Source: Chitinophagaceae bacterium (lineage in GTDB: Bacteria; Bacteroidota; Bacteroidia; Chitinophagales; Chitinophagaceae). Taken from it: a stretch of DNA of 64,000 bases. The notes beneath the pieces were generated by a model. That model did not search any database. It had not been told where the DNA came from and worked only from the letters and a program-made list of their open reading frames with translations. Positions 1 to 64,000 of the stretch are shown here, piece after piece. The position numbers were made by a program, and so were the translations under genes. The DNA is taken from the NCBI GenBank assembly GCA_023957155.1, contig JAMLHK010000004.1, positions 248,001 through 312,000 on the forward strand, in the 5' to 3' direction. How positions within the stretch are numbered: the first letter of the stretch is position 1; each line of letters begins with the position of its first letter.

Positions 1-1
1 A

Positions 2-409
2 TGTGAAGCTTTAACCATGATTGCAGCCCAGGTCATGGGCAATGATGTAGCCGTTGGTATTGGCGGTGCAACAGGGCATTTTGAGCTGAACGTTTTTAAG
101 CCGGTAATGATCTATAATTTTTTACACAGCGCCCGGCTGATCGGCGATGGATGTGTAAGCTTCAATGATAAATGTGCCGCAGGAATTGAGCCTATTGAAG
201 CAAATATAAAACGGCATGTAGATAACTCGCTGATGCTGGTTACCGCCTTAAACACGAAAATAGGCTATTATAAAGCCGCCGAAATTGCACAAAAGGCACA
301 CCGGGAAGGAACCACGCTAAAAGCTATGGCCGTAAAGCTGGGTTACCTTACACCCGAGCAATTTGACGAATGGGTACAACCCGCTAAAATGGTTGGAGAA
401 ATCAACTGA
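2..409 (+). CDS. fumC: Fumarate hydratase class II, C-terminal part (5' end outside window)
   Basis: This is the last 135 codons of a class II fumarase, the TCA-cycle enzyme that interconverts fumarate and malate in the cytoplasm. The reading frame is open to the left edge of the window, so the N-terminus and the active-site lyase signature are outside. The visible part begins with the family-typical CEALTM stretch followed by QVMGND, then a helix ending in KVG-type sequence (here AKMVGEIN). A strong terminator hairpin follows about 65 bp downstream. Aspartase and argininosuccinate lyase share the fold, but the QVMGND region and the C-terminal FDEWVQP motif fit fumarase best. Confidence 0.93.
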
Positions 410-473
410 ATACAACAGGTAGTAAGATAACCGGAACGGTATTCCTTTTCGGTAAATAAGCACCAAAAGCAAG

Positions 474-503
474 AAGGCATCTCATTTTTAAGAGATGCCT
501 TTT
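474..503 (+). terminator. Rho-independent terminator after fumC
   Basis: A 10-bp perfect stem (AAGGCATCTC / GAGATGCCTT) with an 8-base loop, followed by TTTT. It lies directly downstream of fumC. Confidence 0.85.
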
Positions 504-797
504 GCTTAAACCAACTACAACATGAGAAAAAAGAAGATGCTGAATATTTTTACCTTCACCAGTTATCCTAAAACGGACATCAGTTAAGATTAGTATTTAA
601 AATACTCAAAATAATAGATACAATTATCAGGAGCGTATTTACCCTTCTGTTATTGACAGCAATCATTAGCGGAAAATTTAAATTACCATTTGTTAAGCTC
701 CTGTTATACCGGAAATTTTTTCTGCAAGATTAACAGAATGAAGCAATTAAGCAGATTGAACTTTTTTTATGAAAAGAGGTGAAAAAAAGCGAAAAAA
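504..797. other. AT-rich intergenic stretch, no gene seen
   Basis: Between the fumC terminator and the promoter-like box at 798 I see no convincing coding sequence or structured repeat. It is AT-rich and has scattered stops in all frames. Confidence 0.5.
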
Positions 798-805
798 TAT
801 TTTTG
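798..805 (+). promoter_or_regulatory. Candidate -7 promoter box (TATTTTTG)
   Basis: An exact match to the Bacteroidota -7 consensus TAnnTTTG. I do not see a well-placed -33 TTTG, so this rests on the -7 box alone. It would start a transcript near 810 that runs to the hairpin at 1009-1038. Confidence 0.35.
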
Positions 806-809
806 TACA

Positions 810-1038
810 TACACCGTTTTAGTCTCACAGTATGATATTCATAAACAGATTTATACTCTTAATCCCTAACCCCTTATCTGCTGCAGGCTTTAAACACCTG
901 CGCCAACTTGTACCCAATGGCTGTACTAATCCTACAGCCGATTAATCCATACCCAGAACAAAGCCCTGCCGATAGATTTCACAACCTCTCAGCAACTTTG
1001 TAAACGATAAAAACCCTTCCTGTGCAGGAAGGGTTTTT
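810..1038 (+). ncRNA. Candidate structured small transcript of unknown type
   Basis: A promoter-like box at 798-805 and a strong terminator at 1009-1038 bracket about 230 bases with no good gene. Two further perfect stems lie inside: GCAGG/CCTGC (883-887 with 897-901) and GGCTGTA/TACAGCC (919-925 with 933-939, 7-base loop). A 37-codon reading frame at 832-945 begins MIFINRFILLIPN and could be translated instead. I cannot assign it to a known RNA family. This is an inference from layout and pairing only. Confidence 0.3.
1009..1038. terminator. Bidirectional terminator hairpin
   Basis: A 13-bp perfect stem (AAAAACCCTTCCT pairing with AGGAAGGGTTTTT) around a short loop, with T-runs on both strands. 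It can end the minus-strand lipoprotein gene to its right and any plus-strand transcript from the left. Confidence 0.85.
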
Positions 1039-1063
1039 ATTTAAACAAATATGATCAATCCGG

Positions 1064-1924
1064 CTACTTACACTGGTACTCAAATTTCGTGTATCCGTTC
1101 ACCAAAGGTAACCCGTCTACCGTGTCTCCGTCCACATGCAGTTCTGTAACATAATGATCTACAGAAAATTTATACCCGCTATACACTGTCTTATACGTAT
1201 GAATTGCATTACCATCAGAATCATATACCGTTACCATAATTTTTTCCGGCAGGTTCTTTGATTTCATTCCCATATTTACGGAAAAAATATAAGGAGCCAG
1301 CTCGTATGAATCCGGTAAAAAGTATAGAAAATTTTTTGCCGGTATTGAAGTATAATACCTGATCTCAGCACTTAATGCCAGTCTTTTATTACCATAACCT
1401 TCATTTACCTTAAGTCCGGTCAGGTTGCCACCGGCCCATTCATACCTGAAAGTGAAAAGAGGGATATCTGCACTTTTTTCCGGCAGGAACCAGCTCTTAC
1501 TATACAGCTGCCCGTCTGTATCATATTGATAGGTATACCGGTACGGTTCCGTATCCTTATCAGATGGATCTTCCAGGGTATTAAATTCTACTACCCGTCC
1601 CCAATCATCCAGTACAAAGAACTCATTTTCATTAACCCTCATTGTATCATGGCTATAGCTAAAAGCAGCCTGGAAGCTTACTGTTCCCGAAGTACTGTCA
1701 TACCACACGATCCCATTTGCCTGATTATTTGCCCCGGTTGAAACATAAAAGGAACCGTACCCGCGACCGGATAAGGAATCAAAAGGTATAACGGCAGCAA
1801 CAGAGCAGTCTTTTCCCCCGGAAGGATCTTCATCAGTTACTTTTTCGTAACTCAGCTCTTTTTTACACCCTGCAAATAAAGCACCCACTGCTAAAAGGGA
1901 GCAAATAAATCGGAGTACATACAT
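1064..1924 (-). CDS. Uncharacterised lipoprotein
   Basis: A 286-residue predicted lipoprotein. The N-terminus has a basic residue, a hydrophobic stretch and the lipobox LFAGC, so Cys20 or so would be lipidated after signal peptidase II cleavage. The rest is beta-rich with many Tyr, Asp and Gly residues and no catalytic motif I recognise. It starts 23 bp after the stop of lspA on the same strand and probably shares its promoter. The transcript ends at the strong hairpin at 1009-1038. Many Bacteroidota genomes encode such family-restricted lipoproteins; the function cannot be inferred. Confidence 0.75.
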   Translation of the reverse strand: MYVLRFICSLLAVGALFAGCKKELSYEKVTDEDPSGGKDCSVAAVIPFDSLSGRGYGSFYVSTGANNQANGIVWYDSTSGTVSFQAAFSYSHDTMRVNENEFFVLDDWGRVVEFNTLEDPSDKDTEPYRYTYQYDTDGQLYSKSWFLPEKSADIPLFTFRYEWAGGNLTGLKVNEGYGNKRLALSAEIRYYTSIPAKNFLYFLPDSYELAPYIFSVNMGMKSKNLPEKIMVTVYDSDGNAIHTYKTVYSGYKFSVDHYVTELHVDGDTVDGLPLVNGYTKFEYQCK

Positions 1925-1947
1925 GTCATTGATTGAATGTACAGTTC

Positions 1948-2625
1948 TTACGATACCTGTACTTCATCATTTACGGTGGTATTGGTCTCTACCGTTGGGT
2001 GTGGCTCTTTCTTTTTGCGTTCAAAAAAACGTTTCTGAAATAATAAGATCGTGATCACGCCAATAGAAATGGAAGCATCGGCTATATTAAAAACGGGTCG
2101 GAAAAATTCAAATTCATCTCCTCCCCAAAAAGGAACCCATTGCGGGAAATGGGCATTCTTAATAATAGGAAAATACAACATATCTACTACTCTGCCGTGC
2201 AGAAAGCCGGCATATCCCTTTTCAGGAAAAATTGCAGATACATAAGGATTATATATATCCCCGCTGTTCTCAAAAATCAGCCCGTAAAACATGCTGTCTA
2301 TCAGGTTACCGATTGCCCCTGCGTAGATCAGGGTTGCACAAATAATAAACCCTTTATGAAAACCTTCTTTAATAATATGGCGGATGTAATACGTACCAAA
2401 TATCACGGCAAAAAGCCTGAATAAAGTAAGAATGATCTTCCCCCAGTCTCCTCCCAGCTTCCAGCCGTACGCCATACCTTCATTTTCAATAAAATGGAGC
2501 AGGAACCATGAACCAATAATTGATTTTTCCTCGCCCAGGTAAAAATTGGTTTTTATCCAAATCTTAAATCCCTGATCTATAACAAGTATGACTAACGTGA
2601 GAAAAATTGCTGATCTAAATTTCAC
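1948..2625 (-). CDS. lspA: Lipoprotein signal peptidase (signal peptidase II)
   Basis: An aspartic protease of the inner membrane that removes signal peptides from prolipoproteins after diacylglyceryl modification. At 225 residues it has the Bacteroidota length, longer than the E. coli enzyme. Visible family motifs are DQGFKIWI near the N-terminus, NEGMAYG, GAIGNLIDSMFYG with the first catalytic Asp, VVDMLYFP, and FNIADASI with the second catalytic Asp. Four hydrophobic segments are apparent. The start used is GTG, 18 bp downstream of a TAGGTTTG promoter box. The next gene in the transcript encodes a lipoprotein that is a plausible substrate. Confidence 0.96.
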   Translation of the reverse strand: MKFRSAIFLTLVILVIDQGFKIWIKTNFYLGEEKSIIGSWFLLHFIENEGMAYGWKLGGDWGKIILTLFRLFAVIFGTYYIRHIIKEGFHKGFIICATLIYAGAIGNLIDSMFYGLIFENSGDIYNPYVSAIFPEKGYAGFLHGRVVDMLYFPIIKNAHFPQWVPFWGGDEFEFFRPVFNIADASISIGVITILLFQKRFFERKKKEPHPTVETNTTVNDEVQVS

Positions 2626-2642
2626 TATCTACAGTTTAAACG

Positions 2643-2650
2643 CAAACCTA
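2643..2650 (-). promoter_or_regulatory. -7 promoter box of lspA (TAGGTTTG)
   Basis: On the minus strand this reads TAGGTTTG, an exact TAnnTTTG match, 18 bp upstream of the lspA GTG start. Confidence 0.6.
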
Positions 2651-2815
2651 CAGGAAAAAGCTGATTTTCCGAACACTACAGGACGGGTAAAGACGTTTAC
2701 TATTTTTCAGCCAGGAAGGAGGCATAAATTAAAAAAGAAAGTTAATTTTATTTGTGACAGACCGGGGTCAGGTGATCCGGTTTGTAAAATGTAGTGTATA
2801 TTTTAATCCGTTCAT

Positions 2816-2823
2816 TATCTTTG
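2816..2823 (+). promoter_or_regulatory. -7 promoter box (TATCTTTG) of the small gene at 2832
   Basis: An exact TAnnTTTG match ending only 8 bp before the ATG at 2832, so the mRNA leader would be only a few bases long. Confidence 0.55.
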
Positions 2824-2831
2824 GGCGATTC

Positions 2832-3182
2832 ATGACAACAAAAAGAACATCATATAAATTAAGGCATCATGCTTCAGCCGTATTTATGATATGTACGCTG
2901 TTATGGCTCACCGTCAGCACGCCCCTGATTTTGGATGCACAGCGGGAACTGAGCAGTAAATGCTCTCCGGGCGCTACTCACCCGGCTGTGGAAGAAAGTA
3001 CCAATCCATTTGCCGGGCTTAATGAAGAAAAGAGCAGTACAAATGCTTTGTCGGAATACCTGCATGAACCTTTAATCGTTTCTGAATTAAACAGTTCCGA
3101 TACCCAACATGGCAGCCATGCCGGTACTGACATTTACATTGCTTATTACGGCGAGCTTATTTCTCCTCCTCCTGAAGTATAA
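2832..3182 (+). CDS. Small predicted exported or membrane-anchored protein, unknown
   Basis: A 116-residue protein. After a basic start (MTTKRTSYKLRHH) comes one hydrophobic segment, about residues 17-36, then a Ser/Asn/Glu-rich polar tail ending SPPPEV. No domain is recognised. I chose the ATG at 2832, not upstream in-frame starts, because a TATCTTTG promoter box ends just before it. It lies upstream of a SulP permease and a carbonic anhydrase in the same direction, separated from them by about 210 bp, so a role in that pathway is possible but only inferred from position. Confidence 0.6.
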   Translation: MTTKRTSYKLRHHASAVFMICTLLWLTVSTPLILDAQRELSSKCSPGATHPAVEESTNPFAGLNEEKSSTNALSEYLHEPLIVSELNSSDTQHGSHAGTDIYIAYYGELISPPPEV

Positions 3183-3394
3183 ACCTTCCCTTTTGTATTA
3201 AAAATTCACTAAATGGCATTGCTTGCTTTTGCATGTTGCATTGATGCACTTGTAAAAGAAAGATAGCTGTGCGTATGTGTTTGTTTTTGTTTCCTTTTTA
3301 TACCAGGTATTGGGAAGCTTAGTACAGGCTTCCTGTCTAAAAAAATTTTACCTCAACAGGATATTCAGATTCTGTTACCTAATTATTATTGATT

Positions 3395-4996
3395 ATGAAA
3401 AATCGTTTTATAGCATATATAAGGACGGCACCCGCTGATCTTGCGTCCTCCGTAGTAGTTTTTTTAGTGGCTTTACCCCTCTGCCTGGGCATAGCCTTAG
3501 GTTCAAATGCTCCTTTGTTCAGCGGTATTATTGCGGGTATTGTCGGCGGCATCGTTATAGGCGCACTAAGTGGTTCGCAATTAAGTGTAAGCGGTCCCGC
3601 AGCCGGCTTAACGGCTATTGTAGCAGGAGCGATCGTGCTGCTTCCTTCATTCGAGGCTTTTCTGCTGTCGGTAGTGATTTGCGGTATCATACAGCTCATA
3701 CTGGGTTACGCGAGGGCAGGTGTTATAGGAGATTATATACCTAAAAGTGTGATCAAAGGTATGCTGGCTGCTATCGGCATCATTTTAATACTAAAACAGG
3801 TGCCGCATCTTATTGGCTACAACAGTAATGTTGAGGGAGGCCGGTCATTTCTGCAGCAGGATACTAATAATACTTTTACAGCTATATCGGGCTTATTTAA
3901 TGCTATTACACCTGTAGCCGCATTAATCGGTGTGGCATGCCTCGCCTTCCAGTTTTTGTGGGGTGGTATGGCAGAAAAGAAAGGTGGCTGGATGAAGCTG
4001 GTTCCTGCCCCACTGCTCGTAGTATTGCTGGGGGTAGGTATCAACGAACTGATCAGGTGGCAAAGCGGAGCTCATGTTTTGGGCCGGGAACAGATGGTTA
4101 ACATTCCTGCCGCCGCTTCGACTAAGGAATTCTTCTCCTTTTTTACTTTTCCTGAATGGAGCCATATATTCAGCCGGCAGGTTTGGATCACCGGTATTAC
4201 ACTGGCCCTCATTGCAAGCCTGGAAACCCTGTTGGGTATAGAAGCCACAGACAACCTGGATCCTTTGAAAAGGATCACTCCTACCAATCGCGAGTTAAAG
4301 GCGCAGGGTGCGGGCAATATCATATCAGGACTGATAGGCGGATTGCCCTTGACCAGCGTTATTGTCCGTTCATCGGCTAACGTGCATGCAGGTGCCAGGA
4401 CAAAAATGTCTACCATCTATCATGGTTTTTTCATTTTGCTCAGCGTAGCTTTTATCCCCGGCATATTAGGTCTCATCCCCTTGTCTGCCCTGGCAGCCAT
4501 ACTGATCTATACCGGATTTAAACTGGCCAGCCCTTCCCTTTTCCGGTCTTTTTACCAGAAAGGATGGGATCAGTTCCTGCCGTTTGTTGCTACTGTAGTT
4601 ATCATTTTATTTACGGATCTCCTGGTAGGTGTGCTGGCTGGGTTAGCCATAGGATTGTTTTTTTCTGCCCGCAGCAATTTCAGAACAGCGGTCTTAATTG
4701 TAAATGACAGCAATAATTATCTCATCCGCCTGAGAAAAGATGTTTCTATCTTAAACAAGCGGGGTATAAAAAGTAAGCTGGCAGCCGTTTCTGAAAACTC
4801 AAGTGTACTGATTGATGCAACGCGTGCCGATTTTGTTGACAGTGATATCGTAGAAATGATAGAGGCTTTTACTCTTGATGCTCACCAAAAAAATATAAAA
4901 GTGGAATTTAAAACCGGTAATCTTAAAAACAATGGAATAGATACCAACGGGGTACGTCCCGGCCGGTATAAAAAAGCAGAAGCATTAGCCGGGTAA
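3395..4996 (+). CDS. SulP (SLC26) family anion permease, probable bicarbonate or sulfate transporter
   Basis: A polytopic inner-membrane transporter of 533 residues. The N-terminal part reads ADLASSVVVFLVALPLCLG, typical of the SulP family, followed by repeated Gly-rich membrane segments (about 10 or more) and the family motif SVSGPAAGLTAIV. The C-terminal part from about residue 440 looks like a short STAS-like regulatory domain with DATRADFVDSDIVEMI. The ATG at 3395 is preferred to the TTG two codons upstream. A beta-carbonic anhydrase follows within 50 bp. In the SulP family this pairing is known and suggests bicarbonate as substrate, but the substrate is inferred from context. Confidence 0.92.
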   Translation: MKNRFIAYIRTAPADLASSVVVFLVALPLCLGIALGSNAPLFSGIIAGIVGGIVIGALSGSQLSVSGPAAGLTAIVAGAIVLLPSFEAFLLSVVICGIIQLILGYARAGVIGDYIPKSVIKGMLAAIGIILILKQVPHLIGYNSNVEGGRSFLQQDTNNTFTAISGLFNAITPVAALIGVACLAFQFLWGGMAEKKGGWMKLVPAPLLVVLLGVGINELIRWQSGAHVLGREQMVNIPAAASTKEFFSFFTFPEWSHIFSRQVWITGITLALIASLETLLGIEATDNLDPLKRITPTNRELKAQGAGNIISGLIGGLPLTSVIVRSSANVHAGARTKMSTIYHGFFILLSVAFIPGILGLIPLSALAAILIYTGFKLASPSLFRSFYQKGWDQFLPFVATVVIILFTDLLVGVLAGLAIGLFFSARSNFRTAVLIVNDSNNYLIRLRKDVSILNKRGIKSKLAAVSENSSVLIDATRADFVDSDIVEMIEAFTLDAHQKNIKVEFKTGNLKNNGIDTNGVRPGRYKKAEALAG

Positions 4997-5039
4997 TAAA
5001 AAGGAATTGCTCTTATTATTCATCTTTAAAAAATTTACA

Positions 5040-5678
5040 GTGAAACCGAACGAAAAATTATTGCTTGAGAATAAAGCGTGGGCAAGTGAAAAGGTCGCAA
5101 TGGACCCTGATTATTTCAACAGGCTGGCAGAAGTACAAACACCACAATTTTTGTGGATAGGCTGCAGCGACAGCCGCGTGCCTGCCAATGAAATTACCGG
5201 TACCCAGCCGGGTGAAATATTTGTGCACCGGAATATTGCCAATATGGTGATCCATACAGATATCAACCTGCTAAGCGTGCTGGACTATGCCGTGAACTTT
5301 TTAAAAGTAAAGCATATTGTGGTTTGTGGTCATTATGGCTGCGGCGGGGTAAAAGCAGCTATTACCAATAGTGATTATAAAGCATTATTGAACATGTGGC
5401 TTCGGGGTCTTAAGGATGTGTATCGTCATAACCGGGAAGAGTTAGACGCTATTGAGGATATGAACGCCAGAGGCGACAGGCTATCGGAGCTGAACGTGAA
5501 AGAGCAGGTAGTAAGGCTATCGGAAACGACCATCATTCAAAACGCGTGGAAAGAGCGGCAGTCGCCCGACCTTCACGGGTGGGTTTACGGGCTGAAAGAC
5601 GGGCTACTTAATCCGCTTATGGAATTAAAGGCCGGTAGCCGGATTGACCCGATATTCAGGTATGATAATCTACAGTAA
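5040..5678 (+). CDS. Beta-class carbonic anhydrase
   Basis: A zinc enzyme interconverting CO2 and bicarbonate. At about 212 residues it has the normal family length. The two signature blocks are visible: CSDSR (zinc Cys plus the Asp-Arg dyad) and HYGCGGV (zinc His and Cys). The helix GEIFVHRNIANMV between them is also typical. I chose the GTG at 5040; a TTG at 5007 would add a hydrophobic stretch not usual in the family. It is the second gene of a likely operon with the SulP permease, which supports CO2/bicarbonate uptake or pH homeostasis as the joint role. A terminator follows. Confidence 0.95.
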   Translation: MKPNEKLLLENKAWASEKVAMDPDYFNRLAEVQTPQFLWIGCSDSRVPANEITGTQPGEIFVHRNIANMVIHTDINLLSVLDYAVNFLKVKHIVVCGHYGCGGVKAAITNSDYKALLNMWLRGLKDVYRHNREELDAIEDMNARGDRLSELNVKEQVVRLSETTIIQNAWKERQSPDLHGWVYGLKDGLLNPLMELKAGSRIDPIFRYDNLQ

Positions 5679-5704
5679 AAAAGAAAAGCACTCCGGGAAA
5701 CAAG

Positions 5705-5733
5705 AGGAGGGCAGATGGTACTGTCCTCCTTTT
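5705..5733 (+). terminator. Terminator after the carbonic anhydrase gene
   Basis: A 10-bp stem (AGGAGGGCAG / CTGTCCTCCT, one G-T pair) with a 6-base loop followed by TTTT. Confidence 0.75.
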
Positions 5734-5744
5734 ATCTTTATATT

Positions 5745-7190
5745 TTAATCATCCCATCTCCAGTCACCGGAGATCTGTAAAGCTTCTTTAAGACCACTTT
5801 GCAGTAATGCCGCTTTCAGCTCATTGTCACTTAAGCGCCGGGCATTGAGGACAGGGGTATCGGCAAGCCCATACAGCAGCATTGCGGTAAAGCGTACGGT
5901 ATTCTTTAATTCTGCTTCGTTAACCAGGCCCAAAACATCGCAGTCTGCATGATAGCAATTGAGCGCTTCACGACTAAGGCTTCCAGACACGCTTCCCGTA
6001 GGAATTCCCCGGAGCATAAAAGGCTGATGATCGCTGTGCAAGCCAAATCCTGAACTGAACGTATTGGTAAAAGAGCTGTCAATCGCTTTTGCCATACTGC
6101 CTATTTCCTTAAAAAGAGCTTCATCTTCAGCGGTAGTAGCCAGGTACCCCTTAGGATTATTTGACATGTCGAGATTAAGCATATACCGGGTATGATCTGC
6201 AGAACCTTTGTTTAAAACATTTTTTACATACGCTTTTGACCCCAGCAACCCCTGTTCTTCTCCCATAAACAAAACAAATTCCACTGTACGCTCAGGCTGC
6301 AGATTCAATGCCTTAAATGCACGGGCAATATCTATTACGGCAAAGGAGCCGATACCATTATCTATCGCACCGGTAGCCAGGTCCCAGCTATCTAAATGTC
6401 CTCCGATGACGATCTTTTCCCCCGATGCCCCTCTACCTTTCATGGTTCCAATTACATTGCGGGCACTTATTTTTCCGGAGAAATTAGTCATATCAATTGT
6501 AGCGGTAGCAGAAGCTTTATCCAGCACTTTCTTTAATTGCATACCATCCTTATTCCCGATGCATATTGCCGGAACGCTAATCAGTCTGCCGTTTACCGAA
6601 GCAGTACCCGTGAGTAAAACATCTCCGGGTACCGAATTAATAAGTATGATCCCTTTGGCACCATAGCGTATGGCCAACGCCGCTTTTTCTGACCGGTGCA
6701 AATTCCGTAGCCCACCCGCCGAACCGGGCAGGATACCCAGCGAAGCCAGCACAATATTCCCTTTAGCCAGGCCCGGATTTTTAAGATAATCTTCCTCCAG
6801 CCCATTGCCCATATCAACAATCTTACCTGAAACAGCTGCTTTAACCGGGGAGTGGGCCAGAGCAACTGCTTTGTATTTTTTGCCGTTGATCACTACGGAT
6901 AATGTCCCCCTGCTCCAGCTTTCGGCTTCAAAGGGCCCATAACGAACATCTAATCCATACGACTTCAGCAGCTCATATACATAGTCCTCGGCCCTGGATC
7001 CCTCGGAAGAGCCTGTTAAGCGATGCCCGATATTTTCCGAAGCTGCCTGCAAATTCTTATAGGCTGCCGAATGTTGCTGCACTTCATCATTAATACGATT
7101 AAATATATCCGCCCAGTCCTGGCGCGACTGCGCGTTGGTCACACTGCTTAATAAAAGACCAGCAAAGAAAGAAATAATCAACCTCACCAT
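5745..7190 (-). CDS. M28 family metallopeptidase, exported
   Basis: A secreted zinc aminopeptidase or carboxypeptidase-like enzyme of about 481 residues. I start it at the ATG giving MVRLIISFFAGLLLSSV, a clear signal peptide ending near NAQS; upstream in-frame sequence lacks a better start. A PA-like insert (about residues 120-250) precedes the M28 core. Zinc-binding motifs are IGGHLDSWD, the acid pair GEEQGLLGS, NLDMSN and, near the end, the last metal His in LHSDHQPF. It probably cleaves peptides in the periplasm or outside the cell. It is 63 bp downstream of the binding-protein gene and may be in the same transcript as guaA. Confidence 0.9.
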   Translation of the reverse strand: MVRLIISFFAGLLLSSVTNAQSRQDWADIFNRINDEVQQHSAAYKNLQAASENIGHRLTGSSEGSRAEDYVYELLKSYGLDVRYGPFEAESWSRGTLSVVINGKKYKAVALAHSPVKAAVSGKIVDMGNGLEEDYLKNPGLAKGNIVLASLGILPGSAGGLRNLHRSEKAALAIRYGAKGIILINSVPGDVLLTGTASVNGRLISVPAICIGNKDGMQLKKVLDKASATATIDMTNFSGKISARNVIGTMKGRGASGEKIVIGGHLDSWDLATGAIDNGIGSFAVIDIARAFKALNLQPERTVEFVLFMGEEQGLLGSKAYVKNVLNKGSADHTRYMLNLDMSNNPKGYLATTAEDEALFKEIGSMAKAIDSSFTNTFSSGFGLHSDHQPFMLRGIPTGSVSGSLSREALNCYHADCDVLGLVNEAELKNTVRFTAMLLYGLADTPVLNARRLSDNELKAALLQSGLKEALQISGDWRWDD

Positions 7191-7253
7191 ATAAATACAA
7201 CTATTACCTGTTAAACCTGTACCTGCCATAAACAACAACCGCACGACTTACGG

Positions 7254-8456
7254 CTAATTTACTTTTGACAGTGTTCCGTTTAATCGTTTTATTATATAAA
7301 TACGTTTATTCTCATAAAAATCGGGCACTGTACTTTGCCTGCTCAGGAAGATCGGCTTAAAATCAAAGCCGGTGAGCAGCCGGTAGTTCATATCAGAAAG
7401 CCGCTCTGTCACCGGGTCCTCCTGGTATTGATCAAGCAAATGAGCAAACAGGTACATCACTTCAAAACCCCGAAAAGCTATTTCTGAAGGATACGTATAC
7501 GTAGCTTTAGCATATTCCTGCGCAAAACGGGAAACCCATACATCTGTTGTTCCGGGATCAAAAAATGTTGAAGAATAAATAACGGGAAGCGTTTTTAATG
7601 CCGGCACATCTAACTCCCGAAACCCTTCCCAGGTAGGCATACCCACCAGGGTCATCTTATACGTGGCCGTCAGCGGCGCAATAGCAGAGATCAGGGCCTT
7701 ACTAAACCGGTCATCAAGGCTGCCACATATAATAAGATTCTCCCTGTCTTTATCTAATGAAGGAGTAATACGCTGAGAAGTAACCTCCGGGGTTAATGTA
7801 ACTTCCCGGATATTTAAAACTGAACCGGAAGAAGCCGCGTTAAGCGACTTAAATATACCCGTTACCCTGTCATCAGCTGAATTTTTACTTCGGAACATAA
7901 CTATATTATTCGCTCCGTGATTACGCAAAACATAATTATACAACGACAGTAAATGAGTATTTAACCGGGAGTTGACGATAACTACATAGGGATTTTCCCG
8001 GATACCCCCGTCATTGGGATAGCTTACGGAAATAAACGGAATTTTTTTCTCCTTTGCGATGGTTGCCAGATCAAGATATTCACTGCCGCTTACTGCACCT
8101 AATAAAAGATCCGTGCTATCCAGTGCGCCACTGTCTGCCAGTTTGTAGATTGAGGTCTTGCTTTTCGTATCATAAACCTGCACCTGAAAATGTAATCCTT
8201 CTTTATCTAATGAATCTAAGGCGAAAGCTATTCCCTGGTAAAAATCCAAGCCCGTTGACATATACCGTGGAATGGACTTCCCGTACCGGTAGTTACCGGA
8301 AACATCATAAGCCGAATCAAGATACATAGGAGCGAAAACCGCGATGCGGGGCGTTTTCATTACTACGTCTCCCGTTGAGTCGTCCTGGGAAATAACCGGA
8401 TTTGCCAGGTACAAAAAGATTATCAAAAAGAGAAAGCCGGCTTTAGTCATGCGCAT
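7254..8456 (-). CDS. Periplasmic-binding-fold (type 1, Leu/Ile/Val-binding-like) exported protein
   Basis: A 400-residue protein with a signal peptide (hydrophobic stretch at about residues 7-20, then ISQDD). The segment RIAVFAPMYLDSAYD and the later pattern LLLGAVSGSEYLDLATIAKEKKIPFISVSYPND match the type 1 periplasmic-binding fold used by ABC-type amino-acid receptors. No ABC transporter genes are nearby. In Bacteroidota such proteins often occur alone and are not proven transport components. The gene starts 19 bp after the guaA stop, so the two are likely co-transcribed. The ligand is unknown. Confidence 0.8.
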   Translation of the reverse strand: MRMTKAGFLFLIIFLYLANPVISQDDSTGDVVMKTPRIAVFAPMYLDSAYDVSGNYRYGKSIPRYMSTGLDFYQGIAFALDSLDKEGLHFQVQVYDTKSKTSIYKLADSGALDSTDLLLGAVSGSEYLDLATIAKEKKIPFISVSYPNDGGIRENPYVVIVNSRLNTHLLSLYNYVLRNHGANNIVMFRSKNSADDRVTGIFKSLNAASSGSVLNIREVTLTPEVTSQRITPSLDKDRENLIICGSLDDRFSKALISAIAPLTATYKMTLVGMPTWEGFRELDVPALKTLPVIYSSTFFDPGTTDVWVSRFAQEYAKATYTYPSEIAFRGFEVMYLFAHLLDQYQEDPVTERLSDMNYRLLTGFDFKPIFLSRQSTVPDFYENKRIYIIKRLNGTLSKVN

Positions 8457-8475
8457 AACTTTATTGTAAGACGTA

Positions 8476-10011
8476 TCACTCCCATTCTATCGTTGCAGGC
8501 GGCTTGCTGCTGATATCATATACCACCCGGTTGATACCTCTTACATTATTTATAATTTCATTTGAGATATGTGCAAGAAATTCATAAGGTAAATGCGCCC
8601 AGTCGGCCGTCATACCATCTACAGAAGTAACAGCCCTCAGCGCAACCGTATATTCATAGGTTCTTTCATCACCCATTACCCCTACGCTTTTTACCGGGAG
8701 CAAAATAGCACCTGCCTGCCATACTTTGTCATAAAGATCAAAATCTTTTAACGCTTTAACATATAATGCATCTGCTTCCTGTAATAGTTTAACTTTTTCT
8801 TCTGTTATTTCTCCCAGTATCCTGATGGCCAAACCTGGTCCCGGAAAGGGATGACGGAACAACATGTCTTTCGGTATACCTAATTCAAGTCCCACTTTTC
8901 TTACTTCATCTTTAAATAGGTACCGGAGCGGCTCTACCAGCTCCAGGTTCATCTTTTCCGGTAACCCGCCTACATTATGATGCGATTTGATCGTAACAGA
9001 AGGCCCGTGTACCGATACGCTTTCAATCACATCAGGATAAATGGTCCCCTGTCCCAGCAATCCCACGCCCTCAATTTTATGCGATTCCTCATCAAATATT
9101 TCAATAAAGGTTTTGCCGATGATCTTCCTTTTTTCTTCAGGGTTGGTTTTTCCTGCAAGTTTTGTGTAGAAATGCTCTTTTGCATCCACACCTTTTACAT
9201 TCAGCCCAATCTTCCCGTAGGTTTCTAATACCTGTTCAAATTCATTTTTCCGTAAAACACCGTTATCTACAAAAATACCGAACAACCTGTCGCCGATCGC
9301 CCTGTGAATAAGCGTTGCCGCAACGGTAGAGTCTACCCCTCCACTCAATGCCATGATTACCTTGCGTTCGCCTATCTGTTTTTTAAGCGCTGAAACGGTA
9401 TCACTCACAAAGTGTGCCGGTGTCCAGCTTTGCCTGCAGCCGCATATCTTCACCAAAAAATTGGCAATGATCTTTTTCCCTTCAGCAGAATGATATACCT
9501 CCGGGTGGAACTGAAGCCCATAGATCAGATTCCCTGCGGTACTACTTTTTTTGAAAGCGGCTACCGGTATGCTGTCAGTTACACCCAGCACCTCAAAGCC
9601 CTCAGGCAGTTGTAATATGGTATCCCCATGGCTCATCCATACCTGCGAGTTGTCCGCGATCCCATCCCACAGTGTATCGCTCTTTTTCACTTTAAACTGG
9701 GCTCTCCCATATTCTCTTTTTTCAGATCGCTCCACCTTACCGCCATATATGCTGGCCGTGAGCTGCGCTCCATAGCAAACCCCCAATACGGGTAGTTGCC
9801 TGCTGATGGCATCAACATCCACAACCGGTGCATTGGCATCATTTACCGAAAAAGGAGAGCCGGATAAGATAATTCCCTTTAATCCAGGTGAAAAACTGAT
9901 TGGCTTATTAAACGGGACGATTTCACAATACACATTGGCTTCACGCACAGCACGGGCTATCAACTGGGTATACTGGGAGCCGAAATCCAGGATTAGAATT
10001 TTTTCTGTCAT
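8476..10011 (-). CDS. guaA: GMP synthase (glutamine-hydrolysing)
   Basis: Converts XMP to GMP using glutamine and ATP, in purine biosynthesis in the cytoplasm. The 511-residue length is normal. The N-terminal class I amidotransferase domain shows GVCYGAQL with the nucleophile Cys and [10 protein letters not shown] with the His-Glu pair. The ATP-pyrophosphatase domain has SGGVDST, and the C-terminal dimerisation domain contains HPFPGPGLA and ends KPPATIEWE, as expected. The start is the ATG giving [16 protein letters not shown]; an open frame upstream is rejected as it adds residues unlike the family. A TACCTTCG box lies directly before the start. Confidence 0.98.
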
Positions 10012-10018
10012 CAGGGTG

Positions 10019-10026
10019 CGAAGGTA
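10019..10026 (-). promoter_or_regulatory. Probable -7 box of guaA (TACCTTCG)
   Basis: TACCTTCG on the minus strand, one base from TAnnTTTG, ending 7 bp before the guaA ATG. The leader would be only a few bases. Confidence 0.45.
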
Positions 10027-10234
10027 GTAAAATGCAGCTATAAGAACCCGGGCGTCTTCGAGATTTTCGCAGTGGGTGGAGACCATAGCCATCAGTCCCG
10101 GAAATGCAACCAATGCGATCTCCCGGACAGGTAGGTTTCTGCTATGCAGAAATTATATCTACACCACTTCTATATGTTTCAAAATCAAGCCATCTGCTTT
10201 TTCTCAACCACACAGGCATCTTAGGTTTGCTATT

Positions 10235-10324
10235 ATGGTTATATATCCTGTTTCTCAGATTCATATCTGGGTCATTTTGGCGTTGAAATGCAGAGGGGCT
10301 TTGTTTAACCCAAAAACGTTTTGA
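10235..10324 (+). pseudogene. Relic 1: 5' end of an IS200-like transposase gene
   Basis: A 29-codon frame. From codon 7 it reads SQIHIW..LALKCR..LFNPK, closely matching SQIYIQ..FAVKGR..FIHPQ at the start of the intact transposase at 11272. It stops at TGA at 10322, then the palindrome region begins. The first six codons differ from the transposase. Confidence 0.6.
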
Positions 10325-10567
10325 ATAACCTCATTTTATACGACCCTTTCAGGGTCGCTCTGTTTTATTCACCTTGTTCTATAATCATGTCATCCCTTCA
10401 GGATGAAGGATACGATATGGGCTGCACAAAAATATTTGAGCTGACCGGAACCATTTTATGCGGTACAAGAATTTGGCCCTGAAGGAAGCTCTTGTTTGCA
10501 GCAAACCGACCTTGAAAAGGTCGTATATTCACGATATAATCATTTTTCAATCGCCCAAAAGATAAGC

Positions 10568-10660
10568 ATGCCCGGAACATTTTATTAGATTCATATATGG
10601 GCCTTGTTCGCGTTGAAATGCAGGAGAGATTTGTTCAACCCAAAAGCGTTTTTTGAATAA
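10568..10660 (+). pseudogene. Relic 2: 5' end of an IS200-like transposase gene
   Basis: Reads MPGTFY, an in-frame TAG stop, then IHIWALFALKCR and FNPKAFFE before TAA at 10658. Compared with the intact gene (MAGTFSQIYI, then FAVKGR and HPQWEE) it is the same N-terminal segment with an internal stop. Confidence 0.65.
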
Positions 10661-10851
10661 CCTCATTTTATACGACCCTTTCAGGATGAGGGAGAACGCA
10701 TGGGCTTCACAAAATATTTGAGCTGACCGGAAACCGTTTTATCCGGCATAAGAGTTTGCTCCTAAAGCAGGCACTCGTCCGCGGCAAACCGACCTTGAAA
10801 AGGTCATATATTCACGATATAATCATCTTTCAATCACCCATAACGATAAAC

Positions 10852-10943
10852 ATGCCCGGAACATTTTACCAGATTCATACTGGGCCTTGTTCGCGTTGAA
10901 ATGCAGGGGAGATTTGTTCAACCCAAAAACGTTTTTTGAATAA
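10852..10943 (+). pseudogene. Relic 3: 5' end of an IS200-like transposase gene
   Basis: Reads MPGTFYQIH, then a single-base deletion, then WALFALKCR and FNPKTFFE before TAA at 10941. It is the same relic as in units 1 and 2 with an independent frameshift. Confidence 0.65.
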
Positions 10944-11271
10944 CCTCATTTTATACGACCCTTTCAGGGTTGCTCTGTTTTATTCACCTTGTTCTATAAA
11001 CATGCCATCCCTTCAGGATGAAGGATACGGTATGGGTTGCACAAAAATATTTAAGCTGACCAGAAACCATTTTATCCGGTACAAGAGTTTGGCGCCGAAG
11101 CAGGCCAAACCGACCTTGAAAAGGTCGCATATTTATAGCCCATGAGCCGGAGAAAGAAGCCGACCCTGAAAGGGTCGCATGTTCATGGAATAGGCGATGG
11201 GGTGGGGCTAACCCGAATGTCGTAAAAGTTATAATAAAATCATATATTTAGTTTTAAAACGGAAGAACACC

Positions 11272-11733
11272 ATGGCCGGAACATTTTCCCAAATCTATAT
11301 TCAAGTAGTTTTTGCGGTGAAAGGTCGAAAAAGTTTTATTCACCCCCAATGGGAGGAAGAATTGTACAAATATATCAGTGGAATAGTTAATAATAAAGAG
11401 CAGAAAATGTTAGCCATTAATGGCATGCCTGATCATATCCATATTTTTATTGGAATGAGACCCAGTTGTTGCTTATCCGATTTAGTTAGAGAAATAAAGA
11501 AATCATCTAATGAATTTATAAAAGAAAGAAAGTTTGCAAGTGCAGGTTTTGAATGGCAGGGAGATTATGGAGCATTTTCTTATAGTCACTCGGCTTTAGA
11601 CAATGTTATTAAATACGTAATGAATCAAAAGGAGCATCATAAAAAAAGAGCATTCAAAGATGAATATGAAGAATTGCTGAGGAGATTTGATATACCGTTC
11701 AAAGAAGAATATTTATTTGAATGGTATCATTAA
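11272..11733 (+). CDS. IS200/REP-associated tyrosine (HUH) transposase
   Basis: A 153-residue single-domain Y1 transposase. The HUH metal motif is HIH in MPDHIHIFIGM (about residue 62), and the likely catalytic Tyr is in VIKYVMNQKEHHKK (about residue 119), followed by the usual LLRRFDI..KEEYLFEW tail. The gene appears intact. REP-like palindromes lie just upstream (11161-11177) and a decayed one lies downstream (11818-11832), which fits a RAYT-type enzyme acting on flanking palindromes, or the hairpin ends of an IS200 element. The repeat array to its left carries truncated copies of its own first 30 codons. Confidence 0.92.
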   Translation: MAGTFSQIYIQVVFAVKGRKSFIHPQWEEELYKYISGIVNNKEQKMLAINGMPDHIHIFIGMRPSCCLSDLVREIKKSSNEFIKERKFASAGFEWQGDYGAFSYSHSALDNVIKYVMNQKEHHKKRAFKDEYEELLRRFDIPFKEEYLFEWYH

Positions 11734-11817
11734 AGGATGTAGACGACATTGAAATGTGTCATTGCCGATGCTTCTTCTCCTGCGTAATTATTTTTTGACA
11801 AATCCAGGGGAAGAAGC

Positions 11818-11832
11818 CGACCCTGAAAGGGG
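11818..11832 (+). repeat. Decayed REP-like palindrome downstream of the transposase
   Basis: CGACCCTGAAAGGGG matches the upstream palindrome CGACCCTGAAAGGGTCG but has lost the last arm. Confidence 0.6.
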
Positions 11833-11897
11833 TACTATGCCGGAGTTTTAATCCATGATCGTTATTCTAAAACAACGTAATCTGCGTATACAAAACA

Positions 11898-11930
11898 AAA
11901 GAGACCGGTTCTTCCCGAACCGGTCTCTTT
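11898..11930. terminator. Terminator hairpin before the exported-protein operon
   Basis: A 14-bp perfect stem (AAAGAGACCGGTTC / GAACCGGTCTCTTT) with a 5-base loop, suitable for the minus-strand genes 11952-14926. Confidence 0.85.
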
Positions 11931-11951
11931 CATTCTATCACTCAATAAGAA

Positions 11952-13484
11952 TTAATTCATTTTTTCAAGCCGGTAGTCCAGTTTCTTTTGCTTCTTGAAG
12001 TATTCATAAATCATAACAAAGCCTGTTTTAGCCGGCAGAATACGCATCCACGTAGCATCGGACTTCATATTGATTTTATCGGTGGCAAACTCACCATTCT
12101 GGTACTTAATGGAATGAAAGGTAAGTCCTTTAAACTCTTTACCCCGTTCATAATCGGTATATCCCACAACTATGGTGCTTTTGTCATCGTTTACCTGGGT
12201 AAATTCGTAGTCAAACCCGCCCATTGCAGCTACCATATAACCCAACATAGGCGGTTTTATAAAATCGGCAGAAAGACCAAACCGGCTGCTGAATTTATCG
12301 TATACGCCCGCCCATTGTATATTGAACTGGTGGTCGAATTTCATTAAAACCATATCCGTCGTTTTAACGCTGGTTACTCCGCTATAGCTATGTGTCAGTA
12401 CGGATAATGCGATCTTGCCTCCGTCTGCCACCCTCTTAAACCCTTCTGCTACTACCAGGTAGCCGCCATCTGCCGTTGCCATCATTTTGTGCGTATGAAG
12501 GTTACCCACATCTTGCAGTCTGCCCTTTTCATCTGTTTTCAGATACTTCGCTACATCCTTTGCCCAGGAGCTGTAATATTCTTTCTGAAGCTTGCCTTTG
12601 CTGTCCACTATCCAAAAGCCGTACCCGAGGCTGTTATCTCTCGCTGCATGATCGTCTTTATCATAATAGGCGCCCATCAATACCATCTGATTCCCCTCTA
12701 ACCTGTTTGCTGCCGTAGGCCAAAAATTGTACTTGCTTTCTTCCATAGAAATTTCAAACTGCTTTGCTCCCGTAAATAAGTTGAGACCAAGAAGATAAGT
12801 ATGCCCTTTGCCAGACAGCAGCTTCTCAATCTTGAGGATACTGAAAAAAGCGACACTATCCGTTGAGCCGATGTAATTGCAGGAAGACTTACGCTCTTCA
12901 TCCGCAGGCGTATACGTCCATTTTTTACGCTTGTTGGACAGCAGCCCGTTAATAAGGTAAGAAAAGTTTTTTCCGTCTCTTACCGGAATAACGGAGATAT
13001 AGCAGGAAGTATCGGCTATTGCCAGCTTACCGCCATCGGTTTCGCCCATGGCAAGCGACTGTAAAAAGTATGCCTTTGACTTTTTATCAATAGGTACAGA
13101 ATAAGTGAATGCGTGTTTCCCGGCACCATTATAAATGGAATAGTCTATGGATTCGGTTTCCTGGTTTAAAAACATAAAACATACAGAGCTTTCATTAGTA
13201 GCCGATTCAAGCAATGCTGTTTTTTTATCAAGCGTGAGTTTGGTCGGTTTTGCCGCATTCAGGTTTTCATCCAATACCTGCAGGGTATACTCCCTTGTAT
13301 TTTTATCAATTTTATCCGACTCGTAGAAAAAATAATATCCACGTATATCATTTTGCTTTTTAATTACCCCCGAATTTCGAAGCGATATGGTAGTAACATT
13401 CTCGAGCCCGGTTTTAACCTGCGCATGGGCAGGAATAATAAAGGTGCCTGCCAGTACACAGACGATAAGGTTTTTCAGCATCAT
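11952..13484 (-). CDS. Uncharacterised exported protein (possibly DUF6770-like)
   Basis: A 510-residue protein with a signal peptide ending at AHAQ. The mature part has repeated short beta-type stretches with many Lys, Asp and Tyr, such as GYYFFYESD, GGYLVVAEGF and TTDMVLMKFD, which suggests a beta-propeller-like body. I see no catalytic motif. The resemblance to the DUF6770 family is from memory and uncertain. It follows an M48 peptidase gene by 11 bp and shares its transcript, which ends at the hairpin at 11898-11930. Confidence 0.7.
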   Translation of the reverse strand: MMLKNLIVCVLAGTFIIPAHAQVKTGLENVTTISLRNSGVIKKQNDIRGYYFFYESDKIDKNTREYTLQVLDENLNAAKPTKLTLDKKTALLESATNESSVCFMFLNQETESIDYSIYNGAGKHAFTYSVPIDKKSKAYFLQSLAMGETDGGKLAIADTSCYISVIPVRDGKNFSYLINGLLSNKRKKWTYTPADEERKSSCNYIGSTDSVAFFSILKIEKLLSGKGHTYLLGLNLFTGAKQFEISMEESKYNFWPTAANRLEGNQMVLMGAYYDKDDHAARDNSLGYGFWIVDSKGKLQKEYYSSWAKDVAKYLKTDEKGRLQDVGNLHTHKMMATADGGYLVVAEGFKRVADGGKIALSVLTHSYSGVTSVKTTDMVLMKFDHQFNIQWAGVYDKFSSRFGLSADFIKPPMLGYMVAAMGGFDYEFTQVNDDKSTIVVGYTDYERGKEFKGLTFHSIKYQNGEFATDKINMKSDATWMRILPAKTGFVMIYEYFKKQKKLDYRLEKMN

Positions 13485-13495
13485 TACGGTTGTTT

Positions 13496-14926
13496 TTATG
13501 GTTGATCAAATTTGTTTTTCCAATAGTTTGCTTCTTCTGTTTTTCCCATTTTTTCGGCGCATACTGACATGGTATAAGCCAGTTCCTTACAGTCGGGATA
13601 TTTCTTTAAAGCCGAAGCGGTAAAATAATAATTGATATGCAGAAGGTCGGTAAGCGTGGCATGCTGGATAAAATAAAGCAGCTCATTGTAAGATCTGGTA
13701 TATAATTGTGGATTAGGCAGATCTGTATTCTTACCGAGTGTGTGATTCTTTTGCGCTTCGTACAACTGAATGAAGGCACGGCTTATCCCTATCGCCGCAA
13801 AAGGATTTTGATCATTGGTGCTTAGCTGTTCGATAGCATAAAAAAAGCTGCGGCTTATCTTTTCATGATTAAGCGTGAATTCAATAATCTCATTTTGTAA
13901 TTTCTGCTGAAGATCACAGAAGCGCACAGAATCTATAAGGAATTTTGATCCGCCATTGCGAACGGCTCCAGGAATCATTCTGCCTGCATAAACGATGCGC
14001 TGTTTACAATCGGGATGTGTTCTCAAAGAATCCTTTAGCTGCAGCGTTTCTGCATCATCAGTATAAGCTGCAATACCAAACACCGACCGCCGTTCTGTTC
14101 CAAAGTAACCGGGCTTAACGGGATATTCAACTGCACTAAGGTATTTTTCAAATACCTCTTTCGTATTGCAGATGTCTGTATCAACAGCATCCAGTATCGA
14201 AAGGCAATCTATTACCTGTCCTGGACTGTACGCTGTCCGGAGTAGCCAGGTAATAGCCAGGCTGTCGGCAGCGGTTTCCTTAAAGCGGTTATGCCTCCGG
14301 AAATCAAAGGAAAACTTTTTAAACAGCTCCTCTATTGCACGCCCCTGTCCAAATTGCTGCTTTTTAATAGCGGCTACTTTTGCTTTAAACTCCTTAGATT
14401 GGACGGATGAAAGATATTGATCGGCAGCTTCTCCGCTATGATTTAAAAAAAGATGAGCTATTTCATGACACAATACAAAAGCCAGCTGCGCTTCATTCCG
14501 GATACGCGTAAATAATCCGGCATTTATAAAAACAGTATTATAGCCCGGCGTAAAAGCGTTAGGAATGCCGCTTCGGGAAAGATAAACACTTATGTCTTCT
14601 GCCTTGAACACTTTTACAGCAGGCAGCAGCCTTAACATCACCGCAGAAATATAGTTGTTGACTGCCGGATCTGTTATCAGCTCTGGCTTGTCGAAATGCT
14701 CCATAGCCGACTTCAGCTTTTCCCCATACAGCCACTTTTTCTGCTCGGCAAACTCCCCGGTAAAGCCTTGCACTTCTTCAAAGTTTCTTTGCTCCAACCG
14801 GCTTTGCCACTCCTTTATGGTATCGGTATTGTGATGGAAAAGTACGTTGCATGTATGCTGGCTTTGTGCCAGCCAGCTATATAAAACAAGGGTTATAGCT
14901 AGCAAGGGTCTGTAAAAACGAAACAT
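13496..14926 (-). CDS. M48 family zinc metallopeptidase, exported
   Basis: A 476-residue protein with a signal peptide (hydrophobic to about residue 20, cleavage near AQSQ). The zinc site HEIAH is in LAFVLCHEIAHLFLNH, about residues 153-157, and the third ligand Glu is in KETAADSLAITWLL. PGYNTVFINAGLF upstream is typical of the M48 fold. The roughly 200-residue C-terminal extension is helical and unassigned. Such periplasmic M48 enzymes act in envelope protein quality control. It is the first gene of a two-gene transcript with the exported protein at 11952. Confidence 0.88.
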   Translation of the reverse strand: MFRFYRPLLAITLVLYSWLAQSQHTCNVLFHHNTDTIKEWQSRLEQRNFEEVQGFTGEFAEQKKWLYGEKLKSAMEHFDKPELITDPAVNNYISAVMLRLLPAVKVFKAEDISVYLSRSGIPNAFTPGYNTVFINAGLFTRIRNEAQLAFVLCHEIAHLFLNHSGEAADQYLSSVQSKEFKAKVAAIKKQQFGQGRAIEELFKKFSFDFRRHNRFKETAADSLAITWLLRTAYSPGQVIDCLSILDAVDTDICNTKEVFEKYLSAVEYPVKPGYFGTERRSVFGIAAYTDDAETLQLKDSLRTHPDCKQRIVYAGRMIPGAVRNGGSKFLIDSVRFCDLQQKLQNEIIEFTLNHEKISRSFFYAIEQLSTNDQNPFAAIGISRAFIQLYEAQKNHTLGKNTDLPNPQLYTRSYNELLYFIQHATLTDLLHINYYFTASALKKYPDCKELAYTMSVCAEKMGKTEEANYWKNKFDQP

Positions 14927-15064
14927 CCTACCGGTGTTTAAGGCATGAAATTAAACGGTTACTGGATAAAAACAACCGCAAACTTATTAAAACAAACGCT
15001 TAAACCCGTCAACATATTTTCCGGACGGGTCAAGTAATACATGCCTGGTTTTTCCTGGGAGACA

Positions 15065-15083
15065 GGAGTCTCCGGACTTCGCA
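15065..15083 (-). repeat. Dispersed palindromic repeat copy
   Basis: The plus strand reads GGAGTCTCCGGACTTCGCA. On the minus strand this matches the palindrome core at 17121-17144 with a few changes. Confidence 0.4.
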
Positions 15084-15104
15084 TAGCGGTGTTCAGTTTC
15101 TCTT

Positions 15105-16913
15105 TTAATTTCTCGCCGCCCACGCATCCATTTTCTTTTCCAATATTTCCAGGGGCATACAACCATCTTTTAGCAGTTCATCGTGGAAACCGGCAAGTGT
15201 GAATTTATCACCCAGTTCTTTTTCATATTTATCCCTAAGCTCCCTTATTTTAAGAGCACCTATTTTATAAGACAGCGCCTGGCCGGGTATGGCCATATAA
15301 CGTTCTATTTCTGCAATAGCTCCTTCTTCAGACATTTGTTCATTATCCGTCATATATTGTATGGCTTCTTCACGGGTCATATTTTTAGTATGAATGGCTA
15401 CATCCACCACAAGCCGCACGGCCCGGTGCATTTCATCGCCCAAGGCGCCCATATACTGGTAAGGGTCTGTATAAAGACCTAATTCCTTACCCAATGATTC
15501 GCAGTATAACGCATACCCCTCACCGTAAGCGCCATACCAGCTAAAACGGCGGAATTTGGGAAGCAATGTATCTTCCTGCTGCAAAGAGATTTGATAATGA
15601 TGACCGGGAATGGCTTCGTGCAGAAACAATGACTCCATGCCGGATGTGGTATTAAATTTAGTAGCGTCTAATATGGGAATATAAAATATGCCGGGGCGGC
15701 TTCCATCCGGTGAACCGGGATTGTATTCCGCGCTGGCCGAGGCTGCCCGGAAAGCTTCTGTTTGGCGTATTTCAAAAGGCGTTTTAGGCACATGGCTATA
15801 CATTTTTTTGAGATTGGGCTCCATCTTTTTATGGATAGCTTCGAAAGCCGACAGCACTTCCGCCGGTGTTTTATAGGGCATAAATTTTTTGTCGGTTTTC
15901 AGGTAATGAAAGAACTCTTTCAGGCTGCCATTGAATCCCACTGCATTTTTTACGCTGTCCATCAATCCTCTGATCCGTGCCACTTCCGCTAAGCCGGTCT
16001 GATAAATTTCTTCCGGCGTTTTGTTAGTGGTTGTCCAGTATTTTACTAAGTAGCTATATTCCTTTGCTCCATCCGGCAAAGCAGAGATGCCCGAGGAAGA
16101 CCTCGCCTTCGGTAAGTATTCATTCTTTAAAAAATTACCCAGCTTGCTGAAAGTGGGTACCACGTGTGTAAGGATCATGTCTTTATACGCTGCAGTGACC
16201 CTGCTTTTATCTGCTTCAGAAAAATCTTTCGGGAAATTTTTAACCGGCGTATAAAATAAGCTTTTTGCAGGATCGCTTACCACCATGCTTTCCATTTGGG
16301 GAATGATCTTTATTACCAAAGCCCTGGGCAATACATGCCCGGCTGCCATTCCCTGTCTGAAGTTGCCGATAGCAGAGTCGGCCCATACGGAGAAAGCCTT
16401 CACCCGGCCTGCCCAGTTGTCGTAATCTTGGGATGTTTTGAAAGGCTGAAAGCCGGAGCCCGCGCCTAACTGTCCCATCATAAGCGGCAACCCCCAGAAT
16501 TGCTGGAAGGGGATCATCCATGTATTTAATGCAAGCCCTTCAAGCTCTGTGTTCATCTGATAGCTGAAAATATCATAGCTGGTCTTATTATTATCATCCA
16601 GCTTATTGCGGTCGAATGCTTTTACTTTATCTAAGTAGTGTTGATAGAATGCTTTCAGCGAATCCCGGAACGCTTTAGTCTGGTCGTTGGGCAGGAGGTT
16701 ATTGTACCGGTTATCTCCTTCCGATGTAGCTTCCAGCGGGAATAGCTTTGCATGTTGTTCCCAATAATCGTCAAATAACAGGCTTAGCTCTTTATTGGCT
16801 GTGGAGTCAATAGCTGATGCCGGATTGTTGGAATTATTCTGCGGATTACAGTTGGTCAATGAGTATAAAACGACCACAGATACGCTAAGGAACAGCGCTG
16901 TCTTTATTCTCAT
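15105..16913 (-). CDS. DUF885 family lipoprotein, putative metallopeptidase
   Basis: A 602-residue DUF885 protein. The N-terminus is a lipoprotein signal with lipobox SLTNC, so it is probably anchored in the envelope. The DUF885 zinc-like motif HEAIPGHHYQ is present at about residue 435, preceded by the family's GIFYIPILD region and followed by YGEGYALYCESLG. The C-terminal PGQALSYKIG motif is also typical. DUF885 proteins are related to gluzincin peptidases of the M32/M3 type, but the substrate is unknown. The downstream intergenic region holds a palindromic repeat. Confidence 0.9.
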   Translation of the reverse strand: MRIKTALFLSVSVVVLYSLTNCNPQNNSNNPASAIDSTANKELSLLFDDYWEQHAKLFPLEATSEGDNRYNNLLPNDQTKAFRDSLKAFYQHYLDKVKAFDRNKLDDNNKTSYDIFSYQMNTELEGLALNTWMIPFQQFWGLPLMMGQLGAGSGFQPFKTSQDYDNWAGRVKAFSVWADSAIGNFRQGMAAGHVLPRALVIKIIPQMESMVVSDPAKSLFYTPVKNFPKDFSEADKSRVTAAYKDMILTHVVPTFSKLGNFLKNEYLPKARSSSGISALPDGAKEYSYLVKYWTTTNKTPEEIYQTGLAEVARIRGLMDSVKNAVGFNGSLKEFFHYLKTDKKFMPYKTPAEVLSAFEAIHKKMEPNLKKMYSHVPKTPFEIRQTEAFRAASASAEYNPGSPDGSRPGIFYIPILDATKFNTTSGMESLFLHEAIPGHHYQISLQQEDTLLPKFRRFSWYGAYGEGYALYCESLGKELGLYTDPYQYMGALGDEMHRAVRLVVDVAIHTKNMTREEAIQYMTDNEQMSEEGAIAEIERYMAIPGQALSYKIGALKIRELRDKYEKELGDKFTLAGFHDELLKDGCMPLEILEKKMDAWAARN

Positions 16914-17253
16914 GCTATTTTTATTTACAGAATTACAAAATTTTGGGCTAATAGTCCTGAAGCAATAATTATTTATAGTGCCTGAAGTGAGGCTGCACGA
17001 TGTCCGCAGACATTATAGTATGTATATTCTTACGGACTAAGTCCCGCATAGAGCTACTTAAGCAAACATGGCTTTTAACATAAGTAGGAGGGAGATCAAA
17101 ATCTCCGGAGAACATAATGAGTGCGAAGTCTGGAGACTTCACACAGCAGAAACTTGCAATGGCGATCTTTTTGAATTACAGAATATATTATAATAAAAAT
17201 TATAAATTATTCGCAATAAAAATTATTATTTTTGCATTATTAAAATATAGTGT
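16914..17253. other. Intergenic region with a dispersed palindrome
   Basis: No gene is seen. It contains a 24-bp palindrome at 17121-17144 (arms GAAGTCT / AGACTTC around GG, extended by GTG/CAC) and a promoter box at 17227. A related sequence lies at 15065-15083, so this is a dispersed repeat. Confidence 0.5.
17227..17234 (+). promoter_or_regulatory. -7 promoter box (TATTTTTG) of the toxin-antitoxin candidate
   Basis: An exact TAnnTTTG match 20 bp upstream of the ATG at 17254. Confidence 0.55.
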
Positions 17254-17544
17254 ATGACCAACATTATTGATAAATATAAAATACTGCTCCATTCAGTCCC
17301 CAGGCTTATCGAAGTATCGGGATACAAGAATGAGTATATAGCGCAGAAATTAGACATGACGCCTACACATTTTTCAGCAAAAAAATCTAAAGGCAACTGG
17401 ACTATTGATGAAGTGGAGAAAATATTAAAAACGATTTCAAATGAAGATGTTGAAGACTTTTTAGACGACATGGTTTTTGAAAAATGCTTTCCCGGGAAAC
17501 TTATCAACTCAAAGCAGTTTGAAAAACGAATGGGATGGAAATAA
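17254..17544 (+). CDS. Small HTH protein, candidate antitoxin
   Basis: A 96-residue protein with a helix-turn-helix of the XRE/Cro type: the segment SGYKNEYIAQKLDMTPTHFS (about residues 22-41) is followed by a wing-like helix WTIDEVEKILKT. It would bind DNA and probably autoregulate. Its stop codon overlaps the start of the next gene by one base (TAATG), which indicates translational coupling. The gene order HTH protein then small basic protein fits a type II toxin-antitoxin pair of the reverse order or a two-gene regulator. The toxin role of the partner is not proven. Confidence 0.6.
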   Translation: MTNIIDKYKILLHSVPRLIEVSGYKNEYIAQKLDMTPTHFSAKKSKGNWTIDEVEKILKTISNEDVEDFLDDMVFEKCFPGKLINSKQFEKRMGWK

Positions 17545-17786
17545 TGCTGGAAGAAAGATTTATTGAAGAACTTGTATTTTGCCCAAAAGGATTTCAACAG
17601 GACTTCAGAAAAATATACCAGCAACTCAAAACTGTTGACAATCCTTTAGAAGTAAAAGGTATCAGGAAATACAAGTCCGGCAGGTACAAAATCTATATCT
17701 GGAAAAGCAGAATATCATTAAAGGTTAATGGATACCAGGGCTATATTGGGATGTTCCTCTATAATGAGTTTTATACTCATGAGTAA
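17544..17786 (+). CDS. Small RelE/ParE-like protein, candidate toxin
   Basis: An 80-residue basic protein starting at the ATG that overlaps the previous stop. The C-terminal half, with GIRKYKSGRYKIYIWKSRIS and then a beta-strand LKVNGYQGYIGMF, resembles the core sheet of RelE/ParE toxins, where an Arg/Tyr-rich strand follows a kinked helix pair. No catalytic residue set can be fixed by eye. If real it would be a ribosome-dependent RNase or gyrase poison, but this is an inference from size, charge and partner. Confidence 0.5.
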   Translation: MLEERFIEELVFCPKGFQQDFRKIYQQLKTVDNPLEVKGIRKYKSGRYKIYIWKSRISLKVNGYQGYIGMFLYNEFYTHE

Positions 17787-17865
17787 GACAAGAAAAGTTT
17801 AAGGTTATGTTTTATATTACGCTGCCTTACAATCGCTGTTGATGAAGTCGGAACCCCGGATTGCT

Positions 17866-19002
17866 TTACCGTCTTTCGTCCTTCTCCGAAGGGATTCTCA
17901 TTCTGGCTCTGGCAAGTTTAATCCGGAGCTTCCTGGGCTTCAGGGGTTCCTCTTCTTCTTCACCCAGCAGATACCCCCAAACATTCAATTCCTTCACCCT
18001 GTCGAATACGATCTTTATTATTGCGATCACGGGTATAGAAAGAAACATACCTGAAATGCCCCAAAGCAGTTCTCCGATCACCAACCCCAATAATGCTATT
18101 AAGGAATTGATCTGTACTTTGGAACCAACAACTTTGGGCATAATGAAATTACTGTCTATAAGATGTATAACTATAATGGCTATGATCACAAACAATACAT
18201 GGGAGCCGGAAGAGGTTGCAAAAGTAATAAGACAGGTAAGCAATGCAGATGAGGCGATCCCGATATACGGAATGATGTTGAAAATGCCGGTGATAAGCGC
18301 CAGCATTATGGCATACTTTATTCCGATCAGGCTATAGGCAGCGAAAGCCATACCTGAAACCAGGATGATCTGTATCAGCAAACCAAGCATATATTTTTTC
18401 ACAATAAACTGTACCTGTTCAAATATTTCCAGCACAACAGGTTTATGGTTTTCATGAAAAAGGCGCACAAAGAAAGTTGAAATATGCGTTCTGTAATAAA
18501 GCAGGAAAAAAGTATATAATAAGGTAAATACAAATAGCAGAACGGTGGATGAAATGGATAAAATGGTTTGTCCCAGCATGCTGGTTCCGGCTCCGAGCGA
18601 GTCGGTCATGGCCTTATCCAGGTAGCTCACCTGTTCTTTATATTTTATACCATATTTTGCCGTGATCCATTTTTGCAGCTCTTTTATCGAGTCCTGCAAT
18701 TGTTGCTGAAAAGCCGGCCAATCTTCGCTAAGCCTGGATAGCTGGGAGCCGAGTACAAAAAACAGGATTGCAACAGACAACAGGAACAGCAGGATGGAAA
18801 CAATGCAGGATAAGGAACGCGGGAAGTTCAGCCTGTTTTCGAGAAACTTTGCCGGGGGCAGCAATATGGTTGACACGAGCAAAGCAAACAACAGGGGTTC
18901 CAGCACGGGTTGTCCTATCAGGGCGATATAGCCCAGGCAAATAAGGATAAGCAATGTGCTGAGTAGTTTTAAGTAAAAGGGAAGCACCAGTTTTCTGACC
19001 AT
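17866..19002 (-). CDS. AI-2E family transporter (PerM/UPF0118)
   Basis: A 378-residue polytopic membrane protein. The N-terminal two to three hydrophobic segments, a hydrophilic stretch (about residues 80-150), then GMAFAAYSLIGIKYAIMLALITGIFNIIPYIG and GISGMFLSIPVIAIIKIVFD near the end are typical of the family. Members include autoinducer-2 exporters and Na+/H+ antiporters, so the substrate is open. The C-terminal tail is cytoplasmic and rich in Arg and Glu. It is a single gene with no obvious partner. Confidence 0.9.
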   Translation of the reverse strand: MVRKLVLPFYLKLLSTLLILICLGYIALIGQPVLEPLLFALLVSTILLPPAKFLENRLNFPRSLSCIVSILLFLLSVAILFFVLGSQLSRLSEDWPAFQQQLQDSIKELQKWITAKYGIKYKEQVSYLDKAMTDSLGAGTSMLGQTILSISSTVLLFVFTLLYTFFLLYYRTHISTFFVRLFHENHKPVVLEIFEQVQFIVKKYMLGLLIQIILVSGMAFAAYSLIGIKYAIMLALITGIFNIIPYIGIASSALLTCLITFATSSGSHVLFVIIAIIVIHLIDSNFIMPKVVGSKVQINSLIALLGLVIGELLWGISGMFLSIPVIAIIKIVFDRVKELNVWGYLLGEEEEEPLKPRKLRIKLARARMRIPSEKDERR

Positions 19003-19165
19003 ACAATGAATGTTTTAATGATCCTGTTATGGCATTTGCATACTAAGTTAATTTAATTTAAAATTCCCGGCGAAAAATGCCGGAAACAGATCCTGACAGC
19101 AACTTATACAAAACCATGGCCTTTAAGGAATAGTCATTAAGGTTGCCAACCCTAACAAATAATCG

Positions 19166-19173
19166 TATTTTTA
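19166..19173 (+). promoter_or_regulatory. Probable -7 box of the Uma2-like gene (TATTTTTA)
   Basis: One base from the TAnnTTTG consensus, ending 5 bp before the ATG at 19178. Confidence 0.35.
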
Positions 19174-19177
19174 TTAC

Positions 19178-19771
19178 ATGGAAGTACGGGAACCAGCCGT
19201 TGCTTACGGCAAACAAAAATTTACCATTGAAGAATACCTTGCAATGGAAGAAGCAGCCACTGAAAAGCATGAATATTACAAAGGGGAAATCTTCGCCATG
19301 TCCGGCCCCAAGATGCCCCATAATATAATTTTCAGGAACCTGTTTGTTGGGCTAGCAAATAAATTAAATGGTAAACGATGTCAACCGTTCGGTAGCGATA
19401 TGCGCGTACACATAGAAGCCAATACCCTTTTCACTTACCCCGATATTTCCATTATTTGTGGTGAGCCGGAAACACTCAACAATGACAACTGGAATGTTGT
19501 AAACCCCGCAGTAATTATTGAAATACTTTCTCCCTCCACCAAAAACTACGACCGCGGTGAAAAGTTTAAGCTGTACCGCGATATCCCCACGCTGAAAGAA
19601 TATATACTGGTTGATTCTGAAAATATACATATCGAAATATTCCGGTTGAACCAATCCAATCATTGGGAACTGGAGGAATACAGCTCGTCAGAAGAAACCC
19701 TTTACATTAGAACGATTAATGAAAACATTTCTATCGCAGATATTTATAACGGTGTAGAGTGGGGAGCGTAA
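19178..19771 (+). CDS. Uma2 family (DUF820) putative endonuclease
   Basis: A 197-residue protein of the PD-(D/E)XK-like Uma2 family. Typical blocks are [13 protein letters not shown] near the start, [14 protein letters not shown], the metal-site region YPDISIICG, then [37 protein letters not shown]. These carry the Asp and the Glu that would form the nuclease site. Members are widespread in Bacteroidota and cyanobacteria, often in multiple copies, and their role is unknown. A weak promoter box lies directly upstream; a hairpin lies downstream between this gene and the convergent uvrA. Confidence 0.92.
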
Positions 19772-19786
19772 GGTGTAAAAGAGTTC

Positions 19787-19805
19787 CCGGTCTTCGGAAG
19801 GCCGG
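19787..19805. terminator. Hairpin between convergent genes
   Basis: CCGGTCTTC pairs with GGAAGGCCGG with a small bulge. It lacks a clear T-run, so a terminator role is plausible only. Confidence 0.35.
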
Positions 19806-19813
19806 AGATCCTG

Positions 19814-22705
19814 CTACAAAAATTTTCCGGTATAGCTCTCCTTTACCTTTTTCAAATCCGCCGGTATTCCCGCAAAAACAAGATTCCCGCCTTCATCGCC
19901 TGCTTCCGGGCCAAGGTCTATTATCCAATCTGCATTCCTTATTACATCCATATTGTGTTCTATTACCCATACGGAATGCCCCTGTTCTATTAACGCCCGA
20001 AAGGAAGCAAGCAGCTTATTGATATCATGAAAATGCAGCCCGGTAGTAGGCTCATCAAAAACAAACAGGATATGCCCCCGTCCAACCGTGTCATCCCCGC
20101 CTGAATGACCTAGCCGGGCAGAAGGTCGGGACTGAACTTTACCCCTTCCTAAAAAAGATGCCAGCTTCACCCGCTGTGCCTCCCCGCCCGAAAGCGTATC
20201 GCTTGATTGTCCAAGTTTAATATACCCCAGCCCAACATCTGAAAGCGGTTTTAACCTGGCAGTAATATCCTTCTGTTCCTGGAAAAACAGCAGGGCTTCA
20301 TCTACACTCATTTCCAGCACATCATAAATATTTTTTCCCCTGTACATTACTTCAAGCACTTCCTCTTTAAACCGTTTACCACGACATACCTCGCAGGTGA
20401 GGTGCACATCGGCCAGGAACTGCATCTCCACCACCTGCTCGCCTTCTCCCTTGCAGGCATCACAGCGTCCTCCCTCCACATTGAAAGAAAAATGCTTTGG
20501 CTGAAACCCGTTCACTTTACTCAGCGGCTGTTTGGCATATAATTCCCGGATCTCATCGTAGGCTTTAATGTAGGTTACCGGGTTGCTGCGTGAAGACTTT
20601 CCTATAGGGTTCTGATCTACCAGCTCTACCTGGGTAATATCATCCACATTGCCGGTAATTGCACTGTGCATACCTACTTTTTCTATATACTCCCCCTTAA
20701 GCTTCTTTAATGCAGGATATACAATTTGCTTGACCAGGGTCGTTTTTCCGCTACCGCTCACACCGCTTATTACACATAATACATGTAACGGGAATGTTAC
20801 CGTTATGTTTTTCAGGTTATGCTGGCGGGCGCCCTCCACCGTTATAAACCGTTTCCAGGGATGGAGCATCGCGGGTGACTCAATTTTTAATTCACCTTTA
20901 AGGTACCTGCCGGTAAGACTTTTTTTATTACCGGTAATAGCTGCATAATTGCCTTCCGCAATTACCTCACCCCCTAAATGGCTGGCTAAAGGTCCCATAT
21001 CAATTATGTGATCCGCCTCACGCATCATCAGCTCATCATGTTCTACCACCACCACGGTATTGCCCAAATCTCTCAGTTCTTTTAATACATTTATCAGCCT
21101 TGCTGTATCTCTCGGATGTAAACCGATAGAAGGCTCGTCAAGGATATATAAAGAGTTGGTAAGGTTACTGCCCAGGCTCCTGGTTAATTGTATGCGCTGA
21201 CTTTCGCCACCACTGATGCTGTTGGCCAAACGGTTCAACGTGAGATAGCCCAGGCCTACGTCAAGTAATACCTGCAATCGCTGCCTGATCTCAATAAGCA
21301 CCCGCTTTGCTACCTGCTTATCGTATTCCGTAAGCCGGAGCTGGTCGAACCATTGCTTCAGATCTTTTACCTGTAGCTCGCACAGTTCCCCAATATGCTT
21401 TCCGTTCACCTTTACATATAAGGCTTCTTTACGCAGCCGGTAACCTTTACATTCCGGGCAGGTTGTTCTTCCCCTGTATCTTGACAACAACACCCGGTAC
21501 TGCACCTTATATAAGTTTTGCTCTATCTCTTTAAAAAAGTCGTCAATACCCCTGGCATAAGTATTGCCACTCCACAATTCCTTATACTGCTGAGCGGAAA
21601 GATCAACAACAGGCTTATGTACAGGAAAATTAAAATGTTTTGCAGCACGTATAAACTGATCTTTCCAACGACTGAGCTTTTCACCCTTCCACGGTGCTAC
21701 AGCACCCTCATATACGCTTAGCCGCGGATCGGGTATTACCAGGTTTTCATCTATACCCAGCACCTGTGAAAACCCTTCACAAACGGGGCAGGCGCCCAAC
21801 GGGTTATTGAATGAAAAAAGATTGGGAACGGGCTCTTCAAATGTAATTCCATCTTTTTCGAACCGGCTGGAAAAATGCAGGTGTTTTTTACCATTGATCT
21901 CAAGCATCATCTCACCTTCTCCTTCAAAAAAAGCAGTGCCGGCAGAATCGGATAAACGATGCCGGTCGTCTTCATCAAAAGATTTTACAACAATCCGGTC
22001 AACTAAAATATAAATATGATTTGCTGATGATTTGCCGATGAATTTCTTCTTCAGCTCCGTATCCTTATATTCAAGCACCTCTTCTATCCGCAACATTTCA
22101 CCTTCCGGGGCATCCCGTGAAAAGTATACCCTGGAAAATCCTTTCTGTAACAGGATATTTAATTCTTCCCTGATATCTCTTTTTCCCTGCAACCTGAAAG
22201 GAGCTAAAATTAAAACCCTGTCACCTTCCCTGCTCTTTTCAATCGCTTCCACTACATCCTTTACATCGTCCTTTCTTACTTCCTCACCGCTTACCGGCGA
22301 AATGGTTTTACCGACACGTGCAAACAGCAGGCGCAGGTAATCATAAATTTCCGTCATGCTGCCTACGGTAGACCGTGGCGTACGGGTAATTACTTTCTGA
22401 CCAATAGCTATAGCCGGACAAAGCCCCCTGATATAATCCACATCCGGCTTATTCATCCGGTTGAGGAACTGGCGCGCATACGCGCTGAGGCTTTCCGCAT
22501 AACGGCGCTGACCTTCTGCATACAAGGTATCAATAGTGAGAGAAGATTTACCCGATCCCGAAACCCCCGTTACCACAACCAGTTTATCCCGGGGAATTTC
22601 AACCGTTATATTCTTTAAGTTATGTACCCTTGCTCCTTTAATTAAGATATTATTATTACGGCGCAATGCCGGTACCCTGTTCTTTTTTCCTGCTGTAACT
22701 GTCAT
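19814..22705 (-). CDS. uvrA: Excinuclease ABC subunit A
   Basis: The damage-recognition ATPase of nucleotide excision repair, 963 residues. Two ABC modules are visible: Walker A motifs [10 protein letters not shown] (about residue 47) and [10 protein letters not shown], signature motifs SGGESQR and SGGEAQR, and Walker B regions [10 protein letters not shown] and [10 protein letters not shown]. Zinc-finger pairs are CPVC..CPEC in module I and CDAC..CEVC in module II. Length is normal except for about 19 extra residues (857-875) between the second signature and Walker B, encoded by a palindrome-containing insert (see 20081-20137). The insert keeps the frame, so the protein may still function. 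Confidence 0.97.
20081..20137 (-). repeat. In-frame 57-bp insert in uvrA with inverted repeat
   Basis: The stretch encodes residues 857-875, rich in Gly, Arg, Ser and Asp, where other UvrA proteins go almost directly from the signature helix to Walker B. Inside it lies the inverted repeat GTCAT/ATGAC (20090-20109) around a GC-rich loop. The length is a multiple of three. It looks like a palindromic repeat tolerated in a surface loop; origin is inferred. Confidence 0.5.
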
Positions 22706-23024
22706 AAAACGAGCTCAAAATTAATACTAAATTGTTTAGCCTGCACACAGGCTTCCTAAATAAACTGCATTTAATAAATGGTATTATTGCCGGAGCAGTC
22801 CGAAATTTATTATTTTGTCGTTTATCGAAGATTTTCAAATGTTAACCGAAAATAATTTAACTAAAGTTTGGTTATTTGAAAAAAAGCAATACTTTAGCAG
22901 TCCCAATATCGTACGAAAGAAACTAGAACTTAAATCATTACCGCCTATTTGGTATTAACTTCTACTTCTCTTGTTATGCTATTGGGGATATCAAAATCCC
23001 AACCATTAAAAACCGTAGAAGTTT
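22706..23024. other. Intergenic region between divergent uvrA and sigma factor genes
   Basis: AT-rich with no open frame of note. It must hold promoters for uvrA (minus) and the sigma factor (plus), but I cannot place either with confidence. Confidence 0.4.
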
Positions 23025-23606
23025 ATGAAATCCCTAACCAATTTGCCTGACCAGCAATTGATCCACCTTTTTATGAGTGGAGACGCGTCCGCGCTTGAAA
23101 TCCTGATTGTCCGTCACAAGGACAAAATTTACACTTCCATTTTTCTTCTGGTAAAAGACAAGTATCTGGCTGAAGACATTTTCCAGGATGTTTTTATCCG
23201 GGTTATTGACACCATCCGTAGTGGACGTTACACCGAAGAAGGTAAATTCCTGCCCTGGGCCATGCGTATTGCTCATAACCTTTGTGTTGATCATTTCCGC
23301 AAGGTTAAGCGTACTCCCGCTATTAAAACGGGGGATGACCGCGACATTTTTGAAGTACTTAATTTTTCCGAGGATGGTGTTGACCGCCGCATGATGCAGC
23401 GCCAGAGCCATGGCCGTATCCGGGAAATGCTTGACCGGCTTCCCGAAGACCAGCGTGAAGTGATTATTTTAAGACACTATGCAGAATTAAGTTTCAAAGA
23501 AATTGCCACACTAACCGATTGTAGTATCAATACTGCTTTAGGCCGTATGCGGTATGGTTTAATTAACCTGCGTAAAATGATGCAGGAAAAACAAATCGCC
23601 TTATAA
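23025..23606 (+). CDS. ECF-type RNA polymerase sigma factor
   Basis: A 193-residue sigma-70 family protein with region 2 (AEDIFQDVFIRVIDTI, then FLPWAMRIAHNLCVDHFRK, about residues 45-95) and region 4 (LPEDQREVIILRHYAELSFKEIATLTDCSINTALGRMRYGLINLRK). The linker has an insertion with EVLNFSEDGVDRRMMQRQ. It would direct RNA polymerase to a subset of promoters. No anti-sigma gene is adjacent, which suggests it is regulated by its own expression level or a distant partner. A terminator follows directly. Confidence 0.95.
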   Translation: MKSLTNLPDQQLIHLFMSGDASALEILIVRHKDKIYTSIFLLVKDKYLAEDIFQDVFIRVIDTIRSGRYTEEGKFLPWAMRIAHNLCVDHFRKVKRTPAIKTGDDRDIFEVLNFSEDGVDRRMMQRQSHGRIREMLDRLPEDQREVIILRHYAELSFKEIATLTDCSINTALGRMRYGLINLRKMMQEKQIAL

Positions 23607-23629
23607 CTATAACACATCTACTCAAAAGG

Positions 23630-23665
23630 AAAGGGGCTGTATAATATGTATACAACCCCTTTTTT
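23630..23665 (+). terminator. Terminator after the sigma factor gene
   Basis: A 14-bp stem with one mismatch (AAAGGGGCTGTATA / TATACAACCCCTTT) followed by a T-run. Confidence 0.85.
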
Positions 23666-23704
23666 CCTGACCCTTTATCCCTAAAATAAGTTTAATGCAT
23701 TAAC

Positions 23705-24169
23705 TTAACTCCCTATACTAACCTTAAACGGGACCTCTGACGGCGGCAAACATTCCTTATCATCACAAACCATAAATTCCACCGTTCCGGCCAGATGGGT
23801 TTTAATCTTCTTTTTCAGTTTTATCAATTGAACAAACTCAACTTTATTTTCATAATAATTTACGTCCCCGCCCCATACTTCTTCATGCTTTTTTACCATC
23901 TTACCTATTTCCTTAACTTTTCCATCAATGTTAATAAGCGGGTTACGCGTAAACGTAAATGAAGTAGCTACCGGTCCTTCAACGCCAACATTTTGCGCAT
24001 AAATATGGTATTTACCCCTGATGTCGGCGGTAAACCTGATCTCATAGGTGTTGTCTGATATTTTTTTAGACCCAAACTCCCAGTTCACCATTTTAGCAGA
24101 TCCGCCCTGTGCGGCTACTACATTCACAGAGAATAAGACAACGATAAACAGTATAATTTTTTGCATCAT
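23705..24169 (-). CDS. Exported DsbD N-terminal-domain-like protein
   Basis: A 154-residue protein starting at the paired Met codons MMQKIILF, with a signal peptide ending AAQG. The mature part resembles the immunoglobulin-like N-terminal domain of DsbD: about residues 40-150, ending in the family motif FMVCDDKECLPPSEVPF with two Cys six residues apart, which would be the redox-active pair. No transmembrane or thioredoxin domain follows, so it is a stand-alone domain. The open frame upstream runs into purQ; I chose the start outside purQ. A thiol-transfer role is inferred. Confidence 0.75.
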   Translation of the reverse strand: MMQKIILFIVVLFSVNVVAAQGGSAKMVNWEFGSKKISDNTYEIRFTADIRGKYHIYAQNVGVEGPVATSFTFTRNPLINIDGKVKEIGKMVKKHEEVWGGDVNYYENKVEFVQLIKLKKKIKTHLAGTVEFMVCDDKECLPPSEVPFKVSIGS

Positions 24170-24236
24170 AGCATATCTTTTTAAACGCCTACCCACTACA
24201 AATCTCATAAATAAAGACTTAAAGATTTGCCAAAAA

Positions 24237-24917
24237 TCAAACCGCCAGAATTTCACGCTCCGTTAACAGCAGGTCCCGGAGTATTTTTCTTCCATCAGTA
24301 TTACCCAATGCCGTATTACAGGCTCTTTCCGGATGCGGCATCATTCCAAAAACATTCCGGGTGGCATTGGTAATGCCGGCTATATTGCGCAGGCTGCCAT
24401 TGGGATTGGCATCTGCAGTCAGTTCACCCGACTCATTACAATACCGGTAAATAACCTGGTTATTGCTTTCCAGCATATCCAGTGTTTTTTCATCAGCATA
24501 ATACCTTCCTTCTCCATGCGCTAACGGAATTTTAACCGGAATACCATCTTCACCTTTTATATAAATATTCTTACACACGAATTTCATATTCTCATTGCGC
24601 AATAAGACACCCGGCAGCAAACCGGCTTCACACAGGATCTGAAACCCGTTACAAATCCCTAATACTTTACCACCCTTTTGTGCAAAAGCAATTACACTCT
24701 GCATCATGGGACTGAAGCGGGCAATAGCGCCGCAACGTAAATAATCCCCGTAAGAGAACCCTCCCGGTAAAACAATACAGTCCTGTACATCAAATGCCGA
24801 CAGATCCTTATCCTTATGCCAAAGCTCAGTTACTTCATAACCAAGATCTTCTTTCAGCGCATACACCATGTCACTGTCACAATTGGAACCGGGAAATACA
24901 ACTACACCGAATTTCAT
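24237..24917 (-). CDS. purQ: Phosphoribosylformylglycinamidine synthase, glutaminase subunit
   Basis: The class I glutamine amidotransferase subunit that supplies ammonia to PurL in purine synthesis. At 226 residues it has the small PurQ size of the PurQ-PurS-PurL complex. Visible motifs are [21 protein letters not shown], the nucleophile in [11 protein letters not shown] and the His-Glu pair in [17 protein letters not shown] promoter box lies 18 bp upstream. The gene is followed by the DsbD-like protein 67 bp downstream, probably unrelated in function. Confidence 0.97.
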
Positions 24918-24935
24918 AATGAATAATTATAGATG

Positions 24936-24943
24936 CAAAGGTA
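24936..24943 (-). promoter_or_regulatory. -7 promoter box of purQ (TACCTTTG)
   Basis: An exact TAnnTTTG match on the minus strand, 18 bp upstream of the ATG. Confidence 0.6.
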
Positions 24944-25006
24944 CGCTTATGCAGGTAATCCGGCAAAGCCGTTACTCTTTAACAGGTCCCCTATAGTTTA
25001 AAAACA

Positions 25007-25039
25007 GGTTAAGCCTGAAAACAGTATTCAGGCTTAACC
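25007..25039 (-). terminator. Terminator of the oxidoreductase gene at 25070
   Basis: A 13-bp perfect stem (GGTTAAGCCTGAA / TTCAGGCTTAACC, 7-base loop); on the minus strand it is followed by a T-run. Confidence 0.85.
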
Positions 25040-25069
25040 ATTTAAATCAGGGGTGAAAGGGCAATTAAT

Positions 25070-26518
25070 TTATAAAGTGAGATCCCAGCCCTCCCGGTAT
25101 TCTCTTTTCACAAACTGATTCGCCAGATCGTAGTTGGTCACTTTCATATTGGCGGCATCCCATAACAGCTTTTTACGCCCGTTATATTTGTCAACGGTGC
25201 GCCTGCCTGAGGGATTATCCCTGAGCATCCAGCTCCGGATAGCTACGTTACCGATCAATATGCTCTCGGTAAACGGACCGGCGTATTCAAAAGGCGAACT
25301 GGTTTGTGCGTTACCATAACCGGCAATACAGGCATTTACCCACTGCAGGTAGTGATCCTCATTGGGTACCCTGGCAATCGTTTCCGGGATATTAAGCAAC
25401 GCATTTTCTTTATTCGGGAGCAGCCGTGGATTAGCTCCATAGCAATCGCACAACAATTTTCCTTTACTGCCAATAAACAACACGCCTCCGTCAGAATTGC
25501 CGAAAGGTTCGCCGGGAAGCAATTCTTCTGCTACTTCAGGCATAACTCCTCCATCGTACCAGCTTACTTTGATGTCACCTTTCCCGTCTTTGCGTGGATA
25601 GTTTAAATGAATATTGGTAGAAAAAGGAGTCCAGTCGGGATTATGGTCATTTTCTTTTAAGATAAACGTCCATGTGCCTGCTACACTACATTCTACGGAA
25701 GTAGGATAATCAATAGGAAGAATCCGGAATACCGGGTCTAAGATATGACAGGCCATATCGCCCAATGCACCCGTACCATAAGGCCACCAGCCTCTCCAAT
25801 TCCAGGGAAGATAGTTGGGCTTATAATCTACTTTGGGAGCTGTACCGAGCCACAGATCAAAGTCTAACTCCTTGGGAACTTTATAATTACCCGGATCAGG
25901 TATAGCCTGCGGCCATACAGGACGGTTAGTCCAGGCCTGTACTTTATCTACATGACCAATAATGCCGGTATCATATATTTCTTTCATTCTCCGTACACCA
26001 TCTCCCGAACCACCCTGGTTACCCATTTGGGTAATCACTTTATATTTTTTTGCGGCCTGGGCCAGGATACGCGCTTCGTAGATATCATGGGTAAGCGGCT
26101 TTTGGGTATATACGTGCTTCCCGAGGTGCATTGCGGCCAGTGTAGCCACTGCATGGGTATGATCGGGAGTGGAGATAGAACAGGCATCAACAGTGTTCTT
26201 TTCCTTATTCAGCATTTCCCGGAAGTCCTTATAATACTTGGCTTTAGGAAATCTTTGCCTGGATTCTACCGCCTGGCGGTCATCCACATCTACCAGGGCA
26301 ACAATATTCACATTAGGACTGGCAGCAAAGGAAGCAAGGTCGCTTTTCCCTTTACCACCCACTCCTATACCGGCTATATTCAGCTTATCGCTTGGCGCTA
26401 TATGACCTTTTCCCAATACATGACGGGGAACAATGAAAAAACCTGCTGCGGCCATAGAGCTGTTCCTGATAAATTTCCTCCTGGAAGGATTAGCTAAAAG
26501 CTTACGTTTTACACTCAT
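25070..26518 (-). CDS. Gfo/Idh/MocA family oxidoreductase, Tat-exported
   Basis: A 482-residue NAD(P)-dependent oxidoreductase. The N-terminus has a twin-arginine signal SRRKFIRNSSMAAAGFF. The Rossmann motif reads IAGIGVGGKGKSDLASF, then VDVDD binding the cofactor ribose, and the Gfo/Idh family block STPDHTHAVATLAAMHLGKHVYTQKPLTHD with the conserved Lys-Pro. In Bacteroidota these Tat-exported members act on sugars or sugar derivatives in the periplasm; the exact substrate is unknown. It is monocistronic with a clear terminator. Confidence 0.93.
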   Translation of the reverse strand: MSVKRKLLANPSRRKFIRNSSMAAAGFFIVPRHVLGKGHIAPSDKLNIAGIGVGGKGKSDLASFAASPNVNIVALVDVDDRQAVESRQRFPKAKYYKDFREMLNKEKNTVDACSISTPDHTHAVATLAAMHLGKHVYTQKPLTHDIYEARILAQAAKKYKVITQMGNQGGSGDGVRRMKEIYDTGIIGHVDKVQAWTNRPVWPQAIPDPGNYKVPKELDFDLWLGTAPKVDYKPNYLPWNWRGWWPYGTGALGDMACHILDPVFRILPIDYPTSVECSVAGTWTFILKENDHNPDWTPFSTNIHLNYPRKDGKGDIKVSWYDGGVMPEVAEELLPGEPFGNSDGGVLFIGSKGKLLCDCYGANPRLLPNKENALLNIPETIARVPNEDHYLQWVNACIAGYGNAQTSSPFEYAGPFTESILIGNVAIRSWMLRDNPSGRRTVDKYNGRKKLLWDAANMKVTNYDLANQFVKREYREGWDLTL

Positions 26519-26651
26519 AATATAATTTTAAGGGGTTTAGAAATTAAAGATTACGGGGTACACCGCATATTGTTCTACTCGGAGAGTATATAAAAGCGAT
26601 ATAATACTCAAGGTACATCAACTATCCTTAATCAAAACAATTCTTCTACAC

Positions 26652-27647
26652 TTATCCGCCGGATACGCTTACCCAGATATTCAATGCCAGGATAAAAGCA
26701 ACCATCACCCAGTGCAGCGTAACAGGCAACCACTTTTTAGGTGCGTAAAAAAAAGTATAGCCATGAAAAGCAGCAAAAGGAAGGGCACACAAAATCCAAT
26801 AGGCAAACGTGGATGAAAAATTCACAAACGGGATCAGTAAGGCTATGAGCAGATAGAAAAGCATCAGGCTCCACGTTTTGCGTACCTGTATCAGCATACG
26901 CAATATATTGCTTTGTATATAAAACCCGCTGATCAGGAAAGGAACCATAAGCAGTATGATCGCTACCCAGGCCCATACATCCTGCAGAAAAGCCGGGAAG
27001 CTAACTGAAACAGACGGAAGATAGGTAAGCGGATTCCAGGTATCATTCAAAAAGAGGAAAGCAAATAAAAAATAATAGGGAGTCAGGAGTCCGAGCAGGG
27101 CCACGAGCCATTCACCCAGGTGAAAGGGTCGTAAGGTAATTAACGCAAAAAATACAAGCAGTGAAAAACCGATAGCCGGAAAGTACAGGAAAGACGCCAG
27201 CCCTACCACTAATCCCGCGTTAAATACCTGGGTTTTGGGACGGGGGTGATTAAATAACCTGCTTAGCATAGCCCATATCCAAACCAGTAAACTGTTAATA
27301 ATTACGGCAGAGGATAACTGCCACCATTCCGGGAAAAGAGAAGTAATAAGCAAATAGGCCATTGCAGGCAAATAGTTGGGCTTGGGAAGCAGCTTTTCAT
27401 TGTTAACCAGGTTGTTAAAAATAACAGCCTGCGTCAGGGTAAGTACCAGCACAATTAAAGGATAAATAACCGGTACCACCTGCCCGGCAGGCGAAAGAAA
27501 ACTTAATAATTTAAAATATAGAAACCCGTCTGTCGGCTGCGGCTGCGGGATATGGGGATAAACGAAGGAATGCCATTTCAGCACAAACGAATAAACCAGC
27601 AATAGAATAATATTAACCGGGCTGTTGGTCTTAAAAAAGCCTGTCAC
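26652..27647 (-). CDS. Polytopic membrane protein (DUF6427-like)
   Basis: A 331-residue integral membrane protein with about nine hydrophobic segments. The start MTGFFKTNSPVNIILLLVYSF and the motif SLFPEWWQLSSAVIIN resemble a Bacteroidota family sometimes misnamed beta-carotene monooxygenase (DUF6427). The start codon is GTG. It follows the exported protein at 27659 by 11 bp and is likely co-transcribed. The function is unknown. Confidence 0.75.
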   Translation of the reverse strand: MTGFFKTNSPVNIILLLVYSFVLKWHSFVYPHIPQPQPTDGFLYFKLLSFLSPAGQVVPVIYPLIVLVLTLTQAVIFNNLVNNEKLLPKPNYLPAMAYLLITSLFPEWWQLSSAVIINSLLVWIWAMLSRLFNHPRPKTQVFNAGLVVGLASFLYFPAIGFSLLVFFALITLRPFHLGEWLVALLGLLTPYYFLFAFLFLNDTWNPLTYLPSVSVSFPAFLQDVWAWVAIILLMVPFLISGFYIQSNILRMLIQVRKTWSLMLFYLLIALLIPFVNFSSTFAYWILCALPFAAFHGYTFFYAPKKWLPVTLHWVMVAFILALNIWVSVSGG

Positions 27648-27658
27648 AGGAATATATT

Positions 27659-29188
27659 TTAAAAATCAATTTTTGCAAAGCAAATATAATTCCTGTACAT
27701 ACACGGTAACACCACCTGCCTGGCACCCACCTGCTTACCATACTTGGGCATAAACTCATATTCCTTATCCAGGTTTTTAAGCGTAGGGGCACGCTTCAAA
27801 GCGCCATCAGGCGTTACGCTTTGCTCGGACAAAAGCCGTACCCGGCGTTCCAGCTGGTTATATAAAAAGCTGATTTCACTGCCGGTATTATACACCATAT
27901 ACGATAACGCATCGGAAGAGTTATCATCAAACTGACTTTTATGTATGACATTGCTCCATTCCATACTGGCATTGGAATCGAATGAGAACAGGGCAATATT
28001 TTCGCTATAGTATCGCGTACTGGATCCGTAATTCCACCGGTTCCAGGGGTTTCCGTACATACCATAGGGGCTCCAGTATCCATAATACGATGAATAAGGA
28101 TACATGCTATAAGGACTATACAGGTAGTCATAGCGGTTCCAGTTGTTACCGCGGGAAGAGGTGAAGAACAGCTCTGCAGCAATTAAAAATCCTCCGTCCT
28201 TTTTAGGCAAAACCTGCTTTATAAAATAATCATTAAATGCGGTTTTAGCCGCAGTATTGTCAGATTTTGCATCTTCTTTTAACTCATCGCTGAATATATT
28301 ATAATTCTCCGCTTTTACCTGGTCCCGGACCTTATCCCATATTGCTATGTAAATGCCCTCCACATTGCCCTTGCGTTGCTTATAATACAGCGAGCTGATC
28401 AGGTAGTTTTTGTTAATATTATCTACCTTGATTTTAACCTCGTCCAGAAAATTATTGTTAAGCGGTATATTGTGGGTATGAAATGTATCCGACATGGCCG
28501 GCTTAACCATCAGATCCATTTGCGAAATATTATCGCGGCTTCCATTTCTGCTGCAGCGGGTAAACACAAAATCGCCCTCATTGTCTAATACAAAATCGCT
28601 GAACACGGCATCTTTCCTTTGCATGGTTACCGGCAGCCGGCTTTTCTTTATGAACTCCATTTTATCATTGTAAAGCAGCGTGGTAAAGAAATAGTTTCTA
28701 TCATTTCGCTTATTGATTTTGAAAATCATGATATGCTGCTTGTCTTCACTGTTGATGGTGGAATAAATTTTATTATCGCTTGAACCGCCGATCTGTGTTG
28801 TATCAATTTCTACCGGTCCAATCAGCTTTTTCCCGTCAGCATCCATTTTTACCACATTGCAATACACGATATTCTTTTTTTCATATTGATATATCATATA
28901 AAAAAAATCGGGATAGGAAACAAAATCAACATTAATAAGCTTGCCCGGTAAAAAATCGAGATCTATTTTATCCTTCAGCTTCATCTCGTTGTCAAAAACA
29001 GAGAGGTCATTTTTTGACTTGTAATTTTTATAGATTATAATGTTACTGCTTACCTTGCCGATGATCTCAAAGTTTACCTGGCGGTAATCATCCCGGCCGG
29101 GATCGGAATAATAAATGCGCTGAGCCAGGGCCCAAACGGGCAGCAACAGCAGTATAAAAGCAAACACTATTATTTTATTACGCCCCAT
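27659..29188 (-). CDS. Uncharacterised exported protein with a Tyr/Asn-rich loop
   Basis: A 509-residue protein with a signal peptide (hydrophobic to LALAQ). The body is beta-rich and reminiscent of the exported protein at 11952: similar length and repeated blocks of the form NKIYSTINSEDKQHIMIF and GGFLIAAELFF. At about residues 345-390 it has a loop rich in Tyr, Ser, Asn, Gly and Trp (repeated YSPYS, YYGYWSPYG, NRWNYG). No active site is recognised. It heads a two-gene transcript with the membrane protein at 26652. Confidence 0.7.
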   Translation of the reverse strand: MGRNKIIVFAFILLLLPVWALAQRIYYSDPGRDDYRQVNFEIIGKVSSNIIIYKNYKSKNDLSVFDNEMKLKDKIDLDFLPGKLINVDFVSYPDFFYMIYQYEKKNIVYCNVVKMDADGKKLIGPVEIDTTQIGGSSDNKIYSTINSEDKQHIMIFKINKRNDRNYFFTTLLYNDKMEFIKKSRLPVTMQRKDAVFSDFVLDNEGDFVFTRCSRNGSRDNISQMDLMVKPAMSDTFHTHNIPLNNNFLDEVKIKVDNINKNYLISSLYYKQRKGNVEGIYIAIWDKVRDQVKAENYNIFSDELKEDAKSDNTAAKTAFNDYFIKQVLPKKDGGFLIAAELFFTSSRGNNWNRYDYLYSPYSMYPYSSYYGYWSPYGMYGNPWNRWNYGSSTRYYSENIALFSFDSNASMEWSNVIHKSQFDDNSSDALSYMVYNTGSEISFLYNQLERRVRLLSEQSVTPDGALKRAPTLKNLDKEYEFMPKYGKQVGARQVVLPCMYRNYICFAKIDF

Positions 29189-29345
29189 TTGATATCGGTT
29201 TTATTCTTAAATATACGTATCCGGCTGCAAATTAGATGGTTTTTGGCGTTTGCATACTTCCTGTTCCTTTTTTTAACCAAACATATTAAAATACCGTTTC
29301 CTTTAAATACAGGGTTACCCTGATAAAGCCGCGTTAAACTTTCTA

Positions 29346-29375
29346 TTTGTGATTGTAATTTAGCCTATACCTTTG
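29346..29375 (+). promoter_or_regulatory. Full promoter of kup (TTTG-N18-TACCTTTG)
   Basis: A -33 TTTG at 29346-29349 and a -7 TACCTTTG at 29368-29375 separated by 18 bp, matching the Bacteroidota consensus. The kup start is 41 bp downstream. Confidence 0.75.
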
Positions 29376-29416
29376 CCGTTTGTTCCGAAAATTACAATTC
29401 ACTAACCGTTATTTAG

Positions 29417-31378
29417 GTGGGTAAACATATTAATAAAGTAACGGCCTCAGGCCTGATCATTGCCCTGGGAATCATTTATGGTGACATCGGGACTTCTCCT
29501 TTATATGTATATAATGCCATTATAAGCGGCAGGGCCATTACCGAAGACCTGATCATAGGCAGTCTTTCCTGTATTATCTGGACCATTACGCTGCAAACCA
29601 CCCTCAAATATGTAATCCTGGTATTGCGGGCAGACAATAAGGGAGAGGGAGGCATTTTTGCCCTTTATGCCCTGGTGCGCCGGAGAAAAAAATGGCTGGT
29701 GTTACCGGCTATGATTGGCGGAGCCGCCCTGCTGGCAGACGGGATGATCACACCCCCCATTACGATCACTTCTGCCATTGAAGGTTTGCAAAAAGTTCCT
29801 GCTTTTCATAACCTCAGCCAGTACATTATTTACATTGTTCTATTTATCTTATCGGCTTTCTTTTTTCTGCAGCAATTCGGCACGGCATCCATCGGTAAGT
29901 TTTTCGGGCCGGTTATGGGGTTATGGTTCACTATGCTGGCTGTGTTCGGGCTATGGCATGTTTTTGATGATCTCTCTATCTTCAGGGCTTTTAACCCCTG
30001 GTACGCCGTTAAGCTGCTGAGCGTAAATCCGGGGGCCTTGTGGATCTTAGGCGCCGTTTTTTTATGTACCACCGGTGCAGAAGCGTTATACAGCGACCTG
30101 GGTCATTGCGGAAGAGAAAACATACGCATATCCTGGATCTTTGTTAAAAGCTGTCTTGTACTCAACTATCTCGGGCAGGGCGCCAGCTTATTAAAAAACC
30201 ATTCCGATGTTCCCGCCGCTATACATTCTTCCATCAACCCGTTTTTTGATTTGATGCCCGGCTGGTTTATCATTCCCGGCGTTATCATCGCAACTGCTGC
30301 TGCCGTTATAGCCAGCCAGGCCATGATATCCGGCTCGTTTACGCTCATCGGAGAGGCCATACGCCTTAATTTGTGGCCCAGGTTAAAAATCAGGTACCCC
30401 TCCGAAGAAAAAGGACAATTGTTTATTCCGGGGATCAACTTAATGATGTTTGCAGGCTGCGCAGGGGTAGTGCTGTATTTTCAAACCTCTTCGCGTATGG
30501 AAGCGGCATACGGTCTGGCTATTATCATTACCATGCTAATGACCACTATATTATTTGCGAATTACCTGGTAAACCACCGGGTAAAGCCGGTATGGATATG
30601 GCTGTTTTTGATAGGTTATGTTGCGCTTGAAGGAGGGTATTTATTTGCGTTACTACAAAAATTTACACACGGCGGTTATATTACGGTAGTAATCGGCGGA
30701 CTCATGTTCCTGATCATGTATATCTGGTTCAGAAGCCGGAAAATTAAGAACCGGTATGTGGAATTTGTCCGCCTGGAAGATTATATACCCCTGTTGCAGG
30801 AACTCAGTAACGATACCTCCGTTACCAAATATGCCACCCACCTGGTATACCTTACCAGCGCCAACAATCCGAAAGAAATTGAGCATAAGATCATCTATTC
30901 CATCTTAAACAGGAAACCCAAACGGGCCGATATTTACTGGTTTGTTCATGTAGATACGTTAGACAATCCCTATACCTGCGAATACGAAGTACAGACCATC
31001 ATTCCCAATGAAGTAATCCGTATAGAATTTCGCCTGGGCTTCCGCGTAGAACCCCGTATTAACCTGATGTTCAGAAAAGTAGTGGAGGATATGGTAGCCA
31101 ACAAAGAAGTAAATATCACCAGCCGGTATGAAAGCCTGCAACGCAATAATGTGGTAGGCGACTTTCAATTTATCGTGATGGAGAAATTCCTGAGCAATGA
31201 TAATGAGCTCCCGTTCTGGGAAAAGCTGATCATGAAAGGATATTTCTGGACAAAACAGATCAGCCTGTCGGAAGAACGGGGATTTGGACTGGATGCCAGT
31301 AATGTTACCGTAGAAAAATTTCCGCTCATCGTTGCCCCCCTGACTAACCTGAATTTAACAAGGATACACGGCGACTGA
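29417..31378 (+). CDS. kup: KUP/HAK/KT family potassium uptake protein
   Basis: A K+ uptake permease of 653 residues, the normal family length, starting at GTG. The N-terminal signature GIIYGDIGTSPLYVY and GEGGIFALYALVRRR are diagnostic, followed by about twelve hydrophobic segments up to residue 440 and a soluble C-terminal domain of about 210 residues. GADGMITP-type sequence (here LADGMITPPITI) lies near residue 115. It is monocistronic with its own consensus promoter. Confidence 0.97.
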   Translation: MGKHINKVTASGLIIALGIIYGDIGTSPLYVYNAIISGRAITEDLIIGSLSCIIWTITLQTTLKYVILVLRADNKGEGGIFALYALVRRRKKWLVLPAMIGGAALLADGMITPPITITSAIEGLQKVPAFHNLSQYIIYIVLFILSAFFFLQQFGTASIGKFFGPVMGLWFTMLAVFGLWHVFDDLSIFRAFNPWYAVKLLSVNPGALWILGAVFLCTTGAEALYSDLGHCGRENIRISWIFVKSCLVLNYLGQGASLLKNHSDVPAAIHSSINPFFDLMPGWFIIPGVIIATAAAVIASQAMISGSFTLIGEAIRLNLWPRLKIRYPSEEKGQLFIPGINLMMFAGCAGVVLYFQTSSRMEAAYGLAIIITMLMTTILFANYLVNHRVKPVWIWLFLIGYVALEGGYLFALLQKFTHGGYITVVIGGLMFLIMYIWFRSRKIKNRYVEFVRLEDYIPLLQELSNDTSVTKYATHLVYLTSANNPKEIEHKIIYSILNRKPKRADIYWFVHVDTLDNPYTCEYEVQTIIPNEVIRIEFRLGFRVEPRINLMFRKVVEDMVANKEVNITSRYESLQRNNVVGDFQFIVMEKFLSNDNELPFWEKLIMKGYFWTKQISLSEERGFGLDASNVTVEKFPLIVAPLTNLNLTRIHGD

Positions 31379-31541
31379 GCTGCTGAACCATATTCAGTAC
31401 CGGTACCTCACAGCCTTTCACCAGGACTATCTGCGCAGATTTCCTTTCTTGTTTGTAGCTGTGCATGTGTGCCTCGTCCATAACTTCAAAAACTAAGCTT
31501 ACTATTAACGGAAATATATCGGGGCGACCATTTCGGGCAGC

Positions 31542-32849
31542 TCAAAGCTTCGTAAATTCTACCCGCTGGTTATTGGCCCTGCCTTCGGGTGTGGCATTGT
31601 CGGCTATGGGTTGGGTTTCACCGTAACCTTTGGCAGTTAAGCGGCCCGCATCAATACCCAGGCTGGTCAGTTGTGTGCGAACAGCCTCCGCCCTTTGTTC
31701 GCTCAATTTCTGGTTGGCTGCTGTGGCGGCAGCTCCTGTGCCTGTTTTGCTGGCATGGCCACCTATTTCAAATTGCAGCTCCGGGTTATCGTTCAATATT
31801 TTTACGATCATGTTGAGCGTACCCATACTTTCGGGCTTGATAACAGCCTTTCCAAAATCAAAGGTGATGCCGTGTGTTACTATTTTGGAATCCGTAAACT
31901 TTTTACCTATTGTTTTTGCCTTTGAACCTTTGGCAGCCCGGACATTGGAAAAAATAACAAGTGCATCCTTCAGGTTTGTCTGTCCGGTATAGGCCCTTCC
32001 GCCGATACCAAATTCCAGAGGCTCGATGCCCAGATCGGGAATGGTTAAAACACGGTACTGGTCTATATAACATTTCAACTGCCCGTTTTTGTAGCTCAGT
32101 GCGGCGTGATGCCATTTACCGGGAAAGCTTTCTTTATTATCTGCCGGGTGCTTGGCGCTAAATTGTTTGCTCTGGGGAAGATTACCTGCTTCTATACCGC
32201 CATCATGGCGAAAATGAATATAGGCGTTCAGCTTTTGTCCATCCGCTCTTACATACTTAAAAATAACAATAAGGGTATTGCTGATATAGCCCGTATTAAG
32301 GGGATGATAATCAAATTCAAGGGTAAACTCTTTTTCTAAGTAATCTGCTGTTTTCATTCTTGGGTACACTTCTGCATAGTTTCCCTCGGTGAGTGAAAAG
32401 GCCAACAGCCCATCCACAGTATTTAAAACACCCTGCCCCTGCCCTAATTTCCAGTGCGAAGGAAATTCGCCATCTTCATTATCCAGGAAATGGTCTGCAA
32501 ATAAAATGGTATCCCCCGCTATGAAATCGTAGTTCTGATAGGCTTTGTACGTTGGCTTGGCCTGCGGAGAAGGGGAGATGGTATTATTTTCTTCGTCCGT
32601 GTCGGGTGCCTCTGCTTTTTCATCTGTCTTTTTCTCTTTCTCCCCTTTTACAGCACTGCCTACTTTATTTATGCCTTTATCAACAGTGCTTTCCGTTTTG
32701 TCTAATTCCTTATCAATGGCTTCATCTGTTTTCCTGTCAATACGTTGGTTTACTTTTTCCTTTACCTTGTTTTTGACTTTATTGAGAATTTGTCCATGTG
32801 CCAATGTACATGTAAGAACAACAACTACCAGGGTGATTATTTTTTTCAT
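31542..32849 (-). CDS. OmpA-domain exported protein
   Basis: A 435-residue protein. Signal peptide ends AHGQ; then a Lys/Glu/Asp-rich helical stretch (about residues 25-90), a beta-rich jelly-roll-like middle (about 100-300, with DHFLDNEDGEFPSHW and KCYIDQYRVL) and a C-terminal OmpA/Pal peptidoglycan-binding domain (about 325-435) with TFDFGKAVIKPES, GGHASKTG and the NQKLSEQRAEAVR motif. It would bind peptidoglycan in the periplasm. It is the last gene of the operon led by the TPR protein at 36219 (63 bp gap). A broken copy of its 3' end is found at 41854-41998. Confidence 0.9.
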   Translation of the reverse strand: MKKIITLVVVVLTCTLAHGQILNKVKNKVKEKVNQRIDRKTDEAIDKELDKTESTVDKGINKVGSAVKGEKEKKTDEKAEAPDTDEENNTISPSPQAKPTYKAYQNYDFIAGDTILFADHFLDNEDGEFPSHWKLGQGQGVLNTVDGLLAFSLTEGNYAEVYPRMKTADYLEKEFTLEFDYHPLNTGYISNTLIVIFKYVRADGQKLNAYIHFRHDGGIEAGNLPQSKQFSAKHPADNKESFPGKWHHAALSYKNGQLKCYIDQYRVLTIPDLGIEPLEFGIGGRAYTGQTNLKDALVIFSNVRAAKGSKAKTIGKKFTDSKIVTHGITFDFGKAVIKPESMGTLNMIVKILNDNPELQFEIGGHASKTGTGAAATAANQKLSEQRAEAVRTQLTSLGIDAGRLTAKGYGETQPIADNATPEGRANNQRVEFTKL

Positions 32850-32912
32850 GATGATTTCTTTTATACTTTATTAAACAATCTTCTTTTTTAAAAACCGGGG
32901 GACAAACGATTA

Positions 32913-34010
32913 TCAATTCACCATATCTACAAATTTGTCAATATTCTCTTCTATCACTTTTTTCATAGCTTTGATGGAATGGTTTTCATCATCGCTTACC
33001 CTTAACCAGATAGATATAAATTGAGGCGCCGATTTAGGCAGCTTCCTGTTATAATAAGCCGGGTTGGGTTGTACAGGCACAATAAATTCCTCTTTGTCGG
33101 TTAGCTCTGTAAAAACAAATCGTGAAAACCCGTCATTAAAATGGCTTTTTATAATGCTCCATTCATTCAGCCAGTCTTCATCTTTGGTTAAGTCTTTCTG
33201 ATAAGCCGCCAGCGTTTTTTCCAATATTGCGATATTCTTGTTGTGCTGGTTGAGGTAGTACTCCCACTGACCGGCTTGTTTATGTACAGCCTGCAACTCC
33301 TTATTGTCCCTGTGCTTTATCGCAGCGGCTATATAGGCTTGCTGTACGGCTACCTGTTTCAATAAAAATTCTTTACGGGTAACGTATTGAAAAGGCAATT
33401 GGTTTCCCTTGCGGGTGATCCACCAGTAATAATCGCTGGTATATCTTAAATCAGGGCCGCCAAAGGCATGCCAGCCATTTGATAAATCGGGCAGGCTGTT
33501 GTTGACGATGAGGTCCCTGCCCAGGGTGTTGTAACCATTGTAAGCGTCGCTGTTTACCTCCCCGTTGCGGTCATAGACGGCGACGCTATCATAGTAATGA
33601 CCGATATGCGGGCCATTATTAATGCCAATGATTAACGTGGCATTGGAGTGGTCGTTTTTCACGACCTTGCCGCTTTTGCAGTAGTTGGGAAAATTCATCA
33701 GCAGGTAATAATAAGGATGGCCGTAGCGGTTGGGGTGCTGGGGGTCTGTTTCAGAATTTTTATCATAGTTGGCGCCATGGCTGGCCGTTACGCCCACAGG
33801 TTCATAATTTTCCTTGAAAACCTGGTGAATGGAAGCAATCAGTTTTCTTTCGGCAGCGAGTTCTGCTGCGCTAAGCCCGCCCGTATTCACATCAGCCCTT
33901 GTTATCCATGTTCCGGGAATAGTCTTGATTTTTACGGGGTCGCAATCTGCCTGTGCCGATACAAGGATACTATTAAACAGCAGCAGGAATGGGAGGAATA
34001 ATACTTTCAT
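32913..34010 (-). CDS. PGK/W-family exported protein 1
   Basis: A 365-residue protein with signal peptide ending VSAQ. It belongs to a five-member family in this window (others at 34007, 35107, 44347, 45812). Shared landmarks are a Cys soon after the signal peptide, a PGTW or PGKW motif, YEPVG, VTRKEFL (about residue 205), a helical middle, DWLNEW, and NPAYYNRKLPKSAPQF near the end. I do not recognise the family and propose no function. It overlaps the preceding gene by 4 bp, so translation is coupled. It is in the operon controlled by the operator at 38460. Confidence 0.72.
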   Translation of the reverse strand: MKVLFLPFLLLFNSILVSAQADCDPVKIKTIPGTWITRADVNTGGLSAAELAAERKLIASIHQVFKENYEPVGVTASHGANYDKNSETDPQHPNRYGHPYYYLLMNFPNYCKSGKVVKNDHSNATLIIGINNGPHIGHYYDSVAVYDRNGEVNSDAYNGYNTLGRDLIVNNSLPDLSNGWHAFGGPDLRYTSDYYWWITRKGNQLPFQYVTRKEFLLKQVAVQQAYIAAAIKHRDNKELQAVHKQAGQWEYYLNQHNKNIAILEKTLAAYQKDLTKDEDWLNEWSIIKSHFNDGFSRFVFTELTDKEEFIVPVQPNPAYYNRKLPKSAPQFISIWLRVSDDENHSIKAMKKVIEENIDKFVDMVN

Positions 34011-35098
34011 TTGTCTGCCAAAATGCTTTTAAAATATTCAATATTATCATCCACCACTTTGCGTATATTCTCTCCGATAAAGCCATCGGTTCTGCCTACG
34101 TTTATCACTATAAACTGCGGCGCCGATTTTGGCAGTTTGCGATTGTAATAATCGGGGTTGGGCATAATGGGCACAGCCCTCATGTATGGATCGTCCACCG
34201 TAGTAAAAACATACCGGTACACACCGGATACAGTTTCCTGTTTCACCACCGCCATTTCATTGAGCCAGGCTTCATCTTTTTGCAGATCCTGCCGGTAGGC
34301 TTTCAGGGGATCTTCGTACATGGATAAGCTACTTTTCTGACCTTCCAGCATTTTTTCTTTGTATTCCGGAAACCTTTCCAAATCTTCCTTCCACTCCCTG
34401 GAGGAATAACGTTTATTTAGCTCTTTCAGGTTTGCTTCGCAGATAGCTACCTGTTTTTCCAAAAACTCCTTACGGCTCACATAGCGGTAGGGCATTTTGC
34501 CTTCGTGGGTAATCCAGACATAATAATCGTTTCCGCTTTCGAAGCTGTGGTATCCGTTGGAAAGATCGGGTAGTTTTCTGTTCTTACATTCTTTCCGAGA
34601 GAGCGAATAAAAACCACAGGAGCTGGCAGTTTCCGAATTCACTTTGCCGTATTCATCGTAAATCGGCATCTCGCTGAGCATGATCCCTGATAACCGGCCA
34701 GGGTTTATATGTACAGACGAACTTACCCCCTCACTGTTCTTCGTCCTTTTGCCATTGATACATAGAAACCTGAAATTGCTTATGGTATAAATATACCAGT
34801 TGCCATAAGGGCTACCCGGGGTAATATTATGGGTAAGGTAGTTATAGACATCTACACCCACGGGTTTGTATTCCTGCTGAAACATTTTCCCTATTTTGTT
34901 GAATACGCTCTTAGCGCCGGCAGCATCTGCTGCTGATGGCCTGGGCGAACCTACCTCATCGCCAGGCTGGGGCAGCCATTTGCCCGGCACGGTTTTCAAT
35001 TGTTCGCTGTCGCATCCTGCCTGACCGGCAGGCAGGTCCTGTGCGGATGCGGCTACACCATACAGGCATAAAAAGAGAATGAATAATTTTTTCATCAT
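34007..35098 (-). CDS. PGK/W-family exported protein 2
   Basis: A 363-residue paralogue of its two neighbours. It has a signal peptide ending at SAQD, then a 7-residue insert LPAGQAG not found in the others, encoded by a 21-bp palindrome (35016-35036). PGKWLPQPG, EYKPVG, VSRKEFLEKQ, DEAWLNEM and NPDYYNRKLPKSAPQF follow the family pattern. Closest relative in the window is the protein at 35107. The gap to that gene is 8 bp. The insert sits right at the mature N-terminus, where it is probably harmless. Confidence 0.72.
   Translation of the reverse strand: MMKKLFILFLCLYGVAASAQDLPAGQAGCDSEQLKTVPGKWLPQPGDEVGSPRPSAADAAGAKSVFNKIGKMFQQEYKPVGVDVYNYLTHNITPGSPYGNWYIYTISNFRFLCINGKRTKNSEGVSSSVHINPGRLSGIMLSEMPIYDEYGKVNSETASSCGFYSLSRKECKNRKLPDLSNGYHSFESGNDYYVWITHEGKMPYRYVSRKEFLEKQVAICEANLKELNKRYSSREWKEDLERFPEYKEKMLEGQKSSLSMYEDPLKAYRQDLQKDEAWLNEMAVVKQETVSGVYRYVFTTVDDPYMRAVPIMPNPDYYNRKLPKSAPQFIVINVGRTDGFIGENIRKVVDDNIEYFKSILADK
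35016..35036. repeat. 21-bp palindromic insert in the coding sequence
   Basis: Arms CCTGCCTG / CAGGCAGG around ACCGG. The length keeps the frame and adds LPAGQAG to the protein. The two neighbouring paralogues lack it. Confidence 0.65.
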
Positions 35099-35106
35099 AT
35101 TATTTT

Positions 35107-36186
35107 TTACTCCCTGTTTACCAAAAGACCTTTAAAAAAATCAATATTTTCTTCCACCAGCTTGCGTACATTTTTAGAAATAAACTGGTTGGCTTCTCTT
35201 ACGTCAATCCTTATAAACTGGGGCGTCCATTTGGGCAGGCTTCGGTTGTAATAACCGGGGTTGGGCATAATGGGCACAGACATATATACATCGTCCAAAG
35301 TGGTAAAATTGTACCGCATATAATTATTTTTGGGGTTGGCGTCGGGTGCCCTTAAATAATTTACAATCGCTATTTCATTGAGCCAGGCCGTATCTTTTTT
35401 TAAATCCTTGCGGTATGCCTGCAAGGGCAATTCATGTATAGCTAAAATCTGCTTCATGCTATTCAGCATATCTTCCCGTGATTGCGGATTGTTTTCCAAC
35501 ATTTCTTTCCAACCTTTGGAAGAATAATATTTATTTTTTTCTTTTAGCTCCGCCTCACAGATGGCCACCTGTTTTTCCAGAAATTCTTTACGGCTCACAT
35601 AGCGGAACGGCTGCCTGCCTTCATGGCCAATCCATACCGTAAAACTATTCGTTTGTTCCACAATATGATATCCTTTTGAGAAGTCGGGCAGCTTTCCGCC
35701 GGCACAATCAGTAGCGCTTAAGCAGTAAAATCCGGGGCCGCTTTTTATTTTTCCATATTCATCGTAAATGGGTATTTCGCTAAAGTCCCTGTCGTATATA
35801 CCCCCGGGGTTGATATGCACAAATGAGCCCACGCCTTCAGCGCTGGTTTCCTTCCTGCCTTTTACACACACCAACAGAAAATTGCGTATCGTATAAGTAG
35901 CGTTGTTACCGTAATTGTTTTTATCAGCATCATCATCCTTCAGGTAGTGATGATGATGGTAAGCGTCCATACCTACGGGCTTGTATTTTTCCTGAAACAT
36001 TTGTTGTATCCGGTTCAATACTTTCTTAGCCCCGGCAATCTCTGCTGCTGACAGTTTGCCGGTAACAGAATATCCCGGTTGGGGGAGCCATTTGCCCGGC
36101 AGGGTTTTCAATGCCTCCCGGTCGCAATCCTGTGCGGAAACTGTTGCACTGTACAGGCATAAAAGGAAAATGAATAATTTTTTCAT
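35107..36186 (-). CDS. PGK/W-family exported protein 3
   Basis: A 359-residue protein with signal peptide ending VSAQD and Cys as next residue. Family motifs PGKWLPQPG, KYKPVG, VSRKEFLEKQ, TAWLNEI and NPGYYNRSLPKWTPQF are present. A His-run (YHHHHY, about residue 79) followed by a DDDADKNN stretch is peculiar to this copy and could bind metal, but nothing else supports that. It lies 32 bp after the TPR protein gene, in the same operon. Confidence 0.72.
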   Translation of the reverse strand: MKKLFIFLLCLYSATVSAQDCDREALKTLPGKWLPQPGYSVTGKLSAAEIAGAKKVLNRIQQMFQEKYKPVGMDAYHHHHYLKDDDADKNNYGNNATYTIRNFLLVCVKGRKETSAEGVGSFVHINPGGIYDRDFSEIPIYDEYGKIKSGPGFYCLSATDCAGGKLPDFSKGYHIVEQTNSFTVWIGHEGRQPFRYVSRKEFLEKQVAICEAELKEKNKYYSSKGWKEMLENNPQSREDMLNSMKQILAIHELPLQAYRKDLKKDTAWLNEIAIVNYLRAPDANPKNNYMRYNFTTLDDVYMSVPIMPNPGYYNRSLPKWTPQFIRIDVREANQFISKNVRKLVEENIDFFKGLLVNRE

Positions 36187-36218
36187 AGCAAATATTTTTT
36201 AGCTACCAGGGCACTTAA

Positions 36219-38396
36219 CTATTTACCACCCAAAAAGCTGCTTACCGGCGATTTGACCGACGGGCCGGACGAGTTGAAGCCACTGCTCATACTTACTTCT
36301 ACGCTGCCTAATCCCACACCGGCGCTTCCGATAGGACCACCAATGCCGGCGCCTGCAGAACCCCTGGCGGTCATATCGCTTATATGGCCTGTACGATCTA
36401 TGGTGACAGATCCCCCCACAGAAGCGCCTACCTTACCTTTAATTACAGTTTTCCCGATATCAAATGATTTACCTGCGCCTACATCTACCGATATGGTATG
36501 ACTGGAAATTTCCCCGGTGACAGGATCCTGGGTAACGCCGTAACCTGTGCTTACGGGACCATAATTCACCTCCATCTTCATACCCTTGCAATCAAATTTT
36601 CCTTTAAAAACCTTTACATCCATACCCCAGCTTACATTGCAATGATCGGCTTCCCATTGTTGCATTTTCCCGGTAATTTGTGGAAACCGTTCCGGATCTT
36701 GCTTGCAGGGCTGGCGTAGTTCATACACATCAGGGTACACCTTCCGTAAACTGTAAATACCTGCTAAATAGGAGGCATAAGCCTGATAGGCGGAAGCTGT
36801 TGGATCGGCCGGGTAGCTTTCTATAAGGCGCCAGAAAATTTCTTCCTGCAATTCCTGGTTCAGCAGGTCTTCCATATTTTGTATATAGAGATTACCAATG
36901 GCTGCCCGTCCGGCGAGCAATTGTATTTGGTAGTCCCAGCTCAGCGCACAAGCCCGGTCAAGCAATTCTGTTCTCTTCAATTCTTCCTCACCGTTTTCGC
37001 CGCCTTCGAGCTTGTTTGCCTCTTCGTGCAGCTTATTTATTGACTTTTGTATTCCCGCAAGAGATTCCTGAAGTTCTCTGTTACTTTTCGTCCATTTTTC
37101 GTCTTCCCGGCGCTTCCGGGCTTCAAAAGAAGTACTGTAATCTGATCCCCCTCTAAAAATTATGGATTGGAGCTTCAGCGGGTGGTTGTATTTGAAGTGA
37201 TGCCTGAGCAATGCGCCCTGGTCTCCCGGCGTTTTCATCATATTGGCGAGATCGAGGTTTTGGGCCTGAATCAACTTGATTTTTTGCTGCTCGGATTCTT
37301 CGGTTAGTTTAGCGGCAGTAGCCGAGGCTTCACCTGAGGTGTGATCCATGTCCTGGAAAAAGGTTTCTATTTCATCGTAAGCAGCAATTACCTGCTCATA
37401 AGAACCCGGCACGGCAGGCGCCCGGAAGCGTTTGGTAATTGCATGGTCTTTCTTATAGTATGGCTTATACTTGGTCCTGATTATTTCTCCCAGGCCGTTT
37501 CCGGAAAGACCCTCATTGGGGAGTAAACTAAGTACATCTCCTGTGACGCCTCCGTTTTCGATGGTTTGTTTGACGTAGTCAACGCATTTGGCTGTATTGC
37601 CCTGGTGTTTGGCCACTACGGCAAGTGAATAGGAAGCTTGGGTCTGGGCAGAGTCTTTTTTGAGCGCATCTTTTAAAAACTTGTCGGCCTTGTCCAAATG
37701 GCCTAAGCTAAGCCATGCCTGCCCTAGATTGTTGAGCAGCGTAGGCGGGGTTTGTGGAAATTGTTTTTGCACATACTGCAATATCGGTAATGACTTGTGG
37801 GCATAGCCGCTCATGGTCATAAATGCCCCGAGATTATTGAGCGAAGCATAATCCTCCGTGTCTGTGAGACAGGCGTTGAGCAGCAGGTACAGGGCTTTGT
37901 CCATTTCCCTGTTGATCAGGTACGCCATGGCGATCTCGCCGGTTTCTTTCCCTTTGTTGAGGTGTTTCGTTATTTCGGTTTTATGGTCGGGCTTAATAGC
38001 GGCATTGGTACTCTGCATCAGGGGTTGCAGGTAGGCTTTGAGCTGCTCTTTGCTTGCCGGTGTAGATGGGATGGGCAGGCCGGAGGGTTTAGCAGGGATT
38101 TTTTGGATATCTGCGGCAGCCTCAGCGTTTATGTCAACACCCATTTTGTCTGCTTCCCGCGTTGTTGTTTCCACCTGTTTCAGCAGGTCAAACATGCCCG
38201 TTTCCTCCACCATTTTCCTTTCTTCGGGGCTCATGGATTCCATCTGTTTTTGCAGTTCTTTCATCGTTTCTTCCATGGATTGCTCCTTTTTTGGGGGCTG
38301 TTTTTTGACAGGGGATTTTTGCGCCTGTGCAAAGGCGATACATACCAGGAAGCATACAAGCAATATTGCCGTTGATAACCTGAATTGTCTTTTCAT
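36219..38396 (-). CDS. Exported TPR protein A with Gly/Ser-rich C-terminal domain
   Basis: A protein of about 725 residues, first gene of a five-gene operon. I start it at MKRQFRLST, which gives a clear signal peptide ending AQAQ. Layout: Lys/Pro/Glu-rich segment with LQKQMESMSPEERKMVEETGM; TPR-like helices (about 150-280, with TLLNNLGQAWLSLGHLDKA); a long helical region; and a C-terminal beta-type Gly/Ser/Val-rich domain of about 100 residues ending SFLGGK. Paralogues are at 42060 and 47053. Function unknown; likely periplasmic or outer-membrane associated. Expression is probably controlled through the operator at 38460. Confidence 0.75.
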   Translation of the reverse strand: MKRQFRLSTAILLVCFLVCIAFAQAQKSPVKKQPPKKEQSMEETMKELQKQMESMSPEERKMVEETGMFDLLKQVETTTREADKMGVDINAEAAADIQKIPAKPSGLPIPSTPASKEQLKAYLQPLMQSTNAAIKPDHKTEITKHLNKGKETGEIAMAYLINREMDKALYLLLNACLTDTEDYASLNNLGAFMTMSGYAHKSLPILQYVQKQFPQTPPTLLNNLGQAWLSLGHLDKADKFLKDALKKDSAQTQASYSLAVVAKHQGNTAKCVDYVKQTIENGGVTGDVLSLLPNEGLSGNGLGEIIRTKYKPYYKKDHAITKRFRAPAVPGSYEQVIAAYDEIETFFQDMDHTSGEASATAAKLTEESEQQKIKLIQAQNLDLANMMKTPGDQGALLRHHFKYNHPLKLQSIIFRGGSDYSTSFEARKRREDEKWTKSNRELQESLAGIQKSINKLHEEANKLEGGENGEEELKRTELLDRACALSWDYQIQLLAGRAAIGNLYIQNMEDLLNQELQEEIFWRLIESYPADPTASAYQAYASYLAGIYSLRKVYPDVYELRQPCKQDPERFPQITGKMQQWEADHCNVSWGMDVKVFKGKFDCKGMKMEVNYGPVSTGYGVTQDPVTGEISSHTISVDVGAGKSFDIGKTVIKGKVGASVGGSVTIDRTGHISDMTARGSAGAGIGGPIGSAGVGLGSVEVSMSSGFNSSGPSVKSPVSSFLGGK

Positions 38397-38459
38397 CCGT
38401 ATATTTTTTATTTTGATTATTTTCAACAAACAAATTTTAAGCATTCGATACAGCTTTCC

Positions 38460-38479
38460 TATCCTTAAAAAGGAGGATT
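38460..38479 (-). promoter_or_regulatory. Candidate operator O1 (operon 38396 to 31542)
   Basis: TATCCT-TAAAAAGG-AGGATT, a variant of the AATCAT-N8-ATGATT palindrome. On the minus strand a -7-like box AAAATTTG (38431-38438) follows after exactly 21 bp. Confidence 0.65.
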
Positions 38480-38493
38480 TTTTCAGGATAAAA

Positions 38494-38513
38494 AATCATT
38501 AAAAAAGAGGAGG
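38494..38513 (+). promoter_or_regulatory. Candidate operator O2 (kinase A)
   Basis: AATCAT-TAAAAAAG-AGGAGG; left arm perfect, right arm weak. A -7-like box TTCATTTG (38535-38542) lies 21 bp downstream, before the kinase gene at 38572. Confidence 0.6.
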
Positions 38514-38571
38514 GTACGGAAAGCAGATTGTATGTTCATTTGTATTATAAACAGATCACACATTGAATTAT

Positions 38572-40506
38572 ATGCGAAAACTGGCTATCCTCCTGCTGAT
38601 ATGTGCCTGGTATAGAGAAGCCGGGGCGCAGGCTCCTATGAACAAGGATAGCCTGCTGCGCCTGCTGCCTGACACCAGAGAAGATACGTCGAAAGTGTGG
38701 TTGCTGATCAATATCGGAAATCAATACGAATGGGACGACCCCGAAACCGCCGCTAAATATTACCTGGATGCCGGAGAATTAAGCGAAAAGCTGGAATACA
38801 AACAGGGAACCATAAAGTTCATCGCCAATTACTCCTACCTGCTCAATCTAAGAGGACAGTTCGACAGTTCGATGCTCCTGAACAGGCAGTCGGTTAAGCT
38901 GGCTGATGAGCTGGGCGATAAATCCCAGATAGGCCGATCCAATGCCAATCTGGGCAATGTATTCCTTAACCTCAGTCAGTACGACAGCGCGGTGTACTAT
39001 TACCAGATAGCCGTGAAAAACTTTGAAGCCATAGGCGATGAAGTGTTGGTAGCCCGGCTGGCCGATTTGCTCCAGGTTGCCTATATGGAGCTGCGCCAGC
39101 ACGATAAAGCATTGGTATATGGTGAGCGGGCCATAGCGGTGCTGCGTAATGCTAATGACCCCGCGAGTCTGAGCGCCGTCCTCTCGAATGCGGCAAACGT
39201 GTATGAACGCCTGAACCGTCATGATACGGCCCTGGCTTATCTGAAGGAAGCATTGATATTGGCCCGGGGAATTAACTATAAAGCACACGAAAAGACCATA
39301 TTGCAGAACTTAAGCAATATCTATCAGAATATGCTTCAGGTAGACAGTATAAAGCCTTATGCAGAGAAAGCTGCGATGCTAAGCCGTGAATTGGGTTTCC
39401 CGGAAAGTGAAGCCATCGCTTACCGGGGCCTGGCGAATTACTATGTGTTTAAAAATGACCTGGATGCCGCCTATAAATATATATCTCTCTCATTGGATAT
39501 AACCAAAAAAGGCGGGTTTCGGAAGGAGCATGCCTCTAGTTTGAAAACCCTGGGGGGGGTGTTACTGGCGATGCACCGGTATGAAGAATCCTACCGGGTG
39601 GATTCGGAGGCAGAGGCGCTGGCGGACAGTCTCATGGGTGAAGAAGTTCGAAACCGGACCCTGTTTTTGGAAAAACAGTTTGAAACCGAAAAAAAAGAAG
39701 CCCGGATACAACTGCAACAGGCGCAGCTCAAACAAAAAAACATACTGAATTATATCCTTATCGGGGGCGCTGCGGCATTGGGGATGATATTATTGCTCAG
39801 CTATCGCAACTACAAACACCGGCAGCGCTTGCAGCAGGCAAGAATAGATGAGCTGGAAACCGAAAAACAACTCACGGCTACCGAAGCCATACTCAAAGGC
39901 GAAGAACAGGAGCGTACCCGCTTGGCCAAAGACCTACATGACGGCCTGGGCGGTATGCTCAGCGGTATTAAATTTTCATTTCAGAATATGAAAGACAATC
40001 TCATCCTTACGCCTGATAATGCACAGGCTTTTGAACGGAGCCTCGACATGCTCGACAGCTCTATCAGGGAAATGCGCCGCGTAGCGCACAATATGATGCC
40101 CGAAATGCTCGTGAGATATGGTTTGGATGTGGCCTTAAAGGAGTTTTGCAGCGAGGTAGATCGCAGTGGCGCTGTCCATACCCGATATCAGTCTATCGGT
40201 ATGGAGCATGCCAACATCGAACAGACCACTGCCGTTACCGTATACCGCATTGTGCAGGAATTAGTGAACAATGCCATCAGGCATGCTGCTGCCAGCCAGG
40301 TGCTGGTGCAATTGCAGCTATCGGGAAAACTACTGTCCGTAACCGTGGAAGATAACGGTAAGGGCTTCGATACCGGCCTGTTGCAAAAGGCACAAGGTAT
40401 TGGCTGGAGCAATATCCGGAACCGTGTTGATTTCCTTAGAGGAAAGATAGACGTGGATTCAGCCCCGGGAAAGGGTACTTCGGTTTTGATTGAGATTGGA
40501 TTATAA
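38572..40506 (+). CDS. TPR-sensor histidine kinase A (NarL/HisKA_3 type)
   Basis: A 644-residue membrane kinase. Signal peptide (ends GAQA), then about 350 residues of TPR repeats facing the periplasm, a coiled coil (FETEKKEARIQLQQAQLKQ), one transmembrane segment (about 391-413), a second coiled coil, and the HisKA_3 dimerisation domain with the phospho-His at 456 in KDLHDGLGGMLSG. The ATPase domain has QELVNNAIRHA, EDNGKGFD and GIGWSNIRNRV. The transmitter half is nearly the same as in kinase B (54229), while the sensor halves differ widely. The cognate regulator at 41033 is separated by an inserted element. Confidence 0.93.
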   Translation: MRKLAILLLICAWYREAGAQAPMNKDSLLRLLPDTREDTSKVWLLINIGNQYEWDDPETAAKYYLDAGELSEKLEYKQGTIKFIANYSYLLNLRGQFDSSMLLNRQSVKLADELGDKSQIGRSNANLGNVFLNLSQYDSAVYYYQIAVKNFEAIGDEVLVARLADLLQVAYMELRQHDKALVYGERAIAVLRNANDPASLSAVLSNAANVYERLNRHDTALAYLKEALILARGINYKAHEKTILQNLSNIYQNMLQVDSIKPYAEKAAMLSRELGFPESEAIAYRGLANYYVFKNDLDAAYKYISLSLDITKKGGFRKEHASSLKTLGGVLLAMHRYEESYRVDSEAEALADSLMGEEVRNRTLFLEKQFETEKKEARIQLQQAQLKQKNILNYILIGGAAALGMILLLSYRNYKHRQRLQQARIDELETEKQLTATEAILKGEEQERTRLAKDLHDGLGGMLSGIKFSFQNMKDNLILTPDNAQAFERSLDMLDSSIREMRRVAHNMMPEMLVRYGLDVALKEFCSEVDRSGAVHTRYQSIGMEHANIEQTTAVTVYRIVQELVNNAIRHAAASQVLVQLQLSGKLLSVTVEDNGKGFDTGLLQKAQGIGWSNIRNRVDFLRGKIDVDSAPGKGTSVLIEIGL

Positions 40507-40518
40507 TTCATGAGATTA

Positions 40519-41019
40519 AGCCACGAAGCCACAGAGGCACGAAGAAATGATTTGTCGTTCCGGTTGTTAAAAAACAAATGAAATGAATTATGAAGTACTA
40601 TCGGCACAAGAAGAACAAATAGGTACAGCCATCGTAAATGCTGCTTTCCGCATACATAAAGAGCTTGGGCCGGGGCTGCTCGAAAAAGTTTATGAAGTAT
40701 GCATGGGCCACGAACTCAGAAAAGCAGGGTTTGGTGTAAAAAGGCAAATTGGTATCCCAATTTGCTATGATAGCATTCAATTTGACGAAGGACTAAGAAT
40801 AGACTTGTTAATAGAGGGATTTGATCATCGTGGAATTGAAATCAGTTGAAACGGTTAATCCCGTATGGGAAGCACAGATTATAAGCCATTTAAAACTAAC
40901 AGGCCTTAATCTTGGCTATCTAATCAATTTCAATGTTTCATTAATAAAAAGCGGGATAAGAAGATTTCGTAATTAATTGAGCCACGAAGAAAACTTCGTG
41001 CCTCTGCGCCTTCGTGGCT
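40519..41019. mobile_element. 501-bp inverted-repeat element carrying a GxxExxY gene
   Basis: 26-bp terminal inverted repeats: the left end 40519-40544 begins AGCCACGAAGCCACAGAGGC, and the reverse complement of the right end 40994-41019 begins AGCCACGAAGGCGCAGAGGC; the two arms match at 24 of 26 positions. Removing 40519-41019 leaves a 25-bp kinase-regulator gap, against 24 bp in the paralogous pair at 56169/56194. No target duplication or transposase is seen, so the mode of movement is unknown. Confidence 0.75.
40583..40976 (+). pseudogene. GxxExxY protein gene, frameshifted
   Basis: The first frame encodes 88 residues: MNYEVLSAQEEQIG, the family helix AIVNAAFRIHKELGPGLLEKVYE (the GxxExxY motif), and RIDLLIEGF. 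A one-base insertion near 40826-40830 moves the frame; the next frame continues as LIIVELKSVETVNPVWEAQ and LNLGYLINFNVSLIKSGIRRF, the expected C-terminus. GxxExxY proteins have a PD-(D/E)XK-like pattern (here VELK) and unknown function. The break is either a true mutation or a sequencing error. Confidence 0.85.
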
Positions 41020-41032
41020 GAACATAAAGAAG

Positions 41033-41647
41033 ATGATAACCAAACTGTTTATAGTTGACGACCATTTTATGGTGATAGAAGGCATCCGTTCATTGCTGCA
41101 AGGTGAAAAGGATATAGAATGGATGGGGCACGCTATGAATGCTTCCTCCTGTCTTGCTTTCCTGGCACACCAGGAACCGGATGTCATCCTGATGGATATC
41201 AATCTTCCCGACAAAAGTGGTATTGACCTCTGCAAAGAGGTAAAGGAATTGTATCCTGCCGTTGCCGTCCTGGGACTTAGCACCTTCAACCAGCAGCCTG
41301 TTATCCGCAATATGATGGACAGCGGCGCATCTGGCTACGTGCTGAAAAATGCCACTAAGGAAGAGTTGCTTACCGCCATTACTACCGTAAGGATGGGTAA
41401 AACCTTCCTGAGTTTTGAAGCCGTGCAGTCACTCCGCGAAACGGCCAGCGAAGCGCTCGTTATCACCCGCCGCGAGAAAGAAGTATTACAGCTTATCGCA
41501 GAAGGGCTCACCAATGCCGAGATAGCAGCGCAGCTTTTTATCAGTGTCCTCACCGTAAATACCCACCGTAAAAACCTGATCGAAAAATTTGATGCGGCTA
41601 ATACCGCTATGCTTATAGCGAAGGCTGCCAAAAGGGGGGTTTTATAG
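41033..41647 (+). CDS. NarL/LuxR-type response regulator A
   Basis: A 204-residue regulator with receiver domain (acidic pair D9-D10, phospho-Asp D55 in LMDINLPD, Lys in GYVLKNA) and a C-terminal LuxR-type HTH (about 138-200: ITRREKEVLQLIAEGLTNAEIA, then TVNTHRKNLIEKF). It is the partner of kinase A by position and is close to regulator B at 56194, with nearly identical recognition-helix regions. It is therefore expected to bind the same operators. An inserted element separates it from the kinase gene, which may have changed its expression. Confidence 0.95.
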   Translation: MITKLFIVDDHFMVIEGIRSLLQGEKDIEWMGHAMNASSCLAFLAHQEPDVILMDINLPDKSGIDLCKEVKELYPAVAVLGLSTFNQQPVIRNMMDSGASGYVLKNATKEELLTAITTVRMGKTFLSFEAVQSLRETASEALVITRREKEVLQLIAEGLTNAEIAAQLFISVLTVNTHRKNLIEKFDAANTAMLIAKAAKRGVL

Positions 41648-41750
41648 GTCTGCGCTACTTTAAAATAAAGATATACAACGAATGAGCCGTGGAAAAGATC
41701 ATTACCGTTATTCCTTTTCATAATTTCATGCCATAAACACCTCTTGTATT
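41648..41750 (+). repeat. 3' flank shared with regulator B (copy A)
   Basis: About 100 non-coding bases after the stop match 56809-56909 at all but about seven positions. The similarity ends abruptly at GTATT in both copies. Confidence 0.85.
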
Positions 41751-41853
41751 CCCGACTTATCCGGTTGGTAATTTTCGAAAATAGATCTATTGGCTTTCAG
41801 TTATTTATGTTGATATTTTCATAATTTGACCGCACTAAATCGGACAAGTCGGG
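41751..41853. mobile_element. 103-bp MITE-like element
   Basis: Terminal inverted repeats CCCGACTTATCCG (41751-41763) and CGGACAAGTCGGG (41841-41853), 12 of 13 matching, flank an AT-rich core without a gene. It sits exactly between the end of the duplicated regulator flank and the start of the ompA fragment. No target-site duplication is seen. Confidence 0.6.
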
Positions 41854-41998
41854 AAATTCTACCCGCTGAGTATTGGTCCGGCCTTCGGGTGTAGCATTGT
41901 CGGCGATGAGTTGGGTTTCACCGTAACCTTTGGCGGTTAAACGGCCCGCATCAATACCCAGGCTGATCAGCTGCATGCGAACATGCCTCCGCCCTTTT
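41854..41998 (-). pseudogene. Fragment of an OmpA-domain gene
   Basis: About 145 bp that align with the 3' end of the ompA-like gene at 31557-31703, covering the RAEAVRTQLTSLGID to NNQRVEF region, with substitutions and an insertion at about 41984 that breaks the frame. The last three codons are replaced by the MITE-like element. Upstream on the minus strand a start-like MKRILIWMC remains at about 42008-42037, suggesting a gene whose middle has been deleted. Confidence 0.75.
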
Positions 41999-42059
41999 CC
42001 TCAACACATCCATATCAAAATTCTTTTCATTGTTTCATTCTTTAAAATAAGAAAACCGT

Positions 42060-44177
42060 TTATTTTCCAAACATCCCTGTACCATTTATGGAACCAGAAC
42101 CTGTATTTAAACTCATTTTCCCTTCTGCACCTGCGCTGCCACTTAAAGGGCCTACACCGGCTTCGGCCTCTACGCCACCTTTAATTACTACATCAGAAAT
42201 GCCGTTGCGGTCAATTTCAATATCTGCTCCCACACCAGCGCTTGCTTTGGCTTCAAGCGGCCCTATATTGCCGCCTACGCTTGCTTTAGGGCCAATGCTT
42301 ACTGTGCAATTTTTAAAGGAATCGCCAAAACCTGCATGATCCATATCCTGGTTTAAAGTGAGGCCTAATACACCAGCATTGAAACTTGTGGTCATGCCGC
42401 TGCAATTCATTACCATTGAAAAACCCATGCCACCAAGCCCCATATTGAACTCACTGTTGAGATTGCAATTGGGGTCTTTAAAGGCAGTAAGCTTTCCGCC
42501 TTTTATTTTGCCGGGGGCTTCACAACCATAATTTACCCCAAGCACTTCTGCTTTAAAAGACAAATCTGTTAACCATTGTTTTTTTAATCCGGCAATAATG
42601 CCCGGCAGTAATTTGGGATAGGTAGTGTATAGGGCCGAATAAGCCATTTCGTTTAGGTACTGTTTTTGTGCAATTAAATATTCATTGTATAAGTCTTCTG
42701 ATTTTGTATTGTATGCATTAAGGTAAGTATCTGCCGCTTTTACAGATTCGCTGCAAAGCGCCACGTTGTCTTCCGATCCGCCTTCACCTACATTTTTCCA
42801 CCTTTCGTTAATTTTTTTCATGGTGTTTTCATATTCCTTTTTGTATGCAGCGCCATCACCGCTTGTAAAGGCTGCCATTTTTTGCAGTATAGCATTTTTC
42901 TTCTGCTGGAGATTTTGCAATACAATGTTTTCCCTCGCATTCATTTTTTCTGAAAACATGGGTGCAGCCACTATTTGCAAAGCACTGCTTTGGCTTACCG
43001 AGCCGGGGTTGGCAATTGCTTTGTTTCTGGCTTCCATAAATTGCTTTTGCTGTTCTTCCAGTTGTTTCAGCATTTCCTTATTCGATTCTTCTGTAAGTTT
43101 TTGCAGCGGTTTTATTGCCTCATCTATATTGGTCAGGAATTGTTTCCGCTGCTCTTCGTATGCTTTCATTGCCGCATAAGATTTAGGAAATTCCATTGGA
43201 GAAAAATTGCCGAGGTTCAGCAGGTCATCACTTTTGTTATTTGGAGGGAAATTGTTGTAATCGCCTGCACCTACCGTGTAGCCCAATTGCATTAGTTTAT
43301 CTTTTCTTGATGAGGTATTTCCCTGCTTAAACGCCGCTTTGGCGCGTGCAGTGGCGGCTGTTTTATTGCCCTTGCTTTCATCAATCAGGCACCTGGTTTC
43401 GTTGGCTTGCGCATGTGTGGCATTTAAAAGCAGCGTACTGTCTATATATTTTCCCGCCTTATCCATATCGCCCAGGGCAAACCATGCCTGGCCAAGATTG
43501 TTGAGAATGGTGCTGTTCATTTTAAATCGTGCATTGAGGTTATTGAGGATAGGAATTGCCATGTCAGGCGCCCCCACCATAGTGAGCATGGCGGCATAAT
43601 TGTTCAGGTTGTCGGTATTGGCGGCATCTGCATTACAGGTCTGCGCCATCAGGCATAATGCGATCTGGCTGCGTCCCTGCATCCACAAGGCTGTAGCGGC
43701 ATTCCCTATTTTGCCTGCTGTAGCGCCTTTCCCTTTAAGCGCCATATAAATTTCACTGGCTTTGTTTTTTGCTGCCGGTAATGCTGCGCTAAAAGTGCCG
43801 TTACCTGCTGTACCGATAAATGCACTCATGCCAGCGGCGGATGGCGTAGCTGCTATGGCCGCAATTTTTTTAGTGTCTTTTGCGGGCACTCCATTTACCA
43901 GCGCTATTGCGGGGCGTTTTGGATCTTTTGCCGTAGCGGCACCGGCTACTGTCTGGTTGGCATCGTTTATTTTTTGTCCCATGCCCATTTGGTTCATCAT
44001 GCTATCGTATTGCCTTCGTGCTTCGGGACTCATTTGGGAAAGTGTTTCGTTGAGCTTTTTCTGCGCTTCGGCATACTTTTTTTTATCGGCTTCCATTTGC
44101 TCTTTGGAAGGCCTTTGGGCGAAGGCGTTTACGGAACACAGAAAAAATGCTATTAAGTAGAAATAAGACTTGAGCAT
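42060..44177 (-). CDS. Exported TPR protein B with Gly/Ser-rich C-terminal domain
   Basis: A 705-residue paralogue of TPR protein C (47053), more distantly A (36219). Signal peptide ends AFAQ. Then LSQMSPEARRQYDSMMNQMGM, the motif NGVPAKD, TPR helices with STILNNLGQAWFALGDMDKA (about 215-290), a Gln/Lys-rich coiled middle and a C-terminal domain from about 540 with several short Cys-containing strands and repeats such as GPLEAKASAGVGADI, ending GTGMFGK. The C-terminal beta pattern with alternating Gly, Ser and Ala suggests a surface or barrel-like fold; function unknown. It has its own operator at 44231. Confidence 0.75.
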   Translation of the reverse strand: MLKSYFYLIAFFLCSVNAFAQRPSKEQMEADKKKYAEAQKKLNETLSQMSPEARRQYDSMMNQMGMGQKINDANQTVAGAATAKDPKRPAIALVNGVPAKDTKKIAAIAATPSAAGMSAFIGTAGNGTFSAALPAAKNKASEIYMALKGKGATAGKIGNAATALWMQGRSQIALCLMAQTCNADAANTDNLNNYAAMLTMVGAPDMAIPILNNLNARFKMNSTILNNLGQAWFALGDMDKAGKYIDSTLLLNATHAQANETRCLIDESKGNKTAATARAKAAFKQGNTSSRKDKLMQLGYTVGAGDYNNFPPNNKSDDLLNLGNFSPMEFPKSYAAMKAYEEQRKQFLTNIDEAIKPLQKLTEESNKEMLKQLEEQQKQFMEARNKAIANPGSVSQSSALQIVAAPMFSEKMNARENIVLQNLQQKKNAILQKMAAFTSGDGAAYKKEYENTMKKINERWKNVGEGGSEDNVALCSESVKAADTYLNAYNTKSEDLYNEYLIAQKQYLNEMAYSALYTTYPKLLPGIIAGLKKQWLTDLSFKAEVLGVNYGCEAPGKIKGGKLTAFKDPNCNLNSEFNMGLGGMGFSMVMNCSGMTTSFNAGVLGLTLNQDMDHAGFGDSFKNCTVSIGPKASVGGNIGPLEAKASAGVGADIEIDRNGISDVVIKGGVEAEAGVGPLSGSAGAEGKMSLNTGSGSINGTGMFGK

Positions 44178-44230
44178 TGCTGGTAATTATAAATTGTGTG
44201 GTAAAAATAAATAATGAGGTTAGGTGGGGG

Positions 44231-44251
44231 AATCATTAAAAAATGATGATT
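44231..44251 (-). promoter_or_regulatory. Candidate operator O3 (TPR protein B)
   Basis: AATCAT and ATGATT arms with a 9-base spacer (one longer than the others). A minus-strand -7-like TATTTTTA (44202-44209) lies 21 bp away from the proximal arm. Confidence 0.65.
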
Positions 44252-44286
44252 TTTAAGAAAAGCCGGCCGCAGATGTGCTATTAATA

Positions 44287-44341
44287 GCCACAGATGCACA
44301 GATGATTTTTTAAACATATCTTCTATCTGTGCATCTGTGGC
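44287..44341. repeat. GCCAC-type hairpin, likely terminator of the gene at 44347
   Basis: A perfect 17-bp inverted repeat (GCCACAGATGCACAGAT and its complement) with a 21-base loop, 5 bp past the stop of the gene at 44347. Confidence 0.75.
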
Positions 44342-44346
44342 ATTCT

Positions 44347-45630
44347 TTATTCCACCCTTTTGCGCAAGGCATTAAAATCAAAATTCTTTTCAAAATTCCT
44401 GATCAGCCTTCCAGAAAAACCCCTGTCTGCGCTTATTTCGTAGCGAAACTGCACTTCCATAAAGATGGGCTTCGCTGGCTGATTGGTATTGCGATTAAAA
44501 TACTCCGGGTTGAGCACATATAGTGCCGATTTGTATTCCTCTTCTTTATCGTAAAAATTGCCTAATTCTTTTAAACGTTCATTAGCATCATAAGCATTAC
44601 CCGGGTTGCCTACTATGGCCTGCTTTTGCAGCCAGTCTTCCTTTTTGCCAGTCAATAGCTGTTTTAGCTTTTCTTTTTTTGCTGCGTATAATTTCGGGTA
44701 TGCCACTTTATCTGCTTGCAGAATATCCATTTGTTTTTTTGCATAATCAGCATTGTTTCCGGCGAGTCCTTTCATTTTACTGTTCCAGTCGTATTCAAAA
44801 TTTGCTTTTTCAATTTCAAGATAATCCAGCATATCCTGCAAATACTGTTTACGGCTAACAGGTATCAATAAGGGAATGCCCGGTTTGGTAATAAGATAAT
44901 GACGGTCTATGAATTGATACGAGTTGGGGCCATTATTACCGTATCGGTCGCCGTTCATCCAATTTTCGCTATAGCCATTGCCATTATTCAGTTTCAAAAA
45001 ATCGGTATGATAATCCTTATAGTTATTGGAACGGTTGTTTAGTAACCTTCTTTCTGAAATATATGTTGAAACATTGCTTTGTTTATTGCCAGAGCTATTA
45101 CCCTGTATGTTATCAATCGGGATTTGATATTGAATGGTGTTTGGATATTTTGAAATATTAACGTCCCCTATACCGATTTCCGATGGCGCTACATTACCGG
45201 CCAGTGTTGGGTTAATATCCACTCTTAATACAGTGCGGTATTCGTCCACTGTTTTTACTATATGCTGCGTAACGTGACATACATTTTGATAAGCAGCTAA
45301 CTGATAACTGTAACTGGTGTGATGAAAGCTACCATTGTTGCCGGTGATATTAGCGAAGCTTACCCTGGCAACACAACCCGTGAGTTGAAACTCTTTCCGG
45401 CTCGCTTCTTCTAATTTTTCAATAGCAATGAGTTGGTTGGTCATTGCTGTTTTTTCTGCTGAAGTTCCTTTGAGACTGATTGGATATTTCGGATTGGTGT
45501 GGTTGGTGTATATACCGGGAATATCATCTGCTGTACCATTACAGGGAACATTGCCCATAAGGTCTTTTTTCTGAGCAAAAGTGATTGTACTACTTAAAAA
45601 CAGCGTAATTGCCAGGATGGATTTTTTCAT
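44347..45630 (-). CDS. PGK/W-family exported protein 4
   Basis: A 427-residue distant member of the family. I start at MKKSILAITLF; two more codons-worth of upstream start is possible. Signal peptide ends FAQK. Landmarks: Cys followed by DDIPGIYTN in place of PGKW, VSRKQYLQDM, a Lys-rich helical middle, KEDWLQKQ and NPEYFNRN with PAKPIF. The middle has an Asn/Gly/Tyr-rich stretch. It ends in LRKRVE, like the protein at 45812 (VKKLAE). It forms a single-gene unit between two hairpins, with its own operator at 45699. Confidence 0.7.
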   Translation of the reverse strand: MKKSILAITLFLSSTITFAQKKDLMGNVPCNGTADDIPGIYTNHTNPKYPISLKGTSAEKTAMTNQLIAIEKLEEASRKEFQLTGCVARVSFANITGNNGSFHHTSYSYQLAAYQNVCHVTQHIVKTVDEYRTVLRVDINPTLAGNVAPSEIGIGDVNISKYPNTIQYQIPIDNIQGNSSGNKQSNVSTYISERRLLNNRSNNYKDYHTDFLKLNNGNGYSENWMNGDRYGNNGPNSYQFIDRHYLITKPGIPLLIPVSRKQYLQDMLDYLEIEKANFEYDWNSKMKGLAGNNADYAKKQMDILQADKVAYPKLYAAKKEKLKQLLTGKKEDWLQKQAIVGNPGNAYDANERLKELGNFYDKEEEYKSALYVLNPEYFNRNTNQPAKPIFMEVQFRYEISADRGFSGRLIRNFEKNFDFNALRKRVE

Positions 45631-45698
45631 TTTCGGAATCATAGATTGAATGGGTTGATTTTATCCCGATAAAAGTAATAAGATGAATCAGGTGGGGG

Positions 45699-45718
45699 TA
45701 TCGTTAAAAAAGATGATT
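45699..45718 (-). promoter_or_regulatory. Candidate operator O4 (gene at 44347)
   Basis: TATCGT-TAAAAAAG-ATGATT. The minus-strand -7-like box TACTTTTA (45670-45677) is 21 bp away. Confidence 0.7.
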
Positions 45719-45726
45719 TATTTTCT

Positions 45727-45803
45727 GCCACAAAGGCGCTAAGACACAAAGAAGCACAAAGAAGAAACCTTAGTGAATCTTAGTGTCCTGGTGTCTTCGT
45801 GGC
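45727..45803. repeat. GCCAC-type imperfect hairpin element
   Basis: The ends GCCACAAAGGCGC and its near complement GTGTCTTCGTGGC form an imperfect inverted repeat over 77 bp without a gene. It begins 9 bp past operator O4 and ends 8 bp from the stop of the gene at 45812. It resembles the ends of the element at 40519-41019. Confidence 0.6.
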
Positions 45804-45811
45804 TAACTCTT

Positions 45812-47032
45812 TTACTCTGCAAGCTTCTTTACCGCTTCAAAATCAAACTGCCTGGTAAAATTATCAACTAACCTCAGTGATGTTGGCATGGTAACATACC
45901 GAAACGCTATGGAAATAATCTGGGGCTTTGCAGGGCCTTTGGCATCGGATTTGAAATAGGCAGGGTTGTATTTATAGAGCGGTTCGCTCTTATTTTCTTT
46001 ATCGTAAAATTTCCAGAAACGGTTTTTGCTGGTTTGCTCTGTTAACTTAGCTTTATAAGCCTGCGATGCATCTTCCATGCGATTGATGACAGCCTGCGCA
46101 GATAGCCACTCTTCCTTGTTTTCTGTCAATGCCTTTTTCACAATAGCAATTTTGTCGGCTACATCTGCCTGCCAGTTGCTGTAATATTTTGCACTGCTGC
46201 TACGGTCGGCAGTAAGTTCGGCTACTAATTTTGTAAAATGTAATTTCTCTCTTTCGTAATATTCCAGCAGACTTTGTAAATATTCTTTACGGGTAACAGG
46301 TACTAAAATGGGTTGATCTTTTTTCTTTACAAACCAGTAACGATAAATGTAATTATTGCGGTTATTGAGTTTGATTTCTTTTTCGGGCATATCCTGAAAA
46401 TAATTATTACCTGAATTTATTACATCAATCAGTTGTGGATTATTGCAAGCCATATAAGTAAACAGCATGATTAACCGATCGTTTGGATTGGATAGCTTAT
46501 GATTTTTCCAATCTAAAAACTGAAAACCATAATCGCGATCGTTACCCATACTGTTGCCGAAAGGATTATATAAAAAGCGGTTCAGCGTATTAAGCGGAAT
46601 ATCGTTTGCATATATACGCAAAATAGTACTGGCTTCGTCGTTCCTTGACAGTTTTCCCTTTTTACAGAAAAATTCATGGAAAGCAGATTGGAATGTGTAT
46701 TGCCCCAATTTCGTATTTCCGAAATAATCATATCCTTCCGTGGAATAATAGTTTTCCCAATTACCCCCGGTAAGGTTAAAACCTTCGTGGCTTTGCTGTT
46801 CTGTTTTTTCTATTTGTCCCAATATTTGCTTAGCCATTGCTTTATCAGCAGCAGTAGTCATTTTATTAAAATACTCAGCTCTTACAGCAGGCCAGGGATA
46901 TTGTGCTGCCGTAAGATATTTGCCGGGGGCTGTATCCAGCTCGGCAGTGGTTTTGCAATCCTGTGCATTGACATTTTGCAGTAATATTAAAAAGCAAAAT
47001 GATACAATGCTCATTTTCCATTTATAATTCAT
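45812..47032 (-). CDS. PGK/W-family exported protein 5
   Basis: A protein of about 406 residues, started at the ATG giving MNYKWKMSIVSF (a TTG lies three codons upstream). Signal peptide ends VNAQD with Cys next. Family landmarks: TAPGKYL, the central VTRKEYLQSLLEYYEREK, KEEWLSAQ and NPAYFKSDAKGPAKPQI. It is closest to the protein at 44347. It starts about 20 bp after the stop of TPR protein C and is the third gene of the operon 49793 to 45812. Confidence 0.7.
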   Translation of the reverse strand: MNYKWKMSIVSFCFLILLQNVNAQDCKTTAELDTAPGKYLTAAQYPWPAVRAEYFNKMTTAADKAMAKQILGQIEKTEQQSHEGFNLTGGNWENYYSTEGYDYFGNTKLGQYTFQSAFHEFFCKKGKLSRNDEASTILRIYANDIPLNTLNRFLYNPFGNSMGNDRDYGFQFLDWKNHKLSNPNDRLIMLFTYMACNNPQLIDVINSGNNYFQDMPEKEIKLNNRNNYIYRYWFVKKKDQPILVPVTRKEYLQSLLEYYEREKLHFTKLVAELTADRSSSAKYYSNWQADVADKIAIVKKALTENKEEWLSAQAVINRMEDASQAYKAKLTEQTSKNRFWKFYDKENKSEPLYKYNPAYFKSDAKGPAKPQIISIAFRYVTMPTSLRLVDNFTRQFDFEAVKKLAE

Positions 47033-47052
47033 GTTACTCAATTCAAGTTTAT

Positions 47053-49113
47053 TTATTTACCAAATCCACTGATACCACCACTCATATTGCCGGAAATCAA
47101 ACTCATTTTTCCGGATGCGCCTACTTCTACATTTACAGGGCCTGTACCTGCATTTACAGAAACTTCGCCGGTTACATACACATCTTCCACACCATTGCTG
47201 GTAAATTCTACACCCATACCTGCATTTGCCGCAGCGCCTGCCTGAAGCGGGCCTGCGTTTGCGGAAATTTCTTTGCCCGCTTTGGCTTCAAGCGTTCCTT
47301 TTACGAATTTATTATTGCCTTTATCATCAAATTTGTAATTAAGGTTACCGCTTATTACACCTGCATCAAATTCTATGCTTGACCTGCCACATTCAAAAAT
47401 CATCCTGTTGGGGCCTAAGCCCAAAGAGGTTTTGAACTTGCAATTGATATCATCAAAATCGGCCAGCTTGTATTTTGAGTTTTTAGCTTCAGGAATTTTA
47501 CAATCGTTACCATATTTGTTGGTGGCAATATATCTGGTATTGCTGATGGCGCCGAGCCATTCTTTTTTAGCAGCATTTTTGGTGGATTCAAATGTGGCTT
47601 CATCCTGGGTGAATTGCTTCCAGTATAACTCTTCGGTAATTTTTAATTTAAGTTGATGCAAATAATTTTTGTAGGTATCTTCCAACAGGAGATTATAATT
47701 TTTATACACCCATTCGCTGTATTTGCGTTGTACCACACAATTATCAAAACCTATGTTTTCTCCTTTTTTAGCTAATTCGGTTTCACTTTCTGCTTTAATG
47801 CTGCTTTCTTTTTCAATGATTTTCCGTTGTGCTTCATCTTTAGCATTAAAATCTTTTCTCAAATCATCAATAGCTGCTTTTGCTTTTTTGAAACGGAAGT
47901 TCATTCCGCCATCCTTACTCATTTCTTCCAGGTTTTTTTCGGCAGTTTTCCGGTAAATATTTTCATTGACTGAAGCATTTGTTGTCATGGCGGTAACGCC
48001 GCCTTTTTGATATTGTTGATACAATCTTTCCGCTTCTTGTGCATTGGCTTTTTGCGCAGGTATCATTGCTTGTGCTAAAGCTGTCATTTTATCATAGGCC
48101 TGTTTTTGGAAAGCATCCCAATCTGCTTTCAGGCGCATTTCATCTTCATAAGACTTCGGCGCTTCCGGTCGGATAAATCTTTCCAATGCCAATGGATCAG
48201 GATCAGGGTGAAAAGGTTTGCGCATGTCACTGCTTTTTACCGAATAGCCCAGTTTGCGCAGTTTGTTTACTTTATCTAACGAATAACTATATGCAAGAGA
48301 ATTCTTCATTTTTTCAATAGCTGCAGTTTTATTTCCTTTGCTTTCCTGTATCAGGCATTGTGTATAGTTGGCTTGCGGATGATAAGCAAATGCTTTTACT
48401 GCTTTATCCAATTGAACATTCGCTTTATCGGTTTCTCCCAAATAAAACCAGGCCTGCCCCAGGTTGTTGAGAATGGTAGTATTACCGGGATATTTTTTTG
48501 AAAGATACTCCAGCAACGGAATAGCCCGGTGCGGCGCACCACCCATGCTGAGCATGGCTGCAAAATTGCTGAGCATATCATCATCTGTATTGTTATCGCT
48601 ACATGCTTTGCCCAACATATACACGGCAATTTCAGGCTGACCACTTGTCCAAAAGCCAACGCCCGCATTAGCTATTTCAGATGTGCTGTATTTATTTGCT
48701 TTTAAGCCCGAATAAAAATACTGTCCTGCCTGTTTTGATTCGTCAGGCAGGTTTTTATTAATATACTCATTGAGTGTGCCGATGTAAGCTGAAAGATTGG
48801 AAGCTGTTAAAGTGATGTTTGGAATGGCAGCAATGAGGACGGCATTTTTTGCAGGTACGCCGTCTTTGTTTACGGCGGCAGCAATTTGTGCATCAGAAGC
48901 GCCCTTAACGGATGCAGGCATTGCAGGAACTTTTGTGGACATACCCATTTGTTCCATCATTTTCCGCTGTTCCGGGGTAAGTTTATCTAATGCATCCTGC
49001 GCCTCTTTCATCCTTGCATCAATTTCTTTTTGTGTAGCAGGGTTTTTCTTTTGCGCTGATATATGTAATGCAAAAATGGTAAATGATATAAGCAGGAATA
49101 AGGGTTTTATCAT
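47053..49113 (-). CDS. Exported TPR protein C with Gly/Ser-rich C-terminal domain
   Basis: A 686-residue paralogue of TPR protein B. Signal peptide ends ISAQ; then DALDKLTPEQRKMMEQMGM, DGVPAKN, TPR repeats with TTILNNLGQAWFYLGETDKA (about 205-290), a coiled Lys/Glu-rich middle and a C-terminal beta-type domain with GPVNVEVGASGKMSL, ending GISGFGK. The three paralogues share N-terminal motif, TPR core and a terminal FGK or GGK. It lies 26 bp after the gene at 49140 and belongs to that operon. Function unknown. Confidence 0.75.
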   Translation of the reverse strand: MIKPLFLLISFTIFALHISAQKKNPATQKEIDARMKEAQDALDKLTPEQRKMMEQMGMSTKVPAMPASVKGASDAQIAAAVNKDGVPAKNAVLIAAIPNITLTASNLSAYIGTLNEYINKNLPDESKQAGQYFYSGLKANKYSTSEIANAGVGFWTSGQPEIAVYMLGKACSDNNTDDDMLSNFAAMLSMGGAPHRAIPLLEYLSKKYPGNTTILNNLGQAWFYLGETDKANVQLDKAVKAFAYHPQANYTQCLIQESKGNKTAAIEKMKNSLAYSYSLDKVNKLRKLGYSVKSSDMRKPFHPDPDPLALERFIRPEAPKSYEDEMRLKADWDAFQKQAYDKMTALAQAMIPAQKANAQEAERLYQQYQKGGVTAMTTNASVNENIYRKTAEKNLEEMSKDGGMNFRFKKAKAAIDDLRKDFNAKDEAQRKIIEKESSIKAESETELAKKGENIGFDNCVVQRKYSEWVYKNYNLLLEDTYKNYLHQLKLKITEELYWKQFTQDEATFESTKNAAKKEWLGAISNTRYIATNKYGNDCKIPEAKNSKYKLADFDDINCKFKTSLGLGPNRMIFECGRSSIEFDAGVISGNLNYKFDDKGNNKFVKGTLEAKAGKEISANAGPLQAGAAANAGMGVEFTSNGVEDVYVTGEVSVNAGTGPVNVEVGASGKMSLISGNMSGGISGFGK

Positions 49114-49139
49114 AATACTTTATTTATTCATCGTCATTT

Positions 49140-49793
49140 TTAAAAGTTAGTCCAGGCGGTGCCGCTAATGGTATTCCAGCCCGATTGGCTGCTGCTTTGG
49201 TTACCTCTCATGTCGTAATTGTAATAAATCCACCCGATTCGGTTAGCTTTCAGCTTTATTTTGCAGGTTCCGGTACTTGCATTATCGGTGCAGCTTTCCA
49301 CTTTTAAATCTTCCATTATTATTTTATTCACGACACGGTTCAGGTAACTTTCCATCTTTGTTTCTGTTACCGATATTTCCATCCTTGCGAGGGTAGGTGC
49401 TGCCGGCTGTGCAGATTGCATGGCCTTCACATCTGGCGTTGCTTTAATACCAATATCCTGTTTGATGACATTGGGGTTTGTTACAACCGGCTTATTCGCC
49501 ACGGTGGCGGTGGGCAAAGTTTTTGGCTGGCTTGCTGCATTTGAAGTATTCATCAGGTTACGAAATTCTGAAATGTAGATACCCATCGGTACTTCTATTT
49601 CAATAGTAGCCGAATTATCAGATCCGCCGGTATAGTTATTAATTATAACCTGGTATTCAAAACCTTTTGCTGTGCCGGAGCCTTTAATTCTGGAGTCATC
49701 GCTTTTTTTAAACATGCCATAAGTTGTTCTTGTCTGGGCAAAAAGGCCACTGATGGCAAATGTGGCTGTGAGTAGCAGGATTGATTTTTTCAT
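49140..49793 (-). CDS. Uncharacterised exported protein
   Basis: A 217-residue protein with signal peptide ending LFAQT. The mature part has TTYGMFKKSDDSRIKGSG, a strand-rich segment, a Pro/Thr/Ala linker with VVTNPNVIKQDIG, and a C-terminal half with one Cys pair (ESCTDNASTGTC) and a Tyr/Trp-rich end. No family recognised. It is the first gene of the operon 49793 to 45812, behind operator O5. Confidence 0.65.
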   Translation of the reverse strand: MKKSILLLTATFAISGLFAQTRTTYGMFKKSDDSRIKGSGTAKGFEYQVIINNYTGGSDNSATIEIEVPMGIYISEFRNLMNTSNAASQPKTLPTATVANKPVVTNPNVIKQDIGIKATPDVKAMQSAQPAAPTLARMEISVTETKMESYLNRVVNKIIMEDLKVESCTDNASTGTCKIKLKANRIGWIYYNYDMRGNQSSSQSGWNTISGTAWTNF

Positions 49794-49851
49794 TTTCTAT
49801 TTCTATTTTAAGGTTGATGAAGTAAAAGTAGCTGACAGAAATGGCGGCGGC

Positions 49852-49871
49852 AATCATTAAAAAAGATGATT
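49852..49871 (-). promoter_or_regulatory. Candidate operator O5 (operon 49793 to 45812)
   Basis: Perfect AATCAT-TAAAAAAG-ATGATT. Minus-strand -7-like TACTTTTA (49823-49830) at 21 bp. Confidence 0.75.
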
Positions 49872-49877
49872 TTTATT

Positions 49878-49915
49878 GCCACGAAGGCGCAAAGACACGA
49901 AGAAAAAAACTTAGC
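49878..49915. repeat. GCCACGAAG-type repeat, single arm
   Basis: GCCACGAAGGCGCAAAGACA, followed by CGAAG, matches one arm of the GCCAC repeats at 40519, 45727 and elsewhere. It lies just past the stop of the gene at 49925. Confidence 0.6.
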
Positions 49916-49924
49916 TAACAATTA

Positions 49925-50389
49925 TTAAAATCCCTTTGGTAGTATCAAGCCTGATTTTCCCGGGCTATTCTCCGCATAATAATTGCTGTCATCCCAACCG
50001 GGTTTTCCATCACGCTCTGTAGCGTTGTGATGTTGAAGTATCAGGGTGTTGGCCTTATTGGCATCTAAATATTGAATAGAAAAGGGATAGGCAACTTTCT
50101 CTAATTTCCGGGTAGATGTTTTCAATTTCTTATTCCAGGTATTATTAATGGAACGGTTGCCAACATCACTATTGCCATTGGATGTTTTACCAACCTTACT
50201 CCATTCTTCATTAGCGCCTTTTGAAGGGGAAATAGTAAGATTATCTCCATTGACGGAATAAGTGCCTGTTTCGTACTGCAATAATTTAACCTCATTAAAA
50301 TGTGATGCTGTCACATATACAAAACGATACGAGCCGTCTTTATTGAATTGATATTGCCTGGTCCGGTAGCCGCCTGTATTATACTGCAT
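49925..50389 (-). CDS. Lipocalin-like domain protein, probably split from its upstream gene
   Basis: A 154-residue frame without signal peptide. YQFNKDGSYRFVYV, ETGTYSVNGDNLTISPSKG and TERDGKPG match the C-terminal domain of the protein at 50457. Upstream of its first ATG the same frame stays open and reads SPLAGKTFEGTTLEKSG, which aligns with the domain start in that protein. So the domain begins before the ATG and the two frames were probably one gene with two lipocalin-like domains, now separated by a frameshift near 50457-50470. Confidence 0.6.
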   Translation of the reverse strand: MQYNTGGYRTRQYQFNKDGSYRFVYVTASHFNEVKLLQYETGTYSVNGDNLTISPSKGANEEWSKVGKTSNGNSDVGNRSINNTWNKKLKTSTRKLEKVAYPFSIQYLDANKANTLILQHHNATERDGKPGWDDSNYYAENSPGKSGLILPKGF

Positions 50390-50456
50390 ATTGCCTGCTC
50401 CGCTTTTTTCCAGGGTGGTGCCTTCAAAAGTTTTTCCGGCAAGAGGCGAAGCAACA

Positions 50457-51551
50457 TTATTTGATACCTGACTTGACTTGCTGCGGTTTTGAAGATGGTA
50501 ATGATGATTGATTTACAGCATTGATTTTAAAACCCGGTGGAAAATCTATCAATGCTTCTTTTCTCCATGCATAAGAATTTGTTTGGAGGCCACTGTTGTT
50601 GTTAGAAGTGCCATCTCTTTCCGTAGGCTTATCAGATGTTAAAAGCAACGCTGTACTTTGCGAACCTGAATAAGTTTTTATCTCGAAAGTGTAAGTGATT
50701 TTTTCAAGTTTTGCATCCTTCGATTTTATTAACGTCCCCCATTCATTGTTTCTGTTACTGGCAGCTTTGCTCCATTCTTCCGACCTGCCCTTTGTGGGTG
50801 AAATAGTTAATTTGTTACCGCTTACTGACCAGTTGCCTGTTTCATAAATATACAATATCGGCTTACTGTAAGCCGACCATGTTTTATGAAAAAACAAATA
50901 AGTGCCATCACTCTTAAATGTATATTCTTTCCTGAAATAACCGGCGGTATATTGCGGATAGCCGTTGGAATACCCGGAAGTTTCCAAAAGATTATTTGCC
51001 CAGATACCAACAATAGCATTGTTGTTGCCTGTGGATGCTGTTACAGATCCGGAGGCATCGGAAACACCATTCGTATCTATATCCAGCGAGGCAATCAATG
51101 ACTGATAATCTTTCAGATAAGGCTGTGCAGTAGTATTGCATAATACCGATACACAAACACTGTTGTTGGAATAAACGGTAAGAATACTTGCCACATTTGC
51201 TCCGTTGTATTGCCATACGCCGCTACCGCTCATCACTGTCCAACCTTTCGATGTCTGTGGCTTCGTTTTTTCCGGAGACGAAATGGTTTTTCCGGAAGCT
51301 ATAAGTTCGCTCCATTCTTTGTCGAAATCGGTTTGTATATTTCCTTCGCTGTTGCGATGTTGATAAATGGCAATTTGCGCCCACGAAGCGCCATCAATCC
51401 GTGAATAGGAAATATTTCCGCCACCCTGATTTTCCGCCCAGTTTTTTGGAGGCGTGTAAGAAACAATATCAAAAGTTTGCTGTTGGGAAAAGCCTGTATA
51501 ACTCATTAAAAAGATTGCATGAAGAATAAGGATTGTTTTAAGCATTTTCAT
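50457..51551 (-). CDS. Exported protein with PsbP-like and lipocalin-like domains
   Basis: A 364-residue protein, signal peptide ending GFSQQ. The N-terminal half (about 25-160, with YTPPKNWAENQGGG and DYQSLIASLDID) resembles the small domain in the protein at 51588. The C-terminal half (about 185-345) is a lipocalin-like domain: IVGIWANNLLETSG, TFKSDGTYLFF, ETGNWSVSGNKLTISPTKG and TERDG. A second, broken copy of that domain follows at 49925. Ligand unknown. It lies 36 bp after the gene at 51588 and shares its operator. Confidence 0.7.
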   Translation of the reverse strand: MKMLKTILILHAIFLMSYTGFSQQQTFDIVSYTPPKNWAENQGGGNISYSRIDGASWAQIAIYQHRNSEGNIQTDFDKEWSELIASGKTISSPEKTKPQTSKGWTVMSGSGVWQYNGANVASILTVYSNNSVCVSVLCNTTAQPYLKDYQSLIASLDIDTNGVSDASGSVTASTGNNNAIVGIWANNLLETSGYSNGYPQYTAGYFRKEYTFKSDGTYLFFHKTWSAYSKPILYIYETGNWSVSGNKLTISPTKGRSEEWSKAASNRNNEWGTLIKSKDAKLEKITYTFEIKTYSGSQSTALLLTSDKPTERDGTSNNNSGLQTNSYAWRKEALIDFPPGFKINAVNQSSLPSSKPQQVKSGIK

Positions 51552-51587
51552 TGTGGTGAATTTGATGAAGTTGTATGGTAAACTTAT

Positions 51588-52235
51588 TTACATCACTGGC
51601 GCTGGTGCGGCAGGTGTAGCAGGAGGTCTTTTTTTCGCATTTGCAGTCCCCGTTTCGTTTAGATCCATTCTTAACGTGGTCATAAACTGGTTGAACTCGT
51701 CAATACAATCGTTGTTGCTGGTGAGCAGTTGGTAGTACAGGGTTTGGCTGCCATTGCTTAATGAATAGAAATAGCTGTTCACCGTAACCATGTTTTGTGT
51801 GGTTGTGCCTTTTGAAAAGAAAGATATTAATCCATCGGCTTCATATTTAATAATGGCACCTCTTTGGTTTTGATATGTAATGCCGGTGCCGCCATTTCTT
51901 GTTCGGTATGCCATATATTCGTTCGGTGTTGTAATTGCACCTTTTTCAGTAGCCGAAATAATAATTTTGCAGGTAACTCCTTTTTTGGGAGCCTTAACAA
52001 GCGTTACGGTTTCGGTTGTTTTGACCATTTGCCATCCTGCAGGAACGGTAAAGGTTGCTTTTCCAAAGGATTCATCAACCGTTGGTGTAGACGCTGCTGT
52101 TTGCTGTTTATTACCCGGAGTAACTTTAAGTTCCTGCGTGACTGGGTTTGACCCGGAGTTTGATTTTGTGAGTTGTGCCTGAGCTATGCCCATTATGCAC
52201 ACACCTAAAATAAAGGGGATGGTTCTTTTCATCAT
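51588..52235 (-). CDS. Uncharacterised exported protein (PsbP-like domain)
   Basis: About 215 residues, started at MMKRTIPFIL, with a signal peptide ending GIAQAQ. After a Ser/Thr/Gln-rich linker comes a domain (about 60-190) with FTVPAGWQMVKTTE and a repeated strand pattern ending FNQFMTTLRMD. The same pattern is seen in the N-terminal half of the protein at 50457. The tail is Pro/Ala-rich. No function assigned. First gene of its operon, behind operator O6. Confidence 0.65.
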   Translation of the reverse strand: MMKRTIPFILGVCIMGIAQAQLTKSNSGSNPVTQELKVTPGNKQQTAASTPTVDESFGKATFTVPAGWQMVKTTETVTLVKAPKKGVTCKIIISATEKGAITTPNEYMAYRTRNGGTGITYQNQRGAIIKYEADGLISFFSKGTTTQNMVTVNSYFYSLSNGSQTLYYQLLTSNNDCIDEFNQFMTTLRMDLNETGTANAKKRPPATPAAPAPVM

Positions 52236-52281
52236 GTAAAAATTTTGTGATGTAAAACTAATTGGAGTGGCCAGGTAGAGC

Positions 52282-52301
52282 AATCATTAAAAAGGATGAT
52301 T
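52282..52301 (-). promoter_or_regulatory. Candidate operator O6 (operon 52235 to 49925)
   Basis: Perfect arms, AATCAT-TAAAAAGG-ATGATT. Minus-strand -7-like TAGTTTTA (52253-52260) at 21 bp. Confidence 0.75.
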
Positions 52302-52319
52302 TTCAAATAGCCTTACCTC

Positions 52320-52799
52320 TTATTGCGCGAGTATATCCACCTGCGCAACAATTTCATTTTCCGGGTTTTCTTTATCGTAAAAGCGAACATACAAATGATA
52401 GCTCTCTCCCGCTGTCATAGGATCACCGGCATTAAGTGTGGCTTTTAATTCGGTAGCCTGAGAGGCATCTGATCCTGCCTGTCCTGCAAAAGCATCGGGA
52501 AGGTTCAACAGCTCATTTTTATTTTTATCGGTAAGAACAATAGTACAACCGGGATAAGCCTTTTGCTCTTTTAACCGGTAATTTCTTACCCCTGCTGCTA
52601 CCAGCTTTACCGGTATACCCAGTGTTACCTTATTGCTGCCCAGCCTGCGGCCATCGCCATCCGTTAAATAAATATCATCTACCGTAAAACCATTGTAGGT
52701 AGCAGATAAGCCGGTATTTAGATCTTTCTTAACGCCCTTGCTGAAATGGCAGGCGCTGAGAGTGGAAAGGAAAATGATAAGGGTGAAGATATGTTTCAT
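52320..52799 (-). CDS. Uncharacterised lipoprotein
   Basis: A 159-residue lipoprotein with lipobox TLSAC (Cys17). The mature part is beta-rich with VDDIYLTDGDGRRLGSN and a C-terminal segment SYHLYVRFYDKENPENE that looks like a small immunoglobulin-like domain. It is the third gene of the operon that starts with the DUF4870 gene at 54022, 24 bp after the M48 gene. It may work with that protease, but this is only from position. Confidence 0.65.
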   Translation of the reverse strand: MKHIFTLIIFLSTLSACHFSKGVKKDLNTGLSATYNGFTVDDIYLTDGDGRRLGSNKVTLGIPVKLVAAGVRNYRLKEQKAYPGCTIVLTDKNKNELLNLPDAFAGQAGSDASQATELKATLNAGDPMTAGESYHLYVRFYDKENPENEIVAQVDILAQ

Positions 52800-52823
52800 A
52801 CATGAGTTTTTGAAAGTGATGAT

Positions 52824-53633
52824 TTAATTGTTGTGGTAATATTTCTCTTTTATTTCAGGTATTAATGCAGATAGTTTTTTGATCCTCGTTTCATCGCTGG
52901 GGTGGGTGGATAAGAACTCGGGTACTTTATTTTTATTCATAGCTGCCATGCGTTGCCAAAAGGGAATAGCCTCCGCCGGATCATACCCGGCCATGGCCGC
53001 AAATATCAGCCCCAGCTTATCGGCTTCACTCTCCTGCATACGGCTGTTGGGCAGTGAAAAGGCAAGGTTGGCGCCTACCATGTATAAGCCGAGGAACAAA
53101 GCCTGGGTTTCCTGCTTTTTTTCTTTCAGCGCTTCCTGCAAAATCAGCCCTCCAAAATTAACAACCAACCCCTCACTCATACGTTCATTGCCATGCCGAG
53201 CTATGGCATGTGTAATTTCGTGACCCAACACTACTGCCAGTGCGTTCTCATTTTGTGTGACAGGCAACAACCCTGTATATACCACAACTTTGCCGCCCGG
53301 CATGCACCAGGCATTAATGGTAGTTTCGTTAATGGTGTTGTATTCCCATGCAAAATTTTTCAGGTCTTTGCTCATATTGTTTTGCTGCATATAATTTTCT
53401 ACAGCCTGCTGAATTTTGCGGCCGACCCTCGTTACCATTTGCGCCCGCTCATCGGTTTGTGAAAGGGTGGCGCTGTATCTTACCACCGAATCATATTCGG
53501 TGAGCGCCATTGCGGTTATCATGGCATCGGGCACTAAGTTCAGTTGCTTTCTCCCGGTAACGGGTACGGTTTTACACGATGCAGCCAGCAGAACCGCCAC
53601 AATCGTTAAAGAGAAAAAAAATGCTTTTTTCAT
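52824..53633 (-). CDS. M48 family metalloprotease lipoprotein (LoiP/BepA-like)
   Basis: A 269-residue protein started at MKKAFFFSL. The signal is of the lipoprotein type, with LLAASCKTVPVTGRKQL; this TGR-(K/R)Q-L block is conserved in M48 envelope proteases. The zinc motif HEITHAIARHGNERMSE is at about residue 150, and the third ligand Glu is in RMQESEADKLGL. Such enzymes degrade or assist outer-membrane proteins. It is part of the regulated cluster (operon behind operator O7), which supports an envelope-stress role for the regulon. Confidence 0.92.
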   Translation of the reverse strand: MKKAFFFSLTIVAVLLAASCKTVPVTGRKQLNLVPDAMITAMALTEYDSVVRYSATLSQTDERAQMVTRVGRKIQQAVENYMQQNNMSKDLKNFAWEYNTINETTINAWCMPGGKVVVYTGLLPVTQNENALAVVLGHEITHAIARHGNERMSEGLVVNFGGLILQEALKEKKQETQALFLGLYMVGANLAFSLPNSRMQESEADKLGLIFAAMAGYDPAEAIPFWQRMAAMNKNKVPEFLSTHPSDETRIKKLSALIPEIKEKYYHNN

Positions 53634-53650
53634 AAATAATACAAGCTGAT

Positions 53651-54022
53651 TTAACCCAGTTTTGAAAAAACCTTTTGCGCCTTTTCCCCGATAAGAGGAA
53701 TCGGTTTTTCTTCCCCGTTTATAGCGGCAATCAGGCCGATAATCCATAACACCAGCAGTGCTATATTCAGCCCCATAGAAAGGATTGTTATCAGCCAGCC
53801 GATATAAGGAACAAACAAAAACATGCTCTGAATAACATATACTCCCAGGGAAATGATCATAAGCAATAATGTTTGCCGAAGGTGGTAAATGGCAAATGCT
53901 GATTTATTGTTGCCATACATTACATAAGCTATTATCCATCCTATCGGAGTAAGATAGCTGATGATAGCAATGTTTTTACTTTCGCCGGTATTGGCCTGTT
54001 GAGGGTTGTTAGTGATGCTCAT
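53651..54022 (-). CDS. DUF4870/Tic20-like small membrane protein
   Basis: A 123-residue membrane protein started at MSITNNPQQ. Three to four hydrophobic segments, with the family features NIAIISYLTPIGWIIAYVMYG and AIYHLRQTLLLMII (the His/Arg/Gln motif), and a short basic tail. The family function is unknown. It heads the operon with the M48 protease and a lipoprotein, behind operator O7. Confidence 0.85.
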   Translation of the reverse strand: MSITNNPQQANTGESKNIAIISYLTPIGWIIAYVMYGNNKSAFAIYHLRQTLLLMIISLGVYVIQSMFLFVPYIGWLITILSMGLNIALLVLWIIGLIAAINGEEKPIPLIGEKAQKVFSKLG

Positions 54023-54123
54023 TAAATATTTTTTAAAAGGTGGTTGATGCAACTTCCAGCAAACGGGAAGTAGTTGTTTTGATAATTACCGGAGTAAAAG
54101 TATATTTAGAACTGAATGCGGGC

Positions 54124-54143
54124 AATCATAAAAAAACATGATT
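54124..54143 (-). promoter_or_regulatory. Candidate operator O7 (operon 54022 to 52320)
   Basis: Arms AATCAT and ATGATT, perfect, with 8-base spacer AAAAAAAC. Minus-strand -7-like TACTTTTA (54095-54102) at 21 bp. Confidence 0.75.
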
Positions 54144-54164
54144 TTTCAGGATTGATTGCCAAAA

Positions 54165-54184
54165 AATCATTAAAAAGGATGATG
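54165..54184 (+). promoter_or_regulatory. Candidate operator O8 (kinase B)
   Basis: AATCAT-TAAAAAGG-ATGATG, right arm five of six. A plus-strand -7-like TTTATTTG (54206-54213) is 21 bp away, before the kinase gene at 54229. Confidence 0.7.
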
Positions 54185-54228
54185 GATAAAGTAGTTATTA
54201 CTGCTTTTATTTGCAATAACTTTCGAAC

Positions 54229-56169
54229 ATGAAAAAAACATTACTCATAATAGGAATGGGGATGGTATGTTTTTCCGGGCTGTCGCAGCCGGAAATAAAA
54301 AAAGACAGCCTGCTGAAGCTGTTGCCAGCCGTAAAAGATGATTCAACAAAAATCATATTGCTGCTCAAAGTAAGTGCAGTATATGCTACCAGGAATTTTG
54401 ACAGCGCCTTTTTATATATGAATAAGGCAAAGGATCTGGCGAAAGAAAAAAAAGTAAATACCTGCGATTTTTATATCAATACGGCGTTTGCAGAATATTA
54501 TTACTATCATAATGATTATAAAAATGCAATCACGTACGCTTTACAAAACCTGGCTATTGCAGAGAAAAACAATGATGATAGGCTACGGGCAAAAACTTAT
54601 AACAACCTGGCAGCAGTGTACAACCATTTTGGGAATTACAGGCAGGCTATTGATTATGCGTTAAAATGTCTTGCATTGTCCGAAAAAACGAAGGACAGCG
54701 CCAGTTTTCCCATTCGTAATCTTACGGCTTCCAATACCTACTATAATCTCAAACAATATCAAAAAACAATTTTATATTCCGGGAAGGCTATTGAATACGG
54801 GGAGCAATTCAACAATACCTATGCCGTAATGATGGGATTAAACAATATGGCCACAGCTTATACAGATCTGCATAAAATTGACAGTGGCATTTACCTTTAT
54901 AAAAAGCAACTGGATATTGCCCAAAAGGAAGAAGACCTTGTAAGTGCAACTTATGCCCTGATTAATCTTTCCTTTAATTACTTTCGAAATAATAATTTAC
55001 CTGAGGTAGAAAAGTATCTGGGAATATTGGATAAAATGGATGAGCAAATGCCTGATAAAAAAACTGTTGCAGAAATATATGCAGCTAAGTCGCTCGGGCA
55101 TATTTTAAGAAAAGAATACCAGCCTGCAAAAGCGCTATTAGACAGTGGTATTACTCTTGCTATAAAAGAAGAAGCCCAGGACGCCTTAGCAAACTTATAC
55201 AATACTTATTCAAAACTTTATTTTATTCAAGGCAGGATTAAAGAGGCGGAAGATTACGCATATAAATATGATTCGCTGCAAAGCGCTGCAAACCTGAAAG
55301 AACTGAATTTTTATATCAGTGATATGGAGGTTAAATATGAAACCGAAAAAAAGGAAGCGCAAATAAAACTTCAGCAACAGCAACTTCAACAAAAGATCAT
55401 CCAGAATTATTTGCTTATTGGTGGAGCTATTGCGTTATTATTGATTACATTGTTGGGATACCGCAACTACCGAAACCGTCAGAAGCTGCAACAGGTACGG
55501 ATTGACGAACTGGAAAAAGAAAAACAACTCACCGCCACGGAAGCAGTGCTGAAAGGGGAAGAACAGGAACGCACCCGCCTTGCAAAAGACCTGCATGATG
55601 GATTAGGCGGCATGCTGAGTGGCATTAAATACGCATTAAGCAACATGAAAGGGAATTTAATTATGACGCCGGACAATGCGCAGGCGTTTGAGCGCAGCAT
55701 GGATATGCTGGACAGCTCTATTAAGGAAATGCGCCGTGTAGCGCACAATATGATGCCGGAAGTGTTGGTACGTTACGGGTTAGACACTGCCCTGAAAGAG
55801 TTTTGCAGTGAAATTGACCATAGCGGCGTGATCCGTACCAGCTACCAGTCTATAGGCATGGACAAAGTAGCATTAGAACAAACCGTAGCTGTTACCATTT
55901 ACCGTATTGTGCAGGAATTAGTGAATAACGCTATTAAACATGCCCGGGCAAAAACTGCGCTGGTGCAAATGCATCATTTCGGGCAGGAAAAATTATTAGC
56001 TGTTACTGTGGAAGACGATGGTAAAGGCCTTGATGCTGCCGCATTGGAACAATCAAAGGGGATCGGGTGGAGCAATATCCGGAACCGGGTGGAGTTTTTG
56101 AAGGGAAAGATTGATATTAATTCAGCTCCCGGTAAAGGTACTTCCGTGCTGATCGAAATAAATATGTAA
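54229..56169 (+). CDS. TPR-sensor histidine kinase B (NarL/HisKA_3 type)
   Basis: A 646-residue paralogue of kinase A with the same layout: signal peptide (ends GLSQP), a TPR sensor of about 350 residues with different sequence, a coiled coil, one transmembrane segment (about 390-412) and a HisKA_3/HATPase_c transmitter. The phospho-His is again residue 456 (KDLHDGLGGMLSG), with QELVNNAIKHA and EDDGKGLD. Conserved output with divergent input implies two different signals feeding one output. The regulator gene follows after 24 bp, and operator O8 lies upstream. Confidence 0.93.
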   Translation: MKKTLLIIGMGMVCFSGLSQPEIKKDSLLKLLPAVKDDSTKIILLLKVSAVYATRNFDSAFLYMNKAKDLAKEKKVNTCDFYINTAFAEYYYYHNDYKNAITYALQNLAIAEKNNDDRLRAKTYNNLAAVYNHFGNYRQAIDYALKCLALSEKTKDSASFPIRNLTASNTYYNLKQYQKTILYSGKAIEYGEQFNNTYAVMMGLNNMATAYTDLHKIDSGIYLYKKQLDIAQKEEDLVSATYALINLSFNYFRNNNLPEVEKYLGILDKMDEQMPDKKTVAEIYAAKSLGHILRKEYQPAKALLDSGITLAIKEEAQDALANLYNTYSKLYFIQGRIKEAEDYAYKYDSLQSAANLKELNFYISDMEVKYETEKKEAQIKLQQQQLQQKIIQNYLLIGGAIALLLITLLGYRNYRNRQKLQQVRIDELEKEKQLTATEAVLKGEEQERTRLAKDLHDGLGGMLSGIKYALSNMKGNLIMTPDNAQAFERSMDMLDSSIKEMRRVAHNMMPEVLVRYGLDTALKEFCSEIDHSGVIRTSYQSIGMDKVALEQTVAVTIYRIVQELVNNAIKHARAKTALVQMHHFGQEKLLAVTVEDDGKGLDAAALEQSKGIGWSNIRNRVEFLKGKIDINSAPGKGTSVLIEINM

Positions 56170-56193
56170 GTTTATTGCTTTTTTGATTTCATA

Positions 56194-56808
56194 ATGAAAG
56201 CAAGCGTGTTCATAGTAGACGACCATTATATGGTGATTGAAGGCATCCGCTCATTATTGCAACATGAGAAGGATATCGAATGGATGGGTCATGCCACTAA
56301 TGCCGCATCCTGCCTCAGCTTTCTGAAACAGCAACAGCCTGATATTATATTAATGGATGTGAACCTTCCCGATATGAGCGGCATTGATCTGTGTAAAGCC
56401 GTAAGGCAGCAATACCCTTCGGTGTTTGTGCTGGGACTTAGCACCTTCAACCAGCAGGCTGTTATCCGCAATATGACGGACAATGGCGCATCGGGTTATG
56501 TATTAAAAAACGCGGATAAGGATGAATTAATGAATGCCATCAATACCGCACTGGCAGGTAAAACTTATTTTAGCCGGGAGGCGGCGGTTACGCTCAGCGA
56601 ATCTAACCGGGAAATACCGGTGATAACAAGAAGGGAAAAAGAAATATTGCAACTGATCGCGGGAGGGCTTACCAATACAGAAATAGCAGACCGGCTTTTT
56701 ATCAGCATCCCTACGGTAAATACCCATCGTAAAAGCCTGCTCGAAAAATTTGATGCGGCTAATACCGCTATGCTTATAGCGAAGGCTGCCAAAAGGGGAA
56801 TTTTATAG
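56194..56808 (+). CDS. NarL/LuxR-type response regulator B
   Basis: A 204-residue paralogue of regulator A: acidic pair D9-D10, phospho-Asp D55 in LMDVNLPD, and HTH ITRREKEILQLIAGGLTNTEIA with TVNTHRKSLLEKF. The last about 20 codons are almost the same at the nucleotide level in both copies, and so is the 100-bp non-coding flank. It is co-transcribed with kinase B. It is the likely DNA-binding factor for the eight palindromic operators. Confidence 0.95.
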   Translation: MKASVFIVDDHYMVIEGIRSLLQHEKDIEWMGHATNAASCLSFLKQQQPDIILMDVNLPDMSGIDLCKAVRQQYPSVFVLGLSTFNQQAVIRNMTDNGASGYVLKNADKDELMNAINTALAGKTYFSREAAVTLSESNREIPVITRREKEILQLIAGGLTNTEIADRLFISIPTVNTHRKSLLEKFDAANTAMLIAKAAKRGIL

Positions 56809-56909
56809 GACTGCGCCACTTTAAAATAAAGATATACAGCGAATGGGCCGTGGAAACGATCATTACCGTTGTTCCTTTTCGTAATTTCATGCCATAAACA
56901 CCTCTTGTA
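56809..56909 (+). repeat. 3' flank shared with regulator A (copy B)
   Basis: It matches 41648-41750 with about seven differences. The shared part ends within one or two bases of the first codon of the following hydrolase gene. Confidence 0.85.
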
Positions 56910-57698
56910 TTGGTTATTACACTTTTATATATCATTACCGGAATCATTGCAGTGAGCATCCTGCTTTACTTTGTCCAGGATCGTTTCATTTTTAAGCCGG
57001 AAAAGCTGCCTGCCGATTTCAGGTTTAAATATGATGCCCCGTTTAAAGAATTGTTTTTTGATATTTCACCCGGAGTCCGCATCAACGGGCTTCACTTTTA
57101 TGTAAAAGACCCGATGGGGCTTATTCTCTATTTCCATGGTAACACCAGAAGCATTAAGGGATGGGCTAAATATGCCAGGGATTTTTACCGGTATCAATAT
57201 GATGTGGTGCTGGTAGACTATCGCGGTTTCGGAAAAAGCACGGGCAAACGGAGCGAAGCAAAAATGCTCAGCGATATGCAATTCGTTTATTCCTGGCTTG
57301 CAAAACGCTATCCTGAAAATCATATACTCGTATATGGCAGAAGCTTAGGCAGCGGGTTTGCTACAAAGGTGGCTTCCGAAAACAGGCCCCGTTATCTTAT
57401 CCTGGATGCACCTTTCTTTAGTTTTCAAAAAGTGGTGGAAAGATTCTTACCTGTTCTTCCCGTAAAATATGTACTGCGGTACCGCCTCCGTACCAACAAA
57501 TGGATCAAGCGCGTAAACTGCCATACTTATATTATTCACGGAACCAAAGACAGGCTGATACCGATCCGTCACAGCGAAAAACTGCAAAAGCTTAATCCGC
57601 ATAAAATCACGTTGATCCGGATTACAGGGGGCGGGCATAATAATTTACCTTCGTTTGCCGAATACCATAATTTCATAAGGGATATTCTGAAATATTAA
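56910..57698 (+). CDS. Membrane-anchored alpha/beta hydrolase 1
   Basis: About 262 residues; a single N-terminal membrane anchor (ITLLYIITGIIAVSILLYF) then an alpha/beta hydrolase fold with ILYFHGNTRS (oxyanion loop), VLVDYRGFGKSTG, the nucleophile elbow GRSLGSGF (Ser), the acid in HGTKDRLIP and the His in GGGHNNLP. This is the BEM46-like type. No ATG is available near the 5' end; the best start is TTG at 56910, which lies at the edge of the repeat shared with 41648-41750. The true start may have been replaced. Substrate unknown. Confidence 0.85.
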   Translation: MVITLLYIITGIIAVSILLYFVQDRFIFKPEKLPADFRFKYDAPFKELFFDISPGVRINGLHFYVKDPMGLILYFHGNTRSIKGWAKYARDFYRYQYDVVLVDYRGFGKSTGKRSEAKMLSDMQFVYSWLAKRYPENHILVYGRSLGSGFATKVASENRPRYLILDAPFFSFQKVVERFLPVLPVKYVLRYRLRTNKWIKRVNCHTYIIHGTKDRLIPIRHSEKLQKLNPHKITLIRITGGGHNNLPSFAEYHNFIRDILKY

Positions 57699-57699
57699 T

Positions 57700-58533
57700 A
57701 TGGCAAACCAACTCCCGGTACACAAAAAGAAAAAATGGATGCGCTGGTTAAATATTGCCTTAGTTATATACCTGCTGGGCGGTGTTGCACTGTATGTATT
57801 GCAGGACTGGCTGCTCTTTCATCCCGAAGTAATGCAGCGCAACAAAAACTTTGACTTCCGCGCTCCTAACAGGGAAATTAACGTGGCAGTGAATGAAGAA
57901 AGCAACATCAACATAGTACAATTTATTACCAAAGACAGTATTCCCAAAGGCGTTGTATTATACTTTCATGGAAATCGCAAAAATATCAGCTGGTATGCCG
58001 GGTATGCTCCTCATTTTACATCTAACGGCTATGAAGTATGGATGATAGACTATCCCGGCTTTGGAAAAAGTACAGGCAGGCTTACCGAAAAAAGGCTATA
58101 TGATGATGCGCAACAATTATATACGATGGCCCGCTCCATATTTCCTGCCAACCGCATTATAATATACGGCAAATCTATGGGAACCGGGATCGCTTCCTGG
58201 TTAGCATCAAAAAAAAGCTGCAGGAACCTTATCCTGGAAACACCGTATTACAGCATGACATCGCTGGTGCAGCACTACGCACCCCTCTACCCCATAAGCA
58301 ACCTGCTCAAATATAAACTCCCTGTACATACCTATATAAGCCTTGTTAACGCCCCGGTCACTGTTTTTCACGGCACATCAGATAAGGTTATTCCATACGC
58401 CAATGCACACCGGTTAATTTCAGCCATGCATCCCAAAGACCGGTTCGTTACCATTGAAAACGGAGGTCATAATAACCTCAGCGATTACCCGCAGTTCTAT
58501 ACTGTTTTAGACAGTACCCTGCAAAATAAATAA
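57700..58533 (+). CDS. Membrane-anchored alpha/beta hydrolase 2
   Basis: A 277-residue paralogue of the preceding gene, starting one base after its stop, so the pair is co-transcribed. A basic start then one membrane segment (about 15-37), followed by VLYFHGNRKN, MIDYPGFGKSTG, nucleophile GKSMGTGI, DKVIP and GGHNNLSD. Both are anchored in the inner membrane with the enzyme domain probably on the outer side or in the cytoplasm; topology is not clear. Substrates unknown. Confidence 0.9.
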   Translation: MANQLPVHKKKKWMRWLNIALVIYLLGGVALYVLQDWLLFHPEVMQRNKNFDFRAPNREINVAVNEESNINIVQFITKDSIPKGVVLYFHGNRKNISWYAGYAPHFTSNGYEVWMIDYPGFGKSTGRLTEKRLYDDAQQLYTMARSIFPANRIIIYGKSMGTGIASWLASKKSCRNLILETPYYSMTSLVQHYAPLYPISNLLKYKLPVHTYISLVNAPVTVFHGTSDKVIPYANAHRLISAMHPKDRFVTIENGGHNNLSDYPQFYTVLDSTLQNK

Positions 58534-58538
58534 CCAGG

Positions 58539-59474
58539 TTATATGGCAAGGATATTAGCGCTTTTGTTTTTCCTGATTTTTTCGGGAACAGCCAGCAGAA
58601 TGGACTCACGCAGCGCATCTATAAGCCGCTTCTTTACAAAATCGCGCTGAACAACTATACTCACTTCCCGTACCGGTACGGGACTTTTAAATTTCCGGAT
58701 AAGTTGCAGTTGTTTTGCCGGCATATTCACGGTGGCCAGTTCAGGTATGATCGTAATGCCATCATTGACATCTACCATCCGTATCAGTGTTTCTATACTG
58801 CCGGTTTCATATTCAAAATGACTGCCTGTCCTGCTGCGTTTTCTTAATTCACAAAGATTTTCTATCTGCGACCGAAAGCAATGTCCTTCTTCTAAAAGCC
58901 ATAGTGTATTGGGATCTATATCCTGGGCCAGCACGTAATTTTTTTCGTAAAGTGTATTTTTCTTAGACACGTATACGAGCATCTCTTCATAAAAAAGAGC
59001 GTATTCCTTAATTCCTTTTTGCTGAAGCGGTGTTACCAGTATTCCCGCGTCTATTGTTCCTTCTTTCAGCGCATTAATAATTCCATCGGTGGTTATCTCG
59101 CTTATGATCAGTTTTGCCTTCTCATGCTTTTTGGTAAACTGCTGAATAAACAAAGGCAATAAATAAGGAGCCAGGGTAGGGATGATGCCTATCCGCAACT
59201 CACCGGTAAGCGTACCTTTCCTGTACTCAATCCATTCCAGGAGCGCCTCTTTCTGTATTAATATGTTCCGGGCATAATTTATCACGTCAATACCCAGCGC
59301 AGTGGGTATAACAGGTTGCCTGCTCCGGTCGAAGATCACTATTCCCAGCTCTTCCTCCAGCTTTTGGATCTGCATACTTAAAGTAGGCTGGGTAACATGG
59401 CAATAATCTGCGGCCAGCGTAAAATGCCGGCAGGTATCCAATGCCACTATATATTCTAATTGGGTCAAGGTCAT
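58539..59474 (-). CDS. oxyR: Hydrogen-peroxide sensor OxyR (LysR family)
   Basis: A 311-residue LysR-type regulator. The N-terminal HTH reads LTQLEYIVALDTCRHFTLAADYCHVTQPTLSMQIQKLEEELG. The redox-active cysteine pair is in EGHCFRSQIENLC; with the ATG at 59474 these are residues 199 and 208, the same numbers as in E. coli OxyR. The pair forms a disulfide on contact with peroxide, which switches target activation. A GTG start 6 codons upstream is rejected for that reason. No catalase or peroxiredoxin gene is adjacent in this window. Confidence 0.94.
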   Translation of the reverse strand: MTLTQLEYIVALDTCRHFTLAADYCHVTQPTLSMQIQKLEEELGIVIFDRSRQPVIPTALGIDVINYARNILIQKEALLEWIEYRKGTLTGELRIGIIPTLAPYLLPLFIQQFTKKHEKAKLIISEITTDGIINALKEGTIDAGILVTPLQQKGIKEYALFYEEMLVYVSKKNTLYEKNYVLAQDIDPNTLWLLEEGHCFRSQIENLCELRKRSRTGSHFEYETGSIETLIRMVDVNDGITIIPELATVNMPAKQLQLIRKFKSPVPVREVSIVVQRDFVKKRLIDALRESILLAVPEKIRKNKSANILAI

Positions 59475-59607
59475 CGTTACATCATTAAACACAATCCGGT
59501 CAGTAAGATAATCAATTTCTCAACGGGAGAAACCGGGGTTAAAGGACGATGCGGAAATACAAGGATGGATATCATACGCGCTAAAGAATCAGCGCGGTGT
59601 CCATACC

Positions 59608-61548
59608 TCATTCCGCCAGTGTTTGCAGGAGCTTTTCATTGATCTTTACCGGGTATTTTTTTTTTAAAGCGGTAAGCCATTTGTCCTCAAGCACCGCCTG
59701 GTAATCGTTGATGACCAGTCCCCTGGCTTCCTCAAAGCTCCGTTGCGCCGGTTGAGGGTTTACGCTTAAAATATACATGAAATTAGTAGAGCGGCTTGCC
59801 GGATCCGTTATTCGCTCCGTTATTTGCCCGGGACGGGTATGCCCTTTTTCCCCGGGGATCTGATCCAGCTCTAACCGGGCGGAATCTGCAATGATCTTTC
59901 CATTGGAGCTTTCTTCCAGGGTTCTCCATTTAGCCGCATAATGGTTGATATCTTTAACGATTACTCCGGCAGTTTCAGGATCGGATGTGGTAAAAAAAAT
60001 AACATTTGCGCTGGGACCCCAGGTATATTTTTCTCTATGTTGTTGATAATACGCTTCTAACCCTTTTTTATCTTTTGCCGCTTTATCCCAAACTTCCGAT
60101 TCCATGATGCCAAATAACTGGTTGCTTTCAGAAAACTCTGTTATCTGGTTGCGGAAATCTCTATTGTAGTCTTCAAGATGCAGCCGGTAATATGCCATTG
60201 CAGATGCCGCCACAAATTGTTTCATCATGTCCGGATAGGGCAACAGTCCTGTATTATTATTTTGAGAAGAACGAATAAACCCTAACCAGTCTTTTACCGT
60301 TATGTTTTCTTTATCGAAAGAAAATAACACCGTATGATCGGTTATATTTTTCTGAGACACCATACTATTGTTAATCAGAAAGGTATCCGTTAAACGCCAT
60401 AAAACAGCGTCCTGCTGAAATCGCTTTTTAAACCCGGTCTCTTTTATTATCCGGTCGGTAAACCGGTCGCGGGCAATCGCAATACGGGCATCCTGCACAA
60501 CCTCCCCTTTAAACAGATCTTCCGATCGCGTACTATCGGTGATTACCGGGATACGCCGGATACGCTTAACAATATGAATACCAAAAGATGTTTCAAACGG
60601 TTGGGATATATCCCCGTCTTTTTCCAAAGCAAAGGCCCTGCTTTCAAAAACAGGATCGTATGTGCCTATACCAAATTCCGGTATTACCCCCCCGGTGCGG
60701 TGTATATCTCTTTCCGAGCTGAACTGTTTTACCAGGGTAGAAAAATCACTTCCGTTTTGTAATGCCCGGTATAATGAATCGGCTAATTTTTTTTGTACCC
60801 GTATTTCATTTGCCGAAGCACCCGGGGTGTAAGCCAGGAGTATTTGCGCTGCTTCCATTTTACCCCAGGCGGGTCTTGTACCGGTTCTTTTAATTATATG
60901 ATACCCGGACTTACTTTTATAGGGTATGGAAAATGCACCCTCTCTAAGCGTATACGCTATGTTTTCCAACGCATAGGGCAACGAAAAAACGGTAATAAAG
61001 CCTATATCACCTTTATTTTTTTTCACCTCCGGATCGGATGAATATTTTTCTGCTATTGCGGAAAAGTCACGTCCGTTTCTTAATTCGGCATAAGCCTGCT
61101 GAATTTTTTCAAAAGCAGCCATCGTATCCGGGGAGGCCGGAGCATAAGAACCGGATAAATAGCCGGCATCAAAAGGAATAAATATATGAGAGAGCCGGAT
61201 ATTAACCTGGCTGCGCTGAAATGCTTCCACTGCTAGGTCGTGGATGATAACCGTATCCGTCATATAATCCGTTTCTATCTGCTGCCGGAAACTAAGAAGG
61301 TCTCTCTTCTGCTGGGGCAGGGTGTCCATTTTCCGATCCCTGGCAGCCTGCACTTTCAATTTAAAGGCAATGAAAAGATCAAGATATTCACGCAGCGACT
61401 GTTCATTGCCGCCGGAAGGGTTATTTTTATGATAGGCCCTTAAAAACTCATCTTTATCTACCTGGTGTTTACCATAGGTAAATAATACTTGTGCGGGAAG
61501 TAAATTCCCCATTGATACTAAGACAATTAGAAAAAGAAACTGTTTCAT
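59608..61548 (-). CDS. Parvulin-type peptidyl-prolyl isomerase (SurA/PpiD-like)
   Basis: A 646-residue exported folding factor. Signal peptide ends LPAQ. Two rotamase domains are visible: RLSHIFIPFDAG with EKYSSDPEVKKNKGDIGFI and GYHIIKRTGT (about 115-225), and a second with AAQILLAYTPG, FSSERDIHRTGGVIPEFG and FGIHIVKRIRR (about 230-345). The C-terminal part contains further helices and an ITDPASRSTNFMYILSVNP segment. It would help fold outer-membrane or secreted proteins in the periplasm. The N-terminal helix region resembles the SurA chaperone module. Confidence 0.9.
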   Translation of the reverse strand: MKQFLFLIVLVSMGNLLPAQVLFTYGKHQVDKDEFLRAYHKNNPSGGNEQSLREYLDLFIAFKLKVQAARDRKMDTLPQQKRDLLSFRQQIETDYMTDTVIIHDLAVEAFQRSQVNIRLSHIFIPFDAGYLSGSYAPASPDTMAAFEKIQQAYAELRNGRDFSAIAEKYSSDPEVKKNKGDIGFITVFSLPYALENIAYTLREGAFSIPYKSKSGYHIIKRTGTRPAWGKMEAAQILLAYTPGASANEIRVQKKLADSLYRALQNGSDFSTLVKQFSSERDIHRTGGVIPEFGIGTYDPVFESRAFALEKDGDISQPFETSFGIHIVKRIRRIPVITDSTRSEDLFKGEVVQDARIAIARDRFTDRIIKETGFKKRFQQDAVLWRLTDTFLINNSMVSQKNITDHTVLFSFDKENITVKDWLGFIRSSQNNNTGLLPYPDMMKQFVAASAMAYYRLHLEDYNRDFRNQITEFSESNQLFGIMESEVWDKAAKDKKGLEAYYQQHREKYTWGPSANVIFFTTSDPETAGVIVKDINHYAAKWRTLEESSNGKIIADSARLELDQIPGEKGHTRPGQITERITDPASRSTNFMYILSVNPQPAQRSFEEARGLVINDYQAVLEDKWLTALKKKYPVKINEKLLQTLAE

Positions 61549-61732
61549 TGACCATTATTAACTGTTCTCCGCTGATAGCTCCTCCTTTAACGTTTCAAAC
61601 CCGGTTCTATTGAGTTCAATTCACTCCTGCAAATTAAAGTAATTTGTTCCTCCCGCATTCATATTGTAGCTCTTACGGAAAGAAAATATAGGGTTAGTAT
61701 AAATTCAGACAGTATAAAATAATGTTGTTTTG

Positions 61733-61740
61733 TATCTTCG
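61733..61740 (+). promoter_or_regulatory. Probable -7 box of rny (TATCTTCG)
   Basis: One base from TAnnTTTG, 74 bp before the rny start. No convincing -33 box; a weak call. Confidence 0.35.
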
Positions 61741-61814
61741 TCCATTACAACTTGCTATGATTAATATGAACATAGGAAGAGAAAATATAAAAGAACAGTT
61801 TAAACTAAAAATTC

Positions 61815-63380
61815 ATGGAACTAAATATCTTGTCCATTATAATTGCCGTAGTATGCCTGATCGTGGGTGTGGTGGCAGGGAAGTTTATCTTTGCCGCAAA
61901 CACGAAAAAAATCGTTGAAGATGCTGAAAATCAATCTCGTAAAATTATTTCAGATGCTAAAACGGCTGCCGAAAACCTGAAAAAGGAGCGACTCCTGGAG
62001 GCTAAGGAAAAATTTGTACAGCTAAAATCCGAGCACGATAAAGAGTTACTCGAAAAAAACAAGAAAATCAATGATGCAGAGAGCCGTATCCGTCAAAAAG
62101 AGCAGTCGCTGAATCAAAAGATTGACAATCTTGACAAGCAGGTAAAAGAAAACGAGGTGATAAAGGAAAACCTTAACCGCCAGATTGAAGTTGTCAGCCA
62201 AAAGCGCAATGAATTAGAAAAACACCAGGAAGAACATATCCGCCGCTTAGAAAAAATATCCGCATTATCGGCGGAGGAAGCCAAAGCGCAATTACTGGAA
62301 ACGCTAAGGCAGGAGGCACAGACCCGCGCCCTGGTAATACAGCAGGAGATCATTGAAGATGCCAAGCTAAAAGCCAATAAAGAAGCCCGTAAACTGGTTA
62401 TACAAAGCATCCAGCGAACCGCAGCCGAACAAACGATAGAAAATACGGTAACGGTGTTTACCCTGGAAAGTGATGAAATCAAAGGACAGATCATCGGCCG
62501 CGAGGGAAGGAATATCCGCGCTATCGAAGCCGCTACAGGGGTTGACCTGATTGTAGATGATACCCCGGAAGCGATTGTCCTTTCTTCTTTCGATCCGCTG
62601 AGAAGAGAAGTGGCCCGCCTTGCCCTGCAAAGATTAGTTACCGATGGGCGCATCCACCCTGCCCGTATTGAAGAAGTAGTGGAAAAAACCCGGAAGCAGT
62701 TAGAAGAACAGGTTCTTGAGATAGGCGAAAGGACCGTTATTGAGCTGGGTATTCACGGACTCCATAAAGAGCTGGTACGCATTGTAGGAAAGATGCGGTT
62801 CCGTTCATCGTATGGACAAAACCTGCTCATGCACAGCCGCGAGGTAGCGAATTTATGTGGTATTATGGCGGCAGAGCTGGGACTAAACCCGAAATTAGCC
62901 AAGCGCGCCGGGTTATTACATGATATAGGCAAGGTACCCGATGAAGAAACAGAGCTGAGCCACGCCCTGTTAGGCGCTAAATTAGCCGAAAAATATGGTG
63001 AAAACCCGGCCGTAGTGAATGCGATCGGCGCCCACCACGATGAAATGGAAATGCGGTATGTCATTTCTCCCGTAGTTCAGGCCTGTGATGCCATCAGCGG
63101 CGCCCGCCCTGGTGCCCGCAGGGAAATTATGCAGCAATACCTTCAGCGTATTCGTGACCTGGAAACCCTGGCTTTATCCTACCCTGGTGTGGAAAAAGCC
63201 TATGCCATACAGGCCGGCCGCGAATTGAGGGTGATCGCGGAAGCCGATAAAGTAACAGACGCCGACAGCGAAAAACTGAGCTTTGAAATAGCCCAGAAGA
63301 TACAAATGGAAATGACCTATCCCGGGCAAATTAAAGTTACCGTCATCAGGGAAAAGAGAGCGGTGAACGTGGCGAGGTAG
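61815..63380 (+). CDS. rny: Ribonuclease Y
   Basis: A membrane-bound endoribonuclease that starts mRNA decay, 521 residues. One N-terminal membrane helix ([22 protein letters not shown]) is followed by a long coiled coil (about 35-195, Lys/Glu-rich), a KH domain with [17 protein letters not shown], and an HD domain with [13 protein letters not shown] and [14 protein letters not shown] plus [28 protein letters not shown], the metal-binding residues. Length and order match the family. It is followed about 150 bp later by rplS. Confidence 0.97.
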
Positions 63381-63474
63381 TTTTTGATTGCTGATTTTTT
63401 GATTGCTGATTTGAGAGGATTGGGTTCAATACATCAGAAACCTCTACATCAGAAATCAGAAATCCAGTAAACAT

Positions 63475-63506
63475 TTTGGTATTTAGCCATCAACTTACTA
63501 CCTTTG
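63475..63506 (+). promoter_or_regulatory. Full promoter of rplS (TTTG-N20-TACCTTTG)
   Basis: TTTG at 63475-63478 and TACCTTTG at 63499-63506, 20 bp apart; the ATG is 21 bp further. Confidence 0.75.
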
Positions 63507-63527
63507 CGTCCCTTAAAATTTGTAGTC

Positions 63528-63884
63528 ATGAGCACAGCAGTACAATTTGTTCACGAACAATTGACCACATCTAAAACATTCCCTAAATTCAAAGCAGGTG
63601 ATAATGTTACCGTTAATTATAAAGTAGTGGAAGGCAGTAAAACCCGTATCCAGGGCTTTAAAGGTGATGTGATTAAACGCCAGGGTACCGGTCATACCGC
63701 TACCTTTACCGTGCGTAAAATTTCCGATGGGATAGGTGTTGAAAGAACGTTCCCCGTGTTTTCTCCTAATATTGACGGTATTATACTCCATAAAGTGGGT
63801 AAAGTTCGTCGTGCCAAATTGTATTTTCTGCGTAGCCGTAGTGGTAAAAGCGCAAGGATCAAGGAAAAAAGAGCCGGTATATAA
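63528..63884 (+). CDS. rplS: 50S ribosomal protein L19
   Basis: A 118-residue ribosomal protein at the 30S-50S interface. The family pattern is complete: [68 protein letters not shown] and [24 protein letters not shown]. The ATG at 63528 is used; an upstream TTG lies inside the promoter. A consensus promoter precedes and a terminator follows it, so it is a single-gene unit. Confidence 0.98.
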
Positions 63885-63912
63885 GCTGCCTTCTCTAAGG
63901 TACCATGATAAT

Positions 63913-63945
63913 AAAAAAGCCATCCCCATCCGGGACGGCTTTTTT
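63913..63945 (+). terminator. Terminator after rplS
   Basis: Stem AAAAAAGCC / GGCTTTTTT, extended by TCCC/GGGA after one mismatch, with a T-run. Confidence 0.85.
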
Positions 63946-64000
63946 CATGTATTCCCTGCTTTGGGCGTTATATTAAAGGATTTAGCGCTGAAGCGGCAGG

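What the first reader, a model, noticed from the sequence alone, without database searches (positions are those of the whole stretch)
38431..54213. Eight palindromic operators at a fixed 21-bp distance from a promoter box define a regulon
Sites at 38460, 38494, 44231, 45699, 49852, 52282, 54124 and 54165 share AATCAT-N8-ATGATT (spacer mostly TAAAAAAG or TAAAAAGG; one site has 9). Each lies exactly 21 bp from a -7-like TAnnTTTA or TnnnTTTG box, on whichever strand the downstream gene lies. Together they stand before every transcription unit between 31542 and 56808, including both histidine kinases. A fixed spacing of two helical turns with the palindrome at the -33 region is what an activator replacing the -33 contact would give. 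The best candidate binder is the pair of near-identical LuxR-type regulators in the cluster. I know of no description of this operator.
Basis: partly seen in the sequence, partly recalled or inferred. Interest (0 to 1): 0.92.

Follow-up and report, generated by a model that had tools for sequence, protein, structure and literature searches.

The report
Operator sites locked to promoter boxes
In this bacterium a pair of sensor-and-regulator systems probably switches on its own genes and a set of secreted proteins through a short mirrored DNA site that sits about two helix turns upstream of the promoter box, and the same arrangement recurs in related bacteria that carry the same kind of regulator.

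Summary
All eight sites exist, each exactly 21 bp from a TTTR-type -7 box, though only 3 of 8 match AATCAT-N8-ATGATT perfectly and a fourth has the same arms with a 9-bp spacer. The real motif includes the A-tract core. In related loci, operators chosen without looking at the box have it at 21 bp in 60 of 107 (T-core reading) and 25 of 113 (A-core reading) cases; every other offset has 0-6. The spacer letters are not conserved. In 147 genomes of the family the strict target composite (up to 1 mismatch) occurs in 17, and all 17 have a LuxR-type response regulator with Asn in the recognition helix (19 genomes have one); none of the other 128 has it. Nine of 48 sites lie far from the regulator gene. 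Relatives with Asp there have another operator at the same distance. Taking the -7 box as -12 to -5 (PMC9723704), the dyad is centred near -43.5. Best reading: autoregulated class-II-like activation by two paralogous TPR-kinase/LuxR-regulator pairs of a paralogue-rich set of secreted proteins. Binding and activation are inferred. The literature searches made listed no description.

The parts
38460..38479 (-). operator for the 36219-31542 gene run (AATCCTCCTTTTTAAGGATA read on the minus strand); -7-like box AAAATTTG at 38431-38438
   Evidence: 3 mismatches to the composite pattern; 21 bp spacing
38494..38513 (+). operator for histidine kinase A (AATCATTAAAAAAGAGGAGG); box TTCATTTG at 38535-38542
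44231..44251 (-). operator with 9-bp spacer for the TPR protein gene 42060-44177; box TATTTTTA at 44202-44209
45699..45718 (-). operator (AATCATCTTTTTTAACGATA) for gene 44347-45642; box TACTTTTA at 45670-45677
49852..49871 (-). perfect operator for genes 49140-49793, 47053-49113, 45812-47041; box TACTTTTA at 49823-49830
52282..52301 (-). perfect operator for genes 51588-52235, 50457-51551, 49925-50389; box TAGTTTTA at 52253-52260
54124..54143 (-). operator with perfect arms for genes 53651-54022 (DUF4870-like), 52824-53747 (M48 peptidase), 52320-52799; box TACTTTTA at 54095-54102
54165..54184 (+). operator for histidine kinase B (AATCATTAAAAAGGATGATG); box TTTATTTG at 54206-54213
38563..40506 (+). 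histidine kinase A: signal peptide by eye, TPR repeats, HisKA_3, HATPase_c
41033..41647 (+). LuxR/NarL-type response regulator A (receiver + GerE; recognition helix SVLTVNTHRKNLI)
54229..56169 (+). histidine kinase B, 44% identical to kinase A
56194..56808 (+). LuxR/NarL-type response regulator B, 74% identical to A (recognition helix SIPTVNTHRKSLL)
31542..38444 (-). predicted target run: TPR protein 36219-38444, three paralogues (32913, 34007, 35107), OmpA-domain protein 31542-32849
42060..44177 (-). predicted target: paralogue of the TPR proteins 47053 and 36219 (no Pfam hit of its own)
44347..45642 (-). predicted target: protein of a family without Pfam match, paralogue of 45812
45812..49793 (-). 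predicted target run: 49140, 47053 (TPR protein), 45812
49925..52235 (-). predicted target run: 51588, 50457 and 49925 (two weak lipocalin-like proteins)
52320..54022 (-). predicted target run: DUF4870-like membrane protein, M48 peptidase, 52320

Best explanation
The eight sites are binding sites for dimers of the two paralogous LuxR/NarL-type response regulators encoded in the cluster. Each membrane sensor kinase (extracytoplasmic TPR domain, HisKA_3 core) would phosphorylate its regulator, which dimerises on the 20-bp dyad AATCATTAAAAARRATGATT. The dyad lies at about -53 to -34, centred near -43.5, so the bound dimer would touch RNA polymerase at the edge of the -33 region and activate a promoter whose -7 box is off consensus (TTnnTTTG for the kinases, TAnTTTTA for the targets). 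The kinase genes carry the site too, so the circuit is autoregulated, and both systems would feed one shared, local set of secreted or envelope proteins. Shown: sites, fixed distance, conservation, co-occurrence with the regulator subclass, unlinked sites in relatives. Inferred: binding, phosphorylation, sign of control, transcript starts, membrane topology, function of the targets.
For: Sites and distance 8 of 8. Own genome: composite hits at up to 1 mismatch (8-bp spacer) only in this locus. Relatives (window, L036-L058, L146-L219): operators picked without the box have TnnnTTTR at 21 bp in 60 of 107 (T-core) and 25 of 113 (A-core) readings, every other offset 0-6. Spacer letters are at background (mean pairwise identity 0.285 and 0.279 against 0.265 and 0.262 expected), so distance, not ancestry of sequence, is kept. 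The site occurs in both orientations relative to the promoter at the same distance, as a two-fold symmetric dimer would allow. Co-occurrence: target composite at up to 1 mismatch in 17 of 147 genomes, all 17 among the 19 with an Asn-helix regulator, 0 of the other 128, Fisher 2e-20; the other two have a 2-mismatch site (G036) or a kinase-type site (G123). Places found at up to 2 mismatches: 62, reversed control pattern: 6. In five genera (g3, g4, g8, g9, g34) one sampled member has both and another has neither. Nine of 48 sites lie on another large contig or over 1 Mb from the regulator gene. A second subclass (Asp helix) has its own operator AATCATGGAAAAAGGGGAGD at the same distance: exact in 10 genomes, all 10 with an Asp-helix regulator. 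The neighbouring LysR gene does not track the site.
Against: No transcript starts, binding or expression data. Regulator and most sites travel in one locus (30 of 48 within 30 kb, 9 more on short contigs), so part of the co-occurrence is linkage. The kinase-type composite at up to 1 mismatch is less clean: 17 genomes, of which 12 have an Asn-class regulator and 5 do not (G027, G053, G055, G078, G120, each 1 mismatch; the 9 genomes with exact matches all do). At 2 mismatches the target composite also hits three genomes without the regulator. The helix residue changes only about twice on the tree, so the 51-of-54 association of helix and operator letters is not independent evidence, and L166 (Asn helix, but HRKN) has a partly Asp-like operator. 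Of 112 distinct kinase upstreams, 50 had no operator by the common score, among them L102 (Asn helix, 41% identity). Nine E- or D-class upstreams have an operator but no box at 14-29 bp. The palindrome arms alone are not enriched in the window. Regulator A has no obvious promoter of its own.
Confidence: 0.77

Rival explanations
1. The regulators bind the sites but repress: the dimer blocks RNA polymerase at the -33 region.
For: The operator overlaps or abuts the -33 region; NarL-family regulators can repress (recalled).
Against: A rigid 20-21 bp distance in dozens of promoters is not needed for occlusion; both promoter classes have -7 boxes one base off TAnnTTTG, as one would expect of activator-dependent promoters (inference).
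Confidence: 0.1
2. Another protein (an unlinked transcription factor or an alternative sigma factor) recognises the site.
For: No binding data; an unlinked factor cannot be excluded by neighbourhood.
Against: The site tracks one regulator subclass in 147 genomes, other subclasses have other operators at the same distance, and the neighbouring LysR gene does not track it: at E <= 1e-60 it is in 101 of 147 genomes but not in G040, G130 and G142 (the last 60% complete), which have the site. A 20-bp dyad found in both orientations does not look like a sigma -35 element.
Confidence: 0.09
3. The hairpins are RNA elements such as terminators or attenuators.
For: Several sites lie within 100 bp downstream of a stop codon and contain a T-run.
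Against: Four of eight sites lie in divergent intergenic regions (38460/38494, 54124/54165); the stems are A+T rich; the site is upstream of a -7 box at fixed distance.
Confidence: 0.02
4. The sites are passive relics of promoter duplication along with duplicated genes.
For: Targets are paralogous families; the two divergent regions look alike by eye.
Against: Spacers are at background identity while operator and distance are kept, in front of unrelated genes and at unlinked places, in 17 genomes of 13 genera.
Confidence: 0.02

Closest known systems
NarL/FixJ (LuxR-type) response regulators, e.g. VraR, DesR, NarL
   Same: Receiver plus GerE domain; best PDB relatives VraR, DesR, NarL; dimeric regulators of palindromic sites (recalled)
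   Different: Operator is a 20-bp dyad with an A-tract core; the helix residue after TV is Asn, where VraR has Lys (alignment) and NarL Lys188 (recalled)
Class II activation, e.g. LuxR at the 20-bp lux box centred at -42.5 (recalled)
   Same: 20-bp dyad centred near -43.5 at a fixed distance from the promoter box
   Different: Two-component regulator without an acyl-homoserine-lactone domain; Bacteroidota -7 promoter; several target runs plus the kinases
Bacteroidota primary-sigma promoters (TAnnTTTG at -7, TTTG near -33; passage of PMC7366714)
   Same: TTTG or TTTA box of the right shape
   Different: Kinase boxes mostly TTnnTTTG, target boxes mostly TAnTTTTA; the -33 region is at the operator edge
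Hybrid two-component systems of Bacteroides (PMC11253607, search listing only)
   Same: Sensor kinase thought to control neighbouring genes
   Different: Here kinase and regulator are separate proteins and the regulator is LuxR-type

Membership tests
NarL/FixJ response regulators | N-terminal receiver domain | tested here: met
   PF00072 E 3.9e-24 and 2e-26
NarL/FixJ response regulators | C-terminal GerE/LuxR helix-turn-helix | tested here: met
   PF00196 E 3.1e-18 and 1e-16
NarL/FixJ response regulators | Cognate HisKA_3 kinase in the operon | tested here: met
   HisKA_3 and HATPase_c in both kinases; regulator B directly follows kinase B, regulator A is separated from kinase A by an inserted gene
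NarL/FixJ response regulators | Binds the named operator as a phosphorylated dimer | not testable with these tools
   Only co-occurrence and co-variation
Class II activator-dependent promoter | Dyad centred near -41 to -44 at fixed distance from the core promoter | tested here: inconclusive
   Fixed 20-21 bp distance; centre -43.5 only if the -7 box is at -12 to -5; no mapped starts here
Class II activator-dependent promoter | Activation through contact with RNA polymerase | not testable with these tools
   no expression data
LuxR/AHL quorum-sensing regulator | Autoinducer-binding domain | tested here: not met
   Regulators have a receiver domain in its place and no such Pfam hit at E <= 0.001
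Bacteroidota primary-sigma promoter | TAnnTTTG -7 box | tested here: inconclusive
   Target boxes TACTTTTA, TATTTTTA or TAGTTTTA in 52 of 69; A-core boxes TTnnTTTG in 22 of 27; each one base off consensus
Bacteroides hybrid two-component system | Kinase and regulator in one polypeptide | tested here: not met

The most novel reading that the evidence does not exclude
Across the Bacteroidota, the large family of TPR-kinase/LuxR-type regulator pairs uses one rigid promoter layout (20-bp dyad, 20-21 bp, -7 box), and the operator letters can be read from the recognition helix (Asn: AATCATTA..., Asp: AATCATGG...GGGGAG, Glu: AATCCCGG...GGGGTT), so that regulons of many uncharacterised systems can be predicted from sequence.
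Probability: 0.35. Interest if true: 0.65.

Novelty: new member of a known kind. Interest (0 to 1): 0.52.

Why it matters
If right, it gives a defined operator, a regulator and a regulon for TPR-kinase/LuxR-regulator two-component systems found in 48 of 147 sampled genomes of this family at E <= 1e-60 ([quoted passage not shown] The Asn/Asp/Glu classes offer a start for reading operators from regulator sequence, and the regulon groups several secreted protein families of unknown function, one of them without a significant PDB fold match, as parts of one response.

Tried and rejected
Palindrome arms alone as evidence: rejected, not enriched in the window, and the short operator string at up to 1 mismatch is found in 136 of 147 genomes. 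One search used a 9-base spacer by my mistake; one search replaced it (one search did show the 44231 site). Terminator, LysR-binding and relic readings: see rivals. LysR's T-N11-A (recalled) does not fit the dyad by inspection. Function of targets: Pfam gave TPR, OmpA, M48, lipocalin-like (one above, one below cut-off) and a sub-cut-off DUF4870 hit; NCBIfam gave no hit above its cut-offs for 10 proteins scanned. The predicted fold of the 45812 protein (pLDDT 81) had 0 PDB matches at E <= 0.001. The 47053 model (pLDDT 71, pTM 0.48) gave 44 matches at E <= 0.001; the 50 best listed look to be TPR structures. Literature: the listings of searches (search 50 found nothing) showed no paper on this operator by title and start of abstract; passages of PMC7366714 and PMC9723704 were read, all other papers were seen as listings only; 8 of 62 rows were dropped before counting (L058, helix not read; L165, L183, L185, L190, L192, L197, L205, doubtful operator call or alignment); the tree has only about two helix changes, so no independent test was possible there. 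Of 65 regulator hits, two are the window's own and 60 of the other 63 were fetched; G076:C327, G122:C124 and G145:C197 were left out. In one search the helix of four fetched hits (L194, L198, L200, L201) was not read, so among the 128 'other' genomes G113 and G134 (unread), G076 and G145 (not fetched) have a regulator hit of unknown class and G122 one such hit besides an Asp-class one.
Full report
What was checked. The eight sites were read directly. Each lies 21 bp from a box ending in TTTA or TTTG, on the strand of the gene that follows: minus strand for 38460, 44231, 45699, 49852, 52282 and 54124, plus strand for 38494 and 54165. Three of eight match AATCAT-N8-ATGATT exactly and a fourth has the same arms with N9. 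The arms alone give 12 matches at up to two mismatches in the window against 6.84 expected, so they prove little. With core and box included, four target-type and two kinase-type sites match fitted patterns perfectly against 0.02 and 0.05 expected at up to three mismatches. In the window's own genome (4.6 Mb in 26 contigs, 88% complete) the composite with 8-bp spacer and at most one mismatch is found only here (4 hits; at up to three mismatches 28 places against 12 for the reversed control, so most weaker hits may be chance). The 9-bp-spacer pattern has this locus's 44231 site at 0 mismatches and one 1-mismatch hit elsewhere.

Related loci. A scan of one genome per species with regulator B gave 350 relatives, of which the best 80 loci were kept. 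The 23 with at least 50% identity (L036-L058) carry 44 sites within two mismatches of the 18-mer ATCATTAAAAANRATGAT in 440 kb, where 20 permuted patterns average 0.65; the 57 others (47% or less) carry 3 in 1.05 Mb. After adding loci from 147 genomes of the family, operators chosen without the box show TnnnTTTR at 21 bp in 60 of 107 T-core readings and 25 of 113 A-core readings, with 2 and 6 at 20 bp and 0 to 4 at every other offset from 8 to 36. The two readings overlap, since a site can read both ways, and identical stretches were counted once. Among 112 distinct kinase upstream regions, 62 had an operator chosen without the box and 47 of these 62 have a box at 20 or 21 bp; 50 of 112 had no operator by that score.

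Two promoter classes. Target-type promoters (T-core, n = 69) read AAAATCATCTTTTTTAAYGATTG-N20-TAYTTTTA. Kinase-type promoters (A-core, n = 27) read AAAATCATTAAAAARGAKGAK-N21-TTnnTTTG. The spacer has background identity (0.285 and 0.279 against 0.265 and 0.262 expected from composition), so what is conserved is the operator, the distance and the box. The A-tract lies on one strand for kinase promoters and on the other for targets, yet the distance is the same, as a symmetric dimer allows. The promoter-near half-site is the more degenerate in both classes, within what the search pattern allowed. The -7 box of a flavobacterium spans -12 to -5 (passage of PMC9723704). On that scale the operator spans about -53 to -34 with its centre near -43.5. 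The lux box at -42.5 is a comparable class II position (recalled).

Who binds. In 147 genomes the target composite at up to one mismatch gives 48 sites in 17 genomes of 13 genera. All 17 belong to the 19 genomes with a regulator whose recognition helix carries Asn (TVN, or TAN in G036); none of the other 128 has it (Fisher 2e-20). Four of those 128 have a regulator hit whose helix was not read or not fetched. At two mismatches three genomes without such a regulator also match (G063, G135, G009); in all, 62 places against 6 for the reversed control. The two Asn-class genomes without a strict target site have a two-mismatch site (G036) or a kinase-type site (G123). The kinase-type composite at up to one mismatch is in 17 genomes, 12 with an Asn-class regulator and 5 without; its exact form is in 9 genomes, all Asn-class. 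In five genera one sampled member has both regulator and target site and another neither. Of the 48 sites, 30 lie within 30 kb of the regulator gene, 9 on short contigs, and 9 on another large contig or over 1 Mb away, so linkage explains much but not all. Of these 9, four precede runs with homologues of the window's TPR or lipocalin-like genes, two precede other secreted-looking proteins, and for three my simple reading found no gene run.

Other regulator classes. Asp-helix regulators have AATCATGGAAAAAGGGGAGD at the same distance: exact in 10 genomes, all 10 among the 31 with an Asp-helix regulator; at up to two mismatches 29 genomes match, several without one, so that level is noisy. Chitinophaga and Flavihumibacter regulators with Glu have AATCCCGGAAAACAGGGGTT, but only 3 of the 8 kinase upstreams with it have a box at 21 bp. 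Helix Asn against the operator letters at position 7 and at 15-16 agrees in 51 and 50 of 54 rows, but the helix changes only about twice on the tree, L166 is an intermediate case, and L102 has an Asn helix without a found operator, so this is consistent with recognition, not proof of it. The neighbouring LysR gene occurs in 101 of 147 genomes and not, at that cut-off, in three genomes that have the site.

The regulon. Eight operators match eight runs of genes: two kinases (B together with regulator B) and six runs of proteins that mostly begin, by eye, with signal peptides. Three TPR-type proteins are paralogues, as are 32913/34007/35107 and 44347/45812 (with a weak link between the two groups), and the two lipocalin-like genes. 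Their function is unknown. The 45812 protein has a fairly confident predicted fold without a significant PDB match.

Mechanism and novelty. The best reading is autoregulated activation by two paralogous two-component systems that share one operator. Binding, phosphorylation, sign of control and transcript starts are inferred. The kind of system is known (NarL-type regulator, class-II-like site); the operator, its rigid layout on Bacteroidota promoters and the helix classes were not seen in the listings of the literature searches made, which cover open-licence papers only.

Noticed in passing
window 40507-41032: A PD-(D/E)XK (PDDEXK_3) gene in two frames (40583-40849 and 40821-40976, so apparently broken) sits between kinase A and regulator A, bounded by inverted copies of a dispersed GCCACGAAG...CACGAAG repeat.
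   Followed up: partly
window 45727-45751, 45779-45803, 49878-49902; L040 upstream of its kinase: The same dispersed repeat lies next to two of the operators; 5 copies in the window at up to 3 mismatches against 0.01 expected, and similar sequence by eye in L040.
   Followed up: no
window 41797-41976 (-): A 59-aa remnant resembling by eye the C-terminal end of the OmpA-domain gene 31542-32849 (no Pfam hit) lies downstream of TPR-type gene 42060, suggesting a decayed duplicate of the 36219-31542 run.
   Followed up: no
L214 (G102:C1:373000-387000): A TPR kinase gene (648 aa, 54% identical to kinase A) with a perfect kinase-type operator, but the genome's only regulator hit at E <= 1e-60 is on another contig; one target-type site faces away from it and a second lies about 4 kb further on.
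   Followed up: partly
L079, L084-L087, L089, L090, L093, L103, L105 kinase upstream regions: More distant TPR-kinase/LuxR pairs have other short palindromes upstream by eye (for example TACCTG...CAGGTA and TACCCGTATTCGGGTA) that may be their operators.
   Followed up: no
own genome G000: C2:64851, C4:106428, C23:285068, C23:285822, C23:286125: A separate repeated palindrome AATCATTAGGATAGATGATC occurs at five places.
   Followed up: no
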